Below are positions 1 to 64,000 of a DNA stretch of 64,000 nt, in pieces; the stretch's first letter is position 1, and each line of letters begins with the position of its first letter. Under the pieces are notes generated by a model, which made no database searches, was not told the DNA's origin, and worked only from the letters and a program-made list of their open reading frames with translations. Source of the stretch: Krasilnikoviella flava (GTDB taxonomy: Bacteria; Actinomycetota; Actinomycetes; Actinomycetales; Cellulomonadaceae); contig NZ_FUZQ01000002.1 of NCBI RefSeq assembly GCF_900167525.1, positions 62,001-126,000 on the forward strand, read 5' to 3'. Both the position numbers and the translations under genes were made by a program.

Positions 1-68
1 CAGAAGCGGGCGACCCGCTCCGGTTCCGCGCAGTCGAAGGTCACCTGGAGGGTCCGCACCGTTGCCAT
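1..68 (-). CDS. VOC-family (glyoxalase-like) protein, N-terminus only
   Basis: Only the first 22 codons lie in the window; the gene runs off the left edge. The ATG is the complement of 66-68 and the peptide begins MATVRTLQVTFDCAEPERVA. This is the usual first beta-strand of a vicinal-oxygen-chelate protein, where a metal-ligand residue follows the strand and a helix with a VARFW-like motif comes next. Substrate unknown. Assignment rests on a short N-terminus, so it is tentative. Confidence 0.5.
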   Translation of the reverse strand, partial: MATVRTLQVTFDCAEPERVARF

Positions 69-133
69 GCGCCCACCGTAGGGGCCGGCCCCGTCGGGCA
101 CGACGGGATATCGGGCCGGCTCAGGCGAGCGGA

Positions 134-805
134 TCAGGGGGTGAGGAGTGCGCGGATGTCCCGCTCGGCCTGCGCCGGAGTGGCGGTGCGGCAGCCGAGG
201 TCGGTCCACCGGCGCACCAGCGCCGGCTCGGCCCGCAGCAGCCCCCAGCCCCGGCGCACCAGCGTCGGCAGCGGCTTGCGCGACTCGGCGACGTCGCGCA
301 GGAAGCGGAACCAGAAGGTCACCAGGCGCGGCTGCGTGAGGCAGATCGCGTCCGCGAGGATGCCGTCCGCCCGGCACGCGGCGACCAGCTCCGCCGCGAA
401 GATGCCCTCCGCGACCACCAGTGGGGCGTCGCCGGCCTCCAGCACCGTGCCGCCCGTGCGGCGCGAGGTGGGGATGTCGTACACCGGCACGTCCGCGCGG
501 CCCGTGCGCACCACCGCGCGCAGGGCATCCAGGGCGGCGGCGGAGTCCCAGCTGCGCGGGTCGTCCCAGTCGACGATGCCGTAGCGCATCGGCATCCCCG
601 GGAAGTCGACGTCGTGGTAGAAGTCGTCGAGGTTCACCACCGGGAGGCCGAGGCGTCGCGTGAGCGCCGTCTTGCCCGATCCCGACGGGCCCGTGAGCAG
701 CACGATCCGCCGGGCGGGACGACGGGCGCCGGGCGGCACCTCGAAGAGGGCGTCGGACTCGTTCGCCGGGTCGTCCACCGGCGGCGCGCTGTCGGTCACG
801 GGCAC
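134..805 (-). CDS. Uridine kinase-like P-loop phosphotransferase
   Basis: About 223 residues with a clear Walker A (GPSGSGKT) near the N-terminus, then NLDDFYHDVDFPGMP and GIVDWDDPRSWD, the acceptor-binding region typical of uridine/cytidine kinase relatives, and VVAEGIFAAEL as the Walker B-like strand. Expected activity is phosphorylation of a nucleoside or other small hydroxyl compound with ATP in the cytoplasm; the substrate is not certain. The GTG at 805 is chosen because a GAAGG lies 11 nt upstream; GTG 799 is an alternative. The frame stays open far upstream, but that part has no family similarity. The gene is monocistronic and divergent from the xylanase gene. Confidence 0.72.
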   Translation of the reverse strand: MPVTDSAPPVDDPANESDALFEVPPGARRPARRIVLLTGPSGSGKTALTRRLGLPVVNLDDFYHDVDFPGMPMRYGIVDWDDPRSWDSAAALDALRAVVRTGRADVPVYDIPTSRRTGGTVLEAGDAPLVVAEGIFAAELVAACRADGILADAICLTQPRLVTFWFRFLRDVAESRKPLPTLVRRGWGLLRAEPALVRRWTDLGCRTATPAQAERDIRALLTP

Positions 806-892
806 CCATTGTGCGGCCTTCGACGCGCACTGACGACAGGCCGGCGCCGCGGCCTGAGCCATGACCGCCCGGCGACCGTCGCCCAGGTCTTG

Positions 893-906
893 CGAAAACG
901 TTATCG
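893..906. promoter_or_regulatory. LacI-type operator candidate upstream of the xylanase gene
   Basis: CGAAAACGTTATCG is a 14-bp palindrome with one mismatched pair and a central ACGT, the general form of LacI-family operators. It lies about 80 bp before the GH10 start in a 180-bp gap shared with the divergent kinase gene. Binding and regulator identity are inference; a LacI protein is encoded at 12654-14615. Confidence 0.4.
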
Positions 907-987
907 ACATCGTTACCTTGCAGCACGTCGGACCAGTTCGACGGTCTCGCCCGAGCCCGTCGATGACCCGACCGGAGAGGAACAACG

Positions 988-2145
988 ATGTCCCATTCCC
1001 CCCAGATGAAACGTGCCGCTGCCGTCGCGGCGGCGGCCGCCACCGTCCTCGCTCTGACCGTCCCCGCGGCCCAGGCCGCACGGCCGGAACCGACGCTGCG
1101 ATCCGAGAGCCCGCGCGACCTCGAGATCGGCAGCGCCGTGTGGGGCCAGAACGAGCTGCTCGGCTACGACCGCAAGCACCCGAACGAGTTCCAGAAGATC
1201 CTCGGTGACGAGTTCGGCTCGCTCACCCCGGAGAACGACATGAAGTGGGCCGAGATCCATCCCGAGCCCGACGTCTACGACTTCTCGGGTGCGGACGCCG
1301 TCATGGCCTTCGCCCGTGCCAACGGCCAGGAGGTCCGCGGGCACACCCTGCTCTGGCACAGCCAGAACCCTGCGTGGGTGACCGAGGCTGCCGGTACCTG
1401 GACCTGCGACGAGGCGCGTGACGTCCTCGAGGACCACGTGCGCACCGTCGTCGGCCGCTATGCCGGCGAGGTCTACGAGTGGGACGTGATCAACGAGGTC
1501 GTCCAGGACGACTGGGACGCGGGCGGCGTGCGCCTGCGCACGGAGGCCAACCCGTTCCTCAAGGCCTGCGCGGACGACCCGGTCGGCCTGCTCGGCGACG
1601 TCTTCCGGTGGGCGCACGAGGCGGACCCCGACGCGCTGCTCTTCATGAACGACTACAACGCGGAGGGCATCAACGCCAAGACGGACGCCTACTACGCGCT
1701 GGCGAAGCAGCTCCTCGCCGACGGCGCGCCGCTGCAGGGGTTCGGCGCCCAGAGCCACCTGAGCCTCCAGTACGGCTTCGACGACTCGATGCAGGCGAAC
1801 TTCGAGCGGTTCGCGGACCTCGGGCTGAAGGTCGCCGTCACCGAGGCCGACGTCCGGATGCCGCTCGGTGACGACGGCGAGCCGACCGCCGAGCAGGTCG
1901 CGCTCCAGGCCGACCGGTACGGCCGGCTGCTGGACGCGTGCCTCGCCGTCTCCGCCTGCACGAGCTTCACGGTCTGGGGCTTCGACGACGAGCGGTCGTG
2001 GGTCCCGGGCGTCTTCCCCGAGGGCTACGCCACGATCATGACCGGGGACTTCGAGAAGAAGCCGGCCTACGACGTGCTGCTCGCGGGCCTCCGCGACGCC
2101 ACCCCGGGCAGGTCGCCGCGCACGCCGCCGGGGCTGAACCGGTAG
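988..2145 (+). CDS. Secreted GH10 endo-1,4-beta-xylanase
   Basis: A 385-residue protein that cleaves the beta-1,4 backbone of xylan outside the cell. Residues 1-30 form a Sec signal peptide with an alanine-rich core, likely cut after AQA. The remainder is one GH10 barrel: the substrate-binding motif RGHTLLWHSQ, acid/base Glu170 in WDVINEVV and nucleophile Glu286 in VAVTEADVRMP, with WGFDDERSW near the end. No carbohydrate-binding module or linker follows, so it is a catalytic-domain-only enzyme of normal length. A purine-rich GGAGAGGA precedes the ATG. The gene stands alone behind a palindromic operator candidate at 893-906, consistent with carbohydrate-responsive control. A large hairpin follows the stop. 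Confidence 0.95.
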   Translation: MSHSPQMKRAAAVAAAAATVLALTVPAAQAARPEPTLRSESPRDLEIGSAVWGQNELLGYDRKHPNEFQKILGDEFGSLTPENDMKWAEIHPEPDVYDFSGADAVMAFARANGQEVRGHTLLWHSQNPAWVTEAAGTWTCDEARDVLEDHVRTVVGRYAGEVYEWDVINEVVQDDWDAGGVRLRTEANPFLKACADDPVGLLGDVFRWAHEADPDALLFMNDYNAEGINAKTDAYYALAKQLLADGAPLQGFGAQSHLSLQYGFDDSMQANFERFADLGLKVAVTEADVRMPLGDDGEPTAEQVALQADRYGRLLDACLAVSACTSFTVWGFDDERSWVPGVFPEGYATIMTGDFEKKPAYDVLLAGLRDATPGRSPRTPPGLNR

Positions 2146-2146
2146 G

Positions 2147-2210
2147 CGCGCGCCGCAGGCGCCGCCGGCACGCGGACCGCAGGGTCCACGAGCCGGCGGC
2201 GCTGCGCGCG
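2147..2210. terminator. Bidirectional hairpin between convergent xylanase and lutC
   Basis: A perfect 11-bp inverted repeat (2159-2169 with 2192-2202, GCGCCGCCGGC) is extended outward by an imperfect CGCGCCGCAG/CTGCGCG stem and encloses a small GGACC/GGTCC hairpin. It fills the gap between two convergent stops. There is no T-tract, as is common in GC-rich actinobacteria, so terminator function is inferred from position. Confidence 0.6.
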
Positions 2211-2229
2211 GGGACCAGGCCCGTGGACG

Positions 2230-2964
2230 CTACGGCGTGGCGCCGACGAGCAGGACGTGCAGGGTCCGCGGGCCGTGCACGCCCTCCACGCGGTCGAGCT
2301 CGATGTCCGACGTCGCGCTGGGGCCGGAGATCCAGGTCTGAGGGCGCTCCGGGTGCGCGCCGAGCAGGCGCACCGCCTCCGGCACCGTCTGCACGGCCTG
2401 CTCGGCCCGCACGACGCACAGGTGCACGTCCGGCACGAGCGAGATCGCGCGCCGGCCCTGGTCGGGCTCGCCGTCGAGCACGATCGTGCCGGTCTCCGAG
2501 ATCGCGACCCGGGCGGCGGTGACGACGGCGGCCACGGCGTCGAGGTCGGTCGCGGCGGTCGGGTCCTCTCGCGAGTCCCGCACGACGTCGACCTCTGCCG
2601 GCAGGGTCGCCAGCCACGCGTCGTCCAGCCCGGCGGGCACCACGACCCGCACCGACCTGTCAGAGCCAGGTCGGGCCATACCCCCGTCTGGCTCTGACAG
2701 GTCGGCGACGAGGGTCGCGATCGTGGCGGGCAAAGCGTCGGCGGCGACCTGGTGCACGTGCGCCTTGTAGTCCACCAGACGGTCGACGAGCTGCTCCAGC
2801 ACCTCGGGCGACCCGACGGCGTGCTCGCCGGCGGCGCGGTACTCGCGCGGCACGGGCTCCGGGTGCGGCGGTGCGCCGACCCTGCCGGACGGCGTCGTGC
2901 CGGAGCCGGTCTGGCCCAGCGCCGCGCGCACGCGTGCCAGGACCTCGGTGCGTGCCTCGCTCAT
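2230..2964 (-). CDS. lutC: Lactate utilization protein C (LUD domain)
   Basis: A 244-residue LUD-domain protein, third gene of the lutABC set, which encodes the iron-sulfur L-lactate oxidising complex (lactate to pyruvate). Visible family features are the N-terminal MSEARTEVLARVRAALG helix, the strand DLDAVAAVVTAARVAISETGTIVL and the C-terminal VRAEQAVQTVPEAVRLL and HGPRTLHVLLV segments. Its start overlaps the lutB stop by four bases (ATGA), so the two are translationally coupled. Oddity: residues about 87-104 (LSEPDGGMARPGSDRS) are encoded by a perfect 17-bp inverted repeat and its loop, which looks like an in-frame inserted palindromic element. Confidence 0.92.
   Translation of the reverse strand: MSEARTEVLARVRAALGQTGSGTTPSGRVGAPPHPEPVPREYRAAGEHAVGSPEVLEQLVDRLVDYKAHVHQVAADALPATIATLVADLSEPDGGMARPGSDRSVRVVVPAGLDDAWLATLPAEVDVVRDSREDPTAATDLDAVAAVVTAARVAISETGTIVLDGEPDQGRRAISLVPDVHLCVVRAEQAVQTVPEAVRLLGAHPERPQTWISGPSATSDIELDRVEGVHGPRTLHVLLVGATP
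2653..2704. repeat. Perfect 17-bp inverted repeat inside lutC
   Basis: Arms 2653-2669 (CGACCTGTCAGAGCCAG) and 2688-2704 are exact reverse complements with an 18-nt loop, wholly inside the lutC reading frame. The encoded stretch is rich in Ser, Pro, Gly and Asp and reads like a surface-loop insertion. No second copy was seen in this window. Confidence 0.85.
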
Positions 2965-4556
2965 CGGTCGTCCTCCTCGGACGTCGGGCCGTCGGTCTCG
3001 ACGGTCTCCACCGGCGACGTCTCGTGCTCCGCCGCCCACCACTGCCGGAACGTCTGCCGCGGCGGCGCGGGCAGGTCGCGGGACCGGGTCCAGGCGCTCG
3101 CGGGCGGCGGCGCTACCGAGATGGCGTGGTCCCGCCCGCCCAGCCCGCTGCCCAGCGTCGCCGCGCGGCCGGCGAGGGCGAAGCGGTCGCCGTCGGCCAT
3201 GACCCACGACGCGGCCTTCATGGCCGTCTTCCACGGGTCGACGCCGTGCTTCGAGCGGTCGGCGTCGACCTCCCGCGCCCGCAGGTCGACGAGGATCGAC
3301 GGGATGTCGATCTTCACGGGGCAGACCTCGTAGCAGGCGCCGCACAGCGTGGAGGCGTACGGCAGGGACGCGTTGGGGTCGTGGTGCCCGGAGACGCCGC
3401 CGGTCGACGCGGTGAGCTGCGGCGTGAGGATCGCGCCGATCGGCCCGGGGTAGACCGAGCCGTAGGCGTGGCCGCCCACCCGCTCGTAGACGGGGCACAC
3501 GTTGAGGCACGCTGAGCAGCGGATGCAGTGCAGCGCGGCCCGCCCGACCTCGTCGGCGAGGACGTCGGTGCGGCCGTTGTCGAGCAGCACCAGGTGGAAC
3601 TCCTGCGGGCCGTCGCCCGGCGTCACGCCCGTCCACAGGGAGGTGTACGGGTTCATCCGCTCACCGGTGGAGGACCGGGGGAGCAGCTGCAGGAAGACCT
3701 CGAGGTCGTCGAACGTGGGCACCAGCTTCTCGATCCCCATCACCGTCACGAGCGTCTCGGGCAGCGTGAGGCACATGCGCCCGTTGCCCTCCGACTCGAC
3801 GACCGCGAGGGTCCCGGTGTCCGCGACGGCGAAGTTCGCGCCGCTCACCGCGACCTTGGCCGAGAGGAACTTGCGGCGCAGGTGCGCGCGGGCCGCCATC
3901 GCGAGCTCGCGCGGCACGTCCGACAGGTCGGGCGGGGCGTCGCCCATGCGGGCGAGGAAGATGTCGCGGATCTCCGAGCGGTTGCGGTGGATCGCGGGGA
4001 CGAGGATGTGCGACGGCATGTCGTCGGCGAGCTGCACGATGAGCTCGGCAAGGTCGGTCTCGATGGCGGCGATGCCCTCGTCGGCCAGCGCCTCGTTGAG
4101 CCCGATCTCCTGGGTGGCCATCGACTTGACCTTGACCACCTCGTCGGCGCCCTTGGCCTTCGCGATGTCGGCGACGATCCGGTTGGCCTCCGCCGCGTCG
4201 CGGGCCCAGTGCACGACGCCGCCGCGGGCGGTGACCTGCTCCTCGAGCTGCTGCAGGAGGTCCGGGAGCTGGGCCATCACCTGCTGCTTGACGGCCGAGC
4301 CGGCGTCGCGCAGCGCCTCCCAGTCGGGCACCTCCCCGACGACGGCGGCCCGTTTGGTGCGGATGACCTGCGTGGCATGACCGAGGTTGCGGCGCAGCTG
4401 GTCGTTCTTCAGGGTCTGCTTCGCGGCGGCGGGGAAGGCGTCGCCCCAGCGCAGCGGCTCCTGGGGGTGCGGGACGGCGCCGAACGGCTCGTCGACGGCG
4501 CCCGCGTCGTCGGGCCGGCGCAGCGTGCGCGGCAGGCCGAGGAACGTGCGGCTCAT
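2961..4556 (-). CDS. lutB: Lactate utilization iron-sulfur protein B
   Basis: A 531-residue LutB/YkgF-type protein. The N-terminal and central part is the LUD-like domain (EVVKVKSMATQEIGLNEAL, VSGANFAVADTGTLAVVESEGNGR). Two cysteine clusters follow, CIRCSACLNVCP and CGACYEVCP, for [4Fe-4S] binding. It passes electrons within the LutABC lactate-oxidising complex, probably at the inner face of the membrane. It overlaps lutA upstream and lutC downstream by 4 nt each. The C-terminal tail is acidic (SEEDDR) and includes PVETVETDG, a weak echo of the PVEPVET peptide coded by palindromic repeats elsewhere in this window. The ATG at 4556 overlaps the lutA stop. Confidence 0.94.
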   Translation of the reverse strand: MSRTFLGLPRTLRRPDDAGAVDEPFGAVPHPQEPLRWGDAFPAAAKQTLKNDQLRRNLGHATQVIRTKRAAVVGEVPDWEALRDAGSAVKQQVMAQLPDLLQQLEEQVTARGGVVHWARDAAEANRIVADIAKAKGADEVVKVKSMATQEIGLNEALADEGIAAIETDLAELIVQLADDMPSHILVPAIHRNRSEIRDIFLARMGDAPPDLSDVPRELAMAARAHLRRKFLSAKVAVSGANFAVADTGTLAVVESEGNGRMCLTLPETLVTVMGIEKLVPTFDDLEVFLQLLPRSSTGERMNPYTSLWTGVTPGDGPQEFHLVLLDNGRTDVLADEVGRAALHCIRCSACLNVCPVYERVGGHAYGSVYPGPIGAILTPQLTASTGGVSGHHDPNASLPYASTLCGACYEVCPVKIDIPSILVDLRAREVDADRSKHGVDPWKTAMKAASWVMADGDRFALAGRAATLGSGLGGRDHAISVAPPPASAWTRSRDLPAPPRQTFRQWWAAEHETSPVETVETDGPTSEEDDR

Positions 4557-5368
4557 CGGGTGGCCTCCGTCCGCTCGGACCGTTCCGGTCGGCTGAACGT
4601 CGTCGCCGGCATGGGCGTCGGATCCGTGCGGGTCGAGGCGAGCACCTCCGCGAGGTGCAGGGCGTGGATCCCCGTGCCCTGCCGGGACAGCCCGCCGCCG
4701 ATGTGCATGAGGCACGACATGTCGCCGGCGGTGAGCACCTCCGCGCCCGTGCCGCGGACGTTCGCCGTCTTGTCCTCGAGCATCGCGGCCGACGTGTCGG
4801 CGTTCTTCAGGGCGAACGTGCCGCCGAAGCCGCAGCACGAGTCCGCGGCCGGCAGCTCGACGAGGTCGATGGCCTCGACGGCGCGCAGCAGTCGCAGCGG
4901 CTTGTCGCCCACGTGCAGCATGCGCAGCGAGTGGCAGGTCGGGTGGTAGGTGACGCGGTGCGGGAACCAGGCGCCGACGTCGGTCAGTCCGAGGACGTCG
5001 ACCAGCAGCTCGGACAGCTCGTACGTCTTGGCGGACACCGCCTCCGCCGTGGCGGCGAGGTCGTCGAGCCCGGCACGGCGGCAGACCATCGCCTGCTGGT
5101 GGCGGACCGACCCGGTGCACGACCCCGACGGCATGACGACGGCGTCCCACTCGCCGTCGGCCACGGGCGCGAACGTCTCCACGTGGTTGCGGATCACGGG
5201 GACCGCCTCGCGGTAGTAACCGGTGTTGACGTGCATCTGCCCGCAGCACGCCTGGTCGGTGGGGAAGACCACCTCGTGGCCGAGCCGTTCCAGCAGCCGC
5301 ACGGTGGCACGCGGGGCGCCGGGGAACAGCGTGTCGGCGAGGCAGGTGGCGGCGAGGGCGATGCGCAT
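4553..5368 (-). CDS. lutA: Lactate utilization protein A (CCG-domain Fe-S subunit)
   Basis: A 271-residue LutA/YkgE-type protein with two cysteine-rich CCG domains: the first ends at QACCGQMHVNTGY, the second includes TYHPTCHSLRML and DSCCGFGGTFALKN. Such domains bind a Fe-S cluster at a heterodisulfide-reductase-like site and form the lactate-to-pyruvate module with LutB and LutC. It is the first gene of the operon, with a GAGGAG ribosome site before the ATG. It is divergent from the GntR-family gene at 5548, with an operator between them. Confidence 0.94.
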   Translation of the reverse strand: MRIALAATCLADTLFPGAPRATVRLLERLGHEVVFPTDQACCGQMHVNTGYYREAVPVIRNHVETFAPVADGEWDAVVMPSGSCTGSVRHQQAMVCRRAGLDDLAATAEAVSAKTYELSELLVDVLGLTDVGAWFPHRVTYHPTCHSLRMLHVGDKPLRLLRAVEAIDLVELPAADSCCGFGGTFALKNADTSAAMLEDKTANVRGTGAEVLTAGDMSCLMHIGGGLSRQGTGIHALHLAEVLASTRTDPTPMPATTFSRPERSERTEATR

Positions 5369-5506
5369 ACGACTCCTCGTACTCGTTCGGTGCCGATGTG
5401 ACCGCTGCGGTGCGGAGGTGGTCGGTCACCGGTCGGTCGTTCCAGCATGACCCGGGCGGGTCGTCGGCGCCACGGCGGTGGGCGCCGAGCGGCCACTGTA
5501 GCGGAT

Positions 5507-5519
5507 GTGGTCTGACCAC
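5507..5519. promoter_or_regulatory. FadR-type GntR operator between lutA and its regulator
   Basis: GTGGTCTGACCAC is an exact 13-bp palindrome of the TGGTN3ACCA type bound by FadR-subfamily GntR regulators. It lies 29 bp before the start of the divergent GntR gene and about 140 bp before lutA, placed to control both. The match to the adjacent regulator class is strong; binding is inferred. Confidence 0.75.
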
Positions 5520-5547
5520 TGTGCCGCGGGGTGGTTACGCTGACCCC

Positions 5548-6252
5548 GTGCGCACCCACGAACGAGTCCTCGCCTATCTCGAGGAGGGCATCGCCGCCGG
5601 CCGCTGGGGCCTCGGCGAGCGGCTGCCCGGCGAGCGGGCTCTCGCGGAGGACCTGGGCGTCTCCCGTCCCTCGGTCCGCGAGGCGATCCGCGTCCTCGAC
5701 GCGCTCGGCATCGTGCGCCCCGGCGTCGGCTCGGGGCCGAACGCGGGCGCCGTCGTCATCGACCGTCCCGCCGCGGGCCTGGGCGCCGCGGTCCGGCTCC
5801 ACGTCGCCACCGGCACGCTCCCCGTGCGGGACGTCGTCGCCACGCGCGTGCTCCTCGAGTCGTGGGCCGTGGCCCAGGCGGCCGGACGGGTGGTCGACCG
5901 CGCGCCCGGCACGGCCGCGCACCTCGAGGAGGCGCGCCGGCTCCTCGCGCGGATGGAGGACGACGACGTCGCGGCAGCTGCGTTCCTCGAGCTCGACCAG
6001 GCGTTCCACCTGGAGTTCGTGCGGATGGCCGGCAACGTGCTCGTCGAGGCCGTGATGACCGGCCTGCGCGGCGCCATCGGGGGCTACGTCGCGGTGGGGA
6101 TCGAGCGCCTGCCGTCGTGGCCGCGCACCGCCGACCGGCTGCGGACCGAGCATCGTGCCGTGCTGGACGCCGTCGCGGCCGGGGACGCCGCGGCCGCCTC
6201 CGCCGCGGTGAAGGCGCACATCGAGGGCTTCTCCCGGGAGGCCGGCGTCTGA
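5548..6252 (+). CDS. GntR/FadR-family regulator of lactate utilization
   Basis: 234 residues: an N-terminal winged HTH (RVLAYLEEGIAAGRWGLGERLPGERALAEDLGVSRPSVREAIRVLDALGIV) and a C-terminal all-helical FCD ligand domain with conserved Asp/His positions (ELDQAFHLEF, TEHRAVLDAVAAGD). The GTG at 5548 is chosen because it begins the HTH; the frame is open further upstream, but that region contains the operator. It is divergent from lutABC, so it probably represses lactate oxidation in the absence of lactate, like LldR/LutR proteins. The gene next on the same strand (SprT-like) is separated by about 120 bp. Confidence 0.88.
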   Translation: MRTHERVLAYLEEGIAAGRWGLGERLPGERALAEDLGVSRPSVREAIRVLDALGIVRPGVGSGPNAGAVVIDRPAAGLGAAVRLHVATGTLPVRDVVATRVLLESWAVAQAAGRVVDRAPGTAAHLEEARRLLARMEDDDVAAAAFLELDQAFHLEFVRMAGNVLVEAVMTGLRGAIGGYVAVGIERLPSWPRTADRLRTEHRAVLDAVAAGDAAAASAAVKAHIEGFSREAGV

Positions 6253-6370
6253 CCCTGCGGGGCCTGCGGGTGCGGGGCCCGTGGACGGCGGGCACCGGGG
6301 TGTCCCGGGCGGGTACTAGCGTCCTGCCCGGCGGTCGGCGCGGGCCACCGCCCGTCGGACGGAGGTGGGC

Positions 6371-7120
6371 ATGGAGCGGGAGGCTGCGGCACGGCTGGCG
6401 CGCCGGCTCATGGCCGAGCACGGCCTGGCCGGCTGGACGTTCCGGTTCGACCGGGCGCGGCGGCGCGCCGGCCTGTGCCGGTACGACCGTCGTGAGATCA
6501 GCCTGTCGGGGCCGCTGACGGAGCTGTACGACGAGGCGGACGTGCGCGAGGTGGTGCTGCACGAGATCGCGCATGCGCTGGCCGGCGCCCGGCACGGGCA
6601 CGACTCCGTGTGGCGTGCGACGGCGCGGTCGATCGGCTCGACCGGCCGGCGTGTGGTGCGCGACGGGAGCCCCGAGGTGGAGGGCGACTGGGTCGGCCGG
6701 TGCCCGGCCGGGCACCGGGTGACGCGCTTCCGCCGCCCCCAGCGCCCGCAGGCGTGCGCCCGTTGCTCGCCCCTCTTCGACCGGCGGCACGTGCTGTCGT
6801 GGACGTACCGCGGCCAGCCGGTCCCGGACCTCGGAGCGGCGGCGAGCACCGGCCGGGGTCCGGGGGCGGCCGCGGCGTCGCCCGGGTCGAGGGCTCGGAC
6901 GGCGGCGGCCGGGCCGCGGGTCGACCCGGCGAGCGTGCGAGTGGGGGAGACGCTGCGCGTGGTGGCCCCGGGGAGGTACGACGGGGTGGTCGGTGCGCTG
7001 GTCAAGCGCGGCCGGACGCGGTTCCACCTGCGGGTGGGCCGGGCCGTGCTCACCGTGCCGTTCGGGCTCGTCGAGCGCCCCCGACCGGACGACCGTCCCC
7101 GCCCCGGTGAACGCGGGTGA
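6371..7120 (+). CDS. SprT-like zinc metallopeptidase-domain protein
   Basis: 249 residues. The N-terminal SprT-like domain holds the zinc-binding helix VVLHEIAHALAG, with HGHDSVWRATARSIG supplying the third ligand region, then a zinc-ribbon-like stretch (CPAGHRVTRFRRPQRPQACARC). A Gly/Ala-rich linker and a C-terminal beta-rich segment (VDPASVRVGETLRVVAPGRYDG), possibly a small barrel, follow. SprT-like proteins are linked to DNA-protein-adduct repair in eukaryotes; the bacterial role is poorly defined. The ATG at 6371 follows GGAGGTG; an in-frame GTG at 6365 lies inside that ribosome site and is less likely. Confidence 0.75.
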   Translation: MEREAAARLARRLMAEHGLAGWTFRFDRARRRAGLCRYDRREISLSGPLTELYDEADVREVVLHEIAHALAGARHGHDSVWRATARSIGSTGRRVVRDGSPEVEGDWVGRCPAGHRVTRFRRPQRPQACARCSPLFDRRHVLSWTYRGQPVPDLGAAASTGRGPGAAAASPGSRARTAAAGPRVDPASVRVGETLRVVAPGRYDGVVGALVKRGRTRFHLRVGRAVLTVPFGLVERPRPDDRPRPGERG

Positions 7121-7153
7121 GATCAGGGCGGCTGCGGTGGGATGATCGCTCCC

Positions 7154-8200
7154 ATGAGTGAGACCACCGCACCCGCCCTCACGCTGCCGGCGGGCGCCGC
7201 CGGGTCCCGCATCGTCGGCCTCGGGCACCACCAGCCCGAGCGGGTCATGACCAACGACGACATCGCGCAGCTCGTCGAGACCAACGACGAGTGGATCCGC
7301 TCGCGGACCGGCATCGTCACCCGGCACGTCGCGGCCGACGACGTCACCGTCGCGGACATGGCGACCGCCGCCGCCCGGCATGCGCTCGACGACGCGGGAG
7401 TCGCCGGCACCGACGTCGACCTCGTGGTCGTCGCGACCACGACGGCCGTCGACCGCTCGCCCAACACCGCCGGCCGCGTGGCGTACGCGCTGCGCACCGG
7501 CGTGCAGCCGGGCGCCAGCACGCCCGAGGGCGAGGACGAGCCGGACCTGCGCAACGTCGTCGGGCCCGCCGTCATCGACCTCAACACCGCCTGCTCCGGC
7601 TTCGCGTACGCCGTCGGAGTCGCCGACCAGGCCATCCGCGCCGGCTCGGCGCGCACCGCCGTGGTCGTCGGGGCGGAGAAGCTCACGTCCGTCACCGACT
7701 GGTCCGACCGCAGCACGTGCATCCTCACCGCGGACGGCGCCGGCGCGGTCGTGCTGCAGGCTGCGGACGCCCCCGCCGTCGGGCCCGTCGTGTGGGGCTC
7801 CGAGCCCGAGCTGACGCCCGCCGTCGTGATCGAGGAGCCGGCGGGCACGTTCGTCCAGGACGGCCGCGCCGTGTTCAAGTGGGCGATCACCCGCGCCGCC
7901 GACCGTGCCCGCCGGATCGTGGAGGCCTCGGGCCTCACGCTCGACGACATCGGCGTGCTGGCCGCGCACCAGGCCAACCTGCGCATCATCGAGCCGCTCG
8001 CCAAGTCGCTGGGCCTCGAGGACCGCATCGTCCTCGCCGACATCACGGAGTCCGGCAACACGTCGGCCGCGTCCATCCCGATGGGCCTGTCCAAGTGGTG
8101 GCACGCGGGCAAGATCCCCGCGAGCACCCCGGCGCTGCTCTTCGGCTTCGGCGGCGGCTTCACCTGGGCCGGCCAGGTCGTCATCACCCCGTCGAGGTAG
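7154..8200 (+). CDS. fabH: 3-oxoacyl-ACP synthase III (FabH-type KAS III)
   Basis: 348 residues with the complete catalytic triad of the condensing enzyme that joins a short acyl-CoA to malonyl-ACP: Cys147 (LNTACSGF), His272 (AAHQAN) and Asn302 (SGNTSAAS). The C-terminal FGFGGGFTWAGQVV is typical. A loop insertion of about 15 residues (TPEGEDEPDLRN region) precedes the catalytic strand. The gene is not next to other fab genes, so it may be a second, specialised KAS III copy. ATG 7154 gives the usual N-terminus; ATG 7142 is in frame. Its stop codon TAG (8198-8200) is part of the first copy of a 20-bp repeat array. Confidence 0.9.
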   Translation: MSETTAPALTLPAGAAGSRIVGLGHHQPERVMTNDDIAQLVETNDEWIRSRTGIVTRHVAADDVTVADMATAAARHALDDAGVAGTDVDLVVVATTTAVDRSPNTAGRVAYALRTGVQPGASTPEGEDEPDLRNVVGPAVIDLNTACSGFAYAVGVADQAIRAGSARTAVVVGAEKLTSVTDWSDRSTCILTADGAGAVVLQAADAPAVGPVVWGSEPELTPAVVIEEPAGTFVQDGRAVFKWAITRAADRARRIVEASGLTLDDIGVLAAHQANLRIIEPLAKSLGLEDRIVLADITESGNTSAASIPMGLSKWWHAGKIPASTPALLFGFGGGFTWAGQVVITPSR

Positions 8201-8360
8201 TCCGAACCGCGCCGAGGTAGTCCGAACCCTGCCGAGGTAGTTCGAACCGCGCCGAGGTAGTCCGAACCCTGCCGAGGTAGTTCGAACCGCGCCGAGGTAG
8301 TGGTCCAGTCCACTACCTCGGCGAGATCGGAACTACCTCGGCGAGAGGGGAACTACCTCG
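8191..8360. repeat. Array of 20-bp GAGGTAGT repeats, cluster 1
   Basis: Six head-to-tail copies of GCCGAGGTAGTYCGAACC plus 2 nt run with exact 20-bp spacing from 8191. The sixth copy is followed by three inverted copies (ACTACCTCG). At the switch, 8291-8303 and 8310-8322 form a perfect 13-bp hairpin with a 6-nt loop. The first copy contains the fabH stop codon. Related arrays lie at 9825-9908 and 56898-57010. Confidence 0.95.
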
Positions 8361-8398
8361 TGAGGGTGGGGCCGAGGGCGGCACTCGGGTAGGCTGTC

Positions 8399-8412
8399 GG
8401 AAACCGCTTACC
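8399..8412. promoter_or_regulatory. LacI-type operator candidate
   Basis: GGAAACCGCTTACC matches the GGAAACCGGTTNCC pattern of the two sites at 14655-14702, with two mismatched pairs. It lies 39 bp before the oxidoreductase start, suggesting that gene shares the LacI regulator of the pectate lyase/ABC locus. Confidence 0.5.
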
Positions 8413-8450
8413 CGACGTCGCCGTCGTGGCGACACCCTAGGAGATCGACG

Positions 8451-9818
8451 ATGCCCTCCGTCCCCGCCGCCCCGACCGGTCCCGACCGTCGCCGCTACGC
8501 CGTCGCGGGCACCGGACACCGCGCCGCCATGTACGTGAACGCCCTGATCGGGGACCACGCCGACGACGGCGAGATCGTCGCGTGGGTGGAGCCCAACCCG
8601 GTGCGCGCGGCCGTGCACGAGGCCAAGGTCGCCGCCGCCGTGGGTGGCGAGCGCCCCGTCTACCACCCCGACCACCTCGAGAAGGCGCTCGACGAGCAGC
8701 GGGTCGACCGCCTCGTCGTGACGTCCGTGGACAACACTCACGCGGACCTCGTGTCCCGCGCCCTGCGCGCGGGCGTCGACGTCGTCGTCGAGAAGCCCGT
8801 CGCCGCCACCGAGGCCGAGGCGCGGCAGATCGCCGACGCCGTCACCGAGACCGGTCGCGACCTCACGATGACGTTCAACTACCGCTACTCCCCGCGGAAC
8901 TCCGCGCTGCGCGAGGTCATCGCGTCCGGCGAGATCGGGCAGGTGCTGAGCGTCCACTTCGACTGGGCCCTCGACACCGTGCACGGTGCCGACTACTTCC
9001 GCCGCTGGCACCGCGAGAAGGTCAACAACGGCGGCCTGCTGGTGCACAAGTCCAGCCACCACTTCGACCTCGTCAACTGGTGGATCGACGCCGTCCCTCA
9101 GCGTGTCTTCGCCAGCGGCGGGCGCCGGTTCTACGGCGACGACGCCGCGCACGCGGTGGGCTACGAGCCGACGGCGGGGGAGCAGGCCCTGAACGAGCAG
9201 GGCGTGGACCCGTGGCGGATCGACGTCGACGCCGACCCGCACCTCGCCGAGCTGTACGGGCCCGAGGCGCAGGCCGTGGACGGCTACCGGCGCGACCGCA
9301 GCGTGTTCGACCCGGGCATCACCACTGAGGACACCCTCGGGCTCGTCGTCGAGTACGCGGGGGGCCCGGTGCTCACCTACTCGCTCACCGCCAGCGCGCC
9401 GTGGGAGGGGTACCGCGTGGTCGTCAACGGCTCGCGCGGCCGCGCCGAGCTCGAGGTGGTCGAGCGCGGGTCCGTCGTCTTCGGCGCCGACGGCAGGGCG
9501 ACCGTCGACCCGAGCTTCACCGCGACCTTCGGCGAGGACACCGTGCGCCCCGAGGGCGAGCGGCTCGTGGTGCAGAAGCACTGGGAGCGTGCGGAGGAGC
9601 GGCCGATCGTCGCCGTCGGGCCCGGCGGTCACGGCGGGGGCGACGCCCTGCTCCTCGCGGACGTCTTCCGCGGCCGCACCGAGGCCGACCCGCTGGGCCG
9701 CGCCGCCGGGTTCCGCGACGGCCTGCGCGCGTCCGGCATCGGCTACGCCGGCAACCGGTCGCTCGCCACGGGCGACCCCGTGCGCCTCGATGACCTGGGC
9801 CTCGGCATCGACCTCTGA
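8451..9818 (+). CDS. Gfo/Idh/MocA-family NAD(P)-dependent oxidoreductase
   Basis: 455 residues. The N-terminal Rossmann fold begins RYAVAGTGHRAAMYVNAL, followed by the family's VVVEKPVAAT strand with the nicotinamide-contacting Lys, and MTFNYRYSPRNSALREVIASGEIGQV leading into the C-terminal beta-sheet substrate domain. The large size (usual about 350) comes from loops in the C-terminal half (residues about 230-300). Enzymes of this type oxidise or epimerise sugars and sugar derivatives. Sitting behind a LacI-like operator and next to a pectate lyase, it probably handles a plant sugar acid, but the substrate is unknown. It is convergent with the pectate lyase; the gap is a repeat hairpin. Confidence 0.85.
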   Translation: MPSVPAAPTGPDRRRYAVAGTGHRAAMYVNALIGDHADDGEIVAWVEPNPVRAAVHEAKVAAAVGGERPVYHPDHLEKALDEQRVDRLVVTSVDNTHADLVSRALRAGVDVVVEKPVAATEAEARQIADAVTETGRDLTMTFNYRYSPRNSALREVIASGEIGQVLSVHFDWALDTVHGADYFRRWHREKVNNGGLLVHKSSHHFDLVNWWIDAVPQRVFASGGRRFYGDDAAHAVGYEPTAGEQALNEQGVDPWRIDVDADPHLAELYGPEAQAVDGYRRDRSVFDPGITTEDTLGLVVEYAGGPVLTYSLTASAPWEGYRVVVNGSRGRAELEVVERGSVVFGADGRATVDPSFTATFGEDTVRPEGERLVVQKHWERAEERPIVAVGPGGHGGGDALLLADVFRGRTEADPLGRAAGFRDGLRASGIGYAGNRSLATGDPVRLDDLGLGIDL

Positions 9819-9824
9819 CCCCCA

Positions 9825-9908
9825 CGCCGAGGTAGTTCCTGGCCCTCGGGACAGGAACTACCTCGGCGGTGCTCGAACTACCTCGGCGGTGCTCGAACTA
9901 CCTCGGCG
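9825..9908. repeat. GAGGTAGT repeats, cluster 2, with 17-bp hairpin
   Basis: 9825-9841 and 9852-9868 are exact inverted copies (CGCCGAGGTAGTTCCTG) around a 10-nt loop. Two further copies of GAACTACCTCGGCG follow at 20-bp spacing (9875 and 9895). The last supplies the TAG stop of the pectate lyase gene on the minus strand. The hairpin fills the gap between convergent genes and may act as a bidirectional terminator. Confidence 0.92.
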
Positions 9909-11367
9909 TGGTGGAGCGGAGCACGCCCGCCCCGGCGCCGGCGTCGACGACGGCGGGCACGGCCCGGGCGGGCAGCAGCCGGTAGCGGTAGTGGTCGGAC
10001 GGCGTCCACCGGGCGTCGTCGGCGAGGGGAGCGGCGGCCGTGGAGTTGAACGCGCCCACGACGTCGACGGGACGACCGTTCACCAGGGTGCCGGCCTCGC
10101 GGAGCATGGTGCCGCCGTAGGCGCCGACCGCCCGCGCGGGGTCGACGCCCGGCGCGAGCCGCAGCGCGTTGTTCTCCAAGACGAGGCTCGACTCCTTGCC
10201 GGCGCCCCAGAAGTACTGGAACTCCTCCGCCGTCGACTGCGCGTAGGAGTTGTCGTAGACGTGCACGTCCCCGAAGCGGACGCGCGGCGCGCGCTGGCCG
10301 ATGTCCTGGAAATGGTTGTGGTGGATCGTCACCCGGTGCTGGCCCCGGTCCTGCAGCCGCGAGTCGGACGAGCCGATGATCATCGTCTTGTCGTGCGTCT
10401 CGAAGCGGTTCCAGGACACGGTCACCAGGTCGCCGCCGTGGGTCACGTCGAGCAGGCCGTCGTGGATCTCGAACGGGCGGCCGAACACCTGCGGCAGCGA
10501 CGACGCCGGGTGGTCGCCGTCGTCGAAGGTGTTGTGGTCCACCCACACGCCGGTGGACGTCCAGACCGACAGGTTGTCGTACGCCGAGTTCCAGCTGCCG
10601 AGCTCCCCGTCGGTGGGGTCCCACTGCGGGAAGCAGTCGCGGCCGTCCGAGAGGGTCAGGTTGCGCACGATGACGTTGTGCGAGTCGCGGACCCGGAGGT
10701 TGGCGCCCACGACCCGGGCGTCGCCCACGCCGACGATCGTGACGTTCGAGCCGACGTGCACCTGCGTCTGCGCCGCCTGCACCCGGGCGGCGGCGACGCG
10801 CGCGTCCTCCAGCGGCCCGCCGGGCTCGTCGGTGCCCCAGACGGCCGGGTCGTACGCCGCGACGTAGTCGTCCATGGTGAACGGGCCGGCGCCGGCCACC
10901 GGGACCTGGTCGGCGAAGTCCTGGCAGTCCAGCGCCGCGCCGTCCGCACCCGTGAACGCATCGATCGTGCCGCGCACGTAGACGACGCGCGGCACCTCGA
11001 GCCCGCGGCCGTCGTCCAGGTCGGCGCCCGCACGGCCGCCCAGGGCGTCGCGCAGCTCGGCCCACGTGTCGACGACGTACACCTCGGAGGCCGATGCCGC
11101 GGCGCCGCCGGTGACCGGTTCGGCCTCCCGCGGGACGCCCTCGGGGGCGGTGGTCGTGGCGACGGACGCCCACCCGTCGGCACCGGGCGTGACGACCTGG
11201 CGGCCGAGGTCGGTGCGCGGGTGAGGGCCGGGCCCACCGGCGCCGCCGTGCGCGGCGGCCGTCGCGGCCCCGGACGTGAGGAGCAGGACGGCGGCGGCCA
11301 GCCCGGCGACCGCCCGTGAGCGGTGGCGGCCGCGCGGGCGCGCCAGGGCAGGGGAGAGGGGGTGCAT
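9898..11367 (-). CDS. Secreted pectate lyase, PL1 type
   Basis: 489 residues. A signal peptide with a long Ala/Leu core ends near residue 39. The mature protein is a parallel beta-helix lyase: calcium-site region SVWTSTGVWVDHNTFDDGDH, core strands VTVSWNRFETHDKTMIIG, HRVTIHHNHF, and the RAPRVRFG motif carrying the catalytic arginine, then VHVYDNSYAQST. It cleaves polygalacturonate by beta-elimination outside the cell. The ATG at 11367 has AAGGAG at good spacing. It is the last gene of a leftward operon after the LacI-DUF6807 and oxidoreductase genes. Its stop codon TAG is contributed by a GCCGAGGTAG repeat. Confidence 0.92.
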   Translation of the reverse strand: MHPLSPALARPRGRHRSRAVAGLAAAVLLLTSGAATAAAHGGAGGPGPHPRTDLGRQVVTPGADGWASVATTTAPEGVPREAEPVTGGAAASASEVYVVDTWAELRDALGGRAGADLDDGRGLEVPRVVYVRGTIDAFTGADGAALDCQDFADQVPVAGAGPFTMDDYVAAYDPAVWGTDEPGGPLEDARVAAARVQAAQTQVHVGSNVTIVGVGDARVVGANLRVRDSHNVIVRNLTLSDGRDCFPQWDPTDGELGSWNSAYDNLSVWTSTGVWVDHNTFDDGDHPASSLPQVFGRPFEIHDGLLDVTHGGDLVTVSWNRFETHDKTMIIGSSDSRLQDRGQHRVTIHHNHFQDIGQRAPRVRFGDVHVYDNSYAQSTAEEFQYFWGAGKESSLVLENNALRLAPGVDPARAVGAYGGTMLREAGTLVNGRPVDVVGAFNSTAAAPLADDARWTPSDHYRYRLLPARAVPAVVDAGAGAGVLRSTTPR

Positions 11368-11401
11368 GGTGCGAAACTCCTTCGTTCCGGCGGCGGCACC
11401 C

Positions 11402-11421
11402 GGCCGACGACGGTGTCGGCC
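11402..11421. other. Intercistronic hairpin before the pectate lyase gene
   Basis: GGCCGAC/GTCGGCC arms with a 6-nt loop lie in the 73-nt gap between the oxidoreductase stop and the pectate lyase ribosome site. It could reduce read-through or stabilise mRNA; function is speculative. Confidence 0.35.
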
Positions 11422-11440
11422 CGGGGAAGGGTGAGGCAGC

Positions 11441-12598
11441 TCAGGCGGTCCAGGGCGCCCCGAGCTCGGCGAACGTGCGCTGCGTGCGCGCGACCTCGGC
11501 GCACCAGTGCTCGACGTCGCGCACCACGGGGTGGCGCTCGTCGCCGTCGCCCTGCCACTCGACGTGCTCGGGCGCGATCGGGGCCGGGTCGGCGCTGGTG
11601 CGCACCGCCTCGAGCACGCGCATGAACGCGCCGGTGTCGCGGACGTCGCACAGCAGGGGCCGGCGGTCGTCGGCGCGCGCGGCGAGCAGGTCCTCCAGCA
11701 GGGAGCTGCGCCCGTAGGTCTTGTCCATCTGCACGGCGTCGGTACGCAGCAGCAGACGGTCGTGCTCGTACTCGAGGACGAGCTCGCCGCGGGTGCCGCG
11801 CACCACCACGCGCGCGGGCGAGCGCTCGGGCGCGCACAGCGAGAGCCCGAAGCCGTAGCGCCGACCGCCGGCGTCCTTGACACGCACGGACGACGTGTCG
11901 TCGGCCTCGATCGGGTTGGCGCGGTACAGGTCGGTGTCCACCCAGGCGACGTCCTGCGCGGTGGTGGCGCCACCGAGCCGCAGCGTGGTCGCGACCGCGT
12001 GCGCCAGCGGGTTGGTCACGACGCCGTCGACGACGTCCCGGCCGTCGAGCCGGCGCCGGCCCGCCCATGCGGCGCGCTTCCAGTAGGACGCCGTGCGCAC
12101 CCAGGTGCCGACGGCGCCGAGTCCCTGCACCTCGCCGATCTCGCCGCGGGCCAGGAGGTCGGCCGCCGCGGGCAGCGCGTGCGAGCCGAACGTCTGGAAG
12201 CCCACCTGGCAGCGACGGCCCGTGCGCTCGGCCACCGCGACGAGCTCCGCGTGCTCCGCGAGCGAGGCCGTCGTCGGCTTCTCCAGCAGCACGTCGATAC
12301 CGGCCTCCATCGCGGCGCGCGCCAGCGGAAGGTGCGTCGGGATGGGGGTGCTCAGCACCACGACGTCCACGTGCGTCGACGGCGTGGACAGCAGGTCGCC
12401 GAGTGTCGGGAACCAGGGCGCCCCGGCATCGTGCGCGTCGTGACCCGGGCCCGGCTCGCGCGGGTCGACGACGGCGGCGAGCCGCGCTCGCCCGGCGCGC
12501 TGCAGCTCGAGCACGCGGCGCACGTGGGAGGCGCCGTGGCCGTGCAGGCCCACCACCGCGATCTGCGGGGCGAGGCCGTCGGGGGTCGAGTGCGTCAT
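11441..12598 (-). CDS. Gfo/Idh/MocA-family oxidoreductase
   Basis: 385 residues. The N-terminal nucleotide-binding fold starts PQIAVVGLHGHGASHVRRVLEL, the conserved VLLEKPTTAS motif carries the coenzyme-contacting Lys, and the C-terminal half includes GVVTNPLAHAVATTLRLGG with the family's His. It lies 55 nt downstream of the LacI-DUF6807 fusion gene and upstream of the pectate lyase on the same strand. DUF6807 and Gfo/Idh/MocA genes are commonly neighbours, so they probably act on the same sugar-derived substrate. The exact reaction is not known. Confidence 0.85.
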   Translation of the reverse strand: MTHSTPDGLAPQIAVVGLHGHGASHVRRVLELQRAGRARLAAVVDPREPGPGHDAHDAGAPWFPTLGDLLSTPSTHVDVVVLSTPIPTHLPLARAAMEAGIDVLLEKPTTASLAEHAELVAVAERTGRRCQVGFQTFGSHALPAAADLLARGEIGEVQGLGAVGTWVRTASYWKRAAWAGRRRLDGRDVVDGVVTNPLAHAVATTLRLGGATTAQDVAWVDTDLYRANPIEADDTSSVRVKDAGGRRYGFGLSLCAPERSPARVVVRGTRGELVLEYEHDRLLLRTDAVQMDKTYGRSSLLEDLLAARADDRRPLLCDVRDTGAFMRVLEAVRTSADPAPIAPEHVEWQGDGDERHPVVRDVEHWCAEVARTQRTFAELGAPWTA

Positions 12599-12653
12599 CG
12601 TCGTCCTGTCGGTGTCGTCCCGGCGCGCCGGGGTCTGGAGGTCGGGGCGGGCG

Positions 12654-14615
12654 TCAGCGCAGCGTCGCGGCGAGCGCGGCCGCCTCGGAGTGGTCGAGGG
12701 CGCGGTCCACGAGCGCGGCCACCACCCCGGTCTCGACGGTGCCGCCGGCGGGCACGACGAGCGGGGTGTCCCAGGCCAGCGCGGGGCCGGCGCCCGGGTA
12801 CTCGGCGGCGCGCAGGAACCAGTGCCGCGGCGGGGACGTCTGCGCGAGCAGGAGCGTCGTCGGGCGGTCCTGCTCGTACGGGTCGTGGTGCTGCTGCACG
12901 TACGCCACCCACGGCGACGTGCTGCCGTGCGCGCGCTTCTCGCCCTCGCCCGACTCCGACAGCACGACCGTGCCCTGCGAGATCGGCGCGCGCCAGAAGA
13001 CGCCGCCGTACCCCGCGCCCGGGCGGCCGTTGGTGGCGGGGGAGCGGATCTCCAGCGGCCCGTGCGACGCGTGCAGCGTGGTCCGCCACTCGAGCGCCCA
13101 CGTGTCGTCGCCGAGGAGGCGGGCGCCGAGCCGGCGCTGCTCCTCGAGCAGGGGCTGGCCGTGCTCGTCGTCCCAGCGCACCGTGTCGTGCAGCACGTGC
13201 GGGGCGAGCGGGTCGACCTCGGCGCGGGTGCTCACCTGCCGCCCGTGGTTCGGCAGCAGGGTCGGGCCGACGTCGGCCATAAAGGTGCGACCGCCCCAGA
13301 AGCTCGTGCCGTTGACGTCCGGCACCGCCACGCTGACGCCGTAGTGGTGCCGGTGGTCCACCGGCTCGGACTCGGTGAGAGGGACGCCCGCCAGCGAGTG
13401 CACGGGGTGCAGGTACGGCCGCGGCGAGTGGATGGCGGGCAGTCGTTCGCCGTCGACGTACCGCGCGAGCGGCACCCGGTCGCGCGTGTGCCGCAGCACG
13501 ATCTCGCGCGGCTCGACGGACCATGCCGGACCCGGGTCGACGACGTCCGCCTCGGGCGCGGCCGCGGGCGCGGGCTCGGTGACGACGGCACGCTGCAGGG
13601 CGCGGGGCGCCGGGCCGGTGCTGGAGCGCGCCTCGAGCCGGGCCGTGAACCGGGTGCTGGTGGCCGCGTGCGCGTCGTCGTCGATGACGGCGTGCAGCTC
13701 GCGCCACGCCTGCCGGCCGAGCTCTGCCTGCGGCACGGAGACCGTGGTGAGGCCGGGCGTGGCGTAGCGCGCCAGGTCGATGTCGTCGTAGCCGGCCACC
13801 GAGATGTCGCCCGGCACGGCCACGCCCGCCTCGTTGAGCGCGGCCAGAAGGCCGAACGCGACGAGGTCGTTGTACGCGACGACGGCCGTGGCGCGGCTGG
13901 CGAGCACCTCGCCCGCGGCGGCGTGGCCGGACGCGAGGTCGGCGCCCACGGGGAGCTCGACGATCTCCAGGTCGGGGTGGCGCTCGCGGGCGGTGGCGAG
14001 ACCGGCGCGCCGGGCGACGTCGGTGGCCGCGGCCCGGGGCCCGGCGAGGTACGCCAGCCGACGGTGCCCGAGCCCCACGAGATGCTCGACGACCTGCACG
14101 GTGGCGTCCTCGTAGTCGATGACCAGGCTCGGCGTGGCCGGGTGCTCGACGGCGCGGTTGATCACGGCCGCGGGCGTCACGAGGGGGAGCAGGGCGTCGA
14201 GCGCGGCGCCCGGCATCCGGGGCGCGACCAGGATCAGGGCGTCGCAGCGCATGCGGGCCTCGCGCGCGATGGCCGCCTCCTCCGAGGGGTCCTCCGCGGC
14301 GTCGGCCACGAGCACGCGGTAGCCGTCCTCGGCGGCGGCGGAGGTGACGCCGCGCAGGATCTGCTGGAACACCGGGTTGCCGAGGTCGGGCACGACGAGC
14401 GCGACGGTCTCCGTGCGCCCCAGGGACAGGCTGCGTGCCACGTTGCTGGGGCGGTAGTTCAGGTCGATCGCCGCCTCCTGAACCCGCGCGGCGATGGCCG
14501 GGTCCACGGTGCTGCGACCGTTCATCACGCGGGAGACCGTGGCGCGCGAGACGCCGGCGGCGGTGGCGACGTCGGCGATGGTCACGGACGGTCGCCGGAC
14601 GTTCAGCTCAGGCAT
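12654..14615 (-). CDS. LacI-family regulator fused to a DUF6807 (PmoA-like) domain
   Basis: 653 residues in one frame. Residues about 8-60 are a LacI HTH (TIADVATAAGVSRATVSRVMNG). Residues 65-340 are the periplasmic-binding-like sensor (VALVVPDLGNPVFQQILRGV, GDISVAGYDDIDLARY). An Ala/Pro linker (about 345-360) leads to a second domain to the end: PYLHPVHSLAGVPLTESEPVDHRHHYG, GGRTFMADVGPTLLPNHGRQV, WVAYVQQHHDPY. That pattern with a His-rich HRHHYG is typical of DUF6807/PmoA proteins, normally stand-alone. GGGAGG precedes the ATG at 14615. It probably represses its own operon and the divergent ABC operon through the sites at 14655-14702, with the second domain acting on or sensing the same compound. 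Confidence 0.87.
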   Translation of the reverse strand: MPELNVRRPSVTIADVATAAGVSRATVSRVMNGRSTVDPAIAARVQEAAIDLNYRPSNVARSLSLGRTETVALVVPDLGNPVFQQILRGVTSAAAEDGYRVLVADAAEDPSEEAAIAREARMRCDALILVAPRMPGAALDALLPLVTPAAVINRAVEHPATPSLVIDYEDATVQVVEHLVGLGHRRLAYLAGPRAAATDVARRAGLATARERHPDLEIVELPVGADLASGHAAAGEVLASRATAVVAYNDLVAFGLLAALNEAGVAVPGDISVAGYDDIDLARYATPGLTTVSVPQAELGRQAWRELHAVIDDDAHAATSTRFTARLEARSSTGPAPRALQRAVVTEPAPAAAPEADVVDPGPAWSVEPREIVLRHTRDRVPLARYVDGERLPAIHSPRPYLHPVHSLAGVPLTESEPVDHRHHYGVSVAVPDVNGTSFWGGRTFMADVGPTLLPNHGRQVSTRAEVDPLAPHVLHDTVRWDDEHGQPLLEEQRRLGARLLGDDTWALEWRTTLHASHGPLEIRSPATNGRPGAGYGGVFWRAPISQGTVVLSESGEGEKRAHGSTSPWVAYVQQHHDPYEQDRPTTLLLAQTSPPRHWFLRAAEYPGAGPALAWDTPLVVPAGGTVETGVVAALVDRALDHSEAAALAATLR

Positions 14616-14654
14616 CGATGCCTCCCGGGGCTCACGAGCCGACCGTACACCATT

Positions 14655-14702
14655 GGAAACCGGTTCCCCTCGTGGTACGTTCCCGAGAAGCAACCGGTTT
14701 CC
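14655..14702. promoter_or_regulatory. Pair of LacI-type operators between divergent operons
   Basis: GGAAACCGGTTCCC (14655-14668) and GCAACCGGTTTCC (14690-14702) are two near-palindromes centred 34 bp apart on CCGG. They lie in the gap between the LacI-DUF6807 gene and the ABC transporter genes, so the encoded LacI protein could bind both, possibly cooperatively, and control both directions. Confidence 0.75.
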
Positions 14703-14754
14703 AGGCGATGGAACCCTGGAAGCCCTCGGATCGACGATGATCGGGAGGCCGGCG

Positions 14755-14826
14755 ATGACGCCCACCAGCACGCCGATCGGCAGCGTGATCGGCAGGTTGA
14801 TCGGCAGGGTGCCACGATGGCGGTGA
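14755..14826 (+). CDS. Putative 23-aa upstream ORF overlapping the permease start
   Basis: ATG at 14755 follows GGGAGG with good spacing. The short frame encodes 23 residues including IGSVIGRLIGR, because the DNA has three direct GATCGGCAG repeats at 12-bp spacing (14775, 14787, 14799). It ends 10 nt inside the permease gene (permease ATG 14817), which has only a weak GCAGGG ribosome site of its own. It may couple translation of the permease. No homologue recognised; it may not be a real gene. Confidence 0.3.
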   Translation: MTPTSTPIGSVIGRLIGRVPRWR

Positions 14827-15740
14827 TCCAGGAGGTCGCTCGCACCCGCGGTGCCGCCCCGGAACGGCGCAAGGGCGACGGCCGGGCCGCGGTGCTCTTC
14901 CTCGCCCCGTGGTTCGCCGGGCTGATCCTCGTCACGGCCTTCCCGCTGGTCGCGTCCCTGTACCTGTCGTTCACGGACTACAGCCTGCTCGAGGCGCCGG
15001 GCTGGATCGGGCTCGAGAACTACACGCGCATGTTCGACGACCCGCGGTTCTTCCAGGCACTGAAGGTGACCTTCACCTACGTGCTGGTCTCGGTGCCGCT
15101 GCAGCTGGCCGCCGCGCTCGCGCTCGCCATGGTGCTCGACAAGGGGCTGCGCGGCCTGGCGTTCTACCGGTCCGTGTACTACCTGCCGTCCCTGCTGGGC
15201 GGCAGCGTCGCCATCGCCATCCTGTGGCGCCAGGTCTTCGGGGCCGACGGCCTGCTGAACCAGGTGCTCGGGTTCTTCGGTATCGAGGGCGTCGGCTGGG
15301 TGTCGCACCCGGACTACGCGCTCGGCACCCTCATGGTGCTGAACGTCTGGACGTTCGGCGCGCCGATGATCATCTTCCTGGCCGGTCTGCGGCAGATCCC
15401 GGCGATGTACTACGAGGCCGCGTCGATCGACGGCGCGGGCCGCTGGCGCCGGTTCCGCAGCATCACGCTGCCGCTGCTCACGCCGATCATCTTCTTCAAC
15501 CTGGTGCTGCAGCTCATCGGCGCGTTCCAGTCGTTCACGCAGGCGTTCATCGTCAGCGGCGGCACGGGCGGCCCGGTGGACTCCACGCTCTTCTACACGC
15601 TGTACCTCTACGAGAAGGGCTTCGGCTCCTACCAGATGGGGTATGCGTCGGCGATGGCGTGGTTCCTGCTGCTCGTCGTGGCGGGCATGACCGCCGTGAA
15701 CTTCCTCGCCTCCAAGTTCTGGGTCTTCTACGATGACTGA
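14817..15740 (+). CDS. CUT1 carbohydrate ABC transporter permease (MalF-like)
   Basis: 307 residues with six predicted membrane helices (first AAVLFLAPWFAGLILVTAFP, last MAWFLLLVVAGMTAVNFLA). The cytoplasmic EAA loop YYEAASIDGAGRWRRFRSITLPLLTP docks the ATPase. It imports a sugar or oligosaccharide together with the next permease and the lipoprotein at 16698. No ATPase gene is present, so a shared MsiK/MalK-type ATPase elsewhere is likely, as is usual in actinobacteria. The frame is open far upstream on this strand, but that part is the antisense of the LacI gene and was discarded. It overlaps the next gene by 8 nt. Confidence 0.92.
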   Translation: MAVIQEVARTRGAAPERRKGDGRAAVLFLAPWFAGLILVTAFPLVASLYLSFTDYSLLEAPGWIGLENYTRMFDDPRFFQALKVTFTYVLVSVPLQLAAALALAMVLDKGLRGLAFYRSVYYLPSLLGGSVAIAILWRQVFGADGLLNQVLGFFGIEGVGWVSHPDYALGTLMVLNVWTFGAPMIIFLAGLRQIPAMYYEAASIDGAGRWRRFRSITLPLLTPIIFFNLVLQLIGAFQSFTQAFIVSGGTGGPVDSTLFYTLYLYEKGFGSYQMGYASAMAWFLLLVVAGMTAVNFLASKFWVFYDD

Positions 15741-16668
15741 CGCTCCCGCGCGGACCGACCCGCGCCCGACGCCCGCCCGCCCGACGCTGTCCGAGGTGGC
15801 GGCGACCTACCCCGAGCGCCGCCCGCCGCGCCGTCGCGCCTGGGCCGCCGTCCGCCGCGTGCTGCGCCATGTCGCGCTGATCGCGTTCGGGCTGGTCATG
15901 CTCTACCCGCTGCTGTGGATGCTGGCGAGCTCGTTCAAGCCGACCGAGCTGATCTTCCGCGAGCCCGGGCTGATCCCCACCGCGTGGGACTTCGGCAACT
16001 ACACCGACGGGTGGAACGCGCTGCTGGACCCGTTCAGCCACTACCTGCTGAACTCGGCGATCGTCGTGCTCGGCTCGGTGCTGGGCAACCTGGTCTCGTG
16101 CTCGATGGCGGCCTACGCCTTCGCCCGGCTGAAGTTCCGCGGCCGCAACCTGTGGTTCGCGATCATGCTCATGTCGATCATGCTGCCGATCCACGTGATC
16201 ATCGTGCCGCAGTACATCCTGTTCTCGTCGCTGTCGTGGATCAACACGTTCCTGCCGCTGATCGTGCCGAAGCTGCTGGCCACCGACGCGTTCTTCGTCT
16301 TCCTCATGGTGCAGTTCTTCCGCGGCATCCCGAAGGACCTGGACGAGGCGGCCCGGCTCGACGGGTGCGGGCACGTGCGCATCTACCTGCGGATCATGCT
16401 GCCGCTGTCGCTCCCGGCGCTCGCCACCACAGCGATCTTCACGTTCATCTGGACGTGGAACGACTTCTTCAGCCAGCTCATCTTCCTGACGAAGCCGGAC
16501 ATGTACACCGTGCCCATCGCGCTGCGGACGTTCGTGGACGCCACGAGCAACAGCTCGTGGGGGCCGCTGTTCGCGATGTCGATCGTCTCGCTGATCCCCG
16601 TGTTCCTCGTCTTCCTGTTCGGCCAGAAGTACCTCGTCAAGGGCATCGCCACCACCGGCATCAAGTAG
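15733..16668 (+). CDS. CUT1 carbohydrate ABC transporter permease (MalG-like)
   Basis: 311 residues: a basic, Pro-rich cytoplasmic N-terminus of about 45 residues, then six membrane helices. The EAA motif DLDEAARLDGCGHVRIYLRIMLPLSLPAL is followed by a terminal GQKYLVKGIATTGIK, typical of MalG-type subunits. It forms the membrane channel with the preceding permease, whose end it overlaps by 8 nt, indicating coupled translation. The substrate is likely a pectin- or hemicellulose-derived oligosaccharide, judged from neighbours only. Confidence 0.92.
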   Translation: MTDAPARTDPRPTPARPTLSEVAATYPERRPPRRRAWAAVRRVLRHVALIAFGLVMLYPLLWMLASSFKPTELIFREPGLIPTAWDFGNYTDGWNALLDPFSHYLLNSAIVVLGSVLGNLVSCSMAAYAFARLKFRGRNLWFAIMLMSIMLPIHVIIVPQYILFSSLSWINTFLPLIVPKLLATDAFFVFLMVQFFRGIPKDLDEAARLDGCGHVRIYLRIMLPLSLPALATTAIFTFIWTWNDFFSQLIFLTKPDMYTVPIALRTFVDATSNSSWGPLFAMSIVSLIPVFLVFLFGQKYLVKGIATTGIK

Positions 16669-16697
16669 TGCGCACCCGACGTTCGAAGGAGAACCTC

Positions 16698-18026
16698 ATG
16701 CGAGTCACAGCTACCCGGGCGACGCGACGCCGCGGCGTCGCGCTCGTCGCGCTCACCGCGGCGGGGGCGCTCGCCCTCACCGCCTGCTCCGGCGACTCCG
16801 GCGCCCTGCCGTCCGACGGCGACGGCGGCGGCGACGGGGACGTCGAGATCCGCTTCTCCTGGTGGGGGTCGGACGACCGGCACCAGACGACCCAGCAGAT
16901 CATCGACCTGTTCGAGGAGAAGAACCCCGGCATCACCGTGGTGCCGGACTACACGGACTGGGACGGCTACTGGGACAAGCTCGCCACCGCGACGGCGGGC
17001 GGCGACACCCCGGACGTCATCACCCAGGAGGAGCGGTACCTGTCGGACTACGCCTCGCGCGGCGTGATCGGCGACCTCGGCGAGCTGGGGGTCGACACCT
17101 CCGAGATCGCGGACGACATTCTCGGCACGGGCGAGGTGGACGGCACGCTCGTCGGCATCCCGACCGGTGTCAACGCGTACGCGATGGTCGCCGACCCGCA
17201 GATCTTCGCCGACGCCGGCGTCGAGATGCCGGACGACACGACGTGGACCTGGGACGAGTACGTCGACATCGCGGGGAAGGTCGCGAAGGGCGCGGGCGAC
17301 GGGGTCTGGGGCGCACAGGACTACGGCTTCAACGAGGCGGGGCTCAACGTGCTGGCACGGCAGCAGGGCGAGACGCTCTACAACGCGGACGGCACGCTCG
17401 GGGTCTCGAAGGAGACCGTGGCGCAGTTCTTCCAGACGTCGCTGGACCTCATGGCCAACGGCGGCCAGCCCGACGCGTCACGGTCGGTGGAGTACCAGAA
17501 CGCCGGGCCCGAGGGCTCCCTGCTCGGCACCAACGCGGGCGCGATGGGGGTGTGGTGGTCCAACCAGCTCGGCGCGCTCTCAGACGCCTCCGGGCACGAG
17601 CTCGAGCTGCTGCGCCTGCCGGGAGAGTCGGAGTTCGACCGCACCGGCATGTACTTCAAGCCCGCCATGTACTACTCGATCTCGGCGAAGACGGAGCACC
17701 CGCAGGAGTCGGCGAAGCTCGTCGACTTCCTGCTCAACGACCCGGAGGTCGCCAAGCTGCAGCTCACCGACCGCGGCCTGCCGGCCAACGAGTCGGTGCG
17801 CGAGGGGATCCTCCCCGAGCTCACCGCCGCGGACCAGAAGGTCGCGGACTTCATGGCGGACCTGGAGCCCGACATCGTCGACAACCCGGCCGTGCCGCCG
17901 AACGGCGCGAACGAGATCCAGGACATCATGATCCGCATCAACACCGAGGTCCTGTTCGAGCGCATGACCCCCGACGAGGCGGCCGACGCGTTCCTCGAGG
18001 ACGTCGGGGCGGCGATCGGCGGCTGA
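16698..18026 (+). CDS. Extracellular sugar-binding lipoprotein (CUT1)
   Basis: 442 residues. Arg-rich N-terminus, hydrophobic core and lipobox LTAC with Cys30 as the lipidation site; an acidic Gly/Asp linker follows. The mature part shows the family's VEIRFSWWGSDDRHQTTQQIIDLFEEKNPGITV start and a C-terminal helix MTPDEAADAFLEDV. It captures the sugar for the two permeases upstream, separated by 29 nt with a GAAGGAG ribosome site. A strong 23-bp-arm hairpin ends the operon 15 nt after the stop. Confidence 0.94.
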   Translation: MRVTATRATRRRGVALVALTAAGALALTACSGDSGALPSDGDGGGDGDVEIRFSWWGSDDRHQTTQQIIDLFEEKNPGITVVPDYTDWDGYWDKLATATAGGDTPDVITQEERYLSDYASRGVIGDLGELGVDTSEIADDILGTGEVDGTLVGIPTGVNAYAMVADPQIFADAGVEMPDDTTWTWDEYVDIAGKVAKGAGDGVWGAQDYGFNEAGLNVLARQQGETLYNADGTLGVSKETVAQFFQTSLDLMANGGQPDASRSVEYQNAGPEGSLLGTNAGAMGVWWSNQLGALSDASGHELELLRLPGESEFDRTGMYFKPAMYYSISAKTEHPQESAKLVDFLLNDPEVAKLQLTDRGLPANESVREGILPELTAADQKVADFMADLEPDIVDNPAVPPNGANEIQDIMIRINTEVLFERMTPDEAADAFLEDVGAAIGG

Positions 18027-18040
18027 CCCGCGCTCCCTCC

Positions 18041-18096
18041 GAGAACGGGATCCGTCCCGCCGTCCGACCGGGCGGCGGGACGGATCCCGTTCTCGT
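18041..18096. terminator. 23-bp perfect hairpin after the ABC transporter operon
   Basis: 18041-18063 and 18074-18096 are exact reverse complements (starting CGAGAACGGGATCCGTCCCG) with a 10-nt loop, directly after the binding-protein stop. No T-run follows. Its length is far above a normal intrinsic terminator. Confidence 0.75.
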
Positions 18097-18234
18097 CCGC
18101 AGGACGACGAGGGACCGCCAAGGGCGGGACACGCCATGTCCGAATCTCGCCAGCGACGCCGTTCGGGCGGTGGTGTGCTGAGCGTCCGCCCTCGCCACGA
18201 GGCGGGGAGGACATCGTCTCTGAGAGGACCGCTC

Positions 18235-18969
18235 ATGCAGATCGCACTCGTCACCGGGGCCACCCGCGGGCTCGGCCTGGCCACCGCGCGCCGTCTGGCC
18301 CGCGGCGGCGCGCACGTCGTCGTCGGGGCCCGGGACGCCGCGGCGGGCCGGGCGGTCGCGGCCGCGCTGGTCGACGAAGGGCTGGCCGCGAGCAGCGTCA
18401 CGCTCGACGTCACCGACCTCGTCCAGGTCCGAGCAGCAGCCGCAGAGGTCGAGGTGGCGCACGGCAGGCTCGACGTCCTCGTGAACAACGCGGGCATCCT
18501 GCCGGAGGCGACCGCGGCCGAGGGGCGCGAGGTCGTGGACGCCGACCTGTTCCGCGCCACGTACGACACCAACGTGCTCGGGCCGGTCGCCGTCACCGAG
18601 GCGTTCCTGCCCCTGCTGCGCCGGAGCCCGGCGGGCCGCATCGTCAACGTCACCACCCGGATGGGTTCCCTCGCGGACCAGCAGGACACGACGTCGCCCT
18701 ACTACGCCATGGTGGTGCCGGCCTACCAGTCGTCGAAGGCGGCGCTCAACGCCGTCACCGTCGCGCTGGCGAAGGCGCTCGCCGGGACCCCGATCAAGGT
18801 CACGTCCGTCTGCCCGGGCTTCGTCCAGACCGAGCTCACGCCGGTCAACCGGACCCAGGCACCGCTGACGCCCGCAGATGCGGCCGAGGTCGTGCACCGG
18901 GCGGCGACGCTCCCCGCGTCGGCGCCGTCGGGCACGTTCGTCGACGCGTCAGGCCCCGTGCCGTGGTGA
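18235..18969 (+). CDS. Short-chain dehydrogenase/reductase
   Basis: 244 residues of the classical SDR type: N-terminal NAD(P) motif TGATRGLGLATA, NNAG at the end of beta4, catalytic Ser region VNVTTRMGSL, and YxxxK (YQSSK) about 15 residues further on. GFVQTEL is the usual PG-motif variant. It reduces a small carbonyl compound or oxidises an alcohol in the cytoplasm; the substrate is unknown. GAGAGGA precedes the ATG. It is convergent with a MarR gene, 28 nt away. Confidence 0.88.
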   Translation: MQIALVTGATRGLGLATARRLARGGAHVVVGARDAAAGRAVAAALVDEGLAASSVTLDVTDLVQVRAAAAEVEVAHGRLDVLVNNAGILPEATAAEGREVVDADLFRATYDTNVLGPVAVTEAFLPLLRRSPAGRIVNVTTRMGSLADQQDTTSPYYAMVVPAYQSSKAALNAVTVALAKALAGTPIKVTSVCPGFVQTELTPVNRTQAPLTPADAAEVVHRAATLPASAPSGTFVDASGPVPW

Positions 18970-18997
18970 CTGCCGGGGGCCGGTCGGTCGCGCGCGG

Positions 18998-19522
18998 TCA
19001 GGCCTGCGGGTCGACGACGCGCGCGACGACGGCGCACCGGTCGTCGCCGGGCGCGGCGCCGGTGGCGGCGCGCACGAGCAGGTGGCGCAGGGCGTCGCGC
19101 TCCGCGTCGTCGAGGCCGGCGAGCAGCTCGTCCTCCGCGACACGCACGCGGGCGTCGAGGTCGGCGAGGACGACGCGGCCATGGTCGGTCGCGACGATGC
19201 GGCGCGCGCGACGGTCGGCGGGGTCCGGCTGGCGCTCGACGAGCCCGCAGCCGGCGAGCTCGTCCAGCAGGTACGTCATCACGGTGCGGTCGATGCCGAG
19301 CCGGGCGGCCAGCGCCGCCTGGGTGGGCGGGGCGTCGTGGGTGACCGCGGCGAGGACCTCGTAGCCGCGGCCGCCGTGCGGGACGTCGGCGCACGCGGCG
19401 GCGACGCGGGCGCTCCACTCGCGCAGCAGCGCGGCGAGCGACCAGCCCAGCGGGGACGGGGCGTCCGGGCCGGTCGTCGGGATCCGCGCGGTGCTGGGCG
19501 TCGGGTCGGCGGTGGTGCTCAC
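18998..19522 (-). CDS. MarR-family transcriptional regulator
   Basis: 174 residues with a winged HTH: PPTQAALAARLGIDRTVMTYLLDELAGCGLVERQPDPADRRARRIVATDHG, where the DRRARR wing is characteristic of MarR. Divergent from the luciferase-like/FAD-oxidase fusion gene; a palindrome at 19573-19593 sits between them. It probably represses the fusion gene and itself, and responds to a small phenolic or redox ligand. Confidence 0.88.
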   Translation of the reverse strand: MSTTADPTPSTARIPTTGPDAPSPLGWSLAALLREWSARVAAACADVPHGGRGYEVLAAVTHDAPPTQAALAARLGIDRTVMTYLLDELAGCGLVERQPDPADRRARRIVATDHGRVVLADLDARVRVAEDELLAGLDDAERDALRHLLVRAATGAAPGDDRCAVVARVVDPQA

Positions 19523-19572
19523 CGGGCCATCGTAGACGGAATGCGCGGCATACCAGAAGAGTTGCCGCTGAT

Positions 19573-19593
19573 ATCGTCTGCCTGACAGACGAT
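19573..19593. promoter_or_regulatory. MarR operator between marR and the fusion oxidoreductase
   Basis: ATCGTCTG/CAGACGAT, perfect 8-bp arms around a 5-bp spacer, lies in the 113-bp divergent gap, 43 bp from the fusion gene start. Position and form fit a MarR dimer site. Confidence 0.65.
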
Positions 19594-19635
19594 CTCCCGG
19601 ACCTCGGGAGCGGCCCTCCCCGCGAAAGGCCCCGC

Positions 19636-21936
19636 ATGACGGACTACGGCCACGACCTGGTCTTCGGCACGTTCATCACGCCCACCAACGCCGACCCCCA
19701 GGCGCCCGTGCGCCTGGCGAAGGTGACCGAGGCGGCCGGGCTCGACCTGGTGACGTTCCAGGACCACCCGTACCAGCCGGGGTTCCTCGACACGTGGACC
19801 CTGTTGTCGTGGGTGGCCGCGCAGACCGAGCGGGTCACCGTCGCGGGCAACGTGCTCAACCTGCCGCTGCGCCCGCCCGCCGTGCTGGCGCGCGCCGTCG
19901 CGTCCCTCGACCTGCTCTCCGGCGGCCGCGCTGCCCTGGGGCTGGGCGCCGGCGGGTTCTGGGACCCGATCGTCGCGATGGGCGGCACCCGCCTCACCCC
20001 CGGCGAGTCCGTGGACGCCCTCGACGAGGCGCTCGACATCATCCGCGGCATCTGGGACGGCCGTGAGCGCCGCGCCCTGCGGGTCGACGGCACCCATCAC
20101 CGGGTGGCCGGCGCCAAGCGCGGGCCCGAGCCGGCGCACGACGTCCCGATCTGGCTGGGCGCGCTCAAGCCCCGCATGCTGCGCCTCATCGCCCGCAAGG
20201 CGGACGGCTGGCTCCCGTCCCTCGCGTACCTCAAGGACGGCGACCTGCAGCGGGGGCACGCGATCATCGACGAGGCCGCCCAGGAGGCGGGCCGCCACCC
20301 GGCCGAGATCCGGCGCCTGCTCAACGTGCAGGGAGCGGTCACCGCGCAGCCGCAGGGGTTCCTGCAGGGCCCCGTGGAGCAGTGGGTCGACGAGCTGGCG
20401 ACGCTGGTGCTCGAGGACGGGATCGGCACCGTGATCCTGGCCGCCGACGACCCGAACCTCGTCCAGGTCTACGGGCAGGAGATCGCGCCCGCGGTGCGCG
20501 AGCTCGTGGCGCGCGAGCGCGCGACGTCGGGCACCGCGCCCGCCGCCACGCAGCGCGGCGGCCGGGCGATCGCGCTGCGCCGCCCCGGCATCGACTACGC
20601 CGCCGTACCGGCGGCGCTCGCGGCGGCCGCCGTCGAGCCCGGCGACCGCGCGTACGACGCGGTGCGCCACAACTACCTGCGCTCCGGCGCGCCCGGCCTC
20701 GTGCTGTATCCGGCCATGGCGGCCGAGGTGGCTGAGGCCGTGATCTGGGCACGCACGCAGGACGTGCCGCTCGGCGTGCGGTCGGGCGGGCACGGCATCA
20801 GCGGACGGTCGACCAACGACGGCGGGATCGTCGTCGACCTGGGCGCGCTGGACCAGGTCGAGGTGGTCGACGAGGCGACCCGGCGCGTGCGGGTCGGCGT
20901 CGGCGCCACGTGGGGCCGGGTCGCCGAGGCGCTCGCGCCGCGCGGCTGGGCCATCAGCTCGGGCGACTCCGGCGGTGTGGGCGTCGGCGGGCTCGCCACG
21001 GCGGGCGGCGTCGGGTTCCTGGGCCGCACCTACGGGCTGACGATCGACCACGTCGTCGCCGCCGAGGTCGTCACCGCGGACGGGCGCGTGGTGCGCGCGT
21101 CGGCGGACGAGCACCCCGACCTGTTCTGGGGGCTGCGCGGCGCGGGCGGCAACCTGGGCGTCGTGACGTGGGTCGAGATCGAGGCGATGCCGCTGGGGGA
21201 CCAGGGCGCCGTCGTGTTCTCGCAGATGACCCTCGACGCGACCGACGTGGCGGGCGTGCTGGAGCGGTGGGGCGCCGTCGTCGAGTCGGCGCCGCGCGAG
21301 CTGACCAGCTTCCTCATCCTGTCGCCCGGGCGCCGGGGCAGGCTCCCCGACGGGAGCGACGACCAGGGCCCCGTGGCGCAGCTCATGACCGTCTGGGCGG
21401 GCGACGACACGGACGCGGCCGTCGAGCAGCTCGAGCGCCTCGCCGGCGCGGGCCCGCTGCTGGGCCACCAGGCGTACCTGCTGCCGTACGCGGGCGTCGT
21501 GCAGGCGGGGGAGAAGCACCACCAGGGCGGCGGCGACCCGGCCGTGCGCTCCGGGCTGGTGGCGCACCTGGACACGGCGACGGCCCGCGCGTTCGAGAAG
21601 CTCGCACTGTCGGGGGAGGCGTACTTCCTGCAGGTGCGCGCCACCGGTGGGGCGGGGAACGACGTCGAGCAGGGGGCGACGGCGTACGCGCACCGGCACC
21701 AGAACTTCCTGCTGTCGGCGATGTCCTCGTCGCAGGACCGGCTCGACGCCGTGTGGGACGCGGTCATGGCGCCGTACACCGACGGGCTGTACCTGTCGTT
21801 CGACACCGACACGCGGCCCGAGCGGCTCACCGACGCGTTCCCCGAGCCGACGCTCACCCGCCTGCGCGAGGTGAAGCGGGACTGGGACCCGGACAACGTG
21901 TTCCGCGCCAACTTCCCGGTGCCGCCGGCGGCGTGA
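19636..21936 (+). CDS. Fusion: luciferase-like flavin monooxygenase + FAD-linked (BBE-type) oxidase
   Basis: 766 residues, one frame. Residues 1-295 are an LLM-class (bacterial luciferase/F420-type) barrel: FGTFITPTNADPQAPVRLAK, RVTVAGNVLNLPLRPP, LSGGRAALGLGAGGFWDPI. After an Ala/Arg linker, residues about 345-760 are a VAO/PCMH flavoprotein: VRSGGHGISG with His386 as the likely covalent FAD attachment, LATAGGVGFLGRTYG, HPDLFWGLRGAGGNLGVVT and the C-terminal NVFRANFPV of the BBE module. The Cys of bicovalent members is absent, so FAD would be singly linked. Both domains look complete. The substrate is unknown; two sequential oxidations are plausible. Controlled by the divergent MarR. Confidence 0.88.
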   Translation: MTDYGHDLVFGTFITPTNADPQAPVRLAKVTEAAGLDLVTFQDHPYQPGFLDTWTLLSWVAAQTERVTVAGNVLNLPLRPPAVLARAVASLDLLSGGRAALGLGAGGFWDPIVAMGGTRLTPGESVDALDEALDIIRGIWDGRERRALRVDGTHHRVAGAKRGPEPAHDVPIWLGALKPRMLRLIARKADGWLPSLAYLKDGDLQRGHAIIDEAAQEAGRHPAEIRRLLNVQGAVTAQPQGFLQGPVEQWVDELATLVLEDGIGTVILAADDPNLVQVYGQEIAPAVRELVARERATSGTAPAATQRGGRAIALRRPGIDYAAVPAALAAAAVEPGDRAYDAVRHNYLRSGAPGLVLYPAMAAEVAEAVIWARTQDVPLGVRSGGHGISGRSTNDGGIVVDLGALDQVEVVDEATRRVRVGVGATWGRVAEALAPRGWAISSGDSGGVGVGGLATAGGVGFLGRTYGLTIDHVVAAEVVTADGRVVRASADEHPDLFWGLRGAGGNLGVVTWVEIEAMPLGDQGAVVFSQMTLDATDVAGVLERWGAVVESAPRELTSFLILSPGRRGRLPDGSDDQGPVAQLMTVWAGDDTDAAVEQLERLAGAGPLLGHQAYLLPYAGVVQAGEKHHQGGGDPAVRSGLVAHLDTATARAFEKLALSGEAYFLQVRATGGAGNDVEQGATAYAHRHQNFLLSAMSSSQDRLDAVWDAVMAPYTDGLYLSFDTDTRPERLTDAFPEPTLTRLREVKRDWDPDNVFRANFPVPPAA

Positions 21937-21979
21937 GCGGCGGCGCGGCGTGTCGGTCGGGTGCGCGAGGATGGGGGAC

Positions 21980-23041
21980 ATGCCTCTCGCACCTCGGTAC
22001 CTGGCCGACGACGCCCGCTACGAGTCGATGACCTACCGCCGCACCGGCCGCTCCGGCCTCGACCTGCCCGCGCTGTCGCTGGGCCTGTGGCACAACTTCG
22101 GCGACGTGAACCCGTTCGACACACAGCGCGCCATCCTGCGCCGCGCGTTCGACCTGGGGATCACGCACTTCGACCTCGCCAACAACTACGGCCCGCCGTA
22201 CGGCTCGGCGGAGGAGAACTTCGGCCGTCACCTGGCGAAGGACCTCGCGCCCTACCGCGACGAGCTCGTCATCTCCACCAAGGCCGGCTACGACATGTGG
22301 CCCGGCCCGTACGGCGACCACGGCTCGCGCAAGTACCTGCTCTCCTCGCTCGACCAGTCGCTGACCCGCATGGGCCTGGACCACGTCGACGTCTTCTACC
22401 ACCACCGTCCCGACCCCTCGACGCCGCTCACCGAGACGATGGGCGCGCTCGCGTCCGCCGTCCAGCAGGGCAAGGCGACGTACGTCGGCGTCTCCAACTA
22501 CTCGCCGTCGCGCACCCGCGAGGCCGCGCAGGTGCTCGCCGACCTCGGCGTGCCGCTGCTCATCCACCAGCCCAGCTACTCGATGTTCAACCGGCACGTC
22601 GAGATCGCGGACCGGGACGACGCGTACGACGGTCGGCAGAGCGAGTCGCTGCTCGACGTCGTGGGGGACCTGGGCGTCGGCACGATCGTCTTCTCCCCGC
22701 TGGCGCAGGGGCTGCTCACGGGCCGGTACCTGGGCGGGTCGGCGCCCGAGGGCTCGCGCGCCGCGCGCAGCGACTCGCCGTTCCTGTCGTCGTCGAACCT
22801 CACCGGCACCTACCTGGAGCGGGCCCGCGCGCTGAACACGATCGCCGAGGGCCGCGGCCAGACGCTCGCGCAGCTCGCCCTGTCGTGGGTGCTGCGCGAC
22901 GACCGGATCACGTCGGCCCTCATCGGCGCGTCGTCGGTCGCGCAGCTCGAGGACAACGTGGCCGCGCTGTCCGCCCCGGCGCTCACCGACGAGGAGATCG
23001 CCGCCATCGAGCCGCACGCCGTGGACGGCACCGGGCGCTAG
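21980..23041 (+). CDS. Aldo/keto reductase, YghZ/L-glyceraldehyde-3-phosphate reductase type
   Basis: 353 residues. The tetrad is visible: Asp in THFDLANNYG, Tyr in NNYG, Lys in VISTKAGYDM and His in VFYHHRPD. GSAEENFG and the C-terminal SALIGASSVAQLEDNVAAL (NADPH binding) match the YghZ/Kv-beta-like group that reduces methylglyoxal or L-glyceraldehyde 3-phosphate. The ATG at 21980 has GAGG 10 nt upstream; in-frame starts at 21950 (GTG) and 21971 lack a usable site. It follows the fusion gene by 43 nt and may share its transcript. Confidence 0.9.
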   Translation: MPLAPRYLADDARYESMTYRRTGRSGLDLPALSLGLWHNFGDVNPFDTQRAILRRAFDLGITHFDLANNYGPPYGSAEENFGRHLAKDLAPYRDELVISTKAGYDMWPGPYGDHGSRKYLLSSLDQSLTRMGLDHVDVFYHHRPDPSTPLTETMGALASAVQQGKATYVGVSNYSPSRTREAAQVLADLGVPLLIHQPSYSMFNRHVEIADRDDAYDGRQSESLLDVVGDLGVGTIVFSPLAQGLLTGRYLGGSAPEGSRAARSDSPFLSSSNLTGTYLERARALNTIAEGRGQTLAQLALSWVLRDDRITSALIGASSVAQLEDNVAALSAPALTDEEIAAIEPHAVDGTGR

Positions 23042-23049
23042 GACGCACT

Positions 23050-23102
23050 CGGTGGCTGAGCCTGTCGAGCCCACGTCCTGGGTTCGACAGGCTCAACCAC
23101 CG
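23050..23102. repeat. Palindromic GAGCCTGTCGA element (intergenic)
   Basis: 23050-23072 and 23080-23102 pair at 21 of 23 positions with a 7-nt loop; the core is GAGCCTGTCGAGCCC / GGGTTCGACAGGCTC. It lies between the aldo/keto reductase and the PfkB kinase. Related elements occur at 24741, 28054, 28216, 29157, 36448 and 37204. Confidence 0.92.
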
Positions 23103-23120
23103 GGCAGGAAGGGTGGGCGG

Positions 23121-24065
23121 ATGACGGTCTGCTGGTTCGTCGGGCTGACGACGCTCGACGTCGTGCACCGGGCGGCGGGGCGTCCCGGCGCGAACGAGAA
23201 GGTCACCGCCACGCGGCAGGACGTCGCGGCCGGGGGGCCGGCGGCCAACGCCGCGGTGACCGCGGCCGCGCTCGGGGTCCGGGCGGTGCTGGTCAGCGCG
23301 CTGGGCGCGGGCCCGGTCGCGCAGGCGGCCCGCGCCGACCTCGACGCGTGCGAGGTGCAGGTGCACGACGTCGCGGGCCCGGACGAGGGGTTCCCGCTCC
23401 CCGTGTCGTCGGTCCTCGTCGACGACGCGACCGGGGAGCGGTCGGTGGTCTCCGCCGACGCCGCGCTCGCCGTGGCGCCCGCGCCGTCGCCGGGCGAGCT
23501 CGGCGCGCTCCCGCGGCCCGACGTCGTCCTGCTCGACGGCCACCACCCCGCGATCGCGCGCGCCGTGCTCGCCTACGTCGACGGGCTGCGCCCGCGGCCA
23601 CGGGTGCTGCTCGACGGCGGCCGGTGGCGGCCGGTGTTCGCCGAGCTGCTGCCCGCGGCGGACGTCGCGGCCCTGAGTGCGGACTTCACCGTGCCGGCCG
23701 ACATCGCCCCCGGGGCGACGGACGCCGCGCACGGCGCGCTGCTGCTCGGCGCCCGGGCTGCGGTGGTGACCCACGGCGCCGACCCCGTGGAATGGACCGA
23801 CGGGCGCGACCACGGTTCCGTGGCGGTGCCGCGCGTCACGACCCGCGACACCCTGGGCGCGGGGGACGCGTTCCACGGCGCGCTCGCCGCGGCGCTGGCA
23901 CGCGGGGCCGGCGTGCCCGACGCCTGTGCCGCGGCCGTGCGCGTGGCGAGCACCCGGGTGCGGTTCGTCGGGCCACGGTCGTGGCTCGCCCACGTCCCCG
24001 ACGTGTCGGGCCCGCGTGCCGCCATGGCCCCCCGCGGGTCCGGCCGCTCGCGGGAGGACGGGTGA
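23121..24065 (+). CDS. PfkB-family carbohydrate/nucleoside kinase
   Basis: 314 residues of the ribokinase fold: the N-terminal substrate region VGLTTLDVVHRAAGRPGANEKV and AGGPAANAAVTAAALG, and the C-terminal signature TRDTLGAGDAFHGALAAAL with catalytic Asp and anion hole. It phosphorylates a sugar or related alcohol with ATP. It overlaps the next kinase gene by 4 nt, so two small-molecule kinases are made together. The substrate is not predictable. The ribosome site GGAAGGG precedes ATG 23121; the repeat element sits immediately upstream. Confidence 0.87.
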   Translation: MTVCWFVGLTTLDVVHRAAGRPGANEKVTATRQDVAAGGPAANAAVTAAALGVRAVLVSALGAGPVAQAARADLDACEVQVHDVAGPDEGFPLPVSSVLVDDATGERSVVSADAALAVAPAPSPGELGALPRPDVVLLDGHHPAIARAVLAYVDGLRPRPRVLLDGGRWRPVFAELLPAADVAALSADFTVPADIAPGATDAAHGALLLGARAAVVTHGADPVEWTDGRDHGSVAVPRVTTRDTLGAGDAFHGALAAALARGAGVPDACAAAVRVASTRVRFVGPRSWLAHVPDVSGPRAAMAPRGSGRSREDG

Positions 24066-24700
24066 CGCGGGACGCGACGACCGCGGAGCTCGTCGCGCGC
24101 GCCCGCCGCCTGGCGGTGCCGGGGGAGCGGCGCGTCCTCGGCATCGTCGGCCCGCCGGGCGCGGGGAAGTCGACGCTCGCCCGCGTGCTGGTCGCGACGC
24201 TCGGCCCGGGGCTGGCCGTCGAGGTCGGGATGGACGGCTACCACCTGTCGAACGCGGTCCTGGCCGGCCTCGGACGCGACCACCGCAAGGGCGCGATCGA
24301 CACGTTCGACGATGCCGGGTACGCGGCGCTGGTCGCGCGTCTCGCCGCCGCCCGGCCCGGCGACCCGCCCGTGTACGCGCCGGTGTTCCGCCGCGAGATC
24401 GAGGAGCCCGTGGCGGCGGGCGTCGCCGTGCCGTCCGACGTCCCGCTGGTCGTGACGGAGGGCAACTACCTGCTCGCGCCGTCGGGCGCGTGGCCCGCCG
24501 CGCGGGCCCGGATGGCGGAGGTCTGGTACCTCGACGTGCCCGGCGACCTTCGGCTCGCCCGGCTGGAGGAGCGGCACCACGCGTTCGGCAAGAGCCGCGA
24601 CGACGCCCGCCGCTGGGCGAACGGCTCGGACCAGGTCAACGCCGACCTGATCGAGGCGACGCGCGACGGCGCGGACGTCGTCGTCCGCTGGACCTCCTGA
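24062..24700 (+). CDS. Uridine kinase-like/FrcK-type P-loop kinase
   Basis: 212 residues starting at GTG 24062, which overlaps the PfkB stop (GTGA). Walker A GPPGAGKST, then GMDGYHLSNAVL with an acidic residue for acceptor activation, DTFDDAGYAAL, PVYAPVFRREIEEPVA, the strand LVVTEGNYLL and the lid Arg region LEERHHAFGKSRDDARRW. This pattern is that of the nucleoside-kinase-like proteins found in sugar-uptake operons (FrcK/YggC). Together with PfkB it suggests phosphorylation of an unusual sugar; no transporter is adjacent. Confidence 0.82.
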   Translation: MTRDATTAELVARARRLAVPGERRVLGIVGPPGAGKSTLARVLVATLGPGLAVEVGMDGYHLSNAVLAGLGRDHRKGAIDTFDDAGYAALVARLAAARPGDPPVYAPVFRREIEEPVAAGVAVPSDVPLVVTEGNYLLAPSGAWPAARARMAEVWYLDVPGDLRLARLEERHHAFGKSRDDARRWANGSDQVNADLIEATRDGADVVVRWTS

Positions 24701-24740
24701 CCGCCGGTCGCCGTCGGAGACCGCGACCGCCGCCGTCCGG

Positions 24741-24794
24741 TGGTTGAGCCTGTCGAAACCAGGACGTGGTCTCGACCCTTCGACAGGCTGAGAG
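24741..24794. repeat. Palindromic GAGCCTGTCGA element (intergenic)
   Basis: GAGCCTGTCGAA (24746-24757) pairs with TTCGACAGGCTG (24779-24790), 11 of 12 matching, plus a second internal CCAGGAC/GTGGTCTCGAC repeat. It lies between the convergent kinase and Lrp genes and could serve as terminator; it belongs to the same family as 23050-23102. Confidence 0.88.
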
Positions 24795-24833
24795 CGGCGC
24801 GGGCTCGACCGGGGAACCTGGCCGCGCCGACCG

Positions 24834-25307
24834 TCAGAGGTTGCGCCGCGCGGCCTCGATGAGCGGCTGGATGCGGTAGGGGATCAGCTCGCCCATGGAC
24901 AGCGAGGTCTCGGTGCGCTCCACGCCGTCGATGGCGAGGATGGCGGCGTCGATGCGGAACAGGTGGTCGGTGTCCCGGCACACGACGTGCACGCGCAGGT
25001 CGGCGGCGCCGCTGTGCCCGTACGCCTGCACGACCTCGGGGATCTCGGCGAGCCGGTCGACGATGGCGGGCAGCTCCCGCTGCCGCACGGTGACCTCGAG
25101 GAAAGCCGTCAGAGGATGCCCGAGAGCGGCGGGGTTGATGCGCCGGTCGAAGGCGAGGAAGGCGCCCGACTCCTCGAGCCGGGTCAGCCGGGCGTGCACC
25201 GTGTTCCGGGACAGGCGCAGGCGCTCCGCGAGGGCGGCGATCGTGGCCCGCGGGTCCTCGGCGAGGGCCGTCAGCAGGCTCAGGTCCACGGCGTCGTAGC
25301 TGCGCAC
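24834..25307 (-). CDS. Lrp/AsnC-family regulator, likely BkdR
   Basis: 157 residues: HTH in DPRATIAALAERLRLSRNTVHARLTRLEESGAF, then the RAM/AsnC effector domain (FLEVTVRQRELPAIVDRLAEIPEVVQAYGHSGAADLRVHV). GTG start at 25307. It is divergent from the branched-chain keto-acid dehydrogenase operon, which fits a branched-chain amino acid-sensing local regulator (BkdR-like). The 141-bp gap between them holds the presumed binding sites, which I could not define. Confidence 0.87.
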   Translation of the reverse strand: MRSYDAVDLSLLTALAEDPRATIAALAERLRLSRNTVHARLTRLEESGAFLAFDRRINPAALGHPLTAFLEVTVRQRELPAIVDRLAEIPEVVQAYGHSGAADLRVHVVCRDTDHLFRIDAAILAIDGVERTETSLSMGELIPYRIQPLIEAARRNL

Positions 25308-25448
25308 ATCGACCAGCCTAGCGGGGGCTGGCTGAGCACTCTGCTCAACGTGTGGCGGGGTGCTGGTCGCACATCTGTGAGCGGCGTTACGTTCGCGGTA
25401 TCCGGCGCTCGACGAGGAGCGTCCGGCGACACACGAGGTGAGGCGACG

Positions 25449-26771
25449 ATGCCCAGCACCATGGGTTCGACGTCCCGCGACGACCTGTCACGAGCGGGTG
25501 GAGCGAGGGCGGAGACGGCGTCCGGTACGACGGACGGAACGACGGCAGGCAGCACGAACGGCGGCACGACGGCGGGCACGGCACCGCCGGGCGACGTCCC
25601 TGTCCGGCTGCTCGACGAGAAGGGCGTGCGGCACCCGGACCCGGGGCTCGACCGCTGGCTGACGGACGTGGACGCGGGCACGGACGACGCCCGGGGGGCG
25701 CTGCTGGCGCTGTACGAGGACATGGTCGTGGCCCGGCGGATCGACGCCGAGGCGACGGCGCTGCAACGGCAGGGCGAGCTCGCGCTGTGGCCGCCGCTGC
25801 AGGGGCAGGAGGCGGCCCAGGTGGGTTCGGCCGCGGCGCTGCGCGACGACGACTTCGTGTTCTCCAGCTATCGCGAGCACGCGGTCGCCCGCCGGCGCGG
25901 CGTCGCGTCGGTGGACCTGCTGCGCGTGTGGCGCGGCGTCACCGCGTCGGGCTGGGACCCGTACGCGGTGGGCATGGCGACCCCGCAGGTCATCATCGGC
26001 GCGCAGGCGTTGCACGGCGTGGGCTACGCGCTGGGGATCCAGGCCGACGTCGAGCGCGGTGTCGTCGCGCCGGGCGAGGGCGGGACGGCCGCCGTGGTCG
26101 CGTACGTCGGCGACGGCGCGATGAGCCAGGGCGACGTCAACGAGGCGTTCGTCTTCGCCGCCACGTGGCAGGTGCCGCTGGTGCTGTTCTGCCAGAACAA
26201 CCAGTGGGCGATCTCCGAGCCGGTGGCGCTGCAGTCGGCCGTGCCGCTCGTGCGGCGCGCGTGGGGCTTCGGCGTGCCGGGCGTACGCGTGGACGGCAAC
26301 GACGTGCTCGCCGTCCTGGCCGTGACGCGCGAGGCGCTGCACCGCGCGCGGACCGGCGGAGGCCCCACCTTCGTCGAGGCCGTGACCTACCGCATGGGCC
26401 CGCACACCACGGCCGACGACCCCACCCGCTACCGCGACGCGTCCGAGCTGGACGTCTGGGCCGAGCGCGACCCGATCGCGCGGCTCGCGGCGTACCTGCG
26501 GGCGGGCGGCCTGCTCACCGGCGACGACGAGGTGCGCGTGCGCGCGGCGGCCGACGCGGTCGCCGCCGAGCTGCGGGCCGGCGTCGTCGCCATCGAGGAC
26601 CCGCCGCCGCTGAGCGTCTTCGACCACGTGTACGCCGAGCCCCACCCCACGGTGGCCGCCGAGCGCGCGGAGCACGCGGCGTACCTGGCGGGTTTCGCCG
26701 ACACGGGCACCACGACGACCGGCACCACGACGACCGACACGACGACGAGCGGCGAGGGGGCCGACCGATGA
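25449..26771 (+). CDS. bkdA: Branched-chain 2-oxoacid dehydrogenase E1 alpha
   Basis: 440 residues. The thiamine-diphosphate motif runs from AYVGDGAMSQGDVNEAF to FCQNNQWAIS; the phospho-loop region YRMGPHTTADDPTRYRD is typical of E1 alpha of branched-chain type. With E1 beta it decarboxylates the keto acids of Leu, Ile and Val. The first 55 residues are a low-complexity Gly/Thr/Ser tail and the last 20 a Thr/Gly run (GTTTTGTTTTDTTTSG); both look like variable repeats. ATG 25449 follows GAGGTGAGG; ATG 25461 is an alternative. First gene of a 12-gene operon. Confidence 0.93.
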   Translation: MPSTMGSTSRDDLSRAGGARAETASGTTDGTTAGSTNGGTTAGTAPPGDVPVRLLDEKGVRHPDPGLDRWLTDVDAGTDDARGALLALYEDMVVARRIDAEATALQRQGELALWPPLQGQEAAQVGSAAALRDDDFVFSSYREHAVARRRGVASVDLLRVWRGVTASGWDPYAVGMATPQVIIGAQALHGVGYALGIQADVERGVVAPGEGGTAAVVAYVGDGAMSQGDVNEAFVFAATWQVPLVLFCQNNQWAISEPVALQSAVPLVRRAWGFGVPGVRVDGNDVLAVLAVTREALHRARTGGGPTFVEAVTYRMGPHTTADDPTRYRDASELDVWAERDPIARLAAYLRAGGLLTGDDEVRVRAAADAVAAELRAGVVAIEDPPPLSVFDHVYAEPHPTVAAERAEHAAYLAGFADTGTTTTGTTTTDTTTSGEGADR

Positions 26772-27799
26772 CCACCCAGACGCTCACCCTCGCCAAGGCG
26801 CTCGGCGCCGGGCTGCGCCGGGCCATGACCGACGACCCGACCGTCATGGTGCTCGGCGAGGACATCGGCCGCCTCGGCGGCGTGTACCGCGTGACCGACG
26901 GGCTGCAGGCGGAGTTCGGCCCGCGCCGGGTGGTGGACACGCCGCTGGCGGAGTCCGGCATCCTCGGCACCGCCGTCGGGCTCGCCTACCGCGGCTACCG
27001 GCCGGTGGTGGAGATCCAGTTCGACGGCTTCGTCTACGTCGCGTTCGACCAGATCGTCAGCCAGCTCGCCAAGATGCACGCCCGAACGAGGGGCGCGGTG
27101 AAGCTGCCCGTGACGATCCGCATCCCCGTGGCCGGCGGCATCGGCGCGGCCGAGCACCACTCCGAGTCGCCGGAGGCGTACTTCGTGCACACCGCCGGGC
27201 TGCGCGTGGTGTCGGTGTCGAACCCGCAGGACGCGTCGACCGTGCTGCGCCAGGCGATCGCCTGCGACGACCCGGTCGTGTTCTTCGAGCCCAAGCGCCT
27301 GTACCACGTCAAGGGCGAGGTGGACCCGGGCCTGCCGCTCGACGACGCGCCGCCGATGGGCACCGCGCGAGTGGTCAGTCCGGGGGACGACGTCACGCTC
27401 GTGACCTTCGGCTCGCACGTGGCGACGGCGCTCGACGCCGCGACCGCGGCGTCCGACGAGGGGGTCTCGATCGAGGTGATCGACCTGCGCTCGCTGTCCC
27501 CGATCGACCACGACACGATCGCCGCGTCCGTGCGGCGCACCGGGCGGCTCGTCGTGCTGCACGAGGGCCCGCGGCAGGCCGGCGTCGGCGCCGAGATCGC
27601 GACGTCGGTCACCGAGCGGTGCTTCGACTTCCTCGAGGCGCCGCCCGTGCGCGTCACCGGGTACGACATCCCGTACCCGCCCGCGAAGCTGGAGGGCAAC
27701 CAGGTGCCCGACCTGGACCGCGTCCTCGTCGGCGTGGACCGGGTGCTGGGGCGGTCCCCGGCGTCGTCCGCCCCGGCGGGCGCGGAGGTGGGAGCGTGA
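26768..27799 (+). CDS. bkdB: Branched-chain 2-oxoacid dehydrogenase E1 beta
   Basis: 343 residues of the transketolase-like E1 beta: [48 protein letters not shown] with the ThDP-activating Glu, and the C-terminal transketolase domain [37 protein letters not shown]. Forms the alpha2beta2 decarboxylase with BkdA. ATGA overlap with bkdA; its stop overlaps the bkdC start by one base (TGATG), so the three are tightly coupled. Confidence 0.94.
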
Positions 27800-29235
27800 T
27801 GGCGACGCGCGAGTTCAAGCTGCCCGACCTCGGCGAGGGGCTGACCGAGTCCGAGGTCGTCGAGTGGCGCGTGGCGGTGGGCGACGCCGTCGAGCTCAAC
27901 CAGGTGATCGCCGAGGTGGAGACCGCCAAGGCGCTGGTCGAGCTGCCGTCGCCGTGCGCAGGCATCGTGCGGGTGCTGCACGCCGAGGAGGGACAGACCG
28001 TCGAGGTCGGCGAGCCGCTGGTCACCTTCGACCTGTCCGACGGGACGCCGGTCGAGCCTGTCGAGACCACGGACCGGGTTCCGACCCTTCGACAGGCTCA
28101 GGACGGCGCAGGCTCCACCAGCGAGGACGGGCCGGAGCCGAACCTCGTGGGGTACGGCGCGCGGCCCGCGCGCACGGGGAGACCGGCGCGGCGACGCCGT
28201 CGGGCGGCCCCCGTCCCGTCGGTCGAGCCCGTCGAGACCAGGGTCTCGACGGCCCCGACCGACGGGGAGGCGAGCGACCGGCCGCGCTCGACACCGGTCG
28301 TGCGGGCGATGGCACGGCAGCGCGGGATCGACCTCGCCACGATCACCGGCTCCGGTCCGCACGGCCGCATCACGCGCGACGACGTCGAGGCGGCGTCGTC
28401 GGGCGCGACGACGAGCCCGACGACACCGGCCCCCGCGACGAGCGCGACCAGCGGCGAGGAACGCACCCCCGTGCGCGGCGTGCGCAGGCGCACGGCGGCG
28501 GCGATGGTCGCGAGCGCGGCGGCGCCGCAGGCATCGGTGTTCCTCACGGTGGACGTCACGGCGAGCATGGGGCTGCTGGCGCGGCTCAAGACGCACCCGA
28601 TGGCGGGCGGGCAGCGGATCACGGTGCTCGCACTGACGGCACGAGCCCTCCTCGCCCTGCTCCCGAAGCACCCGGCGCTCACGAGCCGCTGGGTGGACCT
28701 GGCGGACGGCGAGGCGGAGATCGTGCGCCCGGCGCACGTGAACCTCGGCATCGCGGTCGCGACCGACCGCGGCCTGGTCGTGCCCCACGTCCCCGCCGCG
28801 GACACGCTGTCGTTGACCGGGCTCGCCGCCGCGCTGACGGACCTCACGACCACGGCGCGGGCCGGCCGCACCACCCCCGAACGGCTCAGGAACGGGACGC
28901 TGACGATCACCAACGTCGGTATCTTCGGCGTGGACGCCGGCACGCCGATCCTCAACCCGGGCGAGCCCGCCATCCTCGGCCTCGGCCAGGTCGCCCGCCG
29001 CCCGTGGGAGCACGACGGCGAGGTGGCGCTGCGCCAGGTGACGACGCTCAGCCTCACGTTCGACCACCGCGTCGTCGACGGCGAGCAGGGCGCCCGCTTC
29101 CTCGCCGAGCTGGGGGCGGTGCTCGCCGACCCGGCGCTCGCCCTCCTGCTGCCGTCGGTCGAGCCTGTCGAGCCTGTCGAGGCCACGGGGGCCCGGGTGT
29201 CGACAAGCTCGACCGGCGGGGTGGAGGGCGCATGA
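27799..29235 (+). CDS. bkdC: 2-oxoacid dehydrogenase E2 (dihydrolipoyl acyltransferase)
   Basis: 478 residues: lipoyl domain 1-78 with lipoyl-Lys44 in VETAKA, a long linker, a small peripheral-subunit-binding domain ([33 protein letters not shown]), then the catalytic acyltransferase domain with [18 protein letters not shown] (His and Asp of the active site). It transfers the acyl group from E1 to CoA. Odd: two palindromic elements translate in the linker ([14 protein letters not shown] at about 86-101; [16 protein letters not shown] further on) and a third forms the C-terminal tail ([20 protein letters not shown]), all in frame and outside folded domains. Confidence 0.94.
28054..28265. repeat. 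Two palindromic elements within the bkdC linker
   Basis: Element one: GAGCCTGTCGA (28054-28064) with TCGACAGGCTC (28089-28099). Element two: GTCGAGACC (28231-28239) with GGTCTCGAC (28242-28250), extended by CCGTCGGTCG/CGACCGACGG flanks to about 28216-28265. Both stay in the bkdC frame and encode Pro/Val/Glu/Thr-rich linker peptide. Confidence 0.9.
29157..29214. repeat. Palindromic element at the 3' end of bkdC
   Basis: GGTCGAGCCTGTCGAG with GAGCCTGTCGAG repeated once in tandem, answered by GTGTCGACAAGCTCGACC; it codes the last residues of BkdC shortly before the stop and the accD1 start. Confidence 0.85.
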
Positions 29236-30850
29236 CCGTCCTCGACTCGGCCGTCGACCCCCGCGCCGACGCCACCCGCGCCAACGACGAGGCGCAGCGG
29301 GCGCTCGCGGACCGCCTCCGCGAGCGCACCGCCGCCGCCGCCGAGGGCGGCACGCAGCGCGCCCGCGACCAGCACACGTCGCGCGGCAAGCTGCCGCCGC
29401 GCGAGCGCGTGGCCCGGCTGCTCGACGAGGGCAGCCCGTTTCTCGAGGTCGCCCCGCTCGCCGCCTACGGGCTGGACGACGGCGCGTGGCCCGGCGCGGG
29501 CGTCATCGCCGGCATCGGTCTGGTGAGCGGGCGGCAGGTGATGGTGGTCTGCAACGACCCGACCGTCAAGGGCGGCACCTACCACCCGCTCACCGTGAAG
29601 AAGCACCTGCGGGCGCAGGAGATCGCGCTGGAGAACCGGCTGCCCTGCGTGTACCTCGTGGACTCGGGCGGTGCGTTCCTGCCGCGGCAGGACGAGGTGT
29701 TCCCCGACCGCGACCACTTCGGCCGGATCTTCTACCTCCAGGCGAGGCTGTCGGCGGCGCGCGTCCCGCAGGTCTCGGCGGTGCTGGGTTCCTGCACGGC
29801 GGGCGGCGCCTACGTGCCCGCGATGAGCGACGAGACCGTCATCGTGCGGGGCCAGGGCACGATCTTCCTCGGCGGCCCGCCGCTGGTGAAGGCCGCCATC
29901 GGCGAGGAGGTCACGGCCGAGGAGCTGGGCGGCGGCGAGCTGCACGCCCAGCGGTCGGGCGTCGTCGACCATCTCGCCGAGGACGACGAGCACGCGCTCG
30001 ACCTCGTGCGCGACATCGTGAGCACGCTGCCGCCGGACCCCGAGCCGGCGTGGGACGTCGTGCCGTCCCGCGAGCCCGTCGTCGACCCGCAGGGCCTGTA
30101 CGCCGCCGTGCCCGTGGACGTGCAGCAGCCCTACGACCCGCGCGAGGTGATCGCCCGGATCGTCGACGGCAGCGAGCTGCACGAGTTCAAGCCCGAGTAC
30201 GGCACCACCCTGGTCACGGGGTTCGCGCGCATCCACGGCCACCCCGTCGGTGTGCTGGCCAACGCGGGCGTGCTGTTCCGCGAGTCGGCGCTCAAGGGCG
30301 CCCACTTCGTCGAGCTGTGCGACCAGCGCGGCATCCCGCTGCTGTTCCTGCAGAACATCTCCGGCTTCATGGTGGGGCGCGACGCCGAGGCAGGGGGCAT
30401 CGCCAAGGACGGCGCCAAGATGGTCACGGCCGTCGCGACCACCCGGGTGCCCAAGCTGACGGTCATCGTCGGCGGGTCCTTCGGCGCGGGCAACTACGCC
30501 ATGTGCGGGCGGGCCTACTCGCCGCGGTTCCTGTGGTCGTGGCCCGGGTCGCGGATCTCCGTGATGGGCGGCGCGCAGGCGTCGTCGGTGCTCGCCACCG
30601 TGAAGCGCGACCAGCTCGCGCGCCGCGGCGAGGAGTGGGACGCGGGCGAGGAGGCGTCGTTCCGCGCTGAGATCCGTGACGGCTACGAGGTCGCCGGCGA
30701 CCCGTACCACGCCACGTCGCGACTGTGGGACGACGGCATCGTCGACCCGCCCGACACCCGCCGCGTGCTCGGCCTGGCGCTCGGCGTGTGCGCCCGCACG
30801 CCGCTGCCCGGTGCCGACCCGACCGAGCCCCGCTTCGGGCTCTTCCGGAT

Positions 30851-30854
<4 letters not shown>
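29232..30854 (+). CDS. accD1: Acyl-CoA carboxylase carboxyltransferase (methylcrotonyl-CoA type)
   Basis: 540 residues, the beta subunit of a biotin-dependent carboxylase. N-terminal [34 protein letters not shown]; oxyanion motifs [17 protein letters not shown] and [23 protein letters not shown] are those of 3-methylcrotonyl-CoA carboxylase. [26 protein letters not shown] is diagnostic of the MCC-like group. It carboxylates 3-methylcrotonyl-CoA using carboxybiotin from the alpha subunit coded next. Four-base overlap with bkdC and with the downstream gene. Corresponds in order to AccD1 in the mycobacterial leucine cluster. Confidence 0.92.
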
Positions 30855-33078
<2,224 letters not shown>

Positions 33079-33082
<4 letters not shown>

Positions 33083-34266
33083 TCAGCGAGACCCAGTCCA
33101 CCGTGCTCACCGACGAGCAGCGCAAGCTCAGCGCCGTGGTGCGCGAGTTCGCCGACCAGGTGGTGGCGCCCGCCGCGTACAAGTACGACACCGAGCGCCG
33201 CCTTCCCCTCGAGATCATCGGCCAGATGGGCGAGCTCGGGCTGTTCGGCCTGCCGTTCCCGGTGGACGTGGGCGGGCAGGGCAAGGACTACGTGTCGCTG
33301 TGCCTCGCGGTCGAGGCGCTCGCCCGCGTGGACCAGTCGATCGCGGTGACGCTCGAGGCGGGGGTCGGGCTCGGCATCATGCCGATCTTCCGGCACGGCA
33401 CGGACGCGCAGAAGCAGCGCTGGCTGCCCGACCTCATGGCCGGGCGCGCGCTCGCCGCGTTCGGGCTCACGGAGGCGGCCGCCGGGTCCGACGCCGGGGC
33501 CACGCGCACCAGCGCGCGGCGCGACGACGCCGCGGACGAGTGGGTGATCGACGGCTCGAAGCAGTTCATCACCAACTCGGGCACGCCGATCACCAGCGTC
33601 ATCACGGTCACTGCCGTGACCGGGCGCCGTCGCGCCGAGGACGGTACGGAGCAGCCCGAGCTGTCGTCGTTCCTCGTGCCGGCGGGCACGCCGGGGCTCA
33701 CGGTGGAGCCCAGCTACGACAAGGTCGGCTGGCACACCTCCGACACGCACCCGCTGTCGCTGCGCGGCGTCCGCGTCCCCGCCGGCAACCTGCTCGGCGA
33801 ACGGGGCCGCGGCTACGCGAACTTCCTGCGCGCGCTGGACGAGGGGCGCATCGCGTTCGCCGCGCTCGCCACGGGCGCGGCGCAGGGCTGCCTCGAGGAG
33901 GCGCTGCGCTACGCCAAGGAGCGGCATGTCTTCGGGCACGCCATCGGCAGCAACCAGCACATCGCGTTCACGCTGGCCCGCATGCAGGCGCGCGTGCACT
34001 CGGCGCGGCTGTGCTGGCTCGACGCCGCGCTCAAGCAGGTGCACGGCAAGCCGTTCAAGGCGGAGGCGTCGGTGGCGAAGCTCGTGGGCGGGGAGGCGGC
34101 GATGGCGAACGCCCGTGACGCGTCGCAGATCTTCGGCGGCTACGGCTTCCTCAACGAGAACGCGGTGGCCCGGCACTATCGGGACTCCAAGATCCTCGAG
34201 GTCGGCGAGGGCACCACGGAGGTGCAGCTCATGATCCTCGCCCGCGACCTGGGGCTGGCGTCGTGA
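33079..34266 (+). CDS. Acyl-CoA dehydrogenase (isovaleryl-CoA-type)
   Basis: 395 residues. FAD-binding motifs AAFGLTEAAAGSDAGATRT and IDGSKQFITNSG; the helical C-terminal half ends FGGYGFLNENAVARHYRDSKILEVGEGTTEVQ, with Glu of EGT at the MCAD-type catalytic-base position. In this operon it should oxidise isovaleryl-CoA (or another branched acyl-CoA) to methylcrotonyl-CoA, just before the carboxylase step. ATGA overlap with accA1. Equivalent in position to FadE19 of M. tuberculosis. Confidence 0.92.
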
Positions 34267-34287
34267 GCACGAGGAGGGGAGAGCGCG

Positions 34288-34806
34288 ATGCGTGACGAGG
34301 TGCAGCGCGGCCTGTACTACGACGAGCTGGAGCCGGACGTGCGGTACGTGCACCGGCCGGGCCGCACGATGACGGAGGCGGACGACGTGCTCTTCACGTC
34401 CGTCACGATGAACCCCCAGGGGCTGCACCTGGACGCGGCGTGGGCGGCGACCCAGCCGTTCGGGAAGCCCCTGGTGAACTCGATGCTCACGCTGGCCACC
34501 CTCGTGGGCCTGTCGGTGGCGCACCTGACGCGCGGCACGCTCGTGGCGAACCTCGGCTTCACCGAGGTGGCTTTCCCGCACCCGATGTTCCACGGCGACA
34601 CGCTGTACGGGGAGACGACCGTCGTCGACCGGCGGTTGTCGCGCTCGCGCCCCGGCACGGGCGTCGTGACGGCAGAGCACGTGGGGCGCAACCAGGACGG
34701 TGACGTCGTGGCCCGGGCGGTGCGGACGATGCTGATGTGGACGCGCGAGGGCCACGAGGAGCACGAGCACCAGCGCGAGAGCTCCCACGGCGGGGGAGTG
34801 CTGTGA
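34288..34806 (+). CDS. MaoC-family hydratase
   Basis: 172 residues with a hot-dog fold hydratase pattern: [18 protein letters not shown] around the catalytic His (usual DxNPxH variant), [46 protein letters not shown]. It probably hydrates 3-methylglutaconyl-CoA to HMG-CoA, filling the gap left by the absence of a crotonase-type hydratase in the operon; in M. tuberculosis a MaoC gene holds the same place. GAGGAGGGGAGAG precedes the ATG. The start lies 21 nt after the dehydrogenase stop; its end overlaps the lyase gene by 4 nt. Confidence 0.85.
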
Positions 34807-35741
34807 ACCCCGCCCCCTTCACCCTCGGGCCGGCGCTGCTGTTCTGCCCGGCCGACCGGCCCGACCGGTTCGCCAAGGCCCTGGACCGCGCGGACGCGGC
34901 GATCCTGGACCTGGAGGACGCCGTCGCGCCCGGTCGCAAGGCGGCGGCCCGCGCCGCGCTCGTCGACACGGTGCTCGATGCGGAGCGCGTCGTCGTGCGG
35001 GTCAACGCGGTCGGCACCCCGGAGCACGACGCCGACCTCGCCGCCCTCGCCCGCACGCCGTACCGCACGGTGATGCTGCCCAAGGCGGACGGCCGGTTCG
35101 TGGGCCCGCTGCTGGCGCCCGACGGGGGCCCGTACGCCGTCGTCGCGCTGTGCGAGACGGCCGCGGGGGTGCTCGCCGCGCCCGCGCTGGCCGCCCGGCC
35201 CGACGTCGTCGCGCTCGCCTGGGGTGCGGAGGACCTGGTGGCCTCCCTGCACGGCACGTCCAGCCGGGCCGACGACGGGAGGTACCGCGACGTCGCGCGG
35301 CACGCCCGGTCGGCGGTGCTGCTCGCGGCGGGCGCCGCGGGCAAGGCGGCGATCGACGCCGTCCACCTGGAGCTCGACGACCTCGAAGGCCTGCGGGACG
35401 AGGCGCGGGACGCCGCGGCCAGCGGGTTCGTCGCCTCGATGTGCGTGCACCCGAGCCACGTGGCCGTGGTGCGCGCCGCGTTCGCGCCGTCCGAGGCGCA
35501 GGTGGAGCGGGCGCGCGAGGTGCTGGCCGCGGCGTCCGGGCGGGCGGCGGCGCTCGCCGACCTGCCTCCCGGGGCCTCGGCCGACTCCGGGGTCCTCACC
35601 GTGGGCGGGCAGATGGTCGACGCCCCCCTGCTGCGGCACGCCGAGGCGGTGCTGCGGCGGGCGGGCGAACCAGGCGTCGAAGGGACTCCCGGCGGCCCCG
35701 CCGCCGGACGTACGGTCGAGGAGAACGGGGGACGACGATGA
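34803..35741 (+). CDS. CitE-like (HpcH/HpaI) acyl-CoA lyase
   Basis: 312 residues from GTG 34803. TIM-barrel CitE family: [36 protein letters not shown] with the metal-binding Asp/Glu, [21 protein letters not shown] with the second ligand Glu, [31 protein letters not shown]. The operon lacks a DRE-TIM HMG-CoA lyase. The M. tuberculosis homologue in the same position (Rv2498c) is described as a beta-hydroxyacyl-CoA lyase that cleaves HMG-CoA, so the best guess is HMG-CoA to acetoacetate and acetyl-CoA. Not citrate lyase: no alpha/gamma subunits nearby. Confidence 0.85.
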
Positions 35742-36544
35742 CCAGGACCACGGACCGGCGGCAGCCCAGCGCCGTGGCCGCGCTGGACGGCCTGCTGCGC
35801 GACGGCATGACGATCGCGGTCGGCGGGTTCGGCCTGAGCGGCAACCCGACCGACCTCATCGAGGCGGTGCGCGACTCGGGGGTGCGGGACCTGACGGTCG
35901 TGTCCAACAACATGGGCGTGGACGGCAAGGGCCTCGGCATCCTGCTGGAGAACGACCAGGTGCGGCGCGTGCTCGCCTCGTACGTGGGGGAGAACAAGCT
36001 GTTCGCGCAGCAGTACCTGGACGGCGCTCTCGAGGTCGAGTTCGTGCCGCAGGGCACGCTCGCCGAGCGGCTGCGGGCGGGCGGCGCGGGCATCCCCGCG
36101 TTCTACACGCCCACGGGCGTCGGGACGCCCGTGGCCGAGGGCAAGCCGGTCGACGAGATCGACGGCCGCCGGTACGTGCTGGAGCGGGCCGTCGTGGCCG
36201 ACCTGTCGCTGGTGCACGCGCGGCGCGCGGACCGGTTCGGCAACCTCGTCTACCGGTACACGGCGCGCAACTTCAACCCCGTCGTCGCCATGGCGGGCCG
36301 CGTGACGGTCGTCGAGGCGGAGGAGATCACCGACGAGCCGATCGACCCGGACGTCGTCGTGACGCCCGGCATCTACACCCACCGCCTCGTGCTGGCGCGC
36401 GAGCGGGTGAAGGACATCGAGCAGCGCACGGTGCGCCCCGACCCGCTGGTCGAGCCTGTCGAGACCACTCCGCCGGTCGAGCCCGTCGAGGCCCGGGTCT
36501 CGACAGGCTCGACCGACGGTCGGGACCAGGGAGGTGCGGCATGA
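35738..36544 (+). CDS. scoA: 3-oxoacid CoA-transferase subunit A
   Basis: 268 residues: [26 protein letters not shown] is the CoA-binding glycine motif of SCOT-type alpha subunits; then [34 protein letters not shown] and [30 protein letters not shown]. It moves CoA from succinyl-CoA to acetoacetate with ScoB. The C-terminal about 30 residues ([25 protein letters not shown]) come from a perfect 19-bp inverted palindromic element and are not part of the family. ATGA overlaps on both sides. Confidence 0.93.
36448..36514. repeat. Palindromic element at the 3' end of scoA
   Basis: 36448-36466 (GGTCGAGCCTGTCGAGACC) and 36496-36514 are exact 19-bp inverted copies; the loop holds another GGTCGAGCCCGTCGAG half copy. 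Translated in frame into the ScoA tail. Confidence 0.93.
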
Positions 36545-37266
36545 CCTGGACACGTGACGAGATGGCCGCCGTGGCGGCCGCCGAGCTGCGCGACGGCGAC
36601 TACGTCAACCTCGGCATCGGCATCCCGACGCTGGTGGCCAACCACCTGCCGCCGGGCGTCGGCATCACCCTGCAGAGCGAGAACGGACTGCTCGGCATCG
36701 GCCCGTTCCCGCTGGAGGGGCAGGAGGACGCCGACCTCATCAATGCGGGCAAGCAGACGGTCACCGCGATGCCGGGCGCGAGCTACTTCGACGCGGCGGC
36801 GTCGTTCGCGATGATCCGCGGCGGGCACATCGACATCGCGATCCTCGGCGCGCTGCAGGTGTCGGCCACCGGCGACCTGGCGAGCTGGACCGTGCCCGGC
36901 AAGCTCGTCAAGGGCATGGGCGGCGCCATGGACCTGGTGGTCGGCGCTCGACGCATCGTGGCGCTCATGGAGCACGTGGCCCGCGACGGGTCGCCCAAGC
37001 TGCGCCGCCGCTGCACGCTGCCGCTCACCGGCGAGGGCGTCGTCGACCGGATCGTCACCGACCGGGCGGTGCTGGACGTGACCGACCACGGGCTCGAGGC
37101 GGCGTTCGTGCTGCGCCGACTCGCGCCGGGCGTCACGGTCGACGAGGTGCGCGAGGCGACCGAGGCGGAGCTGCTCGTGGAGCTGGAGGAGCCCGTCCCG
37201 CAGGTCGAGCCTGTCGAGACCCGGGTTCCGACAGGCTCGACGGACGATCAGGAGGAGCAGTCATGA
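36541..37266 (+). CDS. scoB: 3-oxoacid CoA-transferase subunit B
   Basis: 241 residues: [37 protein letters not shown] contains the catalytic Glu of [44 protein letters not shown] is the conserved C-terminal core. Works with ScoA to activate acetoacetate. The tail [16 protein letters not shown] is coded by a palindromic element (37204-37241), as in ScoA. 4-nt overlaps with scoA and the thiolase gene. Confidence 0.93.
37204..37241. repeat. Palindromic element at the 3' end of scoB
   Basis: GTCGAGCCTGTCG (37204-37216) pairs exactly with CGACAGGCTCGAC (37229-37241); the inner bases ACCC/GGGTT continue the stem. In frame with scoB. Confidence 0.9.
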
Positions 37267-38438
37267 CCGTGATCGCGGGATACCGGCGGACGCCGTTCGT
37301 GCGCTCGAACGGGGCGTTCGCGACCGTCCCGGCGACGGCGCTGGGCGCGCACGCGCTGGCAGGTGCGCTCGCCGCGGCGGGCGTCGAGCCGGGCGAGGTG
37401 GACGTCGTCGTCGGCGGGCAGGTGCTGCAGGGCGGCGCCGGGCAGAACCCGGCACGGCAGGCCGGGGTCGGCGCGGGCGTGCCGATGACGGTGCCGGCCG
37501 TGACGCTCAACGCCGTCTGCCTGTCGGGGGCGGAGGCCGTGGTGCAGGCCCACCGGCTGATCGCGGGCGGGGAGGCCCGGGTCGTCGCCGTGGTCGGGAT
37601 GGAGTCGATGACGCTCGCCCCGCACGCCTGGGTCGGCTCGCGCGCCGGGCAGAGGTTCGGGTCGGTCGAGCTGATCGACACGATGGCGCACGACGGCCTC
37701 ACCGACGCGTTCGAGCACGACTCGATGGGGCTGAGCACCGAGCGGCACGGCGAGGCGATGGCGGCCGCGGCCTGGAACACCCGCGAGGCGCAGGACGCGC
37801 TCGCCGTCGCGTCGCACACGCGCGCGGCCAAGGCCGCCGACCTGCTGGCCGAGGAGATCGCGCCCTACGACGTGCCGGGCCGGCGCGGCACGGTGCGCGT
37901 GGATGCCGACGACGGCGTGCGACCCGACTCCACGCTGGACGGCCTCGGCCGGCTGCGTCCGGCGTTCCGCGAGGACGGCACCATCACGGCGGGCAACGCG
38001 TCGCAGATCTCCGACGGAGCCGCGGCGCTGGTGCTCGTGGCGGACGACGTCGCGGAGGCCCGCGGACTGACCGGCGTCCGGGTGCGCGGGCACGCGCTCG
38101 TCGCCGGGCCCGACGTCGGGCTGCACGCCCAGCCCGCGAACGCGATCGCGACCGCCTGCGAGCGGGCCGGCGTCGCGCCGCGCGACCTCGGCGCCGTCGA
38201 GATCAACGAGGCGTTCGCCGCCGTCGTGCTCGCGTCGGTGGACATGCTGGGGCTCGACCCGGAGCTGGTGAACGCCCACGGCGGCGCCATCGCGCTGGGC
38301 CACCCGATCGGGGCGTCCGGGGCCCGGGTGGTGGGTCACCTCGCCCGCCGGCTGCAGCTGCTCGGCCCCGGGTCGGTCGGCGCGGCGGCGCTGTGCGGTG
38401 GTGGCGGCCAGGGGTCGGCGGTGCTGCTGGAGGTATGA
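37263..38438 (+). CDS. Acetyl-CoA C-acetyltransferase (thiolase)
   Basis: 391 residues with all thiolase motifs: nucleophile Cys in [40 protein letters not shown] (His) and the second Cys in [16 protein letters not shown]. It splits acetoacetyl-CoA into two acetyl-CoA, the last step of leucine breakdown coded by this operon. ATGA overlap with scoB; last gene of the operon, 20 nt from the convergent mannanase stop. Confidence 0.94.
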
Positions 38439-38458
38439 CGGCTTCGCCTTCGGGCGGG

Positions 38459-39649
38459 CTACTCCGCGGGCATGTTCGCCAGCAGCGCGCTCAGCGCGCT
38501 GGCCTGGGTGCGCCAGTCGAACACGTTGGCCTTCTCCGTGCCGCTGCCACCGGCCCAGCGCAGACCGAGGCGGTCGTCGCCGTCCCGGTCGTGCGCCCAG
38601 ACGGACGACGCCTGCCGGTCGACGAACTTGCGGTACGGGTGGTCGTCCAGACTGTCGTCGAGGTCGTCCAGGTACCGCACGAAGATCCCCTTGAACTGCT
38701 TGGCGTTGTCGTCGCAGTCGCCGGCGACGTCGCACTTCTCGGTGAGGATCCCGTCGGAGACCAGCTCGGGCGCCGTGGTCCCGGCGTCGGCGAGCTCGCG
38801 CGCGGTGGCGAGCACCTCGGCGTCGCCGGTGGCCCGGTAGAGCTCGATGCCGCCACCGATCGCGAGGCCCTGGTTGTAGCTCCAGACGGTGTCGCCGTTG
38901 GACCGGCAGTCGTCGGTCAGGCCGTCGCGGACCAGGCCGTCGGCGTCGATCATGCCGCTGCCCTGCATCCAGTCCCAGCCGGTCCGGGCGCGGTCCAGCC
39001 ACTGCGTGTCGCCGTCGATCCGATTGTGCAGCTCGGCCGTCAGCCGTACCCACAGGCCGTTGGTGACGGCGTTCTTGTAGGTGCGCTCGTGGTTCCACCA
39101 GATGCCTCCACCACAGGTGGAGGTGTCCCAGTACCCGTGCATGAACTCGCCGATCGTCTCGGCCATGTCGAGGTACTTCTGGTCGCCGGTGAGGTCGTAG
39201 GCCTGCACCCACGCCAGGCCCCACCACCCGGCGTCGTCGATCGCGCGACTGGTGAAGTTGCCCCAGATCTCGTCGCTGGACATCTCGCCCGCGGGGAAGG
39301 GGGCCTTGTTGCGCTCGAACGTGCGGTCCACCTGCGGCAGGTAGCCGGTGTCCCCGGTGCGCTGCATGTACTCGATCACGGTCTCCGTCGCGACGGCGGA
39401 GTTCCACCAGCTCGACGGCCACCAGGCCTTCTCGGGGTCGTAGTCGTCCATGAGCACGGCCGCGGCGCGGGCGGCCTTCGCCTCGGCGCCGGGTTGCGGG
39501 TGGCCGCCGCCGCCGCCGGCGGCGGCCGCGGTCGTCGCGCCCAGACCGGCGGCGGCGAGGGTGGCGGCGACGAGCGCCGCGGCCGCGCGGCGCACACTGC
39601 GGCGGCGGGGGTGGCGGGACGGGGTGGTGCGGGCGGAGCGAGCAGGCAT
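38459..39649 (-). CDS. Secreted GH76 alpha-1,6-mannanase
   Basis: 396 residues. An Arg-rich start and Ala-rich hydrophobic stretch form a signal peptide ending around residue 44. The (alpha/alpha)6 domain shows GH76 features: AWWPSSWWNSAVATETVIEYMQRTG, the paired catalytic aspartates Asp138-Asp139 in SRAIDDAGWWGLAW, CGGGIWWNHERTYKNAVTNGLW, WSYNQGLAIGGGIELYRATGD. It hydrolyses alpha-1,6-mannan, such as the backbone of fungal or yeast wall mannan. GAGGA precedes the ATG at 39649. No extra binding module. Divergent from the ThuA-like gene. Confidence 0.93.
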   Translation of the reverse strand: MPARSARTTPSRHPRRRSVRRAAAALVAATLAAAGLGATTAAAAGGGGGHPQPGAEAKAARAAAVLMDDYDPEKAWWPSSWWNSAVATETVIEYMQRTGDTGYLPQVDRTFERNKAPFPAGEMSSDEIWGNFTSRAIDDAGWWGLAWVQAYDLTGDQKYLDMAETIGEFMHGYWDTSTCGGGIWWNHERTYKNAVTNGLWVRLTAELHNRIDGDTQWLDRARTGWDWMQGSGMIDADGLVRDGLTDDCRSNGDTVWSYNQGLAIGGGIELYRATGDAEVLATARELADAGTTAPELVSDGILTEKCDVAGDCDDNAKQFKGIFVRYLDDLDDSLDDHPYRKFVDRQASSVWAHDRDGDDRLGLRWAGGSGTEKANVFDWRTQASALSALLANMPAE

Positions 39650-39854
39650 CGTTGTCCTCTGGCTTCCTGACGGCGGGGCGCCGTCGAGTGACTCGGGCGA
39701 CAGTGACCGTGCGCCGAACAGCCAACCACAGGGGGGCTCGGATGCAAGCGACGCGCGCGGCGCGCCGCGCATCGCCGGAAGGAGTCGCCACCCCGTGAGC
39801 GGTTCCGACCGATCGGTGGCTCCGGGCGGGTGTCGCCGGGCAGGATGGGGCGTC

Positions 39855-40574
39855 GTGACGACGACGCGCGACTCCCGACCGCCCCGCATCCTGATCCTCG
39901 CCGGCCGTGGCCGCCACGAAGACCCCTGGCACGACCACGCGGCCACCTCCCACCGGCTGGCGCTGGTGCTCGCCGGCCCGGACGCCGGAGCCGACGCCCC
40001 GGAGGTCGTCGTGCGCAGCACGTTCCCCGACTCCCTCGACGACCTCGACGACGTCGACCTGCTCGTGGTCAACGCCGGCAGCCCGTGGCCGGGCCTGCGG
40101 GACGCCGGCATCGGCCCCGACGACGCGGCGTGGGCGCCGTTCCACGCCCGCCTCGACGCGTGGGCCCGCGCGGGCGGGAGGATCCTCGCCGTGCACCAGG
40201 CGGCCAACGCCTTCGGCGACCACCCCGCGTGGGAGGAGGTGCTGGGTGGCCGGTGGGTGCCGGGCACCTCGATGCACCCGCCGCTCGGGCCGACCTCCGT
40301 GCCGCTGGCCGTCGGCGCGCACCCGATCACCGAGGGCCTGGGCGCCGTGGACGTCGTCGACGAGCGCTACTGCCACCTCCGCGTGGCGCCGTCGTCGCAG
40401 GTGCTGGGCTGGGTGACCGACGACGAGGGCGAGCGCCACCCCGCCGTCTGGGTCGCCGACGCCCACGGCGGTCGCACCGTGTACAGCGGGCTGGGGCACG
40501 ACGTGCGCGCCTACGACTCGCCGTCGCACGCCGAGCTGCTGCGCCGCGCGGCCACCTGGCTGCTGGAGGGCTGA
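39855..40574 (+). CDS. ThuA-domain (trehalose-utilization-like) protein
   Basis: 239 residues from GTG 39855. Class I glutamine-amidotransferase-like fold: PRILILAGRGRHEDPWHDHAATSHRLA, DVDLLVVNAGSPWPGL, WARAGGRILAVHQAANAFGDHPAWEEVLGGRWVPGTSMHPP, and the C-terminal GGRTVYSGLGHDVRAYDSPSHAELLRRAATWLL. ThuA-like proteins occur with sugar oxidation genes; the biochemical role is unclear. The nucleophile-elbow Cys of true amidotransferases is not present at VHQAAN. The frame is open upstream, but that stretch has no similarity. Confidence 0.8.
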   Translation: MTTTRDSRPPRILILAGRGRHEDPWHDHAATSHRLALVLAGPDAGADAPEVVVRSTFPDSLDDLDDVDLLVVNAGSPWPGLRDAGIGPDDAAWAPFHARLDAWARAGGRILAVHQAANAFGDHPAWEEVLGGRWVPGTSMHPPLGPTSVPLAVGAHPITEGLGAVDVVDERYCHLRVAPSSQVLGWVTDDEGERHPAVWVADAHGGRTVYSGLGHDVRAYDSPSHAELLRRAATWLLEG

Positions 40575-40577
40575 GGG

Positions 40578-40775
40578 GTGCGGGTGCTCGTGATCGCGGT
40601 GCTGTTCGTGGTCGCGGCGGGTGCGTCGGTCTACGTCGTCGAGTGGCTCGCCCCGGGAATCTCCGACCTGGGCCGCGCGGCCGTGACGGCACCGATCGTC
40701 ATCGGGGGCGGGCTGTCGGTCCGCGCCGCCGCGGAGCCCCGCCGTCGGGAGCGGGCCCGCGACCGGATATCTTGA
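40578..40775 (+). CDS. Small membrane protein of unknown function
   Basis: 65 residues from GTG 40578, with GGAGGG about 8 nt upstream and 3 nt after the ThuA stop. Two hydrophobic segments (residues 3-24 and about 35-48) and a basic tail (RRRERARDRIS). Reads as a two-helix inner-membrane protein. Its stop codon lies inside the operator at 40768-40785. No homologue recognised. Confidence 0.5.
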   Translation: MRVLVIAVLFVVAAGASVYVVEWLAPGISDLGRAAVTAPIVIGGGLSVRAAAEPRRRERARDRIS

Positions 40776-40785
40776 CGTCGAGATA
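40768..40785. promoter_or_regulatory. MarR-type operator upstream of the VOC gene
   Basis: TATCTTGACGTCGAGATA is an 18-bp palindrome with a single mismatched pair, of the TCTTGA/TCAAGA type bound by MarR-family repressors. It sits 22 bp before the GTG of the VOC gene, over the promoter position. No MarR gene is adjacent. Confidence 0.65.
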
Positions 40786-40807
40786 CTTCGACGACGAGGG
40801 AGAAAAC

Positions 40808-41194
40808 GTGCGACTCCATCATGTGCAGGTGGCCTGCCCGCGGGGCGGGGAGGACGCGGCCCGCGCGTTCTACGCCACGGGCCTGAAGCTGACCGAGGTG
40901 GCCAAGCCGCCGGAGCTGGCGGGCCGGGGCGGCTGCTGGTTCCGCGGCTACGACGAGGACGGCGCGGTCGTCGCCGAGATCCACGTCGGCGTGGAGGACC
41001 CCTTCGCCCCGGCGCGCAAGGCGCACCCGGCGCTGGTGGTCGACGACGCCGCCACGCTCGACGCCACGGCGGACCGGCTCGAGGCCACCGGGTTCGCCGT
41101 CGACCGCACCGAGCGTGAGACGTTCAGCGGCTACCTGCGGTTCCACACCCGCGACGGCGCAGGCAACCGGGTCGAGGTGCTCGCGCCCGCTTGA
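40808..41194 (+). CDS. VOC-family (glyoxalase/bleomycin-resistance-like) protein
   Basis: 128 residues from GTG 40808 with GAGGGAGA before it. One beta-alpha-beta-beta-beta unit: MRLHHVQVACPRGGEDAARAFY, CWFRGYDEDGAVVAEIHVGV, HPALVVDDAATLDATADRLEATGF, RFHTRDGAGNRVEVLAP. His4 or His5, the central Glu and the Glu of RVEVLAP are the expected metal ligands. The substrate is unknown. It lies behind a MarR-type operator, consistent with a detoxification role. Confidence 0.78.
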   Translation: MRLHHVQVACPRGGEDAARAFYATGLKLTEVAKPPELAGRGGCWFRGYDEDGAVVAEIHVGVEDPFAPARKAHPALVVDDAATLDATADRLEATGFAVDRTERETFSGYLRFHTRDGAGNRVEVLAPA

Positions 41195-41196
41195 GC

Positions 41197-41226
41197 GGTC
41201 CGGGCGGCCCTCGGGCCGCCCGGACC
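41197..41226. terminator. 14-bp perfect hairpin between convergent genes
   Basis: GGTCCGGGCGGCCC (41197-41210) and its exact reverse complement (41213-41226) with a 2-nt loop, between the stops of the VOC (+) and AIM24 (-) genes. Likely bidirectional terminator. Confidence 0.8.
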
Positions 41227-41231
41227 CGGCG

Positions 41232-41903
41232 TCAGTTCTGGTTCGGCAACGGGTGGCCCTCGGAGGCCTGCACGACGACGATCCCCTGGCCGGTGAGCCC
41301 CAGCTGGTACGCCTCGCCCGAGCCACGGCCGATGGCGGCGCCGAGCTTCGCCGTCTTGCGCACGGTGCTGGTGAGCGACGTCGACCAGAGCACCACGCTC
41401 TGCATGTCGACGAACGTGGGCTCGTCGACCTCGAGCACCACCGGGGTGCCGTACGCGGTGACCGCGAGGGCGCCGGAGCCGGTGAACGTCGTGTTGAAGA
41501 GCCCGCCGCTGAGCACGGACGCGCCCTGGACGCGGTTGATGTCCCAGGTGAGCGTGCTCTCGAACGCCAGGATGTTGCTGCCGGAGACCGTGACGCTCTC
41601 GTTCTCCAGGTAGAGCACGAACACCTCGTCGGCGTCCTGGGCGAGGAAGACGTCGCCACCGCCGGAGACCTTCATCAGCGACATGCCCTCGCCGGTGAAC
41701 GCCTTCTTGAACAGCTTGGTCATGCCGCCGGCGCCCTCGTAGGCGAAGTCGACGTCGCCCTGGTAGGCGACCATCGACCCCTGCTTGGCGTAGAAGAACC
41801 CGCCGGAGCCGGCGAGGTCCACCTTGAGCATCCGGGGGTTGACGAGCTGGAAGCTGCCGGGCTCGCCCTGCGGCTCGGTGTGGTGGAAGAGGCTGCTGCG
41901 CAT
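41232..41903 (-). CDS. AIM24-family protein
   Basis: 223 residues of mostly beta structure: QLVNPRMLKVDLAGSGGFFYAKQGSMVAYQGDVDFAY, GEGMSLMKVSGGGDVFLAQDADEVFVLYLENESVTVSGSNILAFE, YGTPVVLEVDEPTFVDMQSVVLWS, GEAYQLGLTGQGIVVVQASEG. This matches the AIM24 (TspO-associated-like) double beta-helix family; bacterial function unknown. The ATG at 41903 has AGGATGG upstream; an ATG three codons earlier lacks a site. Confidence 0.85.
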   Translation of the reverse strand: MRSSLFHHTEPQGEPGSFQLVNPRMLKVDLAGSGGFFYAKQGSMVAYQGDVDFAYEGAGGMTKLFKKAFTGEGMSLMKVSGGGDVFLAQDADEVFVLYLENESVTVSGSNILAFESTLTWDINRVQGASVLSGGLFNTTFTGSGALAVTAYGTPVVLEVDEPTFVDMQSVVLWSTSLTSTVRKTAKLGAAIGRGSGEAYQLGLTGQGIVVVQASEGHPLPNQN

Positions 41904-41965
41904 GGTCGCCATCCTGCCGTGCAGCGGGAGGCGGGGCATCCGCCGGAGGGATGACAGCCGGTCGG

Positions 41966-42169
41966 TCAGGGGTATCCGAGCTCCCGGCGCAGCTCGGACA
42001 CCCCTTGCTCGAGCCGGTCCGCGGACCGATATCGCAGCAGACCTGTGAGAGCGACCTGGCGGGCGGACTCGTCGCTGCAGCCGAGGGCGACGGCGATGCG
42101 CGTGACGGCCTCGTCGTCCGAGCGGGCGGTGGGTGGGACCCGGCCTCGCGTGCTTCCAGTGGGAGCCAC
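41966..42169 (-). CDS. Short hypothetical protein
   Basis: 67 residues from a GTG. From residue about 18 (DDEAVTRIAVALGCSDESA) codon use is coding-like and the sequence is helical with charged faces, ending SELRRELGYP. No family recognised; it could be a fragment of a larger lost protein. It lies between AIM24 and trmL on the same strand, 40 nt after trmL and 62 nt before AIM24. No convincing ribosome site. Confidence 0.35.
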   Translation of the reverse strand: MAPTGSTRGRVPPTARSDDEAVTRIAVALGCSDESARQVALTGLLRYRSADRLEQGVSELRRELGYP

Positions 42170-42209
42170 CGACTGCCACCGGGACGCGCAAGCCGCCGGG
42201 ACCCCGTCG

Positions 42210-42734
42210 TCAGGAGGCGCCCGGGAAGCCCGCCTGCCGCCACGCCTCGTACACGACGATCGACGCGGCGTTGGTGAGGTTGAGCGACCGGCGCCCGGGC
42301 AGCATGGGGATCTTCACGCGGTCGGTGACGCGCGCGTGGTCCATCGCCTCGTCGGGCAGGCCGGTGGGCTCGGGGCCGAAGAGCAGCACGTCGCCGGGGC
42401 GGTACGCGAGGTCGGTGTAGGTGGTGTCGGCGTGCGCGGTGAAGGCGAAGACGCGCGCACCCGGCAGGGCATCGAGCGCGGCGTCGAACGTCGGGTGCAC
42501 GTCCATGACGGCCAGGTCGTGGTAGTCCAGCCCGGCGCGCTTGAGCTTCGCCTCCGTCAGGTCGAAGCCCAGCGGCTCCACGAGGTGCAGCCGCGCGCCG
42601 GTGACGGCGGCGAGCCGGATGGCCGAGCCCGTGTTCCCGGGGATCCGGGGCTCGTAGTACACGACGTGGGCGAACGGGGACCCCTCGACAGGCTCAGGGG
42701 GGACCGGTGGCGTGGGCGGGAGCTGGTCGGGCAC
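42210..42734 (-). CDS. trmL: tRNA (cytidine/uridine-2'-O-)-methyltransferase TrmL-like
   Basis: 174 residues from GTG 42734 (GTG 42764 also possible). SPOUT fold: HVVYYEPRIPGNTGSAIRLAAVTGARLHLVEPLGFDLTEAKLKRAGLDY, DVLLFGPEPTGLP and the knot motif KIPMLPGRRSLNLTNAASIVVYEAWRQ. It methylates the wobble-position ribose of tRNA-Leu isoacceptors with AdoMet. The extra N-terminus (PPEPVEGSPF) contains half a palindromic element (CCTCGACAGGCTCAGG, 42682-42697), so the added residues ahead of HVVYY come from that repeat. Confidence 0.88.
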   Translation of the reverse strand: MPDQLPPTPPVPPEPVEGSPFAHVVYYEPRIPGNTGSAIRLAAVTGARLHLVEPLGFDLTEAKLKRAGLDYHDLAVMDVHPTFDAALDALPGARVFAFTAHADTTYTDLAYRPGDVLLFGPEPTGLPDEAMDHARVTDRVKIPMLPGRRSLNLTNAASIVVYEAWRQAGFPGAS

Positions 42735-42811
42735 GGGCCGATTCTCCCACCGGCCGGACGACACGCCGCCGTCCCGATGACGCGACGTGCTCGCGCCCCT
42801 AGGCTCACTTG

Positions 42812-43924
42812 ATGGCGGAGATCCCGGCGGTGATGAAAGCGGTCCAGCTCGTCGGCCACGGAGGCCTCGACCGGCTGGAGTATCGCGACGACGTGCCCAC
42901 GCCCGTGCCTGCGGCGGGCGAGGTGCTGATCGACGTTCACGCCTGCGGCATGAACAACACGGACGTGTGGGTCCGCGAGGGCGCGTACGGCACGGAGACC
43001 GACCCTGGCTCCGTCTCGACCTGGAGGCGAGGGAGATCGACCCTCACGTTCCCGCGGATCCAGGGCGCGGACACCGTCGGCGTGATCGCCGCCGTCGGCC
43101 CCGGGGTGCCCGCCGACCGGGTCGGGGAGCGCGTGATGGTGGACTTCTCGATCTACCACCGGCCCGAGGGCGACGACAGCCTCGCGGACATCGACTACAT
43201 CGGGCACGGGCGGGACGGCGGGTACGCCGAGTACGTGGCCGTGCCCGCGGAGAACGCGTACGAGATCACGGCCGCCATCGCGGACGCGGAGCTCGCGACG
43301 TTCTGCTGCGCCTACCTCACCGCCGAGCAGATGCTGGACCGGGCGCGGCTGGGCGCGGGGGAGCGGGTGCTCGTGACGGGCGCGTCCGGCGGGGTGGGCT
43401 CCGCTGTCGTCCAGCTGGCGCGGGTGCGGGGCGCGATCCCGTACGCCGTGACGAGCGCCGGCAAGGAGGACGCGCTGCGGGCGGTGGGCGCGCAGGACGT
43501 CGTGCTGCGCGACGCCCCGGACCTCGTCGCCGAGGTGGGGCGCGTGGTGGACGGCCCCGTCGACGTCGTCGCTGACCTGGTCGCCGGGCCGATGTTCAAC
43601 GACCTGCTGCGCATCCTGCGCCCCGAGGGCCGGTACACCACGGCGGGCGCCATCGGCGGGCCCGTCGTGCAGCTCGACCTGCGCACCATGTACCTCAAGC
43701 AGCTCGAGCTGCACGGCTCGTCCCAGGGCACGCGCACCGCGTTCCGACGGCTCGTGCGGTACGTCTCCGAGGGCGCGGTCCGGCCCCTCCTGGACCGCAC
43801 GTTCCGGCTGTCGGACCTCCGCGAGGCGCAGCGCGCGTTCCTGGCCAAGGCCTACGTCGGCAAGCTGGTCGTCGTCCCCGACCGGCACTGGGACCTCGTG
43901 GGGGCGCCGTATGCGCAGCCGTGA
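42812..43924 (+). CDS. MDR-superfamily (quinone oxidoreductase/zinc-type) dehydrogenase
   Basis: 370 residues. GroES-like N-terminal domain (AVQLVGHGGLDRLEYRDDVPTPVPAAGEVLIDVHACGMNNTDVWVREG), then a Rossmann domain with GERVLVTGASGGVGSAVVQLARVRGA. IQGADTVGVIAAVG is the usual MDR segment. The full set of structural zinc cysteines is not seen. Substrate unknown. Its end overlaps the start of the proline-racemase-family gene by 14 nt, suggesting they act in one pathway. Confidence 0.84.
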   Translation: MAEIPAVMKAVQLVGHGGLDRLEYRDDVPTPVPAAGEVLIDVHACGMNNTDVWVREGAYGTETDPGSVSTWRRGRSTLTFPRIQGADTVGVIAAVGPGVPADRVGERVMVDFSIYHRPEGDDSLADIDYIGHGRDGGYAEYVAVPAENAYEITAAIADAELATFCCAYLTAEQMLDRARLGAGERVLVTGASGGVGSAVVQLARVRGAIPYAVTSAGKEDALRAVGAQDVVLRDAPDLVAEVGRVVDGPVDVVADLVAGPMFNDLLRILRPEGRYTTAGAIGGPVVQLDLRTMYLKQLELHGSSQGTRTAFRRLVRYVSEGAVRPLLDRTFRLSDLREAQRAFLAKAYVGKLVVVPDRHWDLVGAPYAQP

Positions 43925-44969
43925 GCGCACCCTCGAGCTGATCGACGCGCAGTCCGGCGGCGACGTCAGCCGGGTCGTCATGTCCGGCGTCGAGCCGCTG
44001 CCGGGGGCCACCGTGCTGGAGAAGGCGCGCTACCTGCAGCGCGAGGGCGACGGGCTGCGTCGCCTGCTGCTCTCGGAGCCTTACGGCGACCCGGCGATGT
44101 CGGTGGACCTGATCGTCGAGCCGAGCCATCCCCGGGCGCAGGCCGGCTACGTGATCATGGAGGCGATGGGGTACCCGCTGTACTCGGGCTCCAACACCAT
44201 CTGCACGGCCACCGCCCTGCTGCAGAGCGGGGCCATCCCGCTGCGCGAGGGCGACGGGCTGCAGGACGTGACGCTGGAGTCGCCTGCGGGCCTGGCCCGG
44301 GTCAGCGCCCGGGTGGTCGACGGCCGCGTCGTGTCCATCACCACCGAGGGCGAGCCGGCGTACGTGGCGGACGAGGCGCTGAGCGTCGAGGTGCCGAACC
44401 ACGGCGACGTGCTGTTCGACCTGGTGTGGAGCGGCGCCTACTACGCCCTCATCGACGCGTCCCGGTACGGGTTCGGCCTCGGGGTGACCGAGCAGATCGC
44501 GCTGACCGCGTTCGGGGACGCCTTCGTCCGCGCGGCCCGGCCGGGACTGCGGCAGGAGCACCCGGACCTGGGCGACGTCGGGCCGCTGCCGTTCGCGCAC
44601 TTCATGGGGCCGCTGCGCGAGGTCGGCGACGGACGGTGGGAGTCGCCGTCGGCGACCTACGTGCATCCCGGCGTGCTCTGCCGCAGCCCCACCGGCACCG
44701 GCACGTCCGCGCGGCTCGCGCTGATGGCCCGGCGCGGGGAGATCCGCGAGGGCGAGTCGCTGGAGACGGTCTCGCCGCGCGGCAGCAGGTTCGTGGGCAC
44801 GGTGCTGCGGCGCACGCAGGTGGGCGACTACCCGGCGCTCCGGTCCGCCATCACCGGCGCGGCCCGGGTGATGGCGCGCTCGCAGCTGACGGTCGACCTC
44901 GACGACCCGCTGGTGGACGCCTCGGACCTGGAGCCGTTGCTCACGCCCCCAGCCAGGACGCACGCGTGA
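43911..44969 (+). CDS. Proline racemase-family protein with both catalytic Cys replaced
   Basis: 352 residues with the family's two-lobed fold: IDAQSGGDVSRVVMSGV near the start, RYGFGLGVTEQIAL, FAHFMGPLREVGDGRWESPSATYVHPGVLCRSPTGTGTSARLALM. In proline racemases and hydroxyproline epimerases the bases are two Cys, in MCGHG-like and DRSPCGTGTS motifs. Here the first position reads LYSGSNT (Ser92) and the second SPTGTGTS (Thr261), and the Asp before Arg is Cys257. A Cys/Cys racemase reaction is therefore unlikely; a dehydratase or other activity on a proline-like acid is possible. Overlaps the dehydrogenase upstream. Confidence 0.85.
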   Translation: MRSRERTLELIDAQSGGDVSRVVMSGVEPLPGATVLEKARYLQREGDGLRRLLLSEPYGDPAMSVDLIVEPSHPRAQAGYVIMEAMGYPLYSGSNTICTATALLQSGAIPLREGDGLQDVTLESPAGLARVSARVVDGRVVSITTEGEPAYVADEALSVEVPNHGDVLFDLVWSGAYYALIDASRYGFGLGVTEQIALTAFGDAFVRAARPGLRQEHPDLGDVGPLPFAHFMGPLREVGDGRWESPSATYVHPGVLCRSPTGTGTSARLALMARRGEIREGESLETVSPRGSRFVGTVLRRTQVGDYPALRSAITGAARVMARSQLTVDLDDPLVDASDLEPLLTPPARTHA

Positions 44970-45006
44970 GGGTGGTCCCCCCGGCCGTACGGCAGGGGGA
45001 CCACCC
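44970..45006. terminator. 12-bp perfect hairpin between convergent genes
   Basis: GGGTGGTCCCCC (44970-44981) and GGGGGACCACCC (44995-45006) enclose a 13-nt loop holding a CCGTACGG palindrome, directly between two convergent stops. Confidence 0.8.
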
Positions 45007-45011
45007 CGGCG

Positions 45012-45833
45012 TCACGCCTGGACGAACGCCACCAGGTCCTTCGTGAACTCGTCCTCGTACGCACCCACGATCCCGTGCGACGCGCCGGGGTAGACCTTGA
45101 GCGTCGCGTCGCTCAGGATCTCCGCCGAGCGCAGGCCGGCGGCCTTGATCGGCACGATCTGGTCGTCGTCCCCGTGCGCCACGAAGACCGGGACGTCGAT
45201 CTTCTCGAGGTCGGCGGTGTAGTCGACCTCGGAGAACTGCGCGATGCAGTCGTACGCGGGCTTGAGCCCGGCCTGCATCGACAGACGCCAGAACTGGTCG
45301 AGGGCGCCCTGGGAGACGGACGAGCCCTCGCGGTTCGCGCCGAAGAACGGCACCGCGAGCTCGCGGTAGTACTGCGCGCGATCCTTGAGCACGCCCTCGC
45401 GGATCCCGTCGAAGACCTCGATGGGGGTGCCGTCCGGGTTCTGGGGGGTCTGCACCATCAGCGGCGGGACGGCGCCGACCAGCACGGCCTTGCGCACCCG
45501 CGCCGAGCCGTGCCGCGCCAGGTAGTGCGCCACCTCGCCACCGCCGGTCGAGTGCCCCACGAGCACGACGTCCGTGAGGTCGAGCTGCTCCAGCATGGCC
45601 GCGAGGTCGTCGGCGTAGTGGTCCATGTCGTTGCCGGTGGAGGTCTGGGTGGACCGTCCGTGGCCGCGGCGGTCGTGCGCGACGGCGCGGAAACCGGCGT
45701 CGACGACCTCGGTCATCTGACGGTCCCAGGCGTCGGCGTTGAGCGGCCAGCCGTGCGAGAACACGACGGGCGTGCCGCTGCCCCAGTCCTTGTAGAAGAT
45801 CTCGAGACCGTCGGTGGTGGTGATGAACGGCAT
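45012..45833 (-). CDS. Alpha/beta hydrolase, non-heme chloroperoxidase/esterase type
   Basis: 273 residues. VFSHGWPLNADAWDRQM (oxyanion region), VAHDRRGHGRS, nucleophile Ser in LVGHSTGGGEV, Asp in VFVAHGDDDQIVP and His in YPGASHGIVG. This is the cofactor-free haloperoxidase/aryl-esterase group. ATG at 45833 overlaps by one base the stop of the upstream hydrolase (TGATG), so the pair is co-translated. Confidence 0.9.
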   Translation of the reverse strand: MPFITTTDGLEIFYKDWGSGTPVVFSHGWPLNADAWDRQMTEVVDAGFRAVAHDRRGHGRSTQTSTGNDMDHYADDLAAMLEQLDLTDVVLVGHSTGGGEVAHYLARHGSARVRKAVLVGAVPPLMVQTPQNPDGTPIEVFDGIREGVLKDRAQYYRELAVPFFGANREGSSVSQGALDQFWRLSMQAGLKPAYDCIAQFSEVDYTADLEKIDVPVFVAHGDDDQIVPIKAAGLRSAEILSDATLKVYPGASHGIVGAYEDEFTKDLVAFVQA

Positions 45834-46660
45834 CACAGCCCCTTTTCCTTGAGCCACGCGAGCGCGGCGTCCGCGACCTCGGTCCAGCCGTGGTCGATGG
45901 TGAGCGAGTGCCCCCGGTCGGGGAACTCGACGAGATCGGTGACGGCGCCGGAGTGCTTCCGGTAGATCCTCGCGGACGTCCGCGTCAGGGACGCGGGCGC
46001 CGTGTGGTCCATGCCGCCACCGATGAACAGGAGTGGACCGCGGTCCGCGTCGTGGGTGTCGACGCGCGCGGGGGACCCGGGCAGCAGGTTCGCGGCGGCG
46101 TCCTCGAACAGCGGACGGCCGGGGGACGGGATCGTCCACTGGTCGTAGAGCGCCGCGGCCTCGTCGTCCGAGAGCTCGTTGGCGAAGCCGTAGCGGAACT
46201 CCTCGGGGGTCAGCGCGACCGTGCCCCGGAAGCTCGCGGGGTTCCTCAGCGCGACGGCGGCCACCCGCAGCGAGCTCGGCGGCAGCAGGATGTTGCCGCG
46301 CATGGGCGCGGGGTCGATCGCGACGGCCGCGGCGGCGTGGCCCTCGGTGAGCAGCCGCTGGACGACCAGCCCGCCGAACGAGTGCCCGACGACGACGGGC
46401 CGCGGGTCGAGGCCCTCCACGTGCAGGCCGTCGAGGACGTCGGCGTAGTGCGCGACGACCTCGTCGAGGCCGACGCCGCCCGCCCGGTCGGGGTTCTCGC
46501 GTGCCTCGGCGACGGTGGCCGAGTCGCCCGGCCAGCCCGGGTTGTGCGGGTCGTACCCGGACTCCGCGAAGCGATCCATCCACGGCGTCCAGGAGTCGGC
46601 GTGGAGCCACAGCCCGTGGACGAAGACCACGGCGCGGCGGGCCGTGCTGAACTCGGTCAT
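45833..46660 (-). CDS. Alpha/beta hydrolase
   Basis: 275 residues: AVVFVHGLWLHADSWTPWMDRFAESGY, nucleophile in VVVGHSFGGLVVQRL, the Asp region GPLLFIGGGMDHTAP, and His in FPDRGHSLTIDHGW. It resembles the alpha/beta hydrolases paired with chloroperoxidase-like genes in actinobacteria; substrate unknown. ATG 46660 has GGGAGG at good spacing; the longer open frame upstream overlaps the LuxR gene and was rejected. The LuxR-family gene lies 64 nt upstream on the same strand and may control the pair. Confidence 0.86.
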   Translation of the reverse strand: MTEFSTARRAVVFVHGLWLHADSWTPWMDRFAESGYDPHNPGWPGDSATVAEARENPDRAGGVGLDEVVAHYADVLDGLHVEGLDPRPVVVGHSFGGLVVQRLLTEGHAAAAVAIDPAPMRGNILLPPSSLRVAAVALRNPASFRGTVALTPEEFRYGFANELSDDEAAALYDQWTIPSPGRPLFEDAAANLLPGSPARVDTHDADRGPLLFIGGGMDHTAPASLTRTSARIYRKHSGAVTDLVEFPDRGHSLTIDHGWTEVADAALAWLKEKGL

Positions 46661-46724
46661 GGTGGTGCCTCCCGTCGGGGTCGGAGACATCACCATCGCC
46701 CGGCCGGGCGGCCGGGCGCTTCTG

Positions 46725-49508
46725 TCAGATGACTGGTCCTCGTTCTGCGGCCGGGTCGACGAGGTCACGCAGCTGGGCCCGGGACGTCACGCCCAGCAGG
46801 GGGAACACCCGGTAGAGGTGGAACCCGACGGTGCGCGGCGACAGGAACAGGCGCTCCGCGATCTCACGGTTGGTGCGCCCCTGGGCGGCCAGGCGCACGA
46901 TGCGGCGCTGCTGCGGGGTGAGCTGCGCGAGCGCGTCGGGAGTGCGCTCGGCCACGGCGACGCCCGCGGCCCGTAGCTCGGCGGTCGCCCGGTCCGCGTA
47001 GGTGGCGGCGCCGACCCGCAGGAACGTCTCGCGGGCCGCGCTCAGCTCCGTGCGTGACTCGCTCACGCGGTGCAGCCGCCGCAGCCGCTCGCCCAGGTCG
47101 AGGCGGACGAGGGCCCGCTCGAACGGCCAGGTGGCGCCGGCGGGGTCGACGAGGGCGGCGCGGTACTCGCGCTCCGACTCCTCCGGCGGGGCCAGCAGCC
47201 CGCGGGCGTGGTGCAGCAACGAGGCCACGCGCGGCCCCGGCTCCGCACCGACGTGCGTCGCGACGGCCGCGACGACCCGCGCCGCGTCATGGGCCCGCTC
47301 CGGCCGCTCCGTGTGCGCGGCGGCCGACGCGAGCAGCGCGACCCCGTGCACGGACGCGTGCCGGTGCGTCGGGAGGCCGTCGGGCGTGAAGGTCTGCCGC
47401 AGCGTGTCGTACGCGGCCTCGGGCTCACCGGCGGCCAGCGACGCGAGCCCCAGGGCCTGGCGTGCGCGCACCTCCACCGACCGGGTCGCGCCCGGCCCGA
47501 CGTCGGCGAGCGCGTGCTGGGCCAGGTCCCGCGCCTCGTCGACGCGGCCGCGGCCCGCGGCCAGGAGCGCCGCCGTCTCGACGGCCGACGCCCGGACGAC
47601 GGGCATCCCGGTCGCCTCTGCCACCCGCACCGCGTCCTCGGCGTGCGCCTGCGCCTCGTCCCACCGCCCCAGCTCGTGCAGCGCCGCGGCCAGGGTGGCG
47701 GAGACCAGCGCGTTCGTGCCCTCGGTGGGGCCGTGGGCGAACAGCTCCAGCAGCTCGCCGAGGAGCCGGGCGGCGAGCACGGTCTCGTCCAGCACCCAGG
47801 CGGCGCCGCCGAGCACGTTGAGCTCGTTGATGCCGAGGTGCGTGTTCGCGCGGACCGCGCGGTCCAGCGTGGCCCGCGACGCCGGCGCGAACGGCGCCGC
47901 CGTGCCGCGCACCCACGCGGTGACCGGCAGGGTGTCGTCGGGCGCCAGCGCCTCGAGGCAGGCGACGACGGAGGCGATCAGCTCGTCGTCTCCGGAGTTG
48001 TAGGCGGCCACCGCGGCGGGGGCCAGGGCGGCGAGGGCCAGGTCCGGGTCGGCGGCGCCCGCACGGCGCGCGACCGTCGTCAGACGCTCGACGGCGGCCC
48101 GGTGCCGCGGCGTCGAGGCGGCGGCCCAGCCCGCGTACAGGTCGGCCTCCCACCGGGTGTGCTCGTCGTCGGTGGTGTCGCGGGCGCGCTCGGCCAGGCG
48201 CTCCACCCAGGGCGTGCGCCCGGTGTACATGGCGGCCGGCGCGGCGAGGAGGAACCGCCGGGCGGCCTCGGCCGGGTCTGCCGAGAGCTCCCCGGCGCGC
48301 TCCAGGGCGCGGGCGCTGGCGGCCCAGCCGCCGCGCTCGCGGGCCCGGTCGGCGGTCTGCTCGAGCTCGGCGGCGACGTCGGTGTCCGGGCCGACGGCGG
48401 CGGCCGCGCGGTGCCACGCGCGGCGGTCCGGGTCGTCGATCGCCTCCGCCAGGGCCAGGTGCGCCCCGCGCCGTCCGGCGAACGGGGAGGCGTGGTAGAC
48501 GGCCGACCGGGCGAGCGGGTGGCGGAAGCGGAAGCGCGGGCCGTCCAGGCGCACCAGCCCGGCGGCCTCGGCCGGCACCCAGGCTGCCAGCGGGTCGTCC
48601 TCGCCTTCGTCGTCACCGCGGCCGGCCGCGAGCACCGGGGCGAGGTCGTCCCCGTCCGCAGCGGCCGCCAGGAGCAGGAGCCACCGCGTCGCCGAGGGCA
48701 GCGCCGGGAGCCGTGCCGCGAACGCCTGCTCGATCCGCTCGCTCACGGGCCAGTGGCCGCCCGGGGACTGCCCGGGCGGGGGCACCGCGCCGTCGGGCCG
48801 GGACAGCTCCACCAGCGCCAACGGGTTGCCCGCCGCGTGCTGGATCAGGTCGTGCCGCACCGCCGGCGACGGCGGGACGGGCTGCAGGTCGAGCACCCGG
48901 GCGGCGTCCCGGGTGTCGAGCCCGGCCAGCGTGATCGTCGGGAGAGGGTCCGGAGGAGGGGCCGGCCGCGTCGCCACGAGCAGCGCTGTGGCCGCCGAGG
49001 CGTCGGCCAGGCGGCGCGCACAGAACAGCAGCACGTCGCGGGACGCGTCGTCCGCCCAGTGCAGGTCGTCGACGACGGCGAGCGTGCCGCCGTCGTCCGC
49101 GGCGCCCGGGCCCACCTCGCACAGGAGGGTGAGCGCCCCCGCCGCGAGGTGCAGCCGGTCGGGGATCGCCGTGTCCTCGCGCAGCCCGAGCGCGACGCCG
49201 AGGGCCCGCGCCTGGGGTGCAGGCAGGCGGTCGAGGTGGTCGAGGCGCGGCAGGAGGAGCTGGTGCAGGGCGGCGAACGGCAGGTCGCGCTCGCCCCGGG
49301 CGCACCGCGCCGTCAGGACGCGCCGGCCCGCCCGCCGCGCGTGCACGAGGCCGTGGTCCAGCAGGCTCGTCTTGCCCAGGCCGGGCTCGCCGACGATCAG
49401 CAGCGCCCCTCCCGCGCCGGGGCCCGCGAGGCGCTCGACCCGGGCGAGCTCGGCGTCACGCCCGAGGATGCGTCCGTGGCCGGCGTCGCGGTGCGGGTCT
49501 CTCTCCAC
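46725..49508 (-). CDS. Large LuxR-family ATPase regulator (LAL type)
   Basis: 927 residues from GTG 49508. The N-terminal AAA/STAND ATPase has Walker A GEPGLGKTS and Walker B LAVVDDLHWADDASRDVLL; then winged-helix and a long helical, TPR-like middle (RGGWAASARALERAGELSADPAEAARRF onward); the C-terminal LuxR HTH is LTPQQRRIVRLAAQGRTNREIAERLFLSPRTVGFHLYRVFPLLGV. LAL regulators bind ATP and an inducer and activate neighbouring genes. Here the downstream partners are the two alpha/beta hydrolases. Divergent from the trpS leader. Confidence 0.9.
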   Translation of the reverse strand: MERDPHRDAGHGRILGRDAELARVERLAGPGAGGALLIVGEPGLGKTSLLDHGLVHARRAGRRVLTARCARGERDLPFAALHQLLLPRLDHLDRLPAPQARALGVALGLREDTAIPDRLHLAAGALTLLCEVGPGAADDGGTLAVVDDLHWADDASRDVLLFCARRLADASAATALLVATRPAPPPDPLPTITLAGLDTRDAARVLDLQPVPPSPAVRHDLIQHAAGNPLALVELSRPDGAVPPPGQSPGGHWPVSERIEQAFAARLPALPSATRWLLLLAAAADGDDLAPVLAAGRGDDEGEDDPLAAWVPAEAAGLVRLDGPRFRFRHPLARSAVYHASPFAGRRGAHLALAEAIDDPDRRAWHRAAAAVGPDTDVAAELEQTADRARERGGWAASARALERAGELSADPAEAARRFLLAAPAAMYTGRTPWVERLAERARDTTDDEHTRWEADLYAGWAAASTPRHRAAVERLTTVARRAGAADPDLALAALAPAAVAAYNSGDDELIASVVACLEALAPDDTLPVTAWVRGTAAPFAPASRATLDRAVRANTHLGINELNVLGGAAWVLDETVLAARLLGELLELFAHGPTEGTNALVSATLAAALHELGRWDEAQAHAEDAVRVAEATGMPVVRASAVETAALLAAGRGRVDEARDLAQHALADVGPGATRSVEVRARQALGLASLAAGEPEAAYDTLRQTFTPDGLPTHRHASVHGVALLASAAAHTERPERAHDAARVVAAVATHVGAEPGPRVASLLHHARGLLAPPEESEREYRAALVDPAGATWPFERALVRLDLGERLRRLHRVSESRTELSAARETFLRVGAATYADRATAELRAAGVAVAERTPDALAQLTPQQRRIVRLAAQGRTNREIAERLFLSPRTVGFHLYRVFPLLGVTSRAQLRDLVDPAAERGPVI

Positions 49509-49594
49509 GGGAGCATCTGATCACGGCCCGCGCCAGGACTGCGCCCCCCCGCGGGACCGCACCCCCGTCCCCGCGCCGGCGTAGGGTGGACGGT

Positions 49595-49639
49595 ATGACG
49601 ACGCGCGCGTGCTGGTGGTGGCTGCCTCCGCAGCCCTGA
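49595..49639 (+). CDS. trpS leader peptide (MTTRACWWWLPPQP)
   Basis: A 14-codon ORF with AGGGTGG before its ATG and three consecutive Trp codons (49613-49621), about 100 nt upstream of trpS. Such Trp runs are the sensor of ribosome-mediated attenuation: scarcity of charged tRNA-Trp stalls the ribosome here. Competing GCTGC/GCAGC arms lie at and just after the Trp codons. Confidence 0.8.
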   Translation: MTTRACWWWLPPQP

Positions 49640-49688
49640 CCCGACGCGCCCACGTCCCCGTCCCGAGCTGCCCGTCGCAGCCGGGACG
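49621..49688 (+). promoter_or_regulatory. trpS: Transcription attenuator of trpS
   Basis: Four complementary arms can be seen: 1 GCTGC (49621-49625), 2 GCAGC (49630-49634), 3 GCTGC (49667-49671), 4 GCAGC (49677-49681). Arms 3-4 are nested in a longer stem CGTCCCG/CGGGACG (49659-49665 with 49682-49688), a strong terminator-like hairpin. Arm 2 can pair with 1 or 3. A ribosome stalled on the Trp codons covers arm 1, freeing 2 to pair with 3 and disrupting the 3-4 hairpin. No U-run follows, so the stop could also be at the level of trpS translation. Confidence 0.65.
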
Positions 49689-49741
49689 TCGTCATGTCCG
49701 GACCGGACCGACGGGCGGCGATCCCCCGAGGAGCCGACCCG

Positions 49742-50878
49742 ATGACTGCACCGACCGTCCTGACCGCCCCGACCGCGCCGGCCGTCCCGACCTCCGCCGC
49801 ACCCACGGCGACGGCGAGCGCCGCCGTCGCGCAAGCCCGTTCCGCCGAGATCGAGGCCGAGATCGCGCGCGACCCGGGCCGCTTCCGCGTCCTGACCGGC
49901 GACCGGCCGACCGGCGCCCTGCACCTCGGCCACCTGCTCGCCACGCTCGACAACCGGGTGCGCCTGCAGGACGCCGGCGTCGACGTCGTCCTCGTCGTCG
50001 CCGACTACCAGGTCATCACCGACCGCGACGACGCGGGCGACCTGCCCGCCGTCGTGCGCGAGGTGGTGCTCGACTACCTCGCCGCGGGCATCGACCCGGC
50101 GCGCTCCACGGTGTTCACCCACTCCTCGGTGCCGGCGCTGAACCAGCTGCTGCTGCCGTTCCTGTCGCTGGTCAGCGTGGCCGAGCTGGAGCGCAACCCC
50201 ACCGTCAAGGCGGAGGCGGCCGACGCCGAGAGGCGCCAGGGGCGCGGCATGTCCGGGCTGCTGTTCACGTACCCGGTGCACCAGGCCGCCGACATCCTGT
50301 TCTGCCACGGCAACCTCGTGCCGGTGGGCCTGGACCAGCTGCCGCACCTCGAGACCACGCGGACCGTGGCGCGGCGGTTCAACCAGCGCTACGCGGCCGC
50401 CCGCCCCTACTTCCCGGAGCCGGAGGCCCTGCTCACGCCGTCGCTCACGGTGCTCGGCAACGACGGCGCCAAGATGAGCAAGTCGCGCGGCAACGCCCTG
50501 GAGCTGCGGGCGTCCGAGGACGAGACCGCGCGGTTCTTCCGCCGTGCCCGCACGGACTCCGAGCGCCGGATCGCCTTCGACCCGGAGGGTCGGCCCGAGG
50601 TGGCGAACCTGCTGCGGATCGGCGCGCACTTCGCCGGCACGACGCCGGAGGACCTCGCCGCGTCGGTCGGGGACGCGGGCGCCGGGCGGCTCAAGGCGGT
50701 CGTGACGGAGGCGGTCGTCGAGGGGTTGCGACCGCTGCGCGAGCGGCGGGTGGCGCTGGCCGCGGACGCCCCCGTCGTCGTCCGCGACGTCCTGGCGCGG
50801 GGCAACGCGCGCGCGAACGACGTCGCCGAACGCACGCTCGCCGACGTCCGCGAGCTCATGGGCACCGTCTACTCCTGA
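49742..50878 (+). CDS. trpS: Tryptophan--tRNA ligase
   Basis: 378 residues. Class I synthetase: HIGH-type motif PTGALHLGHLLATLDNRV, GRGMSGLLFTYPVHQAADIL (Trp-binding region), and KMSKSRGN. It charges tRNA-Trp with tryptophan. ATG 49742 has GAGGAG nearby; an in-frame ATG at 49694 would extend it over the attenuator. The first 40 residues are a low-complexity Ala/Pro/Thr extension. Expression is predicted to rise when charged tRNA-Trp is scarce. Confidence 0.95.
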   Translation: MTAPTVLTAPTAPAVPTSAAPTATASAAVAQARSAEIEAEIARDPGRFRVLTGDRPTGALHLGHLLATLDNRVRLQDAGVDVVLVVADYQVITDRDDAGDLPAVVREVVLDYLAAGIDPARSTVFTHSSVPALNQLLLPFLSLVSVAELERNPTVKAEAADAERRQGRGMSGLLFTYPVHQAADILFCHGNLVPVGLDQLPHLETTRTVARRFNQRYAAARPYFPEPEALLTPSLTVLGNDGAKMSKSRGNALELRASEDETARFFRRARTDSERRIAFDPEGRPEVANLLRIGAHFAGTTPEDLAASVGDAGAGRLKAVVTEAVVEGLRPLRERRVALAADAPVVVRDVLARGNARANDVAERTLADVRELMGTVYS

Positions 50879-50892
50879 CGACCCCGGGTACG

Positions 50893-50957
50893 GCATCGAG
50901 CGTGCTGACTTGATCCTCAAACAGGAGGTTTGAGGATCAAGTCAGCACGCTCGATGC
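50893..50957. repeat. Perfect 29-bp inverted repeat between trpS and pckG
   Basis: Arms 50893-50921 and 50929-50957 are exact reverse complements with a 7-nt loop (CAGGAGG). The arms start GCATCGAGCGTGCTGACTTG and are less GC-rich than surrounding DNA. It lies between convergent stops and could terminate both ways, but it is far longer than a usual terminator and has no T-run, so it may be a mobile palindromic element. Confidence 0.9.
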
Positions 50958-50982
50958 GTCGGTCGGGCCCGGGGTCGGTGGG

Positions 50983-52920
50983 TCAGGCCGCGCCGAGCCG
51001 CTCGCGCAGCAGGGAGAGCTGCGCCCAGAGCTGGTCGGGCACGCGGCCGGCGAAGGTGTCGAAGAACTCGCCGGTCAGCGCCGCCTCGGCGAGCCACGCC
51101 TCGGCGGGGACGTCGAAGAGGGCGACGAGGTCGTCGTCGGACAGGTCGAGGCCGTCCGTGCGCAGCGCGCCCGGCGCGGGCAGCAGGCCGACGGGGGAGT
51201 GCACGGCACCCGCGTCGGTGCGCAGGCCGCGCGCCCGGTCCAGCTGGGTGACGACCCACTCGACGACGCGCGAGTTCTCGCCGAACCCGGGCCACAGGAA
51301 GCTGCCGTCGGCGCCCTTGCGGAACCAGTTCACCTGGAACACCTTGGGCCGCTTGTCGGCGTCGAGGCCCCTGCCGACCGCGAGCCAGTGCGACCAGTGG
51401 TCGGCCATGTTGTAGCCGCAGAACGGCATCATCGCGAACGGGTCGCGGCGCAGCTCGCCGACCGTGCCCTCCGCCGCGGCGGTGCGTTCGGAGCTGATCG
51501 TGGCGCCCATGAAGACGCCGTGGTCCCAGCTGGTCGCCTGCGCCACGAGCGGCACGTTCGTCGCGCGACGGCCGCCGAAGATCACCGCGTCCACGGGCAC
51601 GCCCGCCGGGTCCTCCCACGAGTCCGCGATGGACGGGCACTGTGCGGCGGCGACGGTGAAGCGCGAGTTCGGGTGCGCGGCCGGGGTGTCGGAGTCCGGC
51701 GTCCAGTCGTTCCCCTGCCAGTCGACCAGGTGCGCGGGCGGCTCCGGGGTGAGGCCCTCCCACCACACGTCGCCGTCGTCGGTCAGGGCCACGTTCGTGA
51801 AGATCACGTCGTGGGAGAGCGTGTCGATCGCCGTCGGGTTGGTCTCGACGCCGGTGCCGGGGGCGACGCCGAAGAATCCGGCCTCGGGGTTGATGGCGCG
51901 CAGACGTCCGTCCGGGCCGGGGCGCATCCACACGATGTCGTCGCCGATGGTCTCGACCGTCCAGCCGGGGATGGTCGGGCGCAGCATCGCGAGGTTGGTC
52001 TTGCCGCAGGCGCTCGGGAACGCGGCGGCCAGGTGGTACCGCCGCTGCTCCGGCGAGGTGACGCGGATGAGCAGCATGTGCTCGGCGAGCCAGCCCTCGT
52101 CGCGCGCCATCGCCGACGCGATGCGCAGCGCGAAGCACTTCTTGCCGAGCAGCGCGTTGCCGCCGTAGCCCGAGCCGTACGACCAGATCTCGCGGGTCTC
52201 GGGGTAGTGGACGATGTACTTCGTGTCGTTGCAGGGCCACGGCACGTCGGCCTCGCCGTCGGCCAGGGGAGCGCCCACCGAGTGCACGGCGGGCACCCAC
52301 TGCTGGCCGCCGTCGATGAGGTCGAGGACGGCGCTCGAGACGCGGGTCATGACGTGCATCGACACGACGACGTACGGCGAGTCCGTGATCTCGATGCCCA
52401 CCTGCGAGATCGGCCCGCCGACGGGGCCCATGGAGAACGGCACCACGTACATCGTGCGGCCGCGCATCGAGCCGGCGAAGACGTCGTCCAGCTCGGCGCG
52501 CATCTGCGCGGGGGCGCGCCAGTTGTTGGTCGGGCCGGCGTCCTCCTCGCGCTCCGAGCAGATGAACGTGCGCGACTCGACGCGCGCGACGTCGGACGGG
52601 TTCGACCGGGCGAGGTAGGAGTTCGGGCGCTTGGTCTCGTCGAGCCTGACCAGCGTGCCGGCCTCCACCAACCCGTCGAGCAGGCGCTGCTTCTCGGCGG
52701 CCGAGCCGTCGCACCACACGATCTCGTCGGGCTGCGTGAGCTCGGCGACCTGGCGCACCCACGCGCGGGCGTCCCTGCCGGACCTGCGCGGGGCGGCGGC
52801 GGTGCGCGACGACGCGGCGCCCGCCTGCTCGCGGGGCGCGGTCGTGCCGGGGGCCAGGGCGTCGGGCGCGAGCTCGGCGATCGCGAGTCGCGTGCGGCGC
52901 GGGTTCGCGGTGAAGGTCAT
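50983..52920 (-). CDS. pckG: Phosphoenolpyruvate carboxykinase (GTP)
   Basis: 645 residues. The GTP-type signature [15 protein letters not shown] carries the active-site Cys and P-loop; [12 protein letters not shown] is the kinase-2 region; [25 protein letters not shown] and [28 protein letters not shown] are conserved substrate motifs. It converts oxaloacetate and GTP to PEP, the entry to gluconeogenesis from lactate, acetate and amino-acid carbon, which fits the lut and leucine operons here. N-terminal extension of about 45 residues (Ala/Thr-rich). Divergent from the RamB-like gene. Confidence 0.96.
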
Positions 52921-53014
52921 CGGGTGCTCCGTCCGTCGAGGCCCCGGCCAGCGCTGCCGGGTGGGCTGCTTCCAGCGTCCCCCCCCGGGTAGCCGACTTT
53001 CCAGCACTTCGACG

Positions 53015-53036
53015 GTGAAGATTTGCCGATCTTCAC
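53015..53036. promoter_or_regulatory. Palindromic operator between pckG and ramB
   Basis: GTGAAGAT (53015-53022) and ATCTTCAC (53029-53036) form perfect 8-bp arms around TTGCCG, starting 35 bp before the ramB ATG. The TTTGC at its centre recalls RamB-binding DNA. Probable autoregulatory site that could also act on pckG. Confidence 0.55.
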
Positions 53037-53049
53037 GTACCGTCAAACC

Positions 53050-54528
53050 ATGGCTGCCAAGGACGCCGGCGGGGCGGAATCTCCGGACCTCATCACCCTC
53101 GGTCGGCGCATCCGGCACGCGCGTACGACGCACGGGCTCACGCTCGAGGCGCTGGGGGAGCGGGTCGGCTCGGCGCCGAGCCTGCTGTCGCTGATCGAGA
53201 ACGGCCGCCGCGAGCCGCGGCTGTCGCTGCTGCGCTCGATCGCCGACGCCGTCGGCGTGGCCGTGCCCGACCTGCTGGCCGACGAGCCGCCGTCGCGCCG
53301 GGCCGAGCTGGAGATCGCCCTCGAGCGGGCGCAGCGCGGCCCGCTCTTCGGGGCGCTCGGTCTGCCGTCGGTGAAGCCCAGCCAGAAGCTGCCGATGCCG
53401 GTGCTGGAACAGCTCGTCGGCCTGCACACGGAGCTGTCGCGACGCGAGGAGGAGGCGATCGCCACCCCGGAGGAGGCGCGGCGGGCGAACACCGAGCTGC
53501 GGCACGAGCGGCAGGAGCGCGACAACTACTTCCCGCAGATCGAGGCCCTCGGGGAGGACCTCACCCGGCGCGCCGGGTACGCCGGGGCGGGTGCCCTCAC
53601 CCACCGCACGGTGGCCCGCATGGCCGAGCAGATGGGGCTGACCCTCCTGCACGTCGACGACCTGCCCCGGTCCGCGCGGTCGGTGACCGACCTCAAGAAC
53701 GGCCGGATCTACCTGCCGCCGGCGTCCATCCCGGGCGGGCACGGGCTGCGCTCCCTGGCGCTGCAGGCGATCGCGCACCGCGTGCTGGGGCACGAGCGGC
53801 CCCGCAGCTACGCCGAGTTCCTGCGCCAGCGGGTGGAGATCACGTACTTCGCGGCGAGCTGCCTCATCCCGCAGTCGGTGGCGGTGGAGTTCCTGCAGCG
53901 GCGCAAGCGCGAGAAGGACCTGGCGGTCGAGGACTTCCGCGACGCGTTCGGCGTCACGCACGAGGCGGCCGCCATGCGCATGACCAACCTCGCCACCGTG
54001 CACCTCGGCATCCCGCTGCACTTCCTGCGCGTCGGTGACGACGGCGCCCTGTTCCGGGGGTACGCGAACGACGGGCTGCCCCTGCCGCAGGACGTGACGG
54101 GCGCCATCGAGGGGCAGCTCGTGTGCCGGTGGTGGGCGGGGCGCGAGGCGTTCGCCCGCCGCGACCGGGCCACCGAGTCCTACCAGTACACCGACACCCC
54201 GGCGGGCACGTTCTGGGACTCCGTGCAGACCGGTACAGGCGCGGACGGGCGGCAGTTCTCCATCACCGTGGGCGTGCCGTACGCGCACGCCAAGTGGTTC
54301 CGCGGCCGCGACACCCAGGTGCGGCACGCCTCCACCTGCCCCGACCCGGCCTGCTGCCAGCGCCCGCCCGCCGACCTGGCCGAGCGGTGGGACGGTGTCG
54401 CCTGGCCCAGCGCCCGCATGCACCAGCAGGTGCTCGCCGCGCTGCCGCGCGGCGCGTTCCCCGGCGTCGACGACACCGACGTCTTCGGCTTCCTCCAGCG
54501 GCACGCGCCCGCAGGGGAGGCGCTCTGA
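53050..54528 (+). CDS. ramB: RamB-like XRE/short-chain-fatty-acyl transcriptional regulator
   Basis: 492 residues. HTH_3 N-terminus ([43 protein letters not shown]), an IrrE-like central segment ([79 protein letters not shown]) in which the HExxH zinc motif is degenerate (AIAHRVLGH), and the C-terminal ScfR/DUF2083 domain with [14 protein letters not shown]. RamB represses glyoxylate-cycle and acetate genes in corynebacteria and mycobacteria. Here it is divergent from pckG, so it probably adjusts carbon flow at PEP/oxaloacetate and the glyoxylate cycle. Confidence 0.87.
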
Positions 54529-54587
54529 CGTCTGCCCCGGGCTGGGACGATCCCGGCCGCCGGCCGGCACGCGGCGGGGACGCCGGC

Positions 54588-55886
54588 TCAGTCGAGGCGG
54601 ACCTCACGGATCCGGCGGTCGTCCACCGCCGTGACGCGCAGGACGTGCGGGCCGGACCCGCCGTCCACGGCGTCGTCGTCCGCGCCGTCCACGGCGACCG
54701 TGTCACCCTCCGTGGCGAGGCGACCGAGCCCTGCCAGGACGTAGCCGGCGACCGTCTCGTACGGGCCGTCGGGCAGCTCGACGCCGGTCAGCCGGGCGAA
54801 GTCCTCGATCGTGAGCCCGGCGTCGTAGGTGCCCGCCACGCGCACCGCGGCGAGCGGGTCGTGCTCGTCGCGGATGTCGCCCACCAGCTCCTCGACGAGG
54901 TCCTCGAGCGTGACGATCCCGTCCGTCCCGCCGTACTCGTCGACGACGAGTGCGAGGTGCGTCCGGGTGCGCTGCATCTCCGCGAGCGTCGGCAGCAGCC
55001 GTCCGGTCGCGGGCAGGTCCAGCACGGGCCGGGCGACGTCGCCCACGGTGCGGCGGTCGCCGGCCGGCGCTCCTGCACCGCGCGAGAGGTCGCGCACGTG
55101 CACGAACCCGAGCACGTCGTCGACGTCCTCGCCCGTGACCGGGTAGCGCGAGTACGGCAGGTCACGCGTCCGTCGCTCCGCCTCGGTGAGGGTGAGGCCG
55201 GCCCGCAGGAAGACGACGTCGGCCCGCGGGCGCATGACCTCCCCCAGGCTGCGCTCCGAGGCGGCGAAGACGTCCGAGAGGATGCGGCGCTCGTCCTCGT
55301 GCAGGCCCGGGTGGGCGGCGACGAGGTCACGCAGCTCCTGCTCGCTGATCTCCTCCGAGCGCACGCTCGGGTCGCCCCCGAGCAGGCGCACGACGGCGTC
55401 GGTCGAGCGGGACAGCAGCCAGATGACGGGGCGCATCAGGACCGCGAAGCGGTCCAGCGGCGGGCCGACGACGAGCGCGACCTGCGCGGTGCGCTGCAGC
55501 GCGATCCGCTTCGGCACCAGCTCGCCCAGCACCAGCGACAGATAGGCGATGACGAGGGTGAGGCCGACGAGCGCGGCGGTCGCCGCCGCACCGGCGGGCA
55601 GGCCGGCGGACTCCAGCGCGGGAGCGACGTCGGGGGCGAGGGTCGACGCGCCGTACGCGGCGGAGAAGAAGCCAGCCACCGTGACGCCGATCTGCACCGC
55701 CGCGAGGAAGCGGTTCGGGTCGCGGGCGATCGCCGCCACCCGGCGTCCGCGCGGGCTGCTGCGCTCGAGCTGGTCGATCTGCGTGCCCCGCAGGGAGACG
55801 AGCGCGAACTCGGTCCCGGCGAACACGCCGCCCAGGAGCACGAAGAGCAGGACGAGCGCGATGTTCCACCAGGTGTCCGCGTCCAC
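54588..55886 (-). CDS. CNNM/CorC-type membrane protein with CBS pair
   Basis: 432 residues from GTG 55886. N-terminal CNNM (DUF21) domain with about four membrane helices ([49 protein letters not shown]), then two CBS motifs ([75 protein letters not shown]) and the C-terminal CorC_HlyC domain. Such proteins take part in Mg2+/Co2+ export or homeostasis. Convergent with ramB. Confidence 0.9.
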
Positions 55887-55996
55887 CGGGGTCCTCTCGG
55901 TCGGTCGTCGGCCGAGGCGCCGACGGTCGCCCCGGTGTCGTCACCGGGTGAACGCGTCGCGGCGGGGCCGGGTTCCGTCGGGGCCCGGGCGGCCGG

Positions 55997-56788
55997 TCAG
56001 CGGAAGCGCTGTGCCGCCAGCGGCGCGGCCTCGGCGAGGCCCCGCACGGCGGGGTGCGCGTCGTCGTCCGCGCCGGCGGCCAGGACGTCGTTCATCGGGC
56101 CGGAGGCGACGAACGTGCCGTCCGCGAGGACGTGCACCGTGGAGCACAGCCGGCCGACGAGCTCGACGTCGTGCGAGACGAGCAGCACGGCGGTCCCCTC
56201 GGCGCGCGTGGCGTCGGTGAGGCGACGCACGATCTCGCCGCGCATGGCCGGGTCGACGGCGGTCAACGGCTCGTCCAGGAGCAGCGCCCCGGGCCGGGTC
56301 GCGAGGGCGAGCGCCAGCGCGAGTCGCTGCTTCTCCCCGCCCGAGAGCGAGTACACCGTGCGCTTCGCGAAGTGCGGCTCGAGCGCGACGTCGTCCAGCA
56401 GGTCGGCCACGGTGCGGCCGCTCGCCCGGCCGGCCTTGCGGGCGTCCGACAGCGCGCCCGAGACGGCGCGGTCGACGGTCCACCGCAGGTCGACGTCGAG
56501 CCCGTTCTGCGCGACCGTGCGCACCGCCGCGCGGAACTTCTTCTTGTCCCGGCGCCCGAGCTTGCCGACCGTGCGGCCGTCGAAGGTCACGTGCCCCTCG
56601 CGGATGCGCAGGTGCCCCAGCAGCGCCTGCACCAGCGTCGACTTGCCCGCGCCCGACTCGCCGACCACGCCGACGGGCTCCGCGCCGGGCAGCAGCGCCA
56701 GCTCGATCCCCTCCAGGATCGCGGGGCCGCCGTAGCCGACCACCAGGTCGGTCGCGCGCAGGATCGGGGCGGGGGAGGTGGAGCTCAT
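55997..56788 (-). CDS. ABC transporter ATP-binding protein (orphan, peptide/nickel-type)
   Basis: 263 residues with Walker A GESGAGKST, Q-loop VAQNGLD, signature LSGGEKQRLALALALA, Walker B ALLLDEPLTAVD and the switch His in LVSHDVEL. The sequence is nearest in style to DppD/DppF-type ATPases. No permease or binding protein is adjacent, so it must work with subunits encoded elsewhere or be a remnant. It ends 110 bp before the CNNM start on the same strand. Confidence 0.85.
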   Translation of the reverse strand: MSSTSPAPILRATDLVVGYGGPAILEGIELALLPGAEPVGVVGESGAGKSTLVQALLGHLRIREGHVTFDGRTVGKLGRRDKKKFRAAVRTVAQNGLDVDLRWTVDRAVSGALSDARKAGRASGRTVADLLDDVALEPHFAKRTVYSLSGGEKQRLALALALATRPGALLLDEPLTAVDPAMRGEIVRRLTDATRAEGTAVLLVSHDVELVGRLCSTVHVLADGTFVASGPMNDVLAAGADDDAHPAVRGLAEAAPLAAQRFR

Positions 56789-56897
56789 GCTGGTGTCACC
56801 TTCATGTGTGCGTGCGCCGGACGACGGGGCCGGCCGCTAGTCCGACGAACGACGGTACCCCGCGGTTCCCGCACCGCGGCCCGGCGGTCCGGATCCC

Positions 56898-57010
56898 GGC
56901 GAGGTAGTTCGAACCGTGCCGAGGTAGTTCCGGGCTCCGTGAGGTAGTTCGGGCCGTGCCGAGGTAGTTCCTGTCGTGCCGAAGTAGTCCCCGGCTCCTC
57001 GAGGTAGTCC
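56898..57010. repeat. GAGGTAGT repeats, cluster 3
   Basis: Six copies of GAGGTAGTYC (one is GAAGTAGTCC) start at 56901, 56921, 56941, 56961, 56981 and 57001, exactly 20 bp apart, all in one direction. The 10 bp between cores varies more than in cluster 1. The array fills the divergent gap between the ABC ATPase and the NTF2-like gene. Confidence 0.95.
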
Positions 57011-57050
57011 GGGTCCGGCGAGATCCTGCGGCTCGGGACATACTGCCGAG

Positions 57051-57434
57051 ATGGCTCTGAACCGGGACGCGGTGCGGCGCTGGGTCGCCGGGTACGAGGC
57101 GGCGTGGCGCGACAACGACGTCGACGCCGTCGCTCGGCTGTTCACGCCGGACGCGCGGTACGCCCGGTCCCCGTACGACCCCGAAGAGCTCCTCGGGCAC
57201 GACGCGATCCGCCAGTTCTGGACCGTCGACGAGGGGGCCTCGTTCACGATGAGCGCGGAGCCGCTCGCCGTCGAGGGCGACGTCGCCGTCGTCCGGCTCG
57301 AGGTGCGCTATACCGCCCCGGACGTGCAGGAGTACCGCGACCTGTGGGTGCTGCGCTTCGCGCCCGACGGCCGCGTCGCGGACTTCGAGGAGTGGGCGTA
57401 CTGGCCGGGCCGGTCCTGGAGTGCGTCGACCTGA
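57051..57434 (+). CDS. NTF2-like (SnoaL-type) protein
   Basis: 127 residues of cone-shaped alpha+beta fold: VRRWVAGYEAAWRDNDVDAVARLFTPDARYARSPYDPEELLGHDAIRQFW, then strands ending VADFEEWAYWPGR. Function unknown; such proteins are often small enzymes or binding proteins. No ribosome site before the ATG, but CATACT lies about 10 nt upstream, so the transcript may be leaderless. Starts 41 bp after the last GAGGTAGT repeat and ends 1 nt before a convergent gene. Confidence 0.75.
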   Translation: MALNRDAVRRWVAGYEAAWRDNDVDAVARLFTPDARYARSPYDPEELLGHDAIRQFWTVDEGASFTMSAEPLAVEGDVAVVRLEVRYTAPDVQEYRDLWVLRFAPDGRVADFEEWAYWPGRSWSAST

Positions 57435-57435
57435 A

Positions 57436-57875
<440 letters not shown>

Positions 57876-57879
<4 letters not shown>

Positions 57880-59192
57880 GACCGCGCGCCCCCGCGGACG
57901 TCCATGCGGGCGAGGAGCCGGGGGAAGACGTCACCCAGGCGGAGGCCGTCGTGCTCGAACTCGTTGGTCACCCAGGCGTGGGCGTTGCCGACGTGGGCCG
58001 CGGTCTCCAGCGAGAGCCCGGCGTCCACGAACATGTCGTCGTGGTAGACGGCGGCCTCGAGCGGCACCTCGTTGCCGGCCAGGACGTCGAGGTCGTACAG
58101 GTCGTCCCAGTCGGTGCGGGCGGCGAGCGCGTCGGCGGCGGAGCGGAACGGCCGGAGTGCGGCCACCTGCTCGAACATCCAGGGGTAGATCATCTCGCCG
58201 GTGAACAGGAGCGGGCGGGCCGCGGCGCCGAACGACCCGTCGTCGTCGCGCACGCGCTGCGCCGCCCACGCGGTGGCGCCCGTGCCTGACTGCGCGTAGA
58301 TCGACTCGTGCAGGACGGCGTACATCGGGTTGGTCGCGAAGCCGGTCGCGGCCTCCACCTCGGCGAGGAACGTGTCGGTCAGCTCGTCAGAGCCGTCGTC
58401 GAACGCCTCGTCCACGATCCAGTGCACGCGCTCGAAGCCCGGTCCCATGCCGAACGCCATGCCGAGGGTCTGGAAGCGCTCGACGGTGAGCAGGTCCCCG
58501 CCCGGCAGGCGGACGTCGCCGGCGGTGACCCGGTCGGCGATCCGCGCCACGCGCTCGACGTCGTCGGGGTACCGCTCCCGGTACAGCGCGTTCTTGGCCG
58601 TGACGCGCGGCTGGGTGCGCCGGTAGACGTCCTCGGCGCTCGCGGTGAGCCCGGCGAGGCCGCCGGTGACGTACGACGCGGCCACGCCCTCGGGGGCCTG
58701 CGACAGATAGGTGAGCGTGAGGAACCCGCCGTACGACTGGCCGAGCGTGGACCAGCGGCGCCCGCCGTAGACAGTCGTGCGCACGTGCTCGGCGTCGGCG
58801 ACGATCGCGTCGGCGCGGAAGTGGGTGAGGTGCTCGGCCTGGGCGTCGGCCGGCCCGAGCGCGGTGAGCGCGGCGGCCCGGACCGCCGTCGAGCGGCCCG
58901 TGCCGCGCTGGTCGAGCAGCACCACCCGGAACCGCTTCAGGGCCTCGCCCACCCAGCCTTCGCGGCCGGTGGGGCGCGGCCCCTTGCCGCCCGGGCCGCC
59001 CTGCAGGAAGACGAGCAGCGGCAGGTCGTCGGCGCGCCGGGCGGGGTCCACGAGCTCGCGCACGAAGACGGAGAGCGTGCGCCCGTCGTCGGGGTGCGAC
59101 CAGTCGAGCGGCACCGGCAGGGTGCGGTCGGTGACGTGGACGCCGGGGATCGTGTACTCGCGCGTCGTGGTGGTGGTGCCCGTGATGCTCAC
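57876..59192 (-). CDS. Proline iminopeptidase-like alpha/beta hydrolase (S33)
   Basis: 438 residues. LPLLVFLQGGPGGKGPRP is the HGGPG-type oxyanion motif of S33 peptidases, LLDQRGTGRST follows, nucleophile Ser in TLGQSYGGFLTLTYL, and the C-terminal VGNAHAWVTNEFEHDG holds the likely catalytic His. It trims N-terminal proline or similar residues from peptides, or acts as an esterase. GTG start; the transcript may be leaderless since CTACGCT lies about 10 nt upstream. A TetR-type operator lies just upstream at 59216-59241. Confidence 0.86.
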
Positions 59193-59215
59193 CGGGCCAG
59201 CGTAGGCCGGGTTGC

Positions 59216-59241
59216 ATTATTGGAGTGCGTGCTCCAACAAT
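59216..59241. promoter_or_regulatory. TetR-type operator in a divergent promoter
   Basis: ATTATTGGAG (59216-59225) and CTCCAACAAT (59232-59241) are inverted with one mismatch around a 6-bp spacer. It sits between the peptidase (-) and the membrane protein (+) whose downstream neighbour is a TetR gene. Good candidate binding site of that TetR. Confidence 0.7.
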
Positions 59242-59248
59242 TGTCCTC

Positions 59249-59995
59249 GTGCCGACCATCAACCCCTCCGAGGTGCGCCAGCCCCGCCGGGTTCCCGTCC
59301 TCCTGCTGCTCGGGGCCGTGGCCCTCGGCGTCGGGCTGGGCTGGGCCCTCCCGCCGCTCGCCCGCTGGCTGCGCGGGATGCTCGAGCAGAGCCCCCTGCC
59401 GAGCCTCGGCCCCGTCGAGCTGCTCGCGGGCCTGCCCCTCGCGTGGTCGGTGCCGATCCTCGGCGGCCTCGGCGTGGTGGGCGGCGTCCTCGTGGCGCTG
59501 AGCAGCATCGGGGAGTCGCTGCGGCTGACGGTCGCCGACGACCACCTCGAGCACCGCACGGACGACGTGGAGGGCTGGGTCGAGCGGGCGGACGTCGCCG
59601 ACGTTCTCCGCGACGGCCGGTACCTGGTGCTCCTCGGCGCGACCGGCGCCCCGCGGGCCCGGCTGGACGCGGACACGCTGCGCCAGGCCGAGATCCGCGC
59701 CGCGTTCGAGGCCCACGGGTGGCCGTGGCGCGACGTCGACCCCCACGAGGGGGCCTACGAACGGTGGATGGACGGGCGCCCCGGGTTCTCGGCGGCCGAG
59801 CACCTGCTGCTGCGCCGCCGGCTCGCCGAGCGCAAGGACGCCGCCGCGGTCACGGAGGTCGACGTCGCGCTCGCCGGTCACCGTCTCGCCGCGCGCGTCC
59901 GCGACGACCGGCTCCAGGTCCGGCGGCTCGGGGCCGGCGCGCCCGCCGCCCCGACGGATCGTGCGGCGGACGTCGCCCGTGGCGCGCAGGGTTGA
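59249..59995 (+). CDS. Two-helix membrane protein with PH-like domain (YqeB-like)
   Basis: About 248 residues from GTG 59249. Two membrane helices (VPVLLLLGAVALGVGLGWALP; WSVPILGGLGVVGGVLVAL) then a beta-rich cytoplasmic part (LRLTVADDHLEHRTDDVEGWVERADVADVLRDGRYLVLLG) resembling PH-domain YqeB proteins. The role is unknown. GTG 59225 is also possible, but lies within the operator. The end overlaps the TetR gene, suggesting an operon with its own regulator. Confidence 0.65.
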   Translation: MPTINPSEVRQPRRVPVLLLLGAVALGVGLGWALPPLARWLRGMLEQSPLPSLGPVELLAGLPLAWSVPILGGLGVVGGVLVALSSIGESLRLTVADDHLEHRTDDVEGWVERADVADVLRDGRYLVLLGATGAPRARLDADTLRQAEIRAAFEAHGWPWRDVDPHEGAYERWMDGRPGFSAAEHLLLRRRLAERKDAAAVTEVDVALAGHRLAARVRDDRLQVRRLGAGAPAAPTDRAADVARGAQG

Positions 59996-60611
59996 CCCGG
60001 CGCGCCACGAGGCGCGCCGCCTGCAGATCATCGGGGCCGGGCTGACCGTGCTGGCCGGACGTGGCTACGAGGGGGCGACGACGGCGGCGATCTGCCGGGA
60101 GGCGGGGATCGGCTCGGGCACGTTCTTCCACTACTTCGCGACGAAGACGGAGCTCGTGCTGGCGATCCTCGAGCTCGGCACCGCCGAGACCGTCGAGCAG
60201 GCGGCGGCGTTCGAGGGGCGCACGGACCCGTTCGCCGTCCTGCTCGAGCTCGTGGGCTCCTGGGCCGACGACGCCGCCGACCCCCGCATCCCGGGCTTCG
60301 TCCGCGCGGTGGCCGGCGTCATGCACCTGCCCGCCGTCGCGGCGGTGCTCGCCGCCGACGACCGTGCGCAGCGCGACCTGCTGCTCCCGTGGGTCGAGCG
60401 CGGCCAGGCCGCGGGGGAGGTCCGCGCGGACCTCGCCCCGGCCCGCATCGCCTCCTGGCTGGCCCTCCTCTCCGGCGGCTTCCTGGAGCGCGTCGCCACC
60501 GACGACGCCTTCACCGTCGACGGCGAGAGGGGCCTCCTGGTCGCCACGGCCCGGGCGTTCCTCGCCGGTCCCGCGGACGCCGCGGATGCGACCACCTGGC
60601 CCCGCCGCTAG
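59979..60611 (+). CDS. TetR-family transcriptional regulator
   Basis: About 210 residues from GTG 59979 (GTG 59961 is possible). HTH: RLQIIGAGLTVLAGRGYEGATTAAICREAGIGSGTFFHYFATKTELVLAILE. The rest is the helical ligand domain (AVLLELVGSWADDAADPRIPGFVRAVAGVMHL). It overlaps the membrane-protein gene and probably represses the operon and the divergent peptidase from the operator at 59216-59241. Confidence 0.86.
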   Translation: MARRVDPARHEARRLQIIGAGLTVLAGRGYEGATTAAICREAGIGSGTFFHYFATKTELVLAILELGTAETVEQAAAFEGRTDPFAVLLELVGSWADDAADPRIPGFVRAVAGVMHLPAVAAVLAADDRAQRDLLLPWVERGQAAGEVRADLAPARIASWLALLSGGFLERVATDDAFTVDGERGLLVATARAFLAGPADAADATTWPRR

Positions 60612-60645
60612 GCAGGAGTGGGGCCTGAGGCCCTGCGTCGCTCCC

Positions 60646-61100
60646 GTGGTCCCGACGGACGGCGTCTCCGGCGCCGACCTCGCCTGGGGCGGCCTGTCCG
60701 GGCCCGGCACCGGGGCGGCGATGGTGTTCCTCGTCCGCGGCATCTCCCAGGGCGCGATCTCGATCGTCGTCCCCATCAGTGCCGTCGGCGGGCTGGTGCT
60801 CCCGGTGCTGGCGGCGGTGCGCGACGGGCTGGCCTCGAGCGTGGGCGTCGCGGTGCAGTACTTCGCGCTCGCCCAGGCCGGAACAGGCTCGGGGGTCGGG
60901 GCCGCAGCGGGCCTCGTCGCCTACCTGCTGGCGACCCGGTTGACGCTCTTCGCCGTCGCGGTGGCCTGTACCCGGTGGAGCCGGTCCTCGTCGGCCTCAC
61001 GGTCCTCGGCGAACGGCCACACCGGTCCAGACGGTCGGCCTCGCGCTCGTCGGCGTCGCCACCGTCCTCCTCGTCGTGCCCTGGCCGGCCCGCGGAACAC
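60646..61100 (+). pseudogene. Decayed EamA/DMT-type transporter gene
   Basis: Three reading frames each hold pieces of one EamA permease: DGVSGADLAWGGLSGPGTGAAMVFLVRGISQGAISIVVPISAVGGLVLPVLAAV and ASSVGVAVQYFALAQAG in the first, LYPVEPVLVGLTVLGERPHR in the second from about 60967, and QTVGLALVGVATVLLVVPWP in the third from about 61028. The N-terminus and several helices between AQAG and LYPV are missing. Two frameshifts plus a deletion make it non-functional; sequencing error could explain a frameshift but not the deletion. Confidence 0.75.
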
Positions 61101-61144
61101 AGCACCGGCAGCAGCACCCACCAGGCGCAGAGGACGAACGCAGA

Positions 61145-61247
61145 GCGGCGGGGAGGAACGTCGTGCGGGCGGTCGTAGAAGTCCCGGAGTGGAGGGCGTC
61201 CTGGCGCCCGTGAACGCGACCGCTCGCACGACGTTCCTCCCCGCCGC
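61145..61247. repeat. 31-bp near-perfect inverted repeat after glpK
   Basis: 61145-61175 and 61217-61247 are reverse complements with one mismatch (arms begin GCGGCGGGGAGGAACGTCGT) and a 41-nt loop. It lies between the EamA pseudogene and the glpK stop. It may terminate glpK, or be a small MITE-like element; no open frame or target duplication was seen. Confidence 0.88.
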
Positions 61248-61261
61248 GGGCTCAAGAACGA

Positions 61262-62776
61262 CTACAGCACGTCCGCATCCACCCAGTCGAACGTCTTCGA
61301 CACGGCCTTCTTCCACGACCGGTAGAGGCGCTCCCGCTCGTCCTCGGCCATGGCCGGCGACCAGCGCTTGTCCTCCGCCCAGTTCGCGGTGACGTCCTCC
61401 TCGCCCTTCCAGAACCCGACGGCGATGCCGGCGGCGTAGGCGGCGCCGAGCGCCGTCGTCTCGGCGACCTTGGGCCGCACGACGTCGACGCCGAGCTGGT
61501 CGGCCTGGAACTGCATGAGCAGCTCGTTCTGGACCATGCCGCCGTCCACCTTGAGCTCGGTGAGCTGCACCCCGGAGTCGAGCTTCATGGCGTCCACGAC
61601 CTCGCGGGTCTGGTAGGCCACGGCCTCCAGGGCGGCCCGCGCGATGTGGTTGCGGTTGACGTACCGGGTGAGGCCGACGAGCGCGCCGCGCGCGTCGGGG
61701 CGCCAGTACGGGGCGAAGAGGCCCGAGAACGCGGGCACGAAGTACGCGCCGCCGTTGTCCTCGACCTTGCGGGCCAGCCACTCGACGTCGGGGGCGTCCT
61801 CGAACATGCCGAGGTTGTCCCGCAGCCACTGGATGAGCGAGCCCGTGACGGCGATGGAGCCCTCGAGCGCGTACACCTGGGGGGCGTCGCCGATCTTGTA
61901 GCAGACGGTGGTGAGCAGGCCGTTCTTGCTCGGCACCTTCTCCGTGCCCGTGTTGAGGAGCATGAAGTTGCCGGTGCCGTAGGTGTTCTTCGCGGTGCCG
62001 ACCTCGAAGCACGCCTGGCCGAACGTGGCGGCCTGCTGGTCGCCGAGGATGCCGGCGATCGGCACGCCGGGCACCAGGCCGCGGACGCGTCCCTGCCCGT
62101 ACACCTCGGAGGAGGAGCGGATCTCCGGCAGCATCGACATCGGGATGCCCATGTCGGCGGCGATGTCCTCGCGCCAGCTCAGGGTGTCGAGATCCATGAG
62201 CATGGTGCGCGACGCGTTGGTGACGTCGGTGACGTGCACGCCGCCCTCGGGCCCGCCCGTCATGTTCCACAGCACCCAGGTGTCGGTGTTGCCGAACAGC
62301 AGGTCGCCGCGCTCGGCCGCCTCGCGTGCGCCCTCGACGTTGTCGAGGATCCACTTCACCTTGGGGCCGGAGAAGTAGGTCGCGAGCGGGAGGCCCACGA
62401 TCGACTTGTACTTCTCGGCGCCCTCGGAGCCGCCGAGCTCGTCGACGATCGCCTGCGTGCGGGTGTCCTGCCAGACGATCGCGTTGTACACAGGCTTGCC
62501 GGTGTTCTTGTCCCACACGACGGCGGTCTCACGCTGGTTGGTGATGCCGATCGCGGCGAGGTCGGTGTGCGCCAGGTTGCCGCGGGTGAGCGCCAGCCCG
62601 ACGACCTCGCGGACGTTGGTCCAGATCTGCTCGGCGTTGTGCTCGACCCAGCCGGCCTTGGGGAAGATCTGCTCGTGCTCGAGCTGGCCGGAGGAGACGA
62701 TCCGGCCGGAGTGGTCGAAGACGATGGCACGCGAGCTCGTCGTGCCCTGGTCGATGGCGAGGACGTAGTCAGCCAT
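61262..62776 (-). CDS. glpK: Glycerol kinase
   Basis: 504 residues. [18 protein letters not shown] (phosphate-1), [85 protein letters not shown] (phosphate-2), [29 protein letters not shown] (adenosine site). It phosphorylates glycerol with ATP. Last gene of the glpD-glpF-glpK operon; a hairpin lies between glpF and glpK. Normal length for the family. Confidence 0.97.
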
Positions 62777-62813
62777 GGGGGTTGCCCTTCACGTCGGTGT
62801 GGGTGGTGAGAGG

Positions 62814-62843
62814 CCGGCCGGGCCCGGGCGGGCCCGGCCGGCG
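62814..62843. other. 13-bp hairpin between glpF and glpK
   Basis: GCCGGCCGGGCCC (62814-62826) and its exact complement (62831-62843) around GGGC. In this 74-nt gap it may lower glpK relative to glpF or protect the upstream mRNA; both are inferred from position. Confidence 0.7.
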
Positions 62844-62850
62844 GGTCGGG

Positions 62851-63612
62851 TCAGGAGTAGGCGGCGCCGAGGAGGCCGGCGAGCACGCCGCCCACCAGCG
62901 GGCCCGCCACGGGCACCCAGGCGTAGGCCCAGTCGCTGGAGCCCTTGCCCTTGATCGGCAGGAAGGCGTGCGCGATGCGCGGGCCCAGGTCACGGGCGGG
63001 GTTGATGGCGTACCCCGTCGGGCCACCGAGGCTGGCGCCGATGCCGACCACGATCAGCGCGACGGCGAGCGGCCCGAGCCCGGAGGGCGACTTGCCCGAG
63101 ACGACGACGAAGAACACCAGCACGAAGGTCGCGACGACCTCGGTGATGAAGTTCCAGCCGTAGGAGCGCAGCTCCGGACCGGTGGAGAACACCGCGAGCT
63201 TGGTGGCTCCCGGGGCTTCCTGGTCGAAGTGCTTCTTGTACACGAGGAACGCGAGCACGGCGCCGATGATGGCGCCGATCATCTCTGCCGCGAAGTAGAT
63301 GAACATGTTGCTCACGGTCGGCTCGATCGTGGCGGTGACCCGCCCCTCGGGCCCGGTGAGCGTGGCGAACGGCAGGTCGGCCGTGTAGAGGCCGATCGTC
63401 ACCGCGGGATTGAGGTGCGCACCGGACTTGTACGCCGTGAAGACACCCGCGAAGACCGCGAGGCCCCACCCGAAGTTGATCAGCAGCCAGCCGCCGTCGA
63501 AGCCCTTGGTTCGGGGCAGGATGACGTTGGCGACCACTCCGGCACCCAGCAGGATCAGGGTCGCGGTCCCGAGGATCTCGGACCAGAACGCCTGCATGAT
63601 CAATGTATCCAT
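62851..63612 (-). CDS. glpF: Glycerol uptake facilitator (aquaglyceroporin)
   Basis: 253 residues, six membrane helices and the two half-helix NPA motifs SGAHLNPAVTIGLY and GYAINPARDLGPRIAHAFLP; the residue after the second NPAR is Asp, as in glycerol-conducting members. Lets glycerol diffuse in, trapped by GlpK. Start ATG 63612; operon with glpD upstream and glpK downstream. Confidence 0.95.
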   Translation of the reverse strand: MDTLIMQAFWSEILGTATLILLGAGVVANVILPRTKGFDGGWLLINFGWGLAVFAGVFTAYKSGAHLNPAVTIGLYTADLPFATLTGPEGRVTATIEPTVSNMFIYFAAEMIGAIIGAVLAFLVYKKHFDQEAPGATKLAVFSTGPELRSYGWNFITEVVATFVLVFFVVVSGKSPSGLGPLAVALIVVGIGASLGGPTGYAINPARDLGPRIAHAFLPIKGKGSSDWAYAWVPVAGPLVGGVLAGLLGAAYS

Positions 63613-63698
63613 CGTCGGATCTCTTTCTCTTCAGGGACCTCGTTGTCCTCTCCGGGACCGGAGAGCCCGCGACGGGCAGCCGCCCTGCGGGTGATTGC

Positions 63699-63720
63699 CC
63701 CGGCCGGGCTCCCGGCCGGG
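63699..63720. other. GC-rich palindromic hairpin between glpD and glpF
   Basis: CCCGGCCGGG occurs twice (63699-63708 and 63711-63720), each copy self-complementary, so they can form one stem with a 2-nt loop. It lies just after the glpD stop, before the glpF start. May reduce read-through or stabilise mRNA. Confidence 0.55.
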
Positions 63721-63727
63721 TGACTCG

Positions 63728-64000
63728 TCAGCCCCGCAGGGGCTGCATGGCGGCGACGTCGGGTGCGCGGAGGCGTGCGGCCTCTGCGCCGGCGTCGTCG
63801 GGCTCGTGCTCCGCCGCGTCCTCTGCTCGGGCGCGGGCGGTGTAGGAGTCGACCTCCGTCTGCCGGGTCGCGTCGTCCCAGCCGAGCAGCGGCGCGGCGA
63901 TGTCGGCGATCTCGTCGAGCGCGGCCACGCCGCGGTCCTCGACCTCGTACACGAGGCGGGTGCGGTGCAGCAGCAGGTCCTCGAGGTGCAGCGCACCCTC
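63728..64000 (-). CDS. glpD: Glycerol-3-phosphate dehydrogenase, C-terminal fragment
   Basis: The last 90 codons lie in the window; the gene continues past the right edge. EGALHLEDLLLHRTRLVYEVEDRGVAALDEIADIAAPLLGWDDATRQTEVDSYTARARAE is the C-terminal cap helix domain of aerobic GlpD. The enzyme oxidises glycerol 3-phosphate to dihydroxyacetone phosphate at the membrane with FAD. The tail (DDAGAEAARLRAPDVAAMQPLRG) is variable. Heads the glpD-glpF-glpK operon. Confidence 0.85.
   Translation of the reverse strand, partial: EGALHLEDLLLHRTRLVYEVEDRGVAALDEIADIAAPLLGWDDATRQTEVDSYTARARAEDAAEHEPDDAGAEAARLRAPDVAAMQPLRG

What the first reader, a model, noticed from the sequence alone, without database searches (positions are those of the whole stretch)
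8191..57010. Three arrays of a 20-bp-period GAGGTAGT repeat
Clusters at 8191-8360 (six direct then three inverted copies), 9825-9908 (hairpin plus two copies) and 56898-57010 (six copies at exactly 20-bp steps) share CGAGGTAGTTC. Spacing is constant while the bases between cores vary in cluster 3, so the core and the period seem selected. Two helical turns per unit would put protein sites on one face of DNA. No spacer diversity or cas genes fit CRISPR.
Basis: seen in the sequence. Interest (0 to 1): 0.72.

Follow-up and report, generated by a model that had tools for sequence, protein, structure and literature searches.

The report
Lineage-specific repeat words at gene ends
The three arrays belong to a genome-wide set of short repeated words that sit at the ends of genes in the bacterium Isoptericola, and related species carry different words at the same gene ends, which hints at a fast-changing way of marking or ending genes.

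Summary
GAGGTAGT occurs 19 times in the window (0.54 expected); GAGGTAGTTC occurs 164 times in the genome (4 for the reversed control). The 20-bp step is rigid (94 of 100). This is not local slippage.

By its named relatives the genus is Isoptericola. Arrays sit at 3' ends: in the host, 26 of 32 gene-sense edges have the stop codon inside the first word or at most 15 bp before it; convergent gaps are preferred (16 against 5.9 expected). Array 3, in a divergent gap, is an exception. Two-armed arrays fold into strong hairpins.

Words differ between lineages: A (CGAGGTAG plus a genome-specific tail, period 20) in 11 of 18 genomes, B (GAGATAGAGA, period 22) in 4, C (GCTGACTCGC, period 20) in 3, controls zero. 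At orthologous gene ends G000 has A where G010 or G004 has B; at one end G012 has C, with the native stop codon inside the word.

The REP transposase family is absent (0 of 18), words are not clearly enriched in genes, and unit lengths of 19-22 bp speak against one helical register. Best reading: terminator-type 3'-end repeats whose word is kept uniform by an unidentified reader or copying process. The mechanism is inferred.

The parts
8193..8360 (.). Array 1, family A: six gene-sense copies of CGAGGTAG(T) at 20-bp steps, an inner hairpin, three inverted copies
   Evidence: RNA fold of its part 8225-8362 z = -8.8
8198..8200 (+). TAG stop of the ketoacyl-ACP synthase III-like gene, inside the first word of array 1 (AGG TAG)
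   Evidence: the gene ends in Arg-stop in 17 of 17 orthologues examined
7154..8200 (+). 3-oxoacyl-ACP synthase III-like gene (PF08541, PF08545) whose 3' end carries array 1
8451..9818 (+). Gfo/Idh/MocA-type oxidoreductase gene lying between arrays 1 and 2
9828..9905 (.). Array 2, family A, between convergent genes: one + copy and three inverted copies; inner hairpin with 17-bp arms
   Evidence: fold z = -5.8
9898..11367 (-). Pectate lyase-like gene (PF00544); its TAG stop lies inside the last inverted word of array 2
56900..57009 (+). Array 3, family A: six direct copies (one with a mismatch), no inverted arm, in a divergent gap between an ABC-transporter ATPase gene (-) and a SnoaL-like gene (+)
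   Evidence: one of 3 divergent-gap arrays among 30 outside genes in the G000 DNA examined

Best explanation
The arrays are members of a family of interspersed 3'-end repeat elements. A basic element is a word of 8-11 bp that in families A, B and C contains a stop codon, repeated head to tail in units of fixed length (20 bp for this family), often with an inverted second arm. It sits at the native stop codon or just after it, most often between convergent genes. Transcribed from either side, a two-armed array folds into long stem-loops, and the repeated word puts stop codons in rotating reading frames, so the element most likely works as a bidirectional gene-end barrier (translation stop plus transcription end or RNA 3'-end protection). 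Arrays grow and shrink by duplication and loss of units (inferred from repeated gap sequences). The word is kept the same across the genome, and differs as a whole between lineages, because something in trans reads or copies it; that factor is not identified. Shown: the words, periods, gene-end placement, predicted hairpins, compensatory changes in the palindromic subfamily, and different words at the same orthologous sites.
For: Genome-wide counts against near-zero controls. Placement: in G000 26 of 32 gene-sense edges have the stop inside the first word (11) or within 15 bp upstream (15); G010 B 22 of 24; G004 B 25 of 32; convergent gaps 16 observed against 5.9 expected in G000. Period 20 in 94 of 100 steps in G000 A; 22 in 43 of 54 (G010) and 63 of 72 (G004) for B. 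A word-free test of repeated 8-mers in intergenic DNA is highest at distance 20 in G000, G001, G009, G012 and G002 and at 22 in G004. Orthologous sites: 22 G010 B sites were held, 10 of them with a G000 counterpart in hand; of these 6 carry an A array of two or more copies in G000, 2 a single A copy, 2 none. The ketoacyl synthase 3' end in 17 genomes ends in Arg-stop in all 17, with word A at the stop in 8, B in 1, C in 2 (in one of these the exact C word starts 15 nt after the stop), none in 6. Palindromic subfamily of 22 sequences, chosen by word and geometry: 93.3% of cells paired, 14 of 30 pairs with changes on both sides, covariation 0.265 against 0.104 shuffled. RNA fold z -8.8 (part of array 1) and -5.8 (array 2). 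Several orthologous or other gene ends without these words carry unrelated hairpins.
Against: No U-tract terminator was found in window 8100-10000, which holds arrays 1 and 2. In G000 14 of 31 arrays outside genes have one orientation only (16 of 30 if an arm must have two copies), including array 3, whose fold z is only -3.3. Array 3 and two other G000 arrays lie in divergent gaps, with no gene end beside them. Gaps between words do not pair across the two arms in G000 (57% against 53% shuffled), so hairpin pairing does not explain the unit there. Only 1 of 11 convergent gaps in the window has an array, so this is not a general terminator. Family C is much less tied to the stop codon (stop in word 1 of 7 edges in G012, 0 of 5 in G009) and can have the two orientations back to back. 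In the preset G001 sample convergent gaps are not enriched (2 of 9 against 1.5 expected). A hairpin role alone does not explain a uniform word. No expression data were available.
Confidence: 0.5

Rival explanations
1. Arrays are binding sites of a sequence-specific DNA-binding protein that assembles in register along DNA (nucleoid, insulator, roadblock or ParB-like), and the lineage words follow the changing specificity of that protein; RNA folding is incidental.
For: In G000 only word and period are constrained, the gaps are free and unpaired between arms; one-orientation arrays are common (14 of 31); the 3-base tail after CGAGGTAG is largely uniform per genome (52 of 55 CGC in G001, 112 of 144 TTC/TCC in G000, 20 of 27 TAC in G005), though mixed in G007, G011 and I. 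halotolerans.
Against: Unit length 19, 20 or 22 by family at equivalent sites for A and B; placement on the stop codon is not expected for a nucleoid protein; compensatory changes in the palindromic subfamily argue for folding there; no candidate gene found (none could be searched for by gene content).
Confidence: 0.25
2. Mobile palindromic repeats of the REP/BIME or miniature-transposon type that insert at gene ends and were replaced by other families in other species.
For: A 75-column palindromic element with 84% mean column identity is dispersed in genus g8 and Isoptericola G012; recurring inner hairpins in B (AGCTCGGAC, 3 arrays) and A (GGTC/GGAC types with a 10-nt loop, 5 of 17 arrays); published REPs also lie downstream of genes in unidirectional and convergent gaps (PMC3733652, abstract).
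Against: Y1_Tnp/RAYT family PF01797 in 0 of 18 genomes although 5 of 14 control genomes ring; other transposases were not searched. The 20-bp unit is not itself a palindrome (logo, judged by eye); [quoted passage not shown] the word sits on a conserved stop codon; array sites are shared between species with changed content.
Confidence: 0.15
3. Uptake words for natural transformation, like the DUS dialects of Neisseriaceae.
For: Lineage dialects, a stop codon in the word, inverted pairs at terminators and two dialects in one genome are described for DUS (PMC3630211, passages). Here dialects, a stop codon in words A-C, inverted pairs at gene ends and two families in G005 and G010 are seen.
Against: Words are concentrated outside genes. 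Inside genes 7 of 8 word tests lie within codon-shuffled expectation; CGAGGTAG in G001 is mildly above it (43 against 29.0, 2 of 60 shuffles as high). Low genome copy number; tandem 20-bp arrays are not a described DUS feature in the passages seen.
Confidence: 0.06
4. Local replication slippage without function.
For: Repeated gap sequences inside single arrays show unit duplication.
Against: Same word at many independent loci with reversed controls of 0 to 4, and a 20-bp period kept while gaps diverge.
Confidence: 0.04

Closest known systems
REP/BIME repeats (GTAG- and CGTC-tagged palindromes; Di Nocera et al. 2013, PMC3733652, abstract and passages seen)
   Same: Interspersed, downstream of genes, in unidirectional and convergent gaps, inverted pairs fold into larger hairpins, some families species-specific, several families per genome
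   Different: Here the unit is a non-palindromic 19-22 bp tandem unit in fixed register; head-to-tail units dominate; the word can hold the native stop codon; no Y1_Tnp (RAYT) family in 18 genomes; GTAG of family A lies in paired columns, not as an unpaired tag
DNA uptake sequence dialects (Dialects of the DNA Uptake Sequence in Neisseriaceae, 2013, PMC3630211, passages seen)
   Same: Short word uniform per lineage with dialects, stop codon in the word, inverted pairs, two dialects can coexist
   Different: Not clearly enriched in coding DNA, far fewer copies (recalled for DUS), tandem arrays at a rigid period, no uptake tested
Bidirectional terminators of actinobacteria without U-tract (recalled)
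   Same: Strong stem-loops just after stop codons, between convergent genes
   Different: Ordinary terminators are not known to me to share a genome-wide word, tandem units or lineage dialects
Iterons / multi-site transposon ends (recalled)
   Same: Direct repeats of about 19-22 bp in register, with inverted arms
   Different: Dispersed at many gene ends; no replication or transposition gene among the seven array-side window proteins scanned

Membership tests
REP / RAYT-associated repeats | unit is itself a 20-40 bp palindrome | tested here: not met
   unit logos show no internal palindrome, judged by eye; whole arrays are the palindromes
REP / RAYT-associated repeats | unpaired GTAG or CGTC tag at one end | tested here: not met
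   GTAG of family A lies in paired columns of the palindromic form (20 to 22 of 22 sequences paired); words B and C lack GTAG
REP / RAYT-associated repeats | RAYT (Y1_Tnp) in the genome | tested here: not met
   PF01797 0 of 18, controls ring in 5 of 14; CGTC REPs also lack a dedicated transposase (PMC3733652 abstract)
REP / RAYT-associated repeats | extragenic, downstream of genes | tested here: met
   (27 of 30 G000 arrays outside genes have a gene end beside the gap; 3 do not)
DNA uptake sequences | lineage-specific word dialects | tested here: met
DNA uptake sequences | over-represented genome-wide, coding regions included | tested here: not met
   7 of 8 word tests in coding DNA within codon-shuffled expectation, CGAGGTAG in G001 mildly above (43 against 29.0)
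DNA uptake sequences | promotes uptake of DNA | not testable with these tools
   needs transformation assay
Intrinsic terminators | stable hairpin at 3' end | tested here: met
   for two-armed arrays; not for one-orientation arrays
Intrinsic terminators | U-tract after the hairpin | tested here: not met
   window 8100-10000 only, 0 found; actinobacterial terminators often lack it (recalled)
CRISPR array | repeat of about 21-48 bp with unique spacers of similar length (recalled) | tested here: not met
   constant part 8-11 bp, gap 9-12 bp; no Rfam family reached its gathering score in the window
CRISPR array | cas genes | not tested
   no cas search was run
Nucleoid/ParB-type binding array | constant sites in one helical register | tested here: inconclusive
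   rigid within a family but 19, 20 or 22 bp between families
Nucleoid/ParB-type binding array | a protein that binds the site | not testable with these tools
   needs pulldown; no candidate gene was found

The most novel reading that the evidence does not exclude
Isoptericola and relatives mark gene ends with a lineage-specific word that is read by a fast-changing trans-acting factor; when the factor changes, the words at many gene ends are rewritten in place (A, B or C, with the unit length going from 20 to 22 bp between A and B), so each lineage has its own gene-end dialect. This would be a new kind of sequence-specific 3'-end recognition system, with word turnover like that of uptake sequences but serving termination or insulation between convergent genes.
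Probability: 0.25. Interest if true: 0.85.

Novelty: new variant of a known kind. Interest (0 to 1): 0.62.

Why it matters
If the words are read by a factor, then the natural swaps of word at the same gene ends in related species are ready-made experiments on what a bacterial 3'-end signal is and how a whole genome changes its dialect. If they are only copied, they are a dispersed-repeat family that spreads or is homogenised without the Y1 transposase known for REPs. Either way they account for many intergenic hairpins in this genus, and possibly for some assembly breaks: several array copies lie about 25-65 bases from contig starts in two draft genomes.

Tried and rejected
RAYT/REP machinery: PF01797 0 of 18 genomes. 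Rfam: no family at gathering threshold in the window. Uptake words: words concentrated outside genes and mostly at codon-shuffled expectation inside genes. RNA pairing as the full explanation: gaps do not pair across arms in G000 (57% against 53% shuffled) although they do in G010 B (94% against 52%, 9 gaps) and partly in G004 B (60% against 46%). Phage origin: no C triple in viral contigs; 1, 2 and 10 viral contigs matched the A triple, B pair and CGAGGTAG pair patterns; of these only L079 was read, and it is an unrelated 10-bp tandem repeat; the others were not read. Gene cassettes bounded by arrays (L005, L042, L135/L157): looked like composite elements at first, but the arrays follow the 3'-end rule, and L135 (G010) and L157 (G004) are orthologous with B arrays on both sides, so no mobile cassette is claimed. 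Streptomyces TraB recognition repeats as a parallel (recalled): no paper held all terms; not pursued. G003: no array word in the 60 kb and in three short orthologue loci, but the two-mismatch search gave 5 matches there, two of them with GAGGTGGT, so degenerate remnants are possible.

Literature: searches found no description of these arrays in the open-access library; subscription papers are not covered. Papers looked at: PMC3630211 (passages), PMC3733652 (abstract, outline and passages), PMC12306157 (passages), PMC2267715 (passages); the rest only as search listings.

Limits. Gene calls come from my own codon-usage script, not from a published caller; starts and small genes may be wrong. G000, G010 and G004 array loci were chosen because they hold the word. 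G001 and G012 stretches were taken at preset steps; so were G008 and G013, while one stretch each of the first G004, G009, G013, G003 and G008 samples was laid at or near the known orthologous locus. One search printed the window arrays twice, so its tallies are not used; the recount is.
Full report
WHAT IS THERE. The three clusters are real and at the stated places. GAGGTAGT occurs 19 times in the window against 0.54 expected from shuffles. In the whole genome (G000, 4.85 Mb, 10 contigs) GAGGTAGTTC occurs 164 times, the reversed pattern 4 times; two copies at exactly 20 bp occur 148 times, the reversed control 0.

ORGANISM. Named GTDB loci with the two-armed pattern are Isoptericola (halotolerans CG 23, QY 916, 4D.3) and one Cellulosimicrobium (19 stretches). 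G005 is QY 916 by identity of loci (L068 with L082 and L078 with L201, 100%), and G010 has a contig of the length of the 4D.3 contig (417,468). I infer from these that the genus of the window is Isoptericola. The genus searches covered 18 genomes including the host.

UNIT. In 134 array units of G000 (selected on the 8-mer and an exact neighbour at 20 bp) the base before is C in 99% and T/C then C follow; the next bases are weakly constrained. Same-strand steps are 20 in 94 of 100, 19 in 3, 40 in 3. The tail after CGAGGTAG is largely uniform inside a genome and differs between genomes: G000 TTC 79 and TCC 33 of 144, G005 TAC 20 of 27, G001 CGC 52 of 55, G006 6 of 6 and G015 11 of 11 CGC, G014 AAC 4 of 6; G007 (13) and G011 (8) are mixed, and so is I. 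halotolerans (32 units). G001, G006 and G015 fall with G014 in one clade of a two-protein tree (G006 and G015 with only 21% of columns).

PLACEMENT. Using my own gene caller, of 31 G000 arrays 1 is inside a gene, 16 lie between convergent genes (5.9 expected from the background of gaps), 11 in same-direction gaps and 3, array 3 among them, in divergent gaps (7.5 expected). Of 32 edges where copies read in the direction of the adjoining gene, 11 have the gene's stop codon inside the first word (AGG TAG) and 15 more start within 15 bp after the stop. For B arrays the figures are 15 and 7 of 24 (G010) and 13 and 12 of 32 (G004). In the preset samples: G001 9 arrays, none in divergent gaps (2.2 expected) and 2 convergent (1.5 expected); G012 (family C) 8 arrays, 6 convergent, 1 divergent. 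In 80 kb of G009 (C; one of four stretches laid around a known array) 6 arrays, none divergent. Family C is much less tied to the stop codon: 1 of 7 and 0 of 5 edges have the stop in the word, and 1 of 7 and 1 of 5 lie within 15 bp. Copies inside genes: 1 in the window; in G001 54 single and 5 two-copy clusters of the 7-mer GAGGTAG. Against codon-shuffled genes, 7 of 8 word tests are within expectation and CGAGGTAG in G001 is mildly above (43 against 29.0, 2 of 60 shuffles as high).

OTHER WORDS. Orthologous gaps in other species showed other arrays in the same place. Family B, GAGATAGAGA at period 22: G004 61, G010 41, G005 36, G000 1, none in the other 14, controls 0. Family C, GCTGACTCGC at period 20: G012 163, G009 147, G002 2, none in 15, controls 0. 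Family D, CGAGATCGAC at period 20: G016 18, G017 10, G012 7, G008 4, G009 3, none in 13. Family A with free tail: 11 of 18 Isoptericola genomes, and 35 of 200 genomes of the family (the 18 included) in 7 of 25 genera, controls 0; 0 to 25 pairs per genome in genus g8. With up to two mismatches 17 of 18 Isoptericola genomes have some match, controls 0 or 1 per strand. A word-free test (same 8-mer twice in intergenic DNA at 14-30 bp) is highest at 20 in G001 (642 against 2-44 at other distances), G012 (292), G009 (346), G002 (62) and the window (154), and at 22 in G004 (64, next 30 at 19); G008 (highest 109 at 17) and G003 (26 at 15) show no such peak. In G013, Ns excluded, distance 19 is one of three high distances (167; 14 and 28 give 186 and 130) and the word GGTCGGCA at 19 bp recurs at 7 sites. 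So 16 of 18 genomes hold at least one exact pair of A-D (G002 with 2 and G008 with 4 pairs only), G013 has its own word, and G003 showed none in what was examined.

SAME SITE, DIFFERENT WORD. Of 22 G010 B sites held, 10 have their G000 counterpart in hand: 6 carry an A array of two or more copies in G000, 2 a single A copy (one of them next to a B hairpin shared with G010), and 2 no A array. The G000 loci were chosen by word A, but they span about 4 kb on each side, so the coincidence of position is informative. Four G004 B sites (that of window array 2, L142, L146, L151) also match A arrays of G000; a fifth (L140) matched only in part and was not judged. Seven G005 arrays match G000 arrays at the same sites, with most gap sequences turned over; in the 7 unit pairings (not independent) whose 9-base gaps agree in 7 or more bases, the tails differ. 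At the 3' end of the ketoacyl synthase gene all 17 orthologues end in Arg-stop; the stop lies in word A in 8 (AGG TAG), in B in 1 (AGA TAG), in C in 1 (CGC TGA; a second C genome has a near-match at the stop and the exact word 15 nt further on), and there is no word in 6. There the array is at a native gene end and does not cut the gene short. At another site (L125 against L028) the B genome's protein is two residues longer (my reading), so the stop can shift.

FOLDING. Part of array 1 and array 2 fold far better than shuffles as RNA (z -8.8 and -5.8); array 3 less so (z -3.3). A palindromic subfamily of family A, two units per arm, 22 sequences from G012 (8) and three genomes of genus g8 (14), chosen by word and geometry, has 93.3% of cells paired, 14 of 30 pairs changed on both sides, covariation score 0.265 against 0.104 in shuffles and at most 0.059 in slid controls. 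In G010 the gaps of the two arms match 94% against 52% shuffled (9 gaps), in G004 60% against 46% (17), in G000 57% against 53% (25). So folding is under constraint, or recently formed, in some lineages, while in G000 only word and period are. No U-tract terminator was found in window 8100-10000.

READING. I take these as gene-end elements that can act in both directions, most likely as barriers to translation and transcription, with a word kept uniform by an unidentified reader or copying process. Periods of 20 and 22 are not multiples of three, so successive copies place the stop codon in different frames; this is suggestive, but B also has steps of 21 (10 of 54 and 8 of 72) and it does not explain the uniform word. 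The helical-face idea is weakened because unit length is 19, 20 or 22 by family. Against the terminator reading: 14 of 31 G000 arrays outside genes have one orientation only, and only 1 of 11 convergent gaps in the window carries an array.

KNOWN KINDS. REPs share the gene-end placement and inverted pairs (PMC3733652, abstract and passages), but the palindromic unit, the unpaired tag and the RAYT are not met. Uptake-sequence dialects share the lineage words, the stop codon in the word and inverted pairs (PMC3630211, passages), but coding enrichment is not met. I found no description of these arrays in nine searches of an open-access library, which does not cover subscription journals.

Noticed in passing
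L237-L250 (genus g8) and L231-L236, L002, L015 (G012): A 75-column palindromic element with consensus CCGCGAGGTAGAACCnCCGGTCGCGAGGTAG and its inverse, dispersed mostly near gene ends with compensatory changes; looks like the two-unit form of family A.
   Followed up: yes
L119:4537, L110:16025, L133 about 1420: A further hairpin word, CGAGCATGTGGTTG or near variants, in gaps of G013, G008 and G010.
   Followed up: no
L100:15033, L100:17571, L102:731 (G002): Three hairpins in 60 kb share a word like CTGTGGGCATGAAATCTGC, a possible further family; G002 also has one array of a C-like word (CCTGACTC) at 20 bp in L102 near 16762.
   Followed up: partly
G005 and G010 contig ends (for example G010:C10:40-71, C15:41-72, C20:38-69): Array copies lie a few dozen bases from contig ends in two draft genomes, so the hairpins or repeats may break assemblies and copy numbers may be underestimates.
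   Followed up: no
L107:6170 and L108:4687 (G004): Divergent gaps with inverted repeats holding CGGCAGTTCGTGATC, probably an operator family unrelated to the arrays.
   Followed up: no
L103:3272 and L106:12657: GAAACCGGTTGCT inverted repeats in divergent gaps of G003 and G004, resembling LacI-type operators (recalled).
   Followed up: no
G012:C1:401687-401955, 1165208-1165497; L186:5190-5540: Family C arrays in G012 also occur back to back (inverted copies first, direct copies after), opposite to the usual head-to-head order of family A.
   Followed up: partly
L079:10750-10800: A viral contig matching the triple pattern holds a plain 10-bp tandem repeat (GCGAGGTAGT), unrelated to the arrays.
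   Followed up: yes
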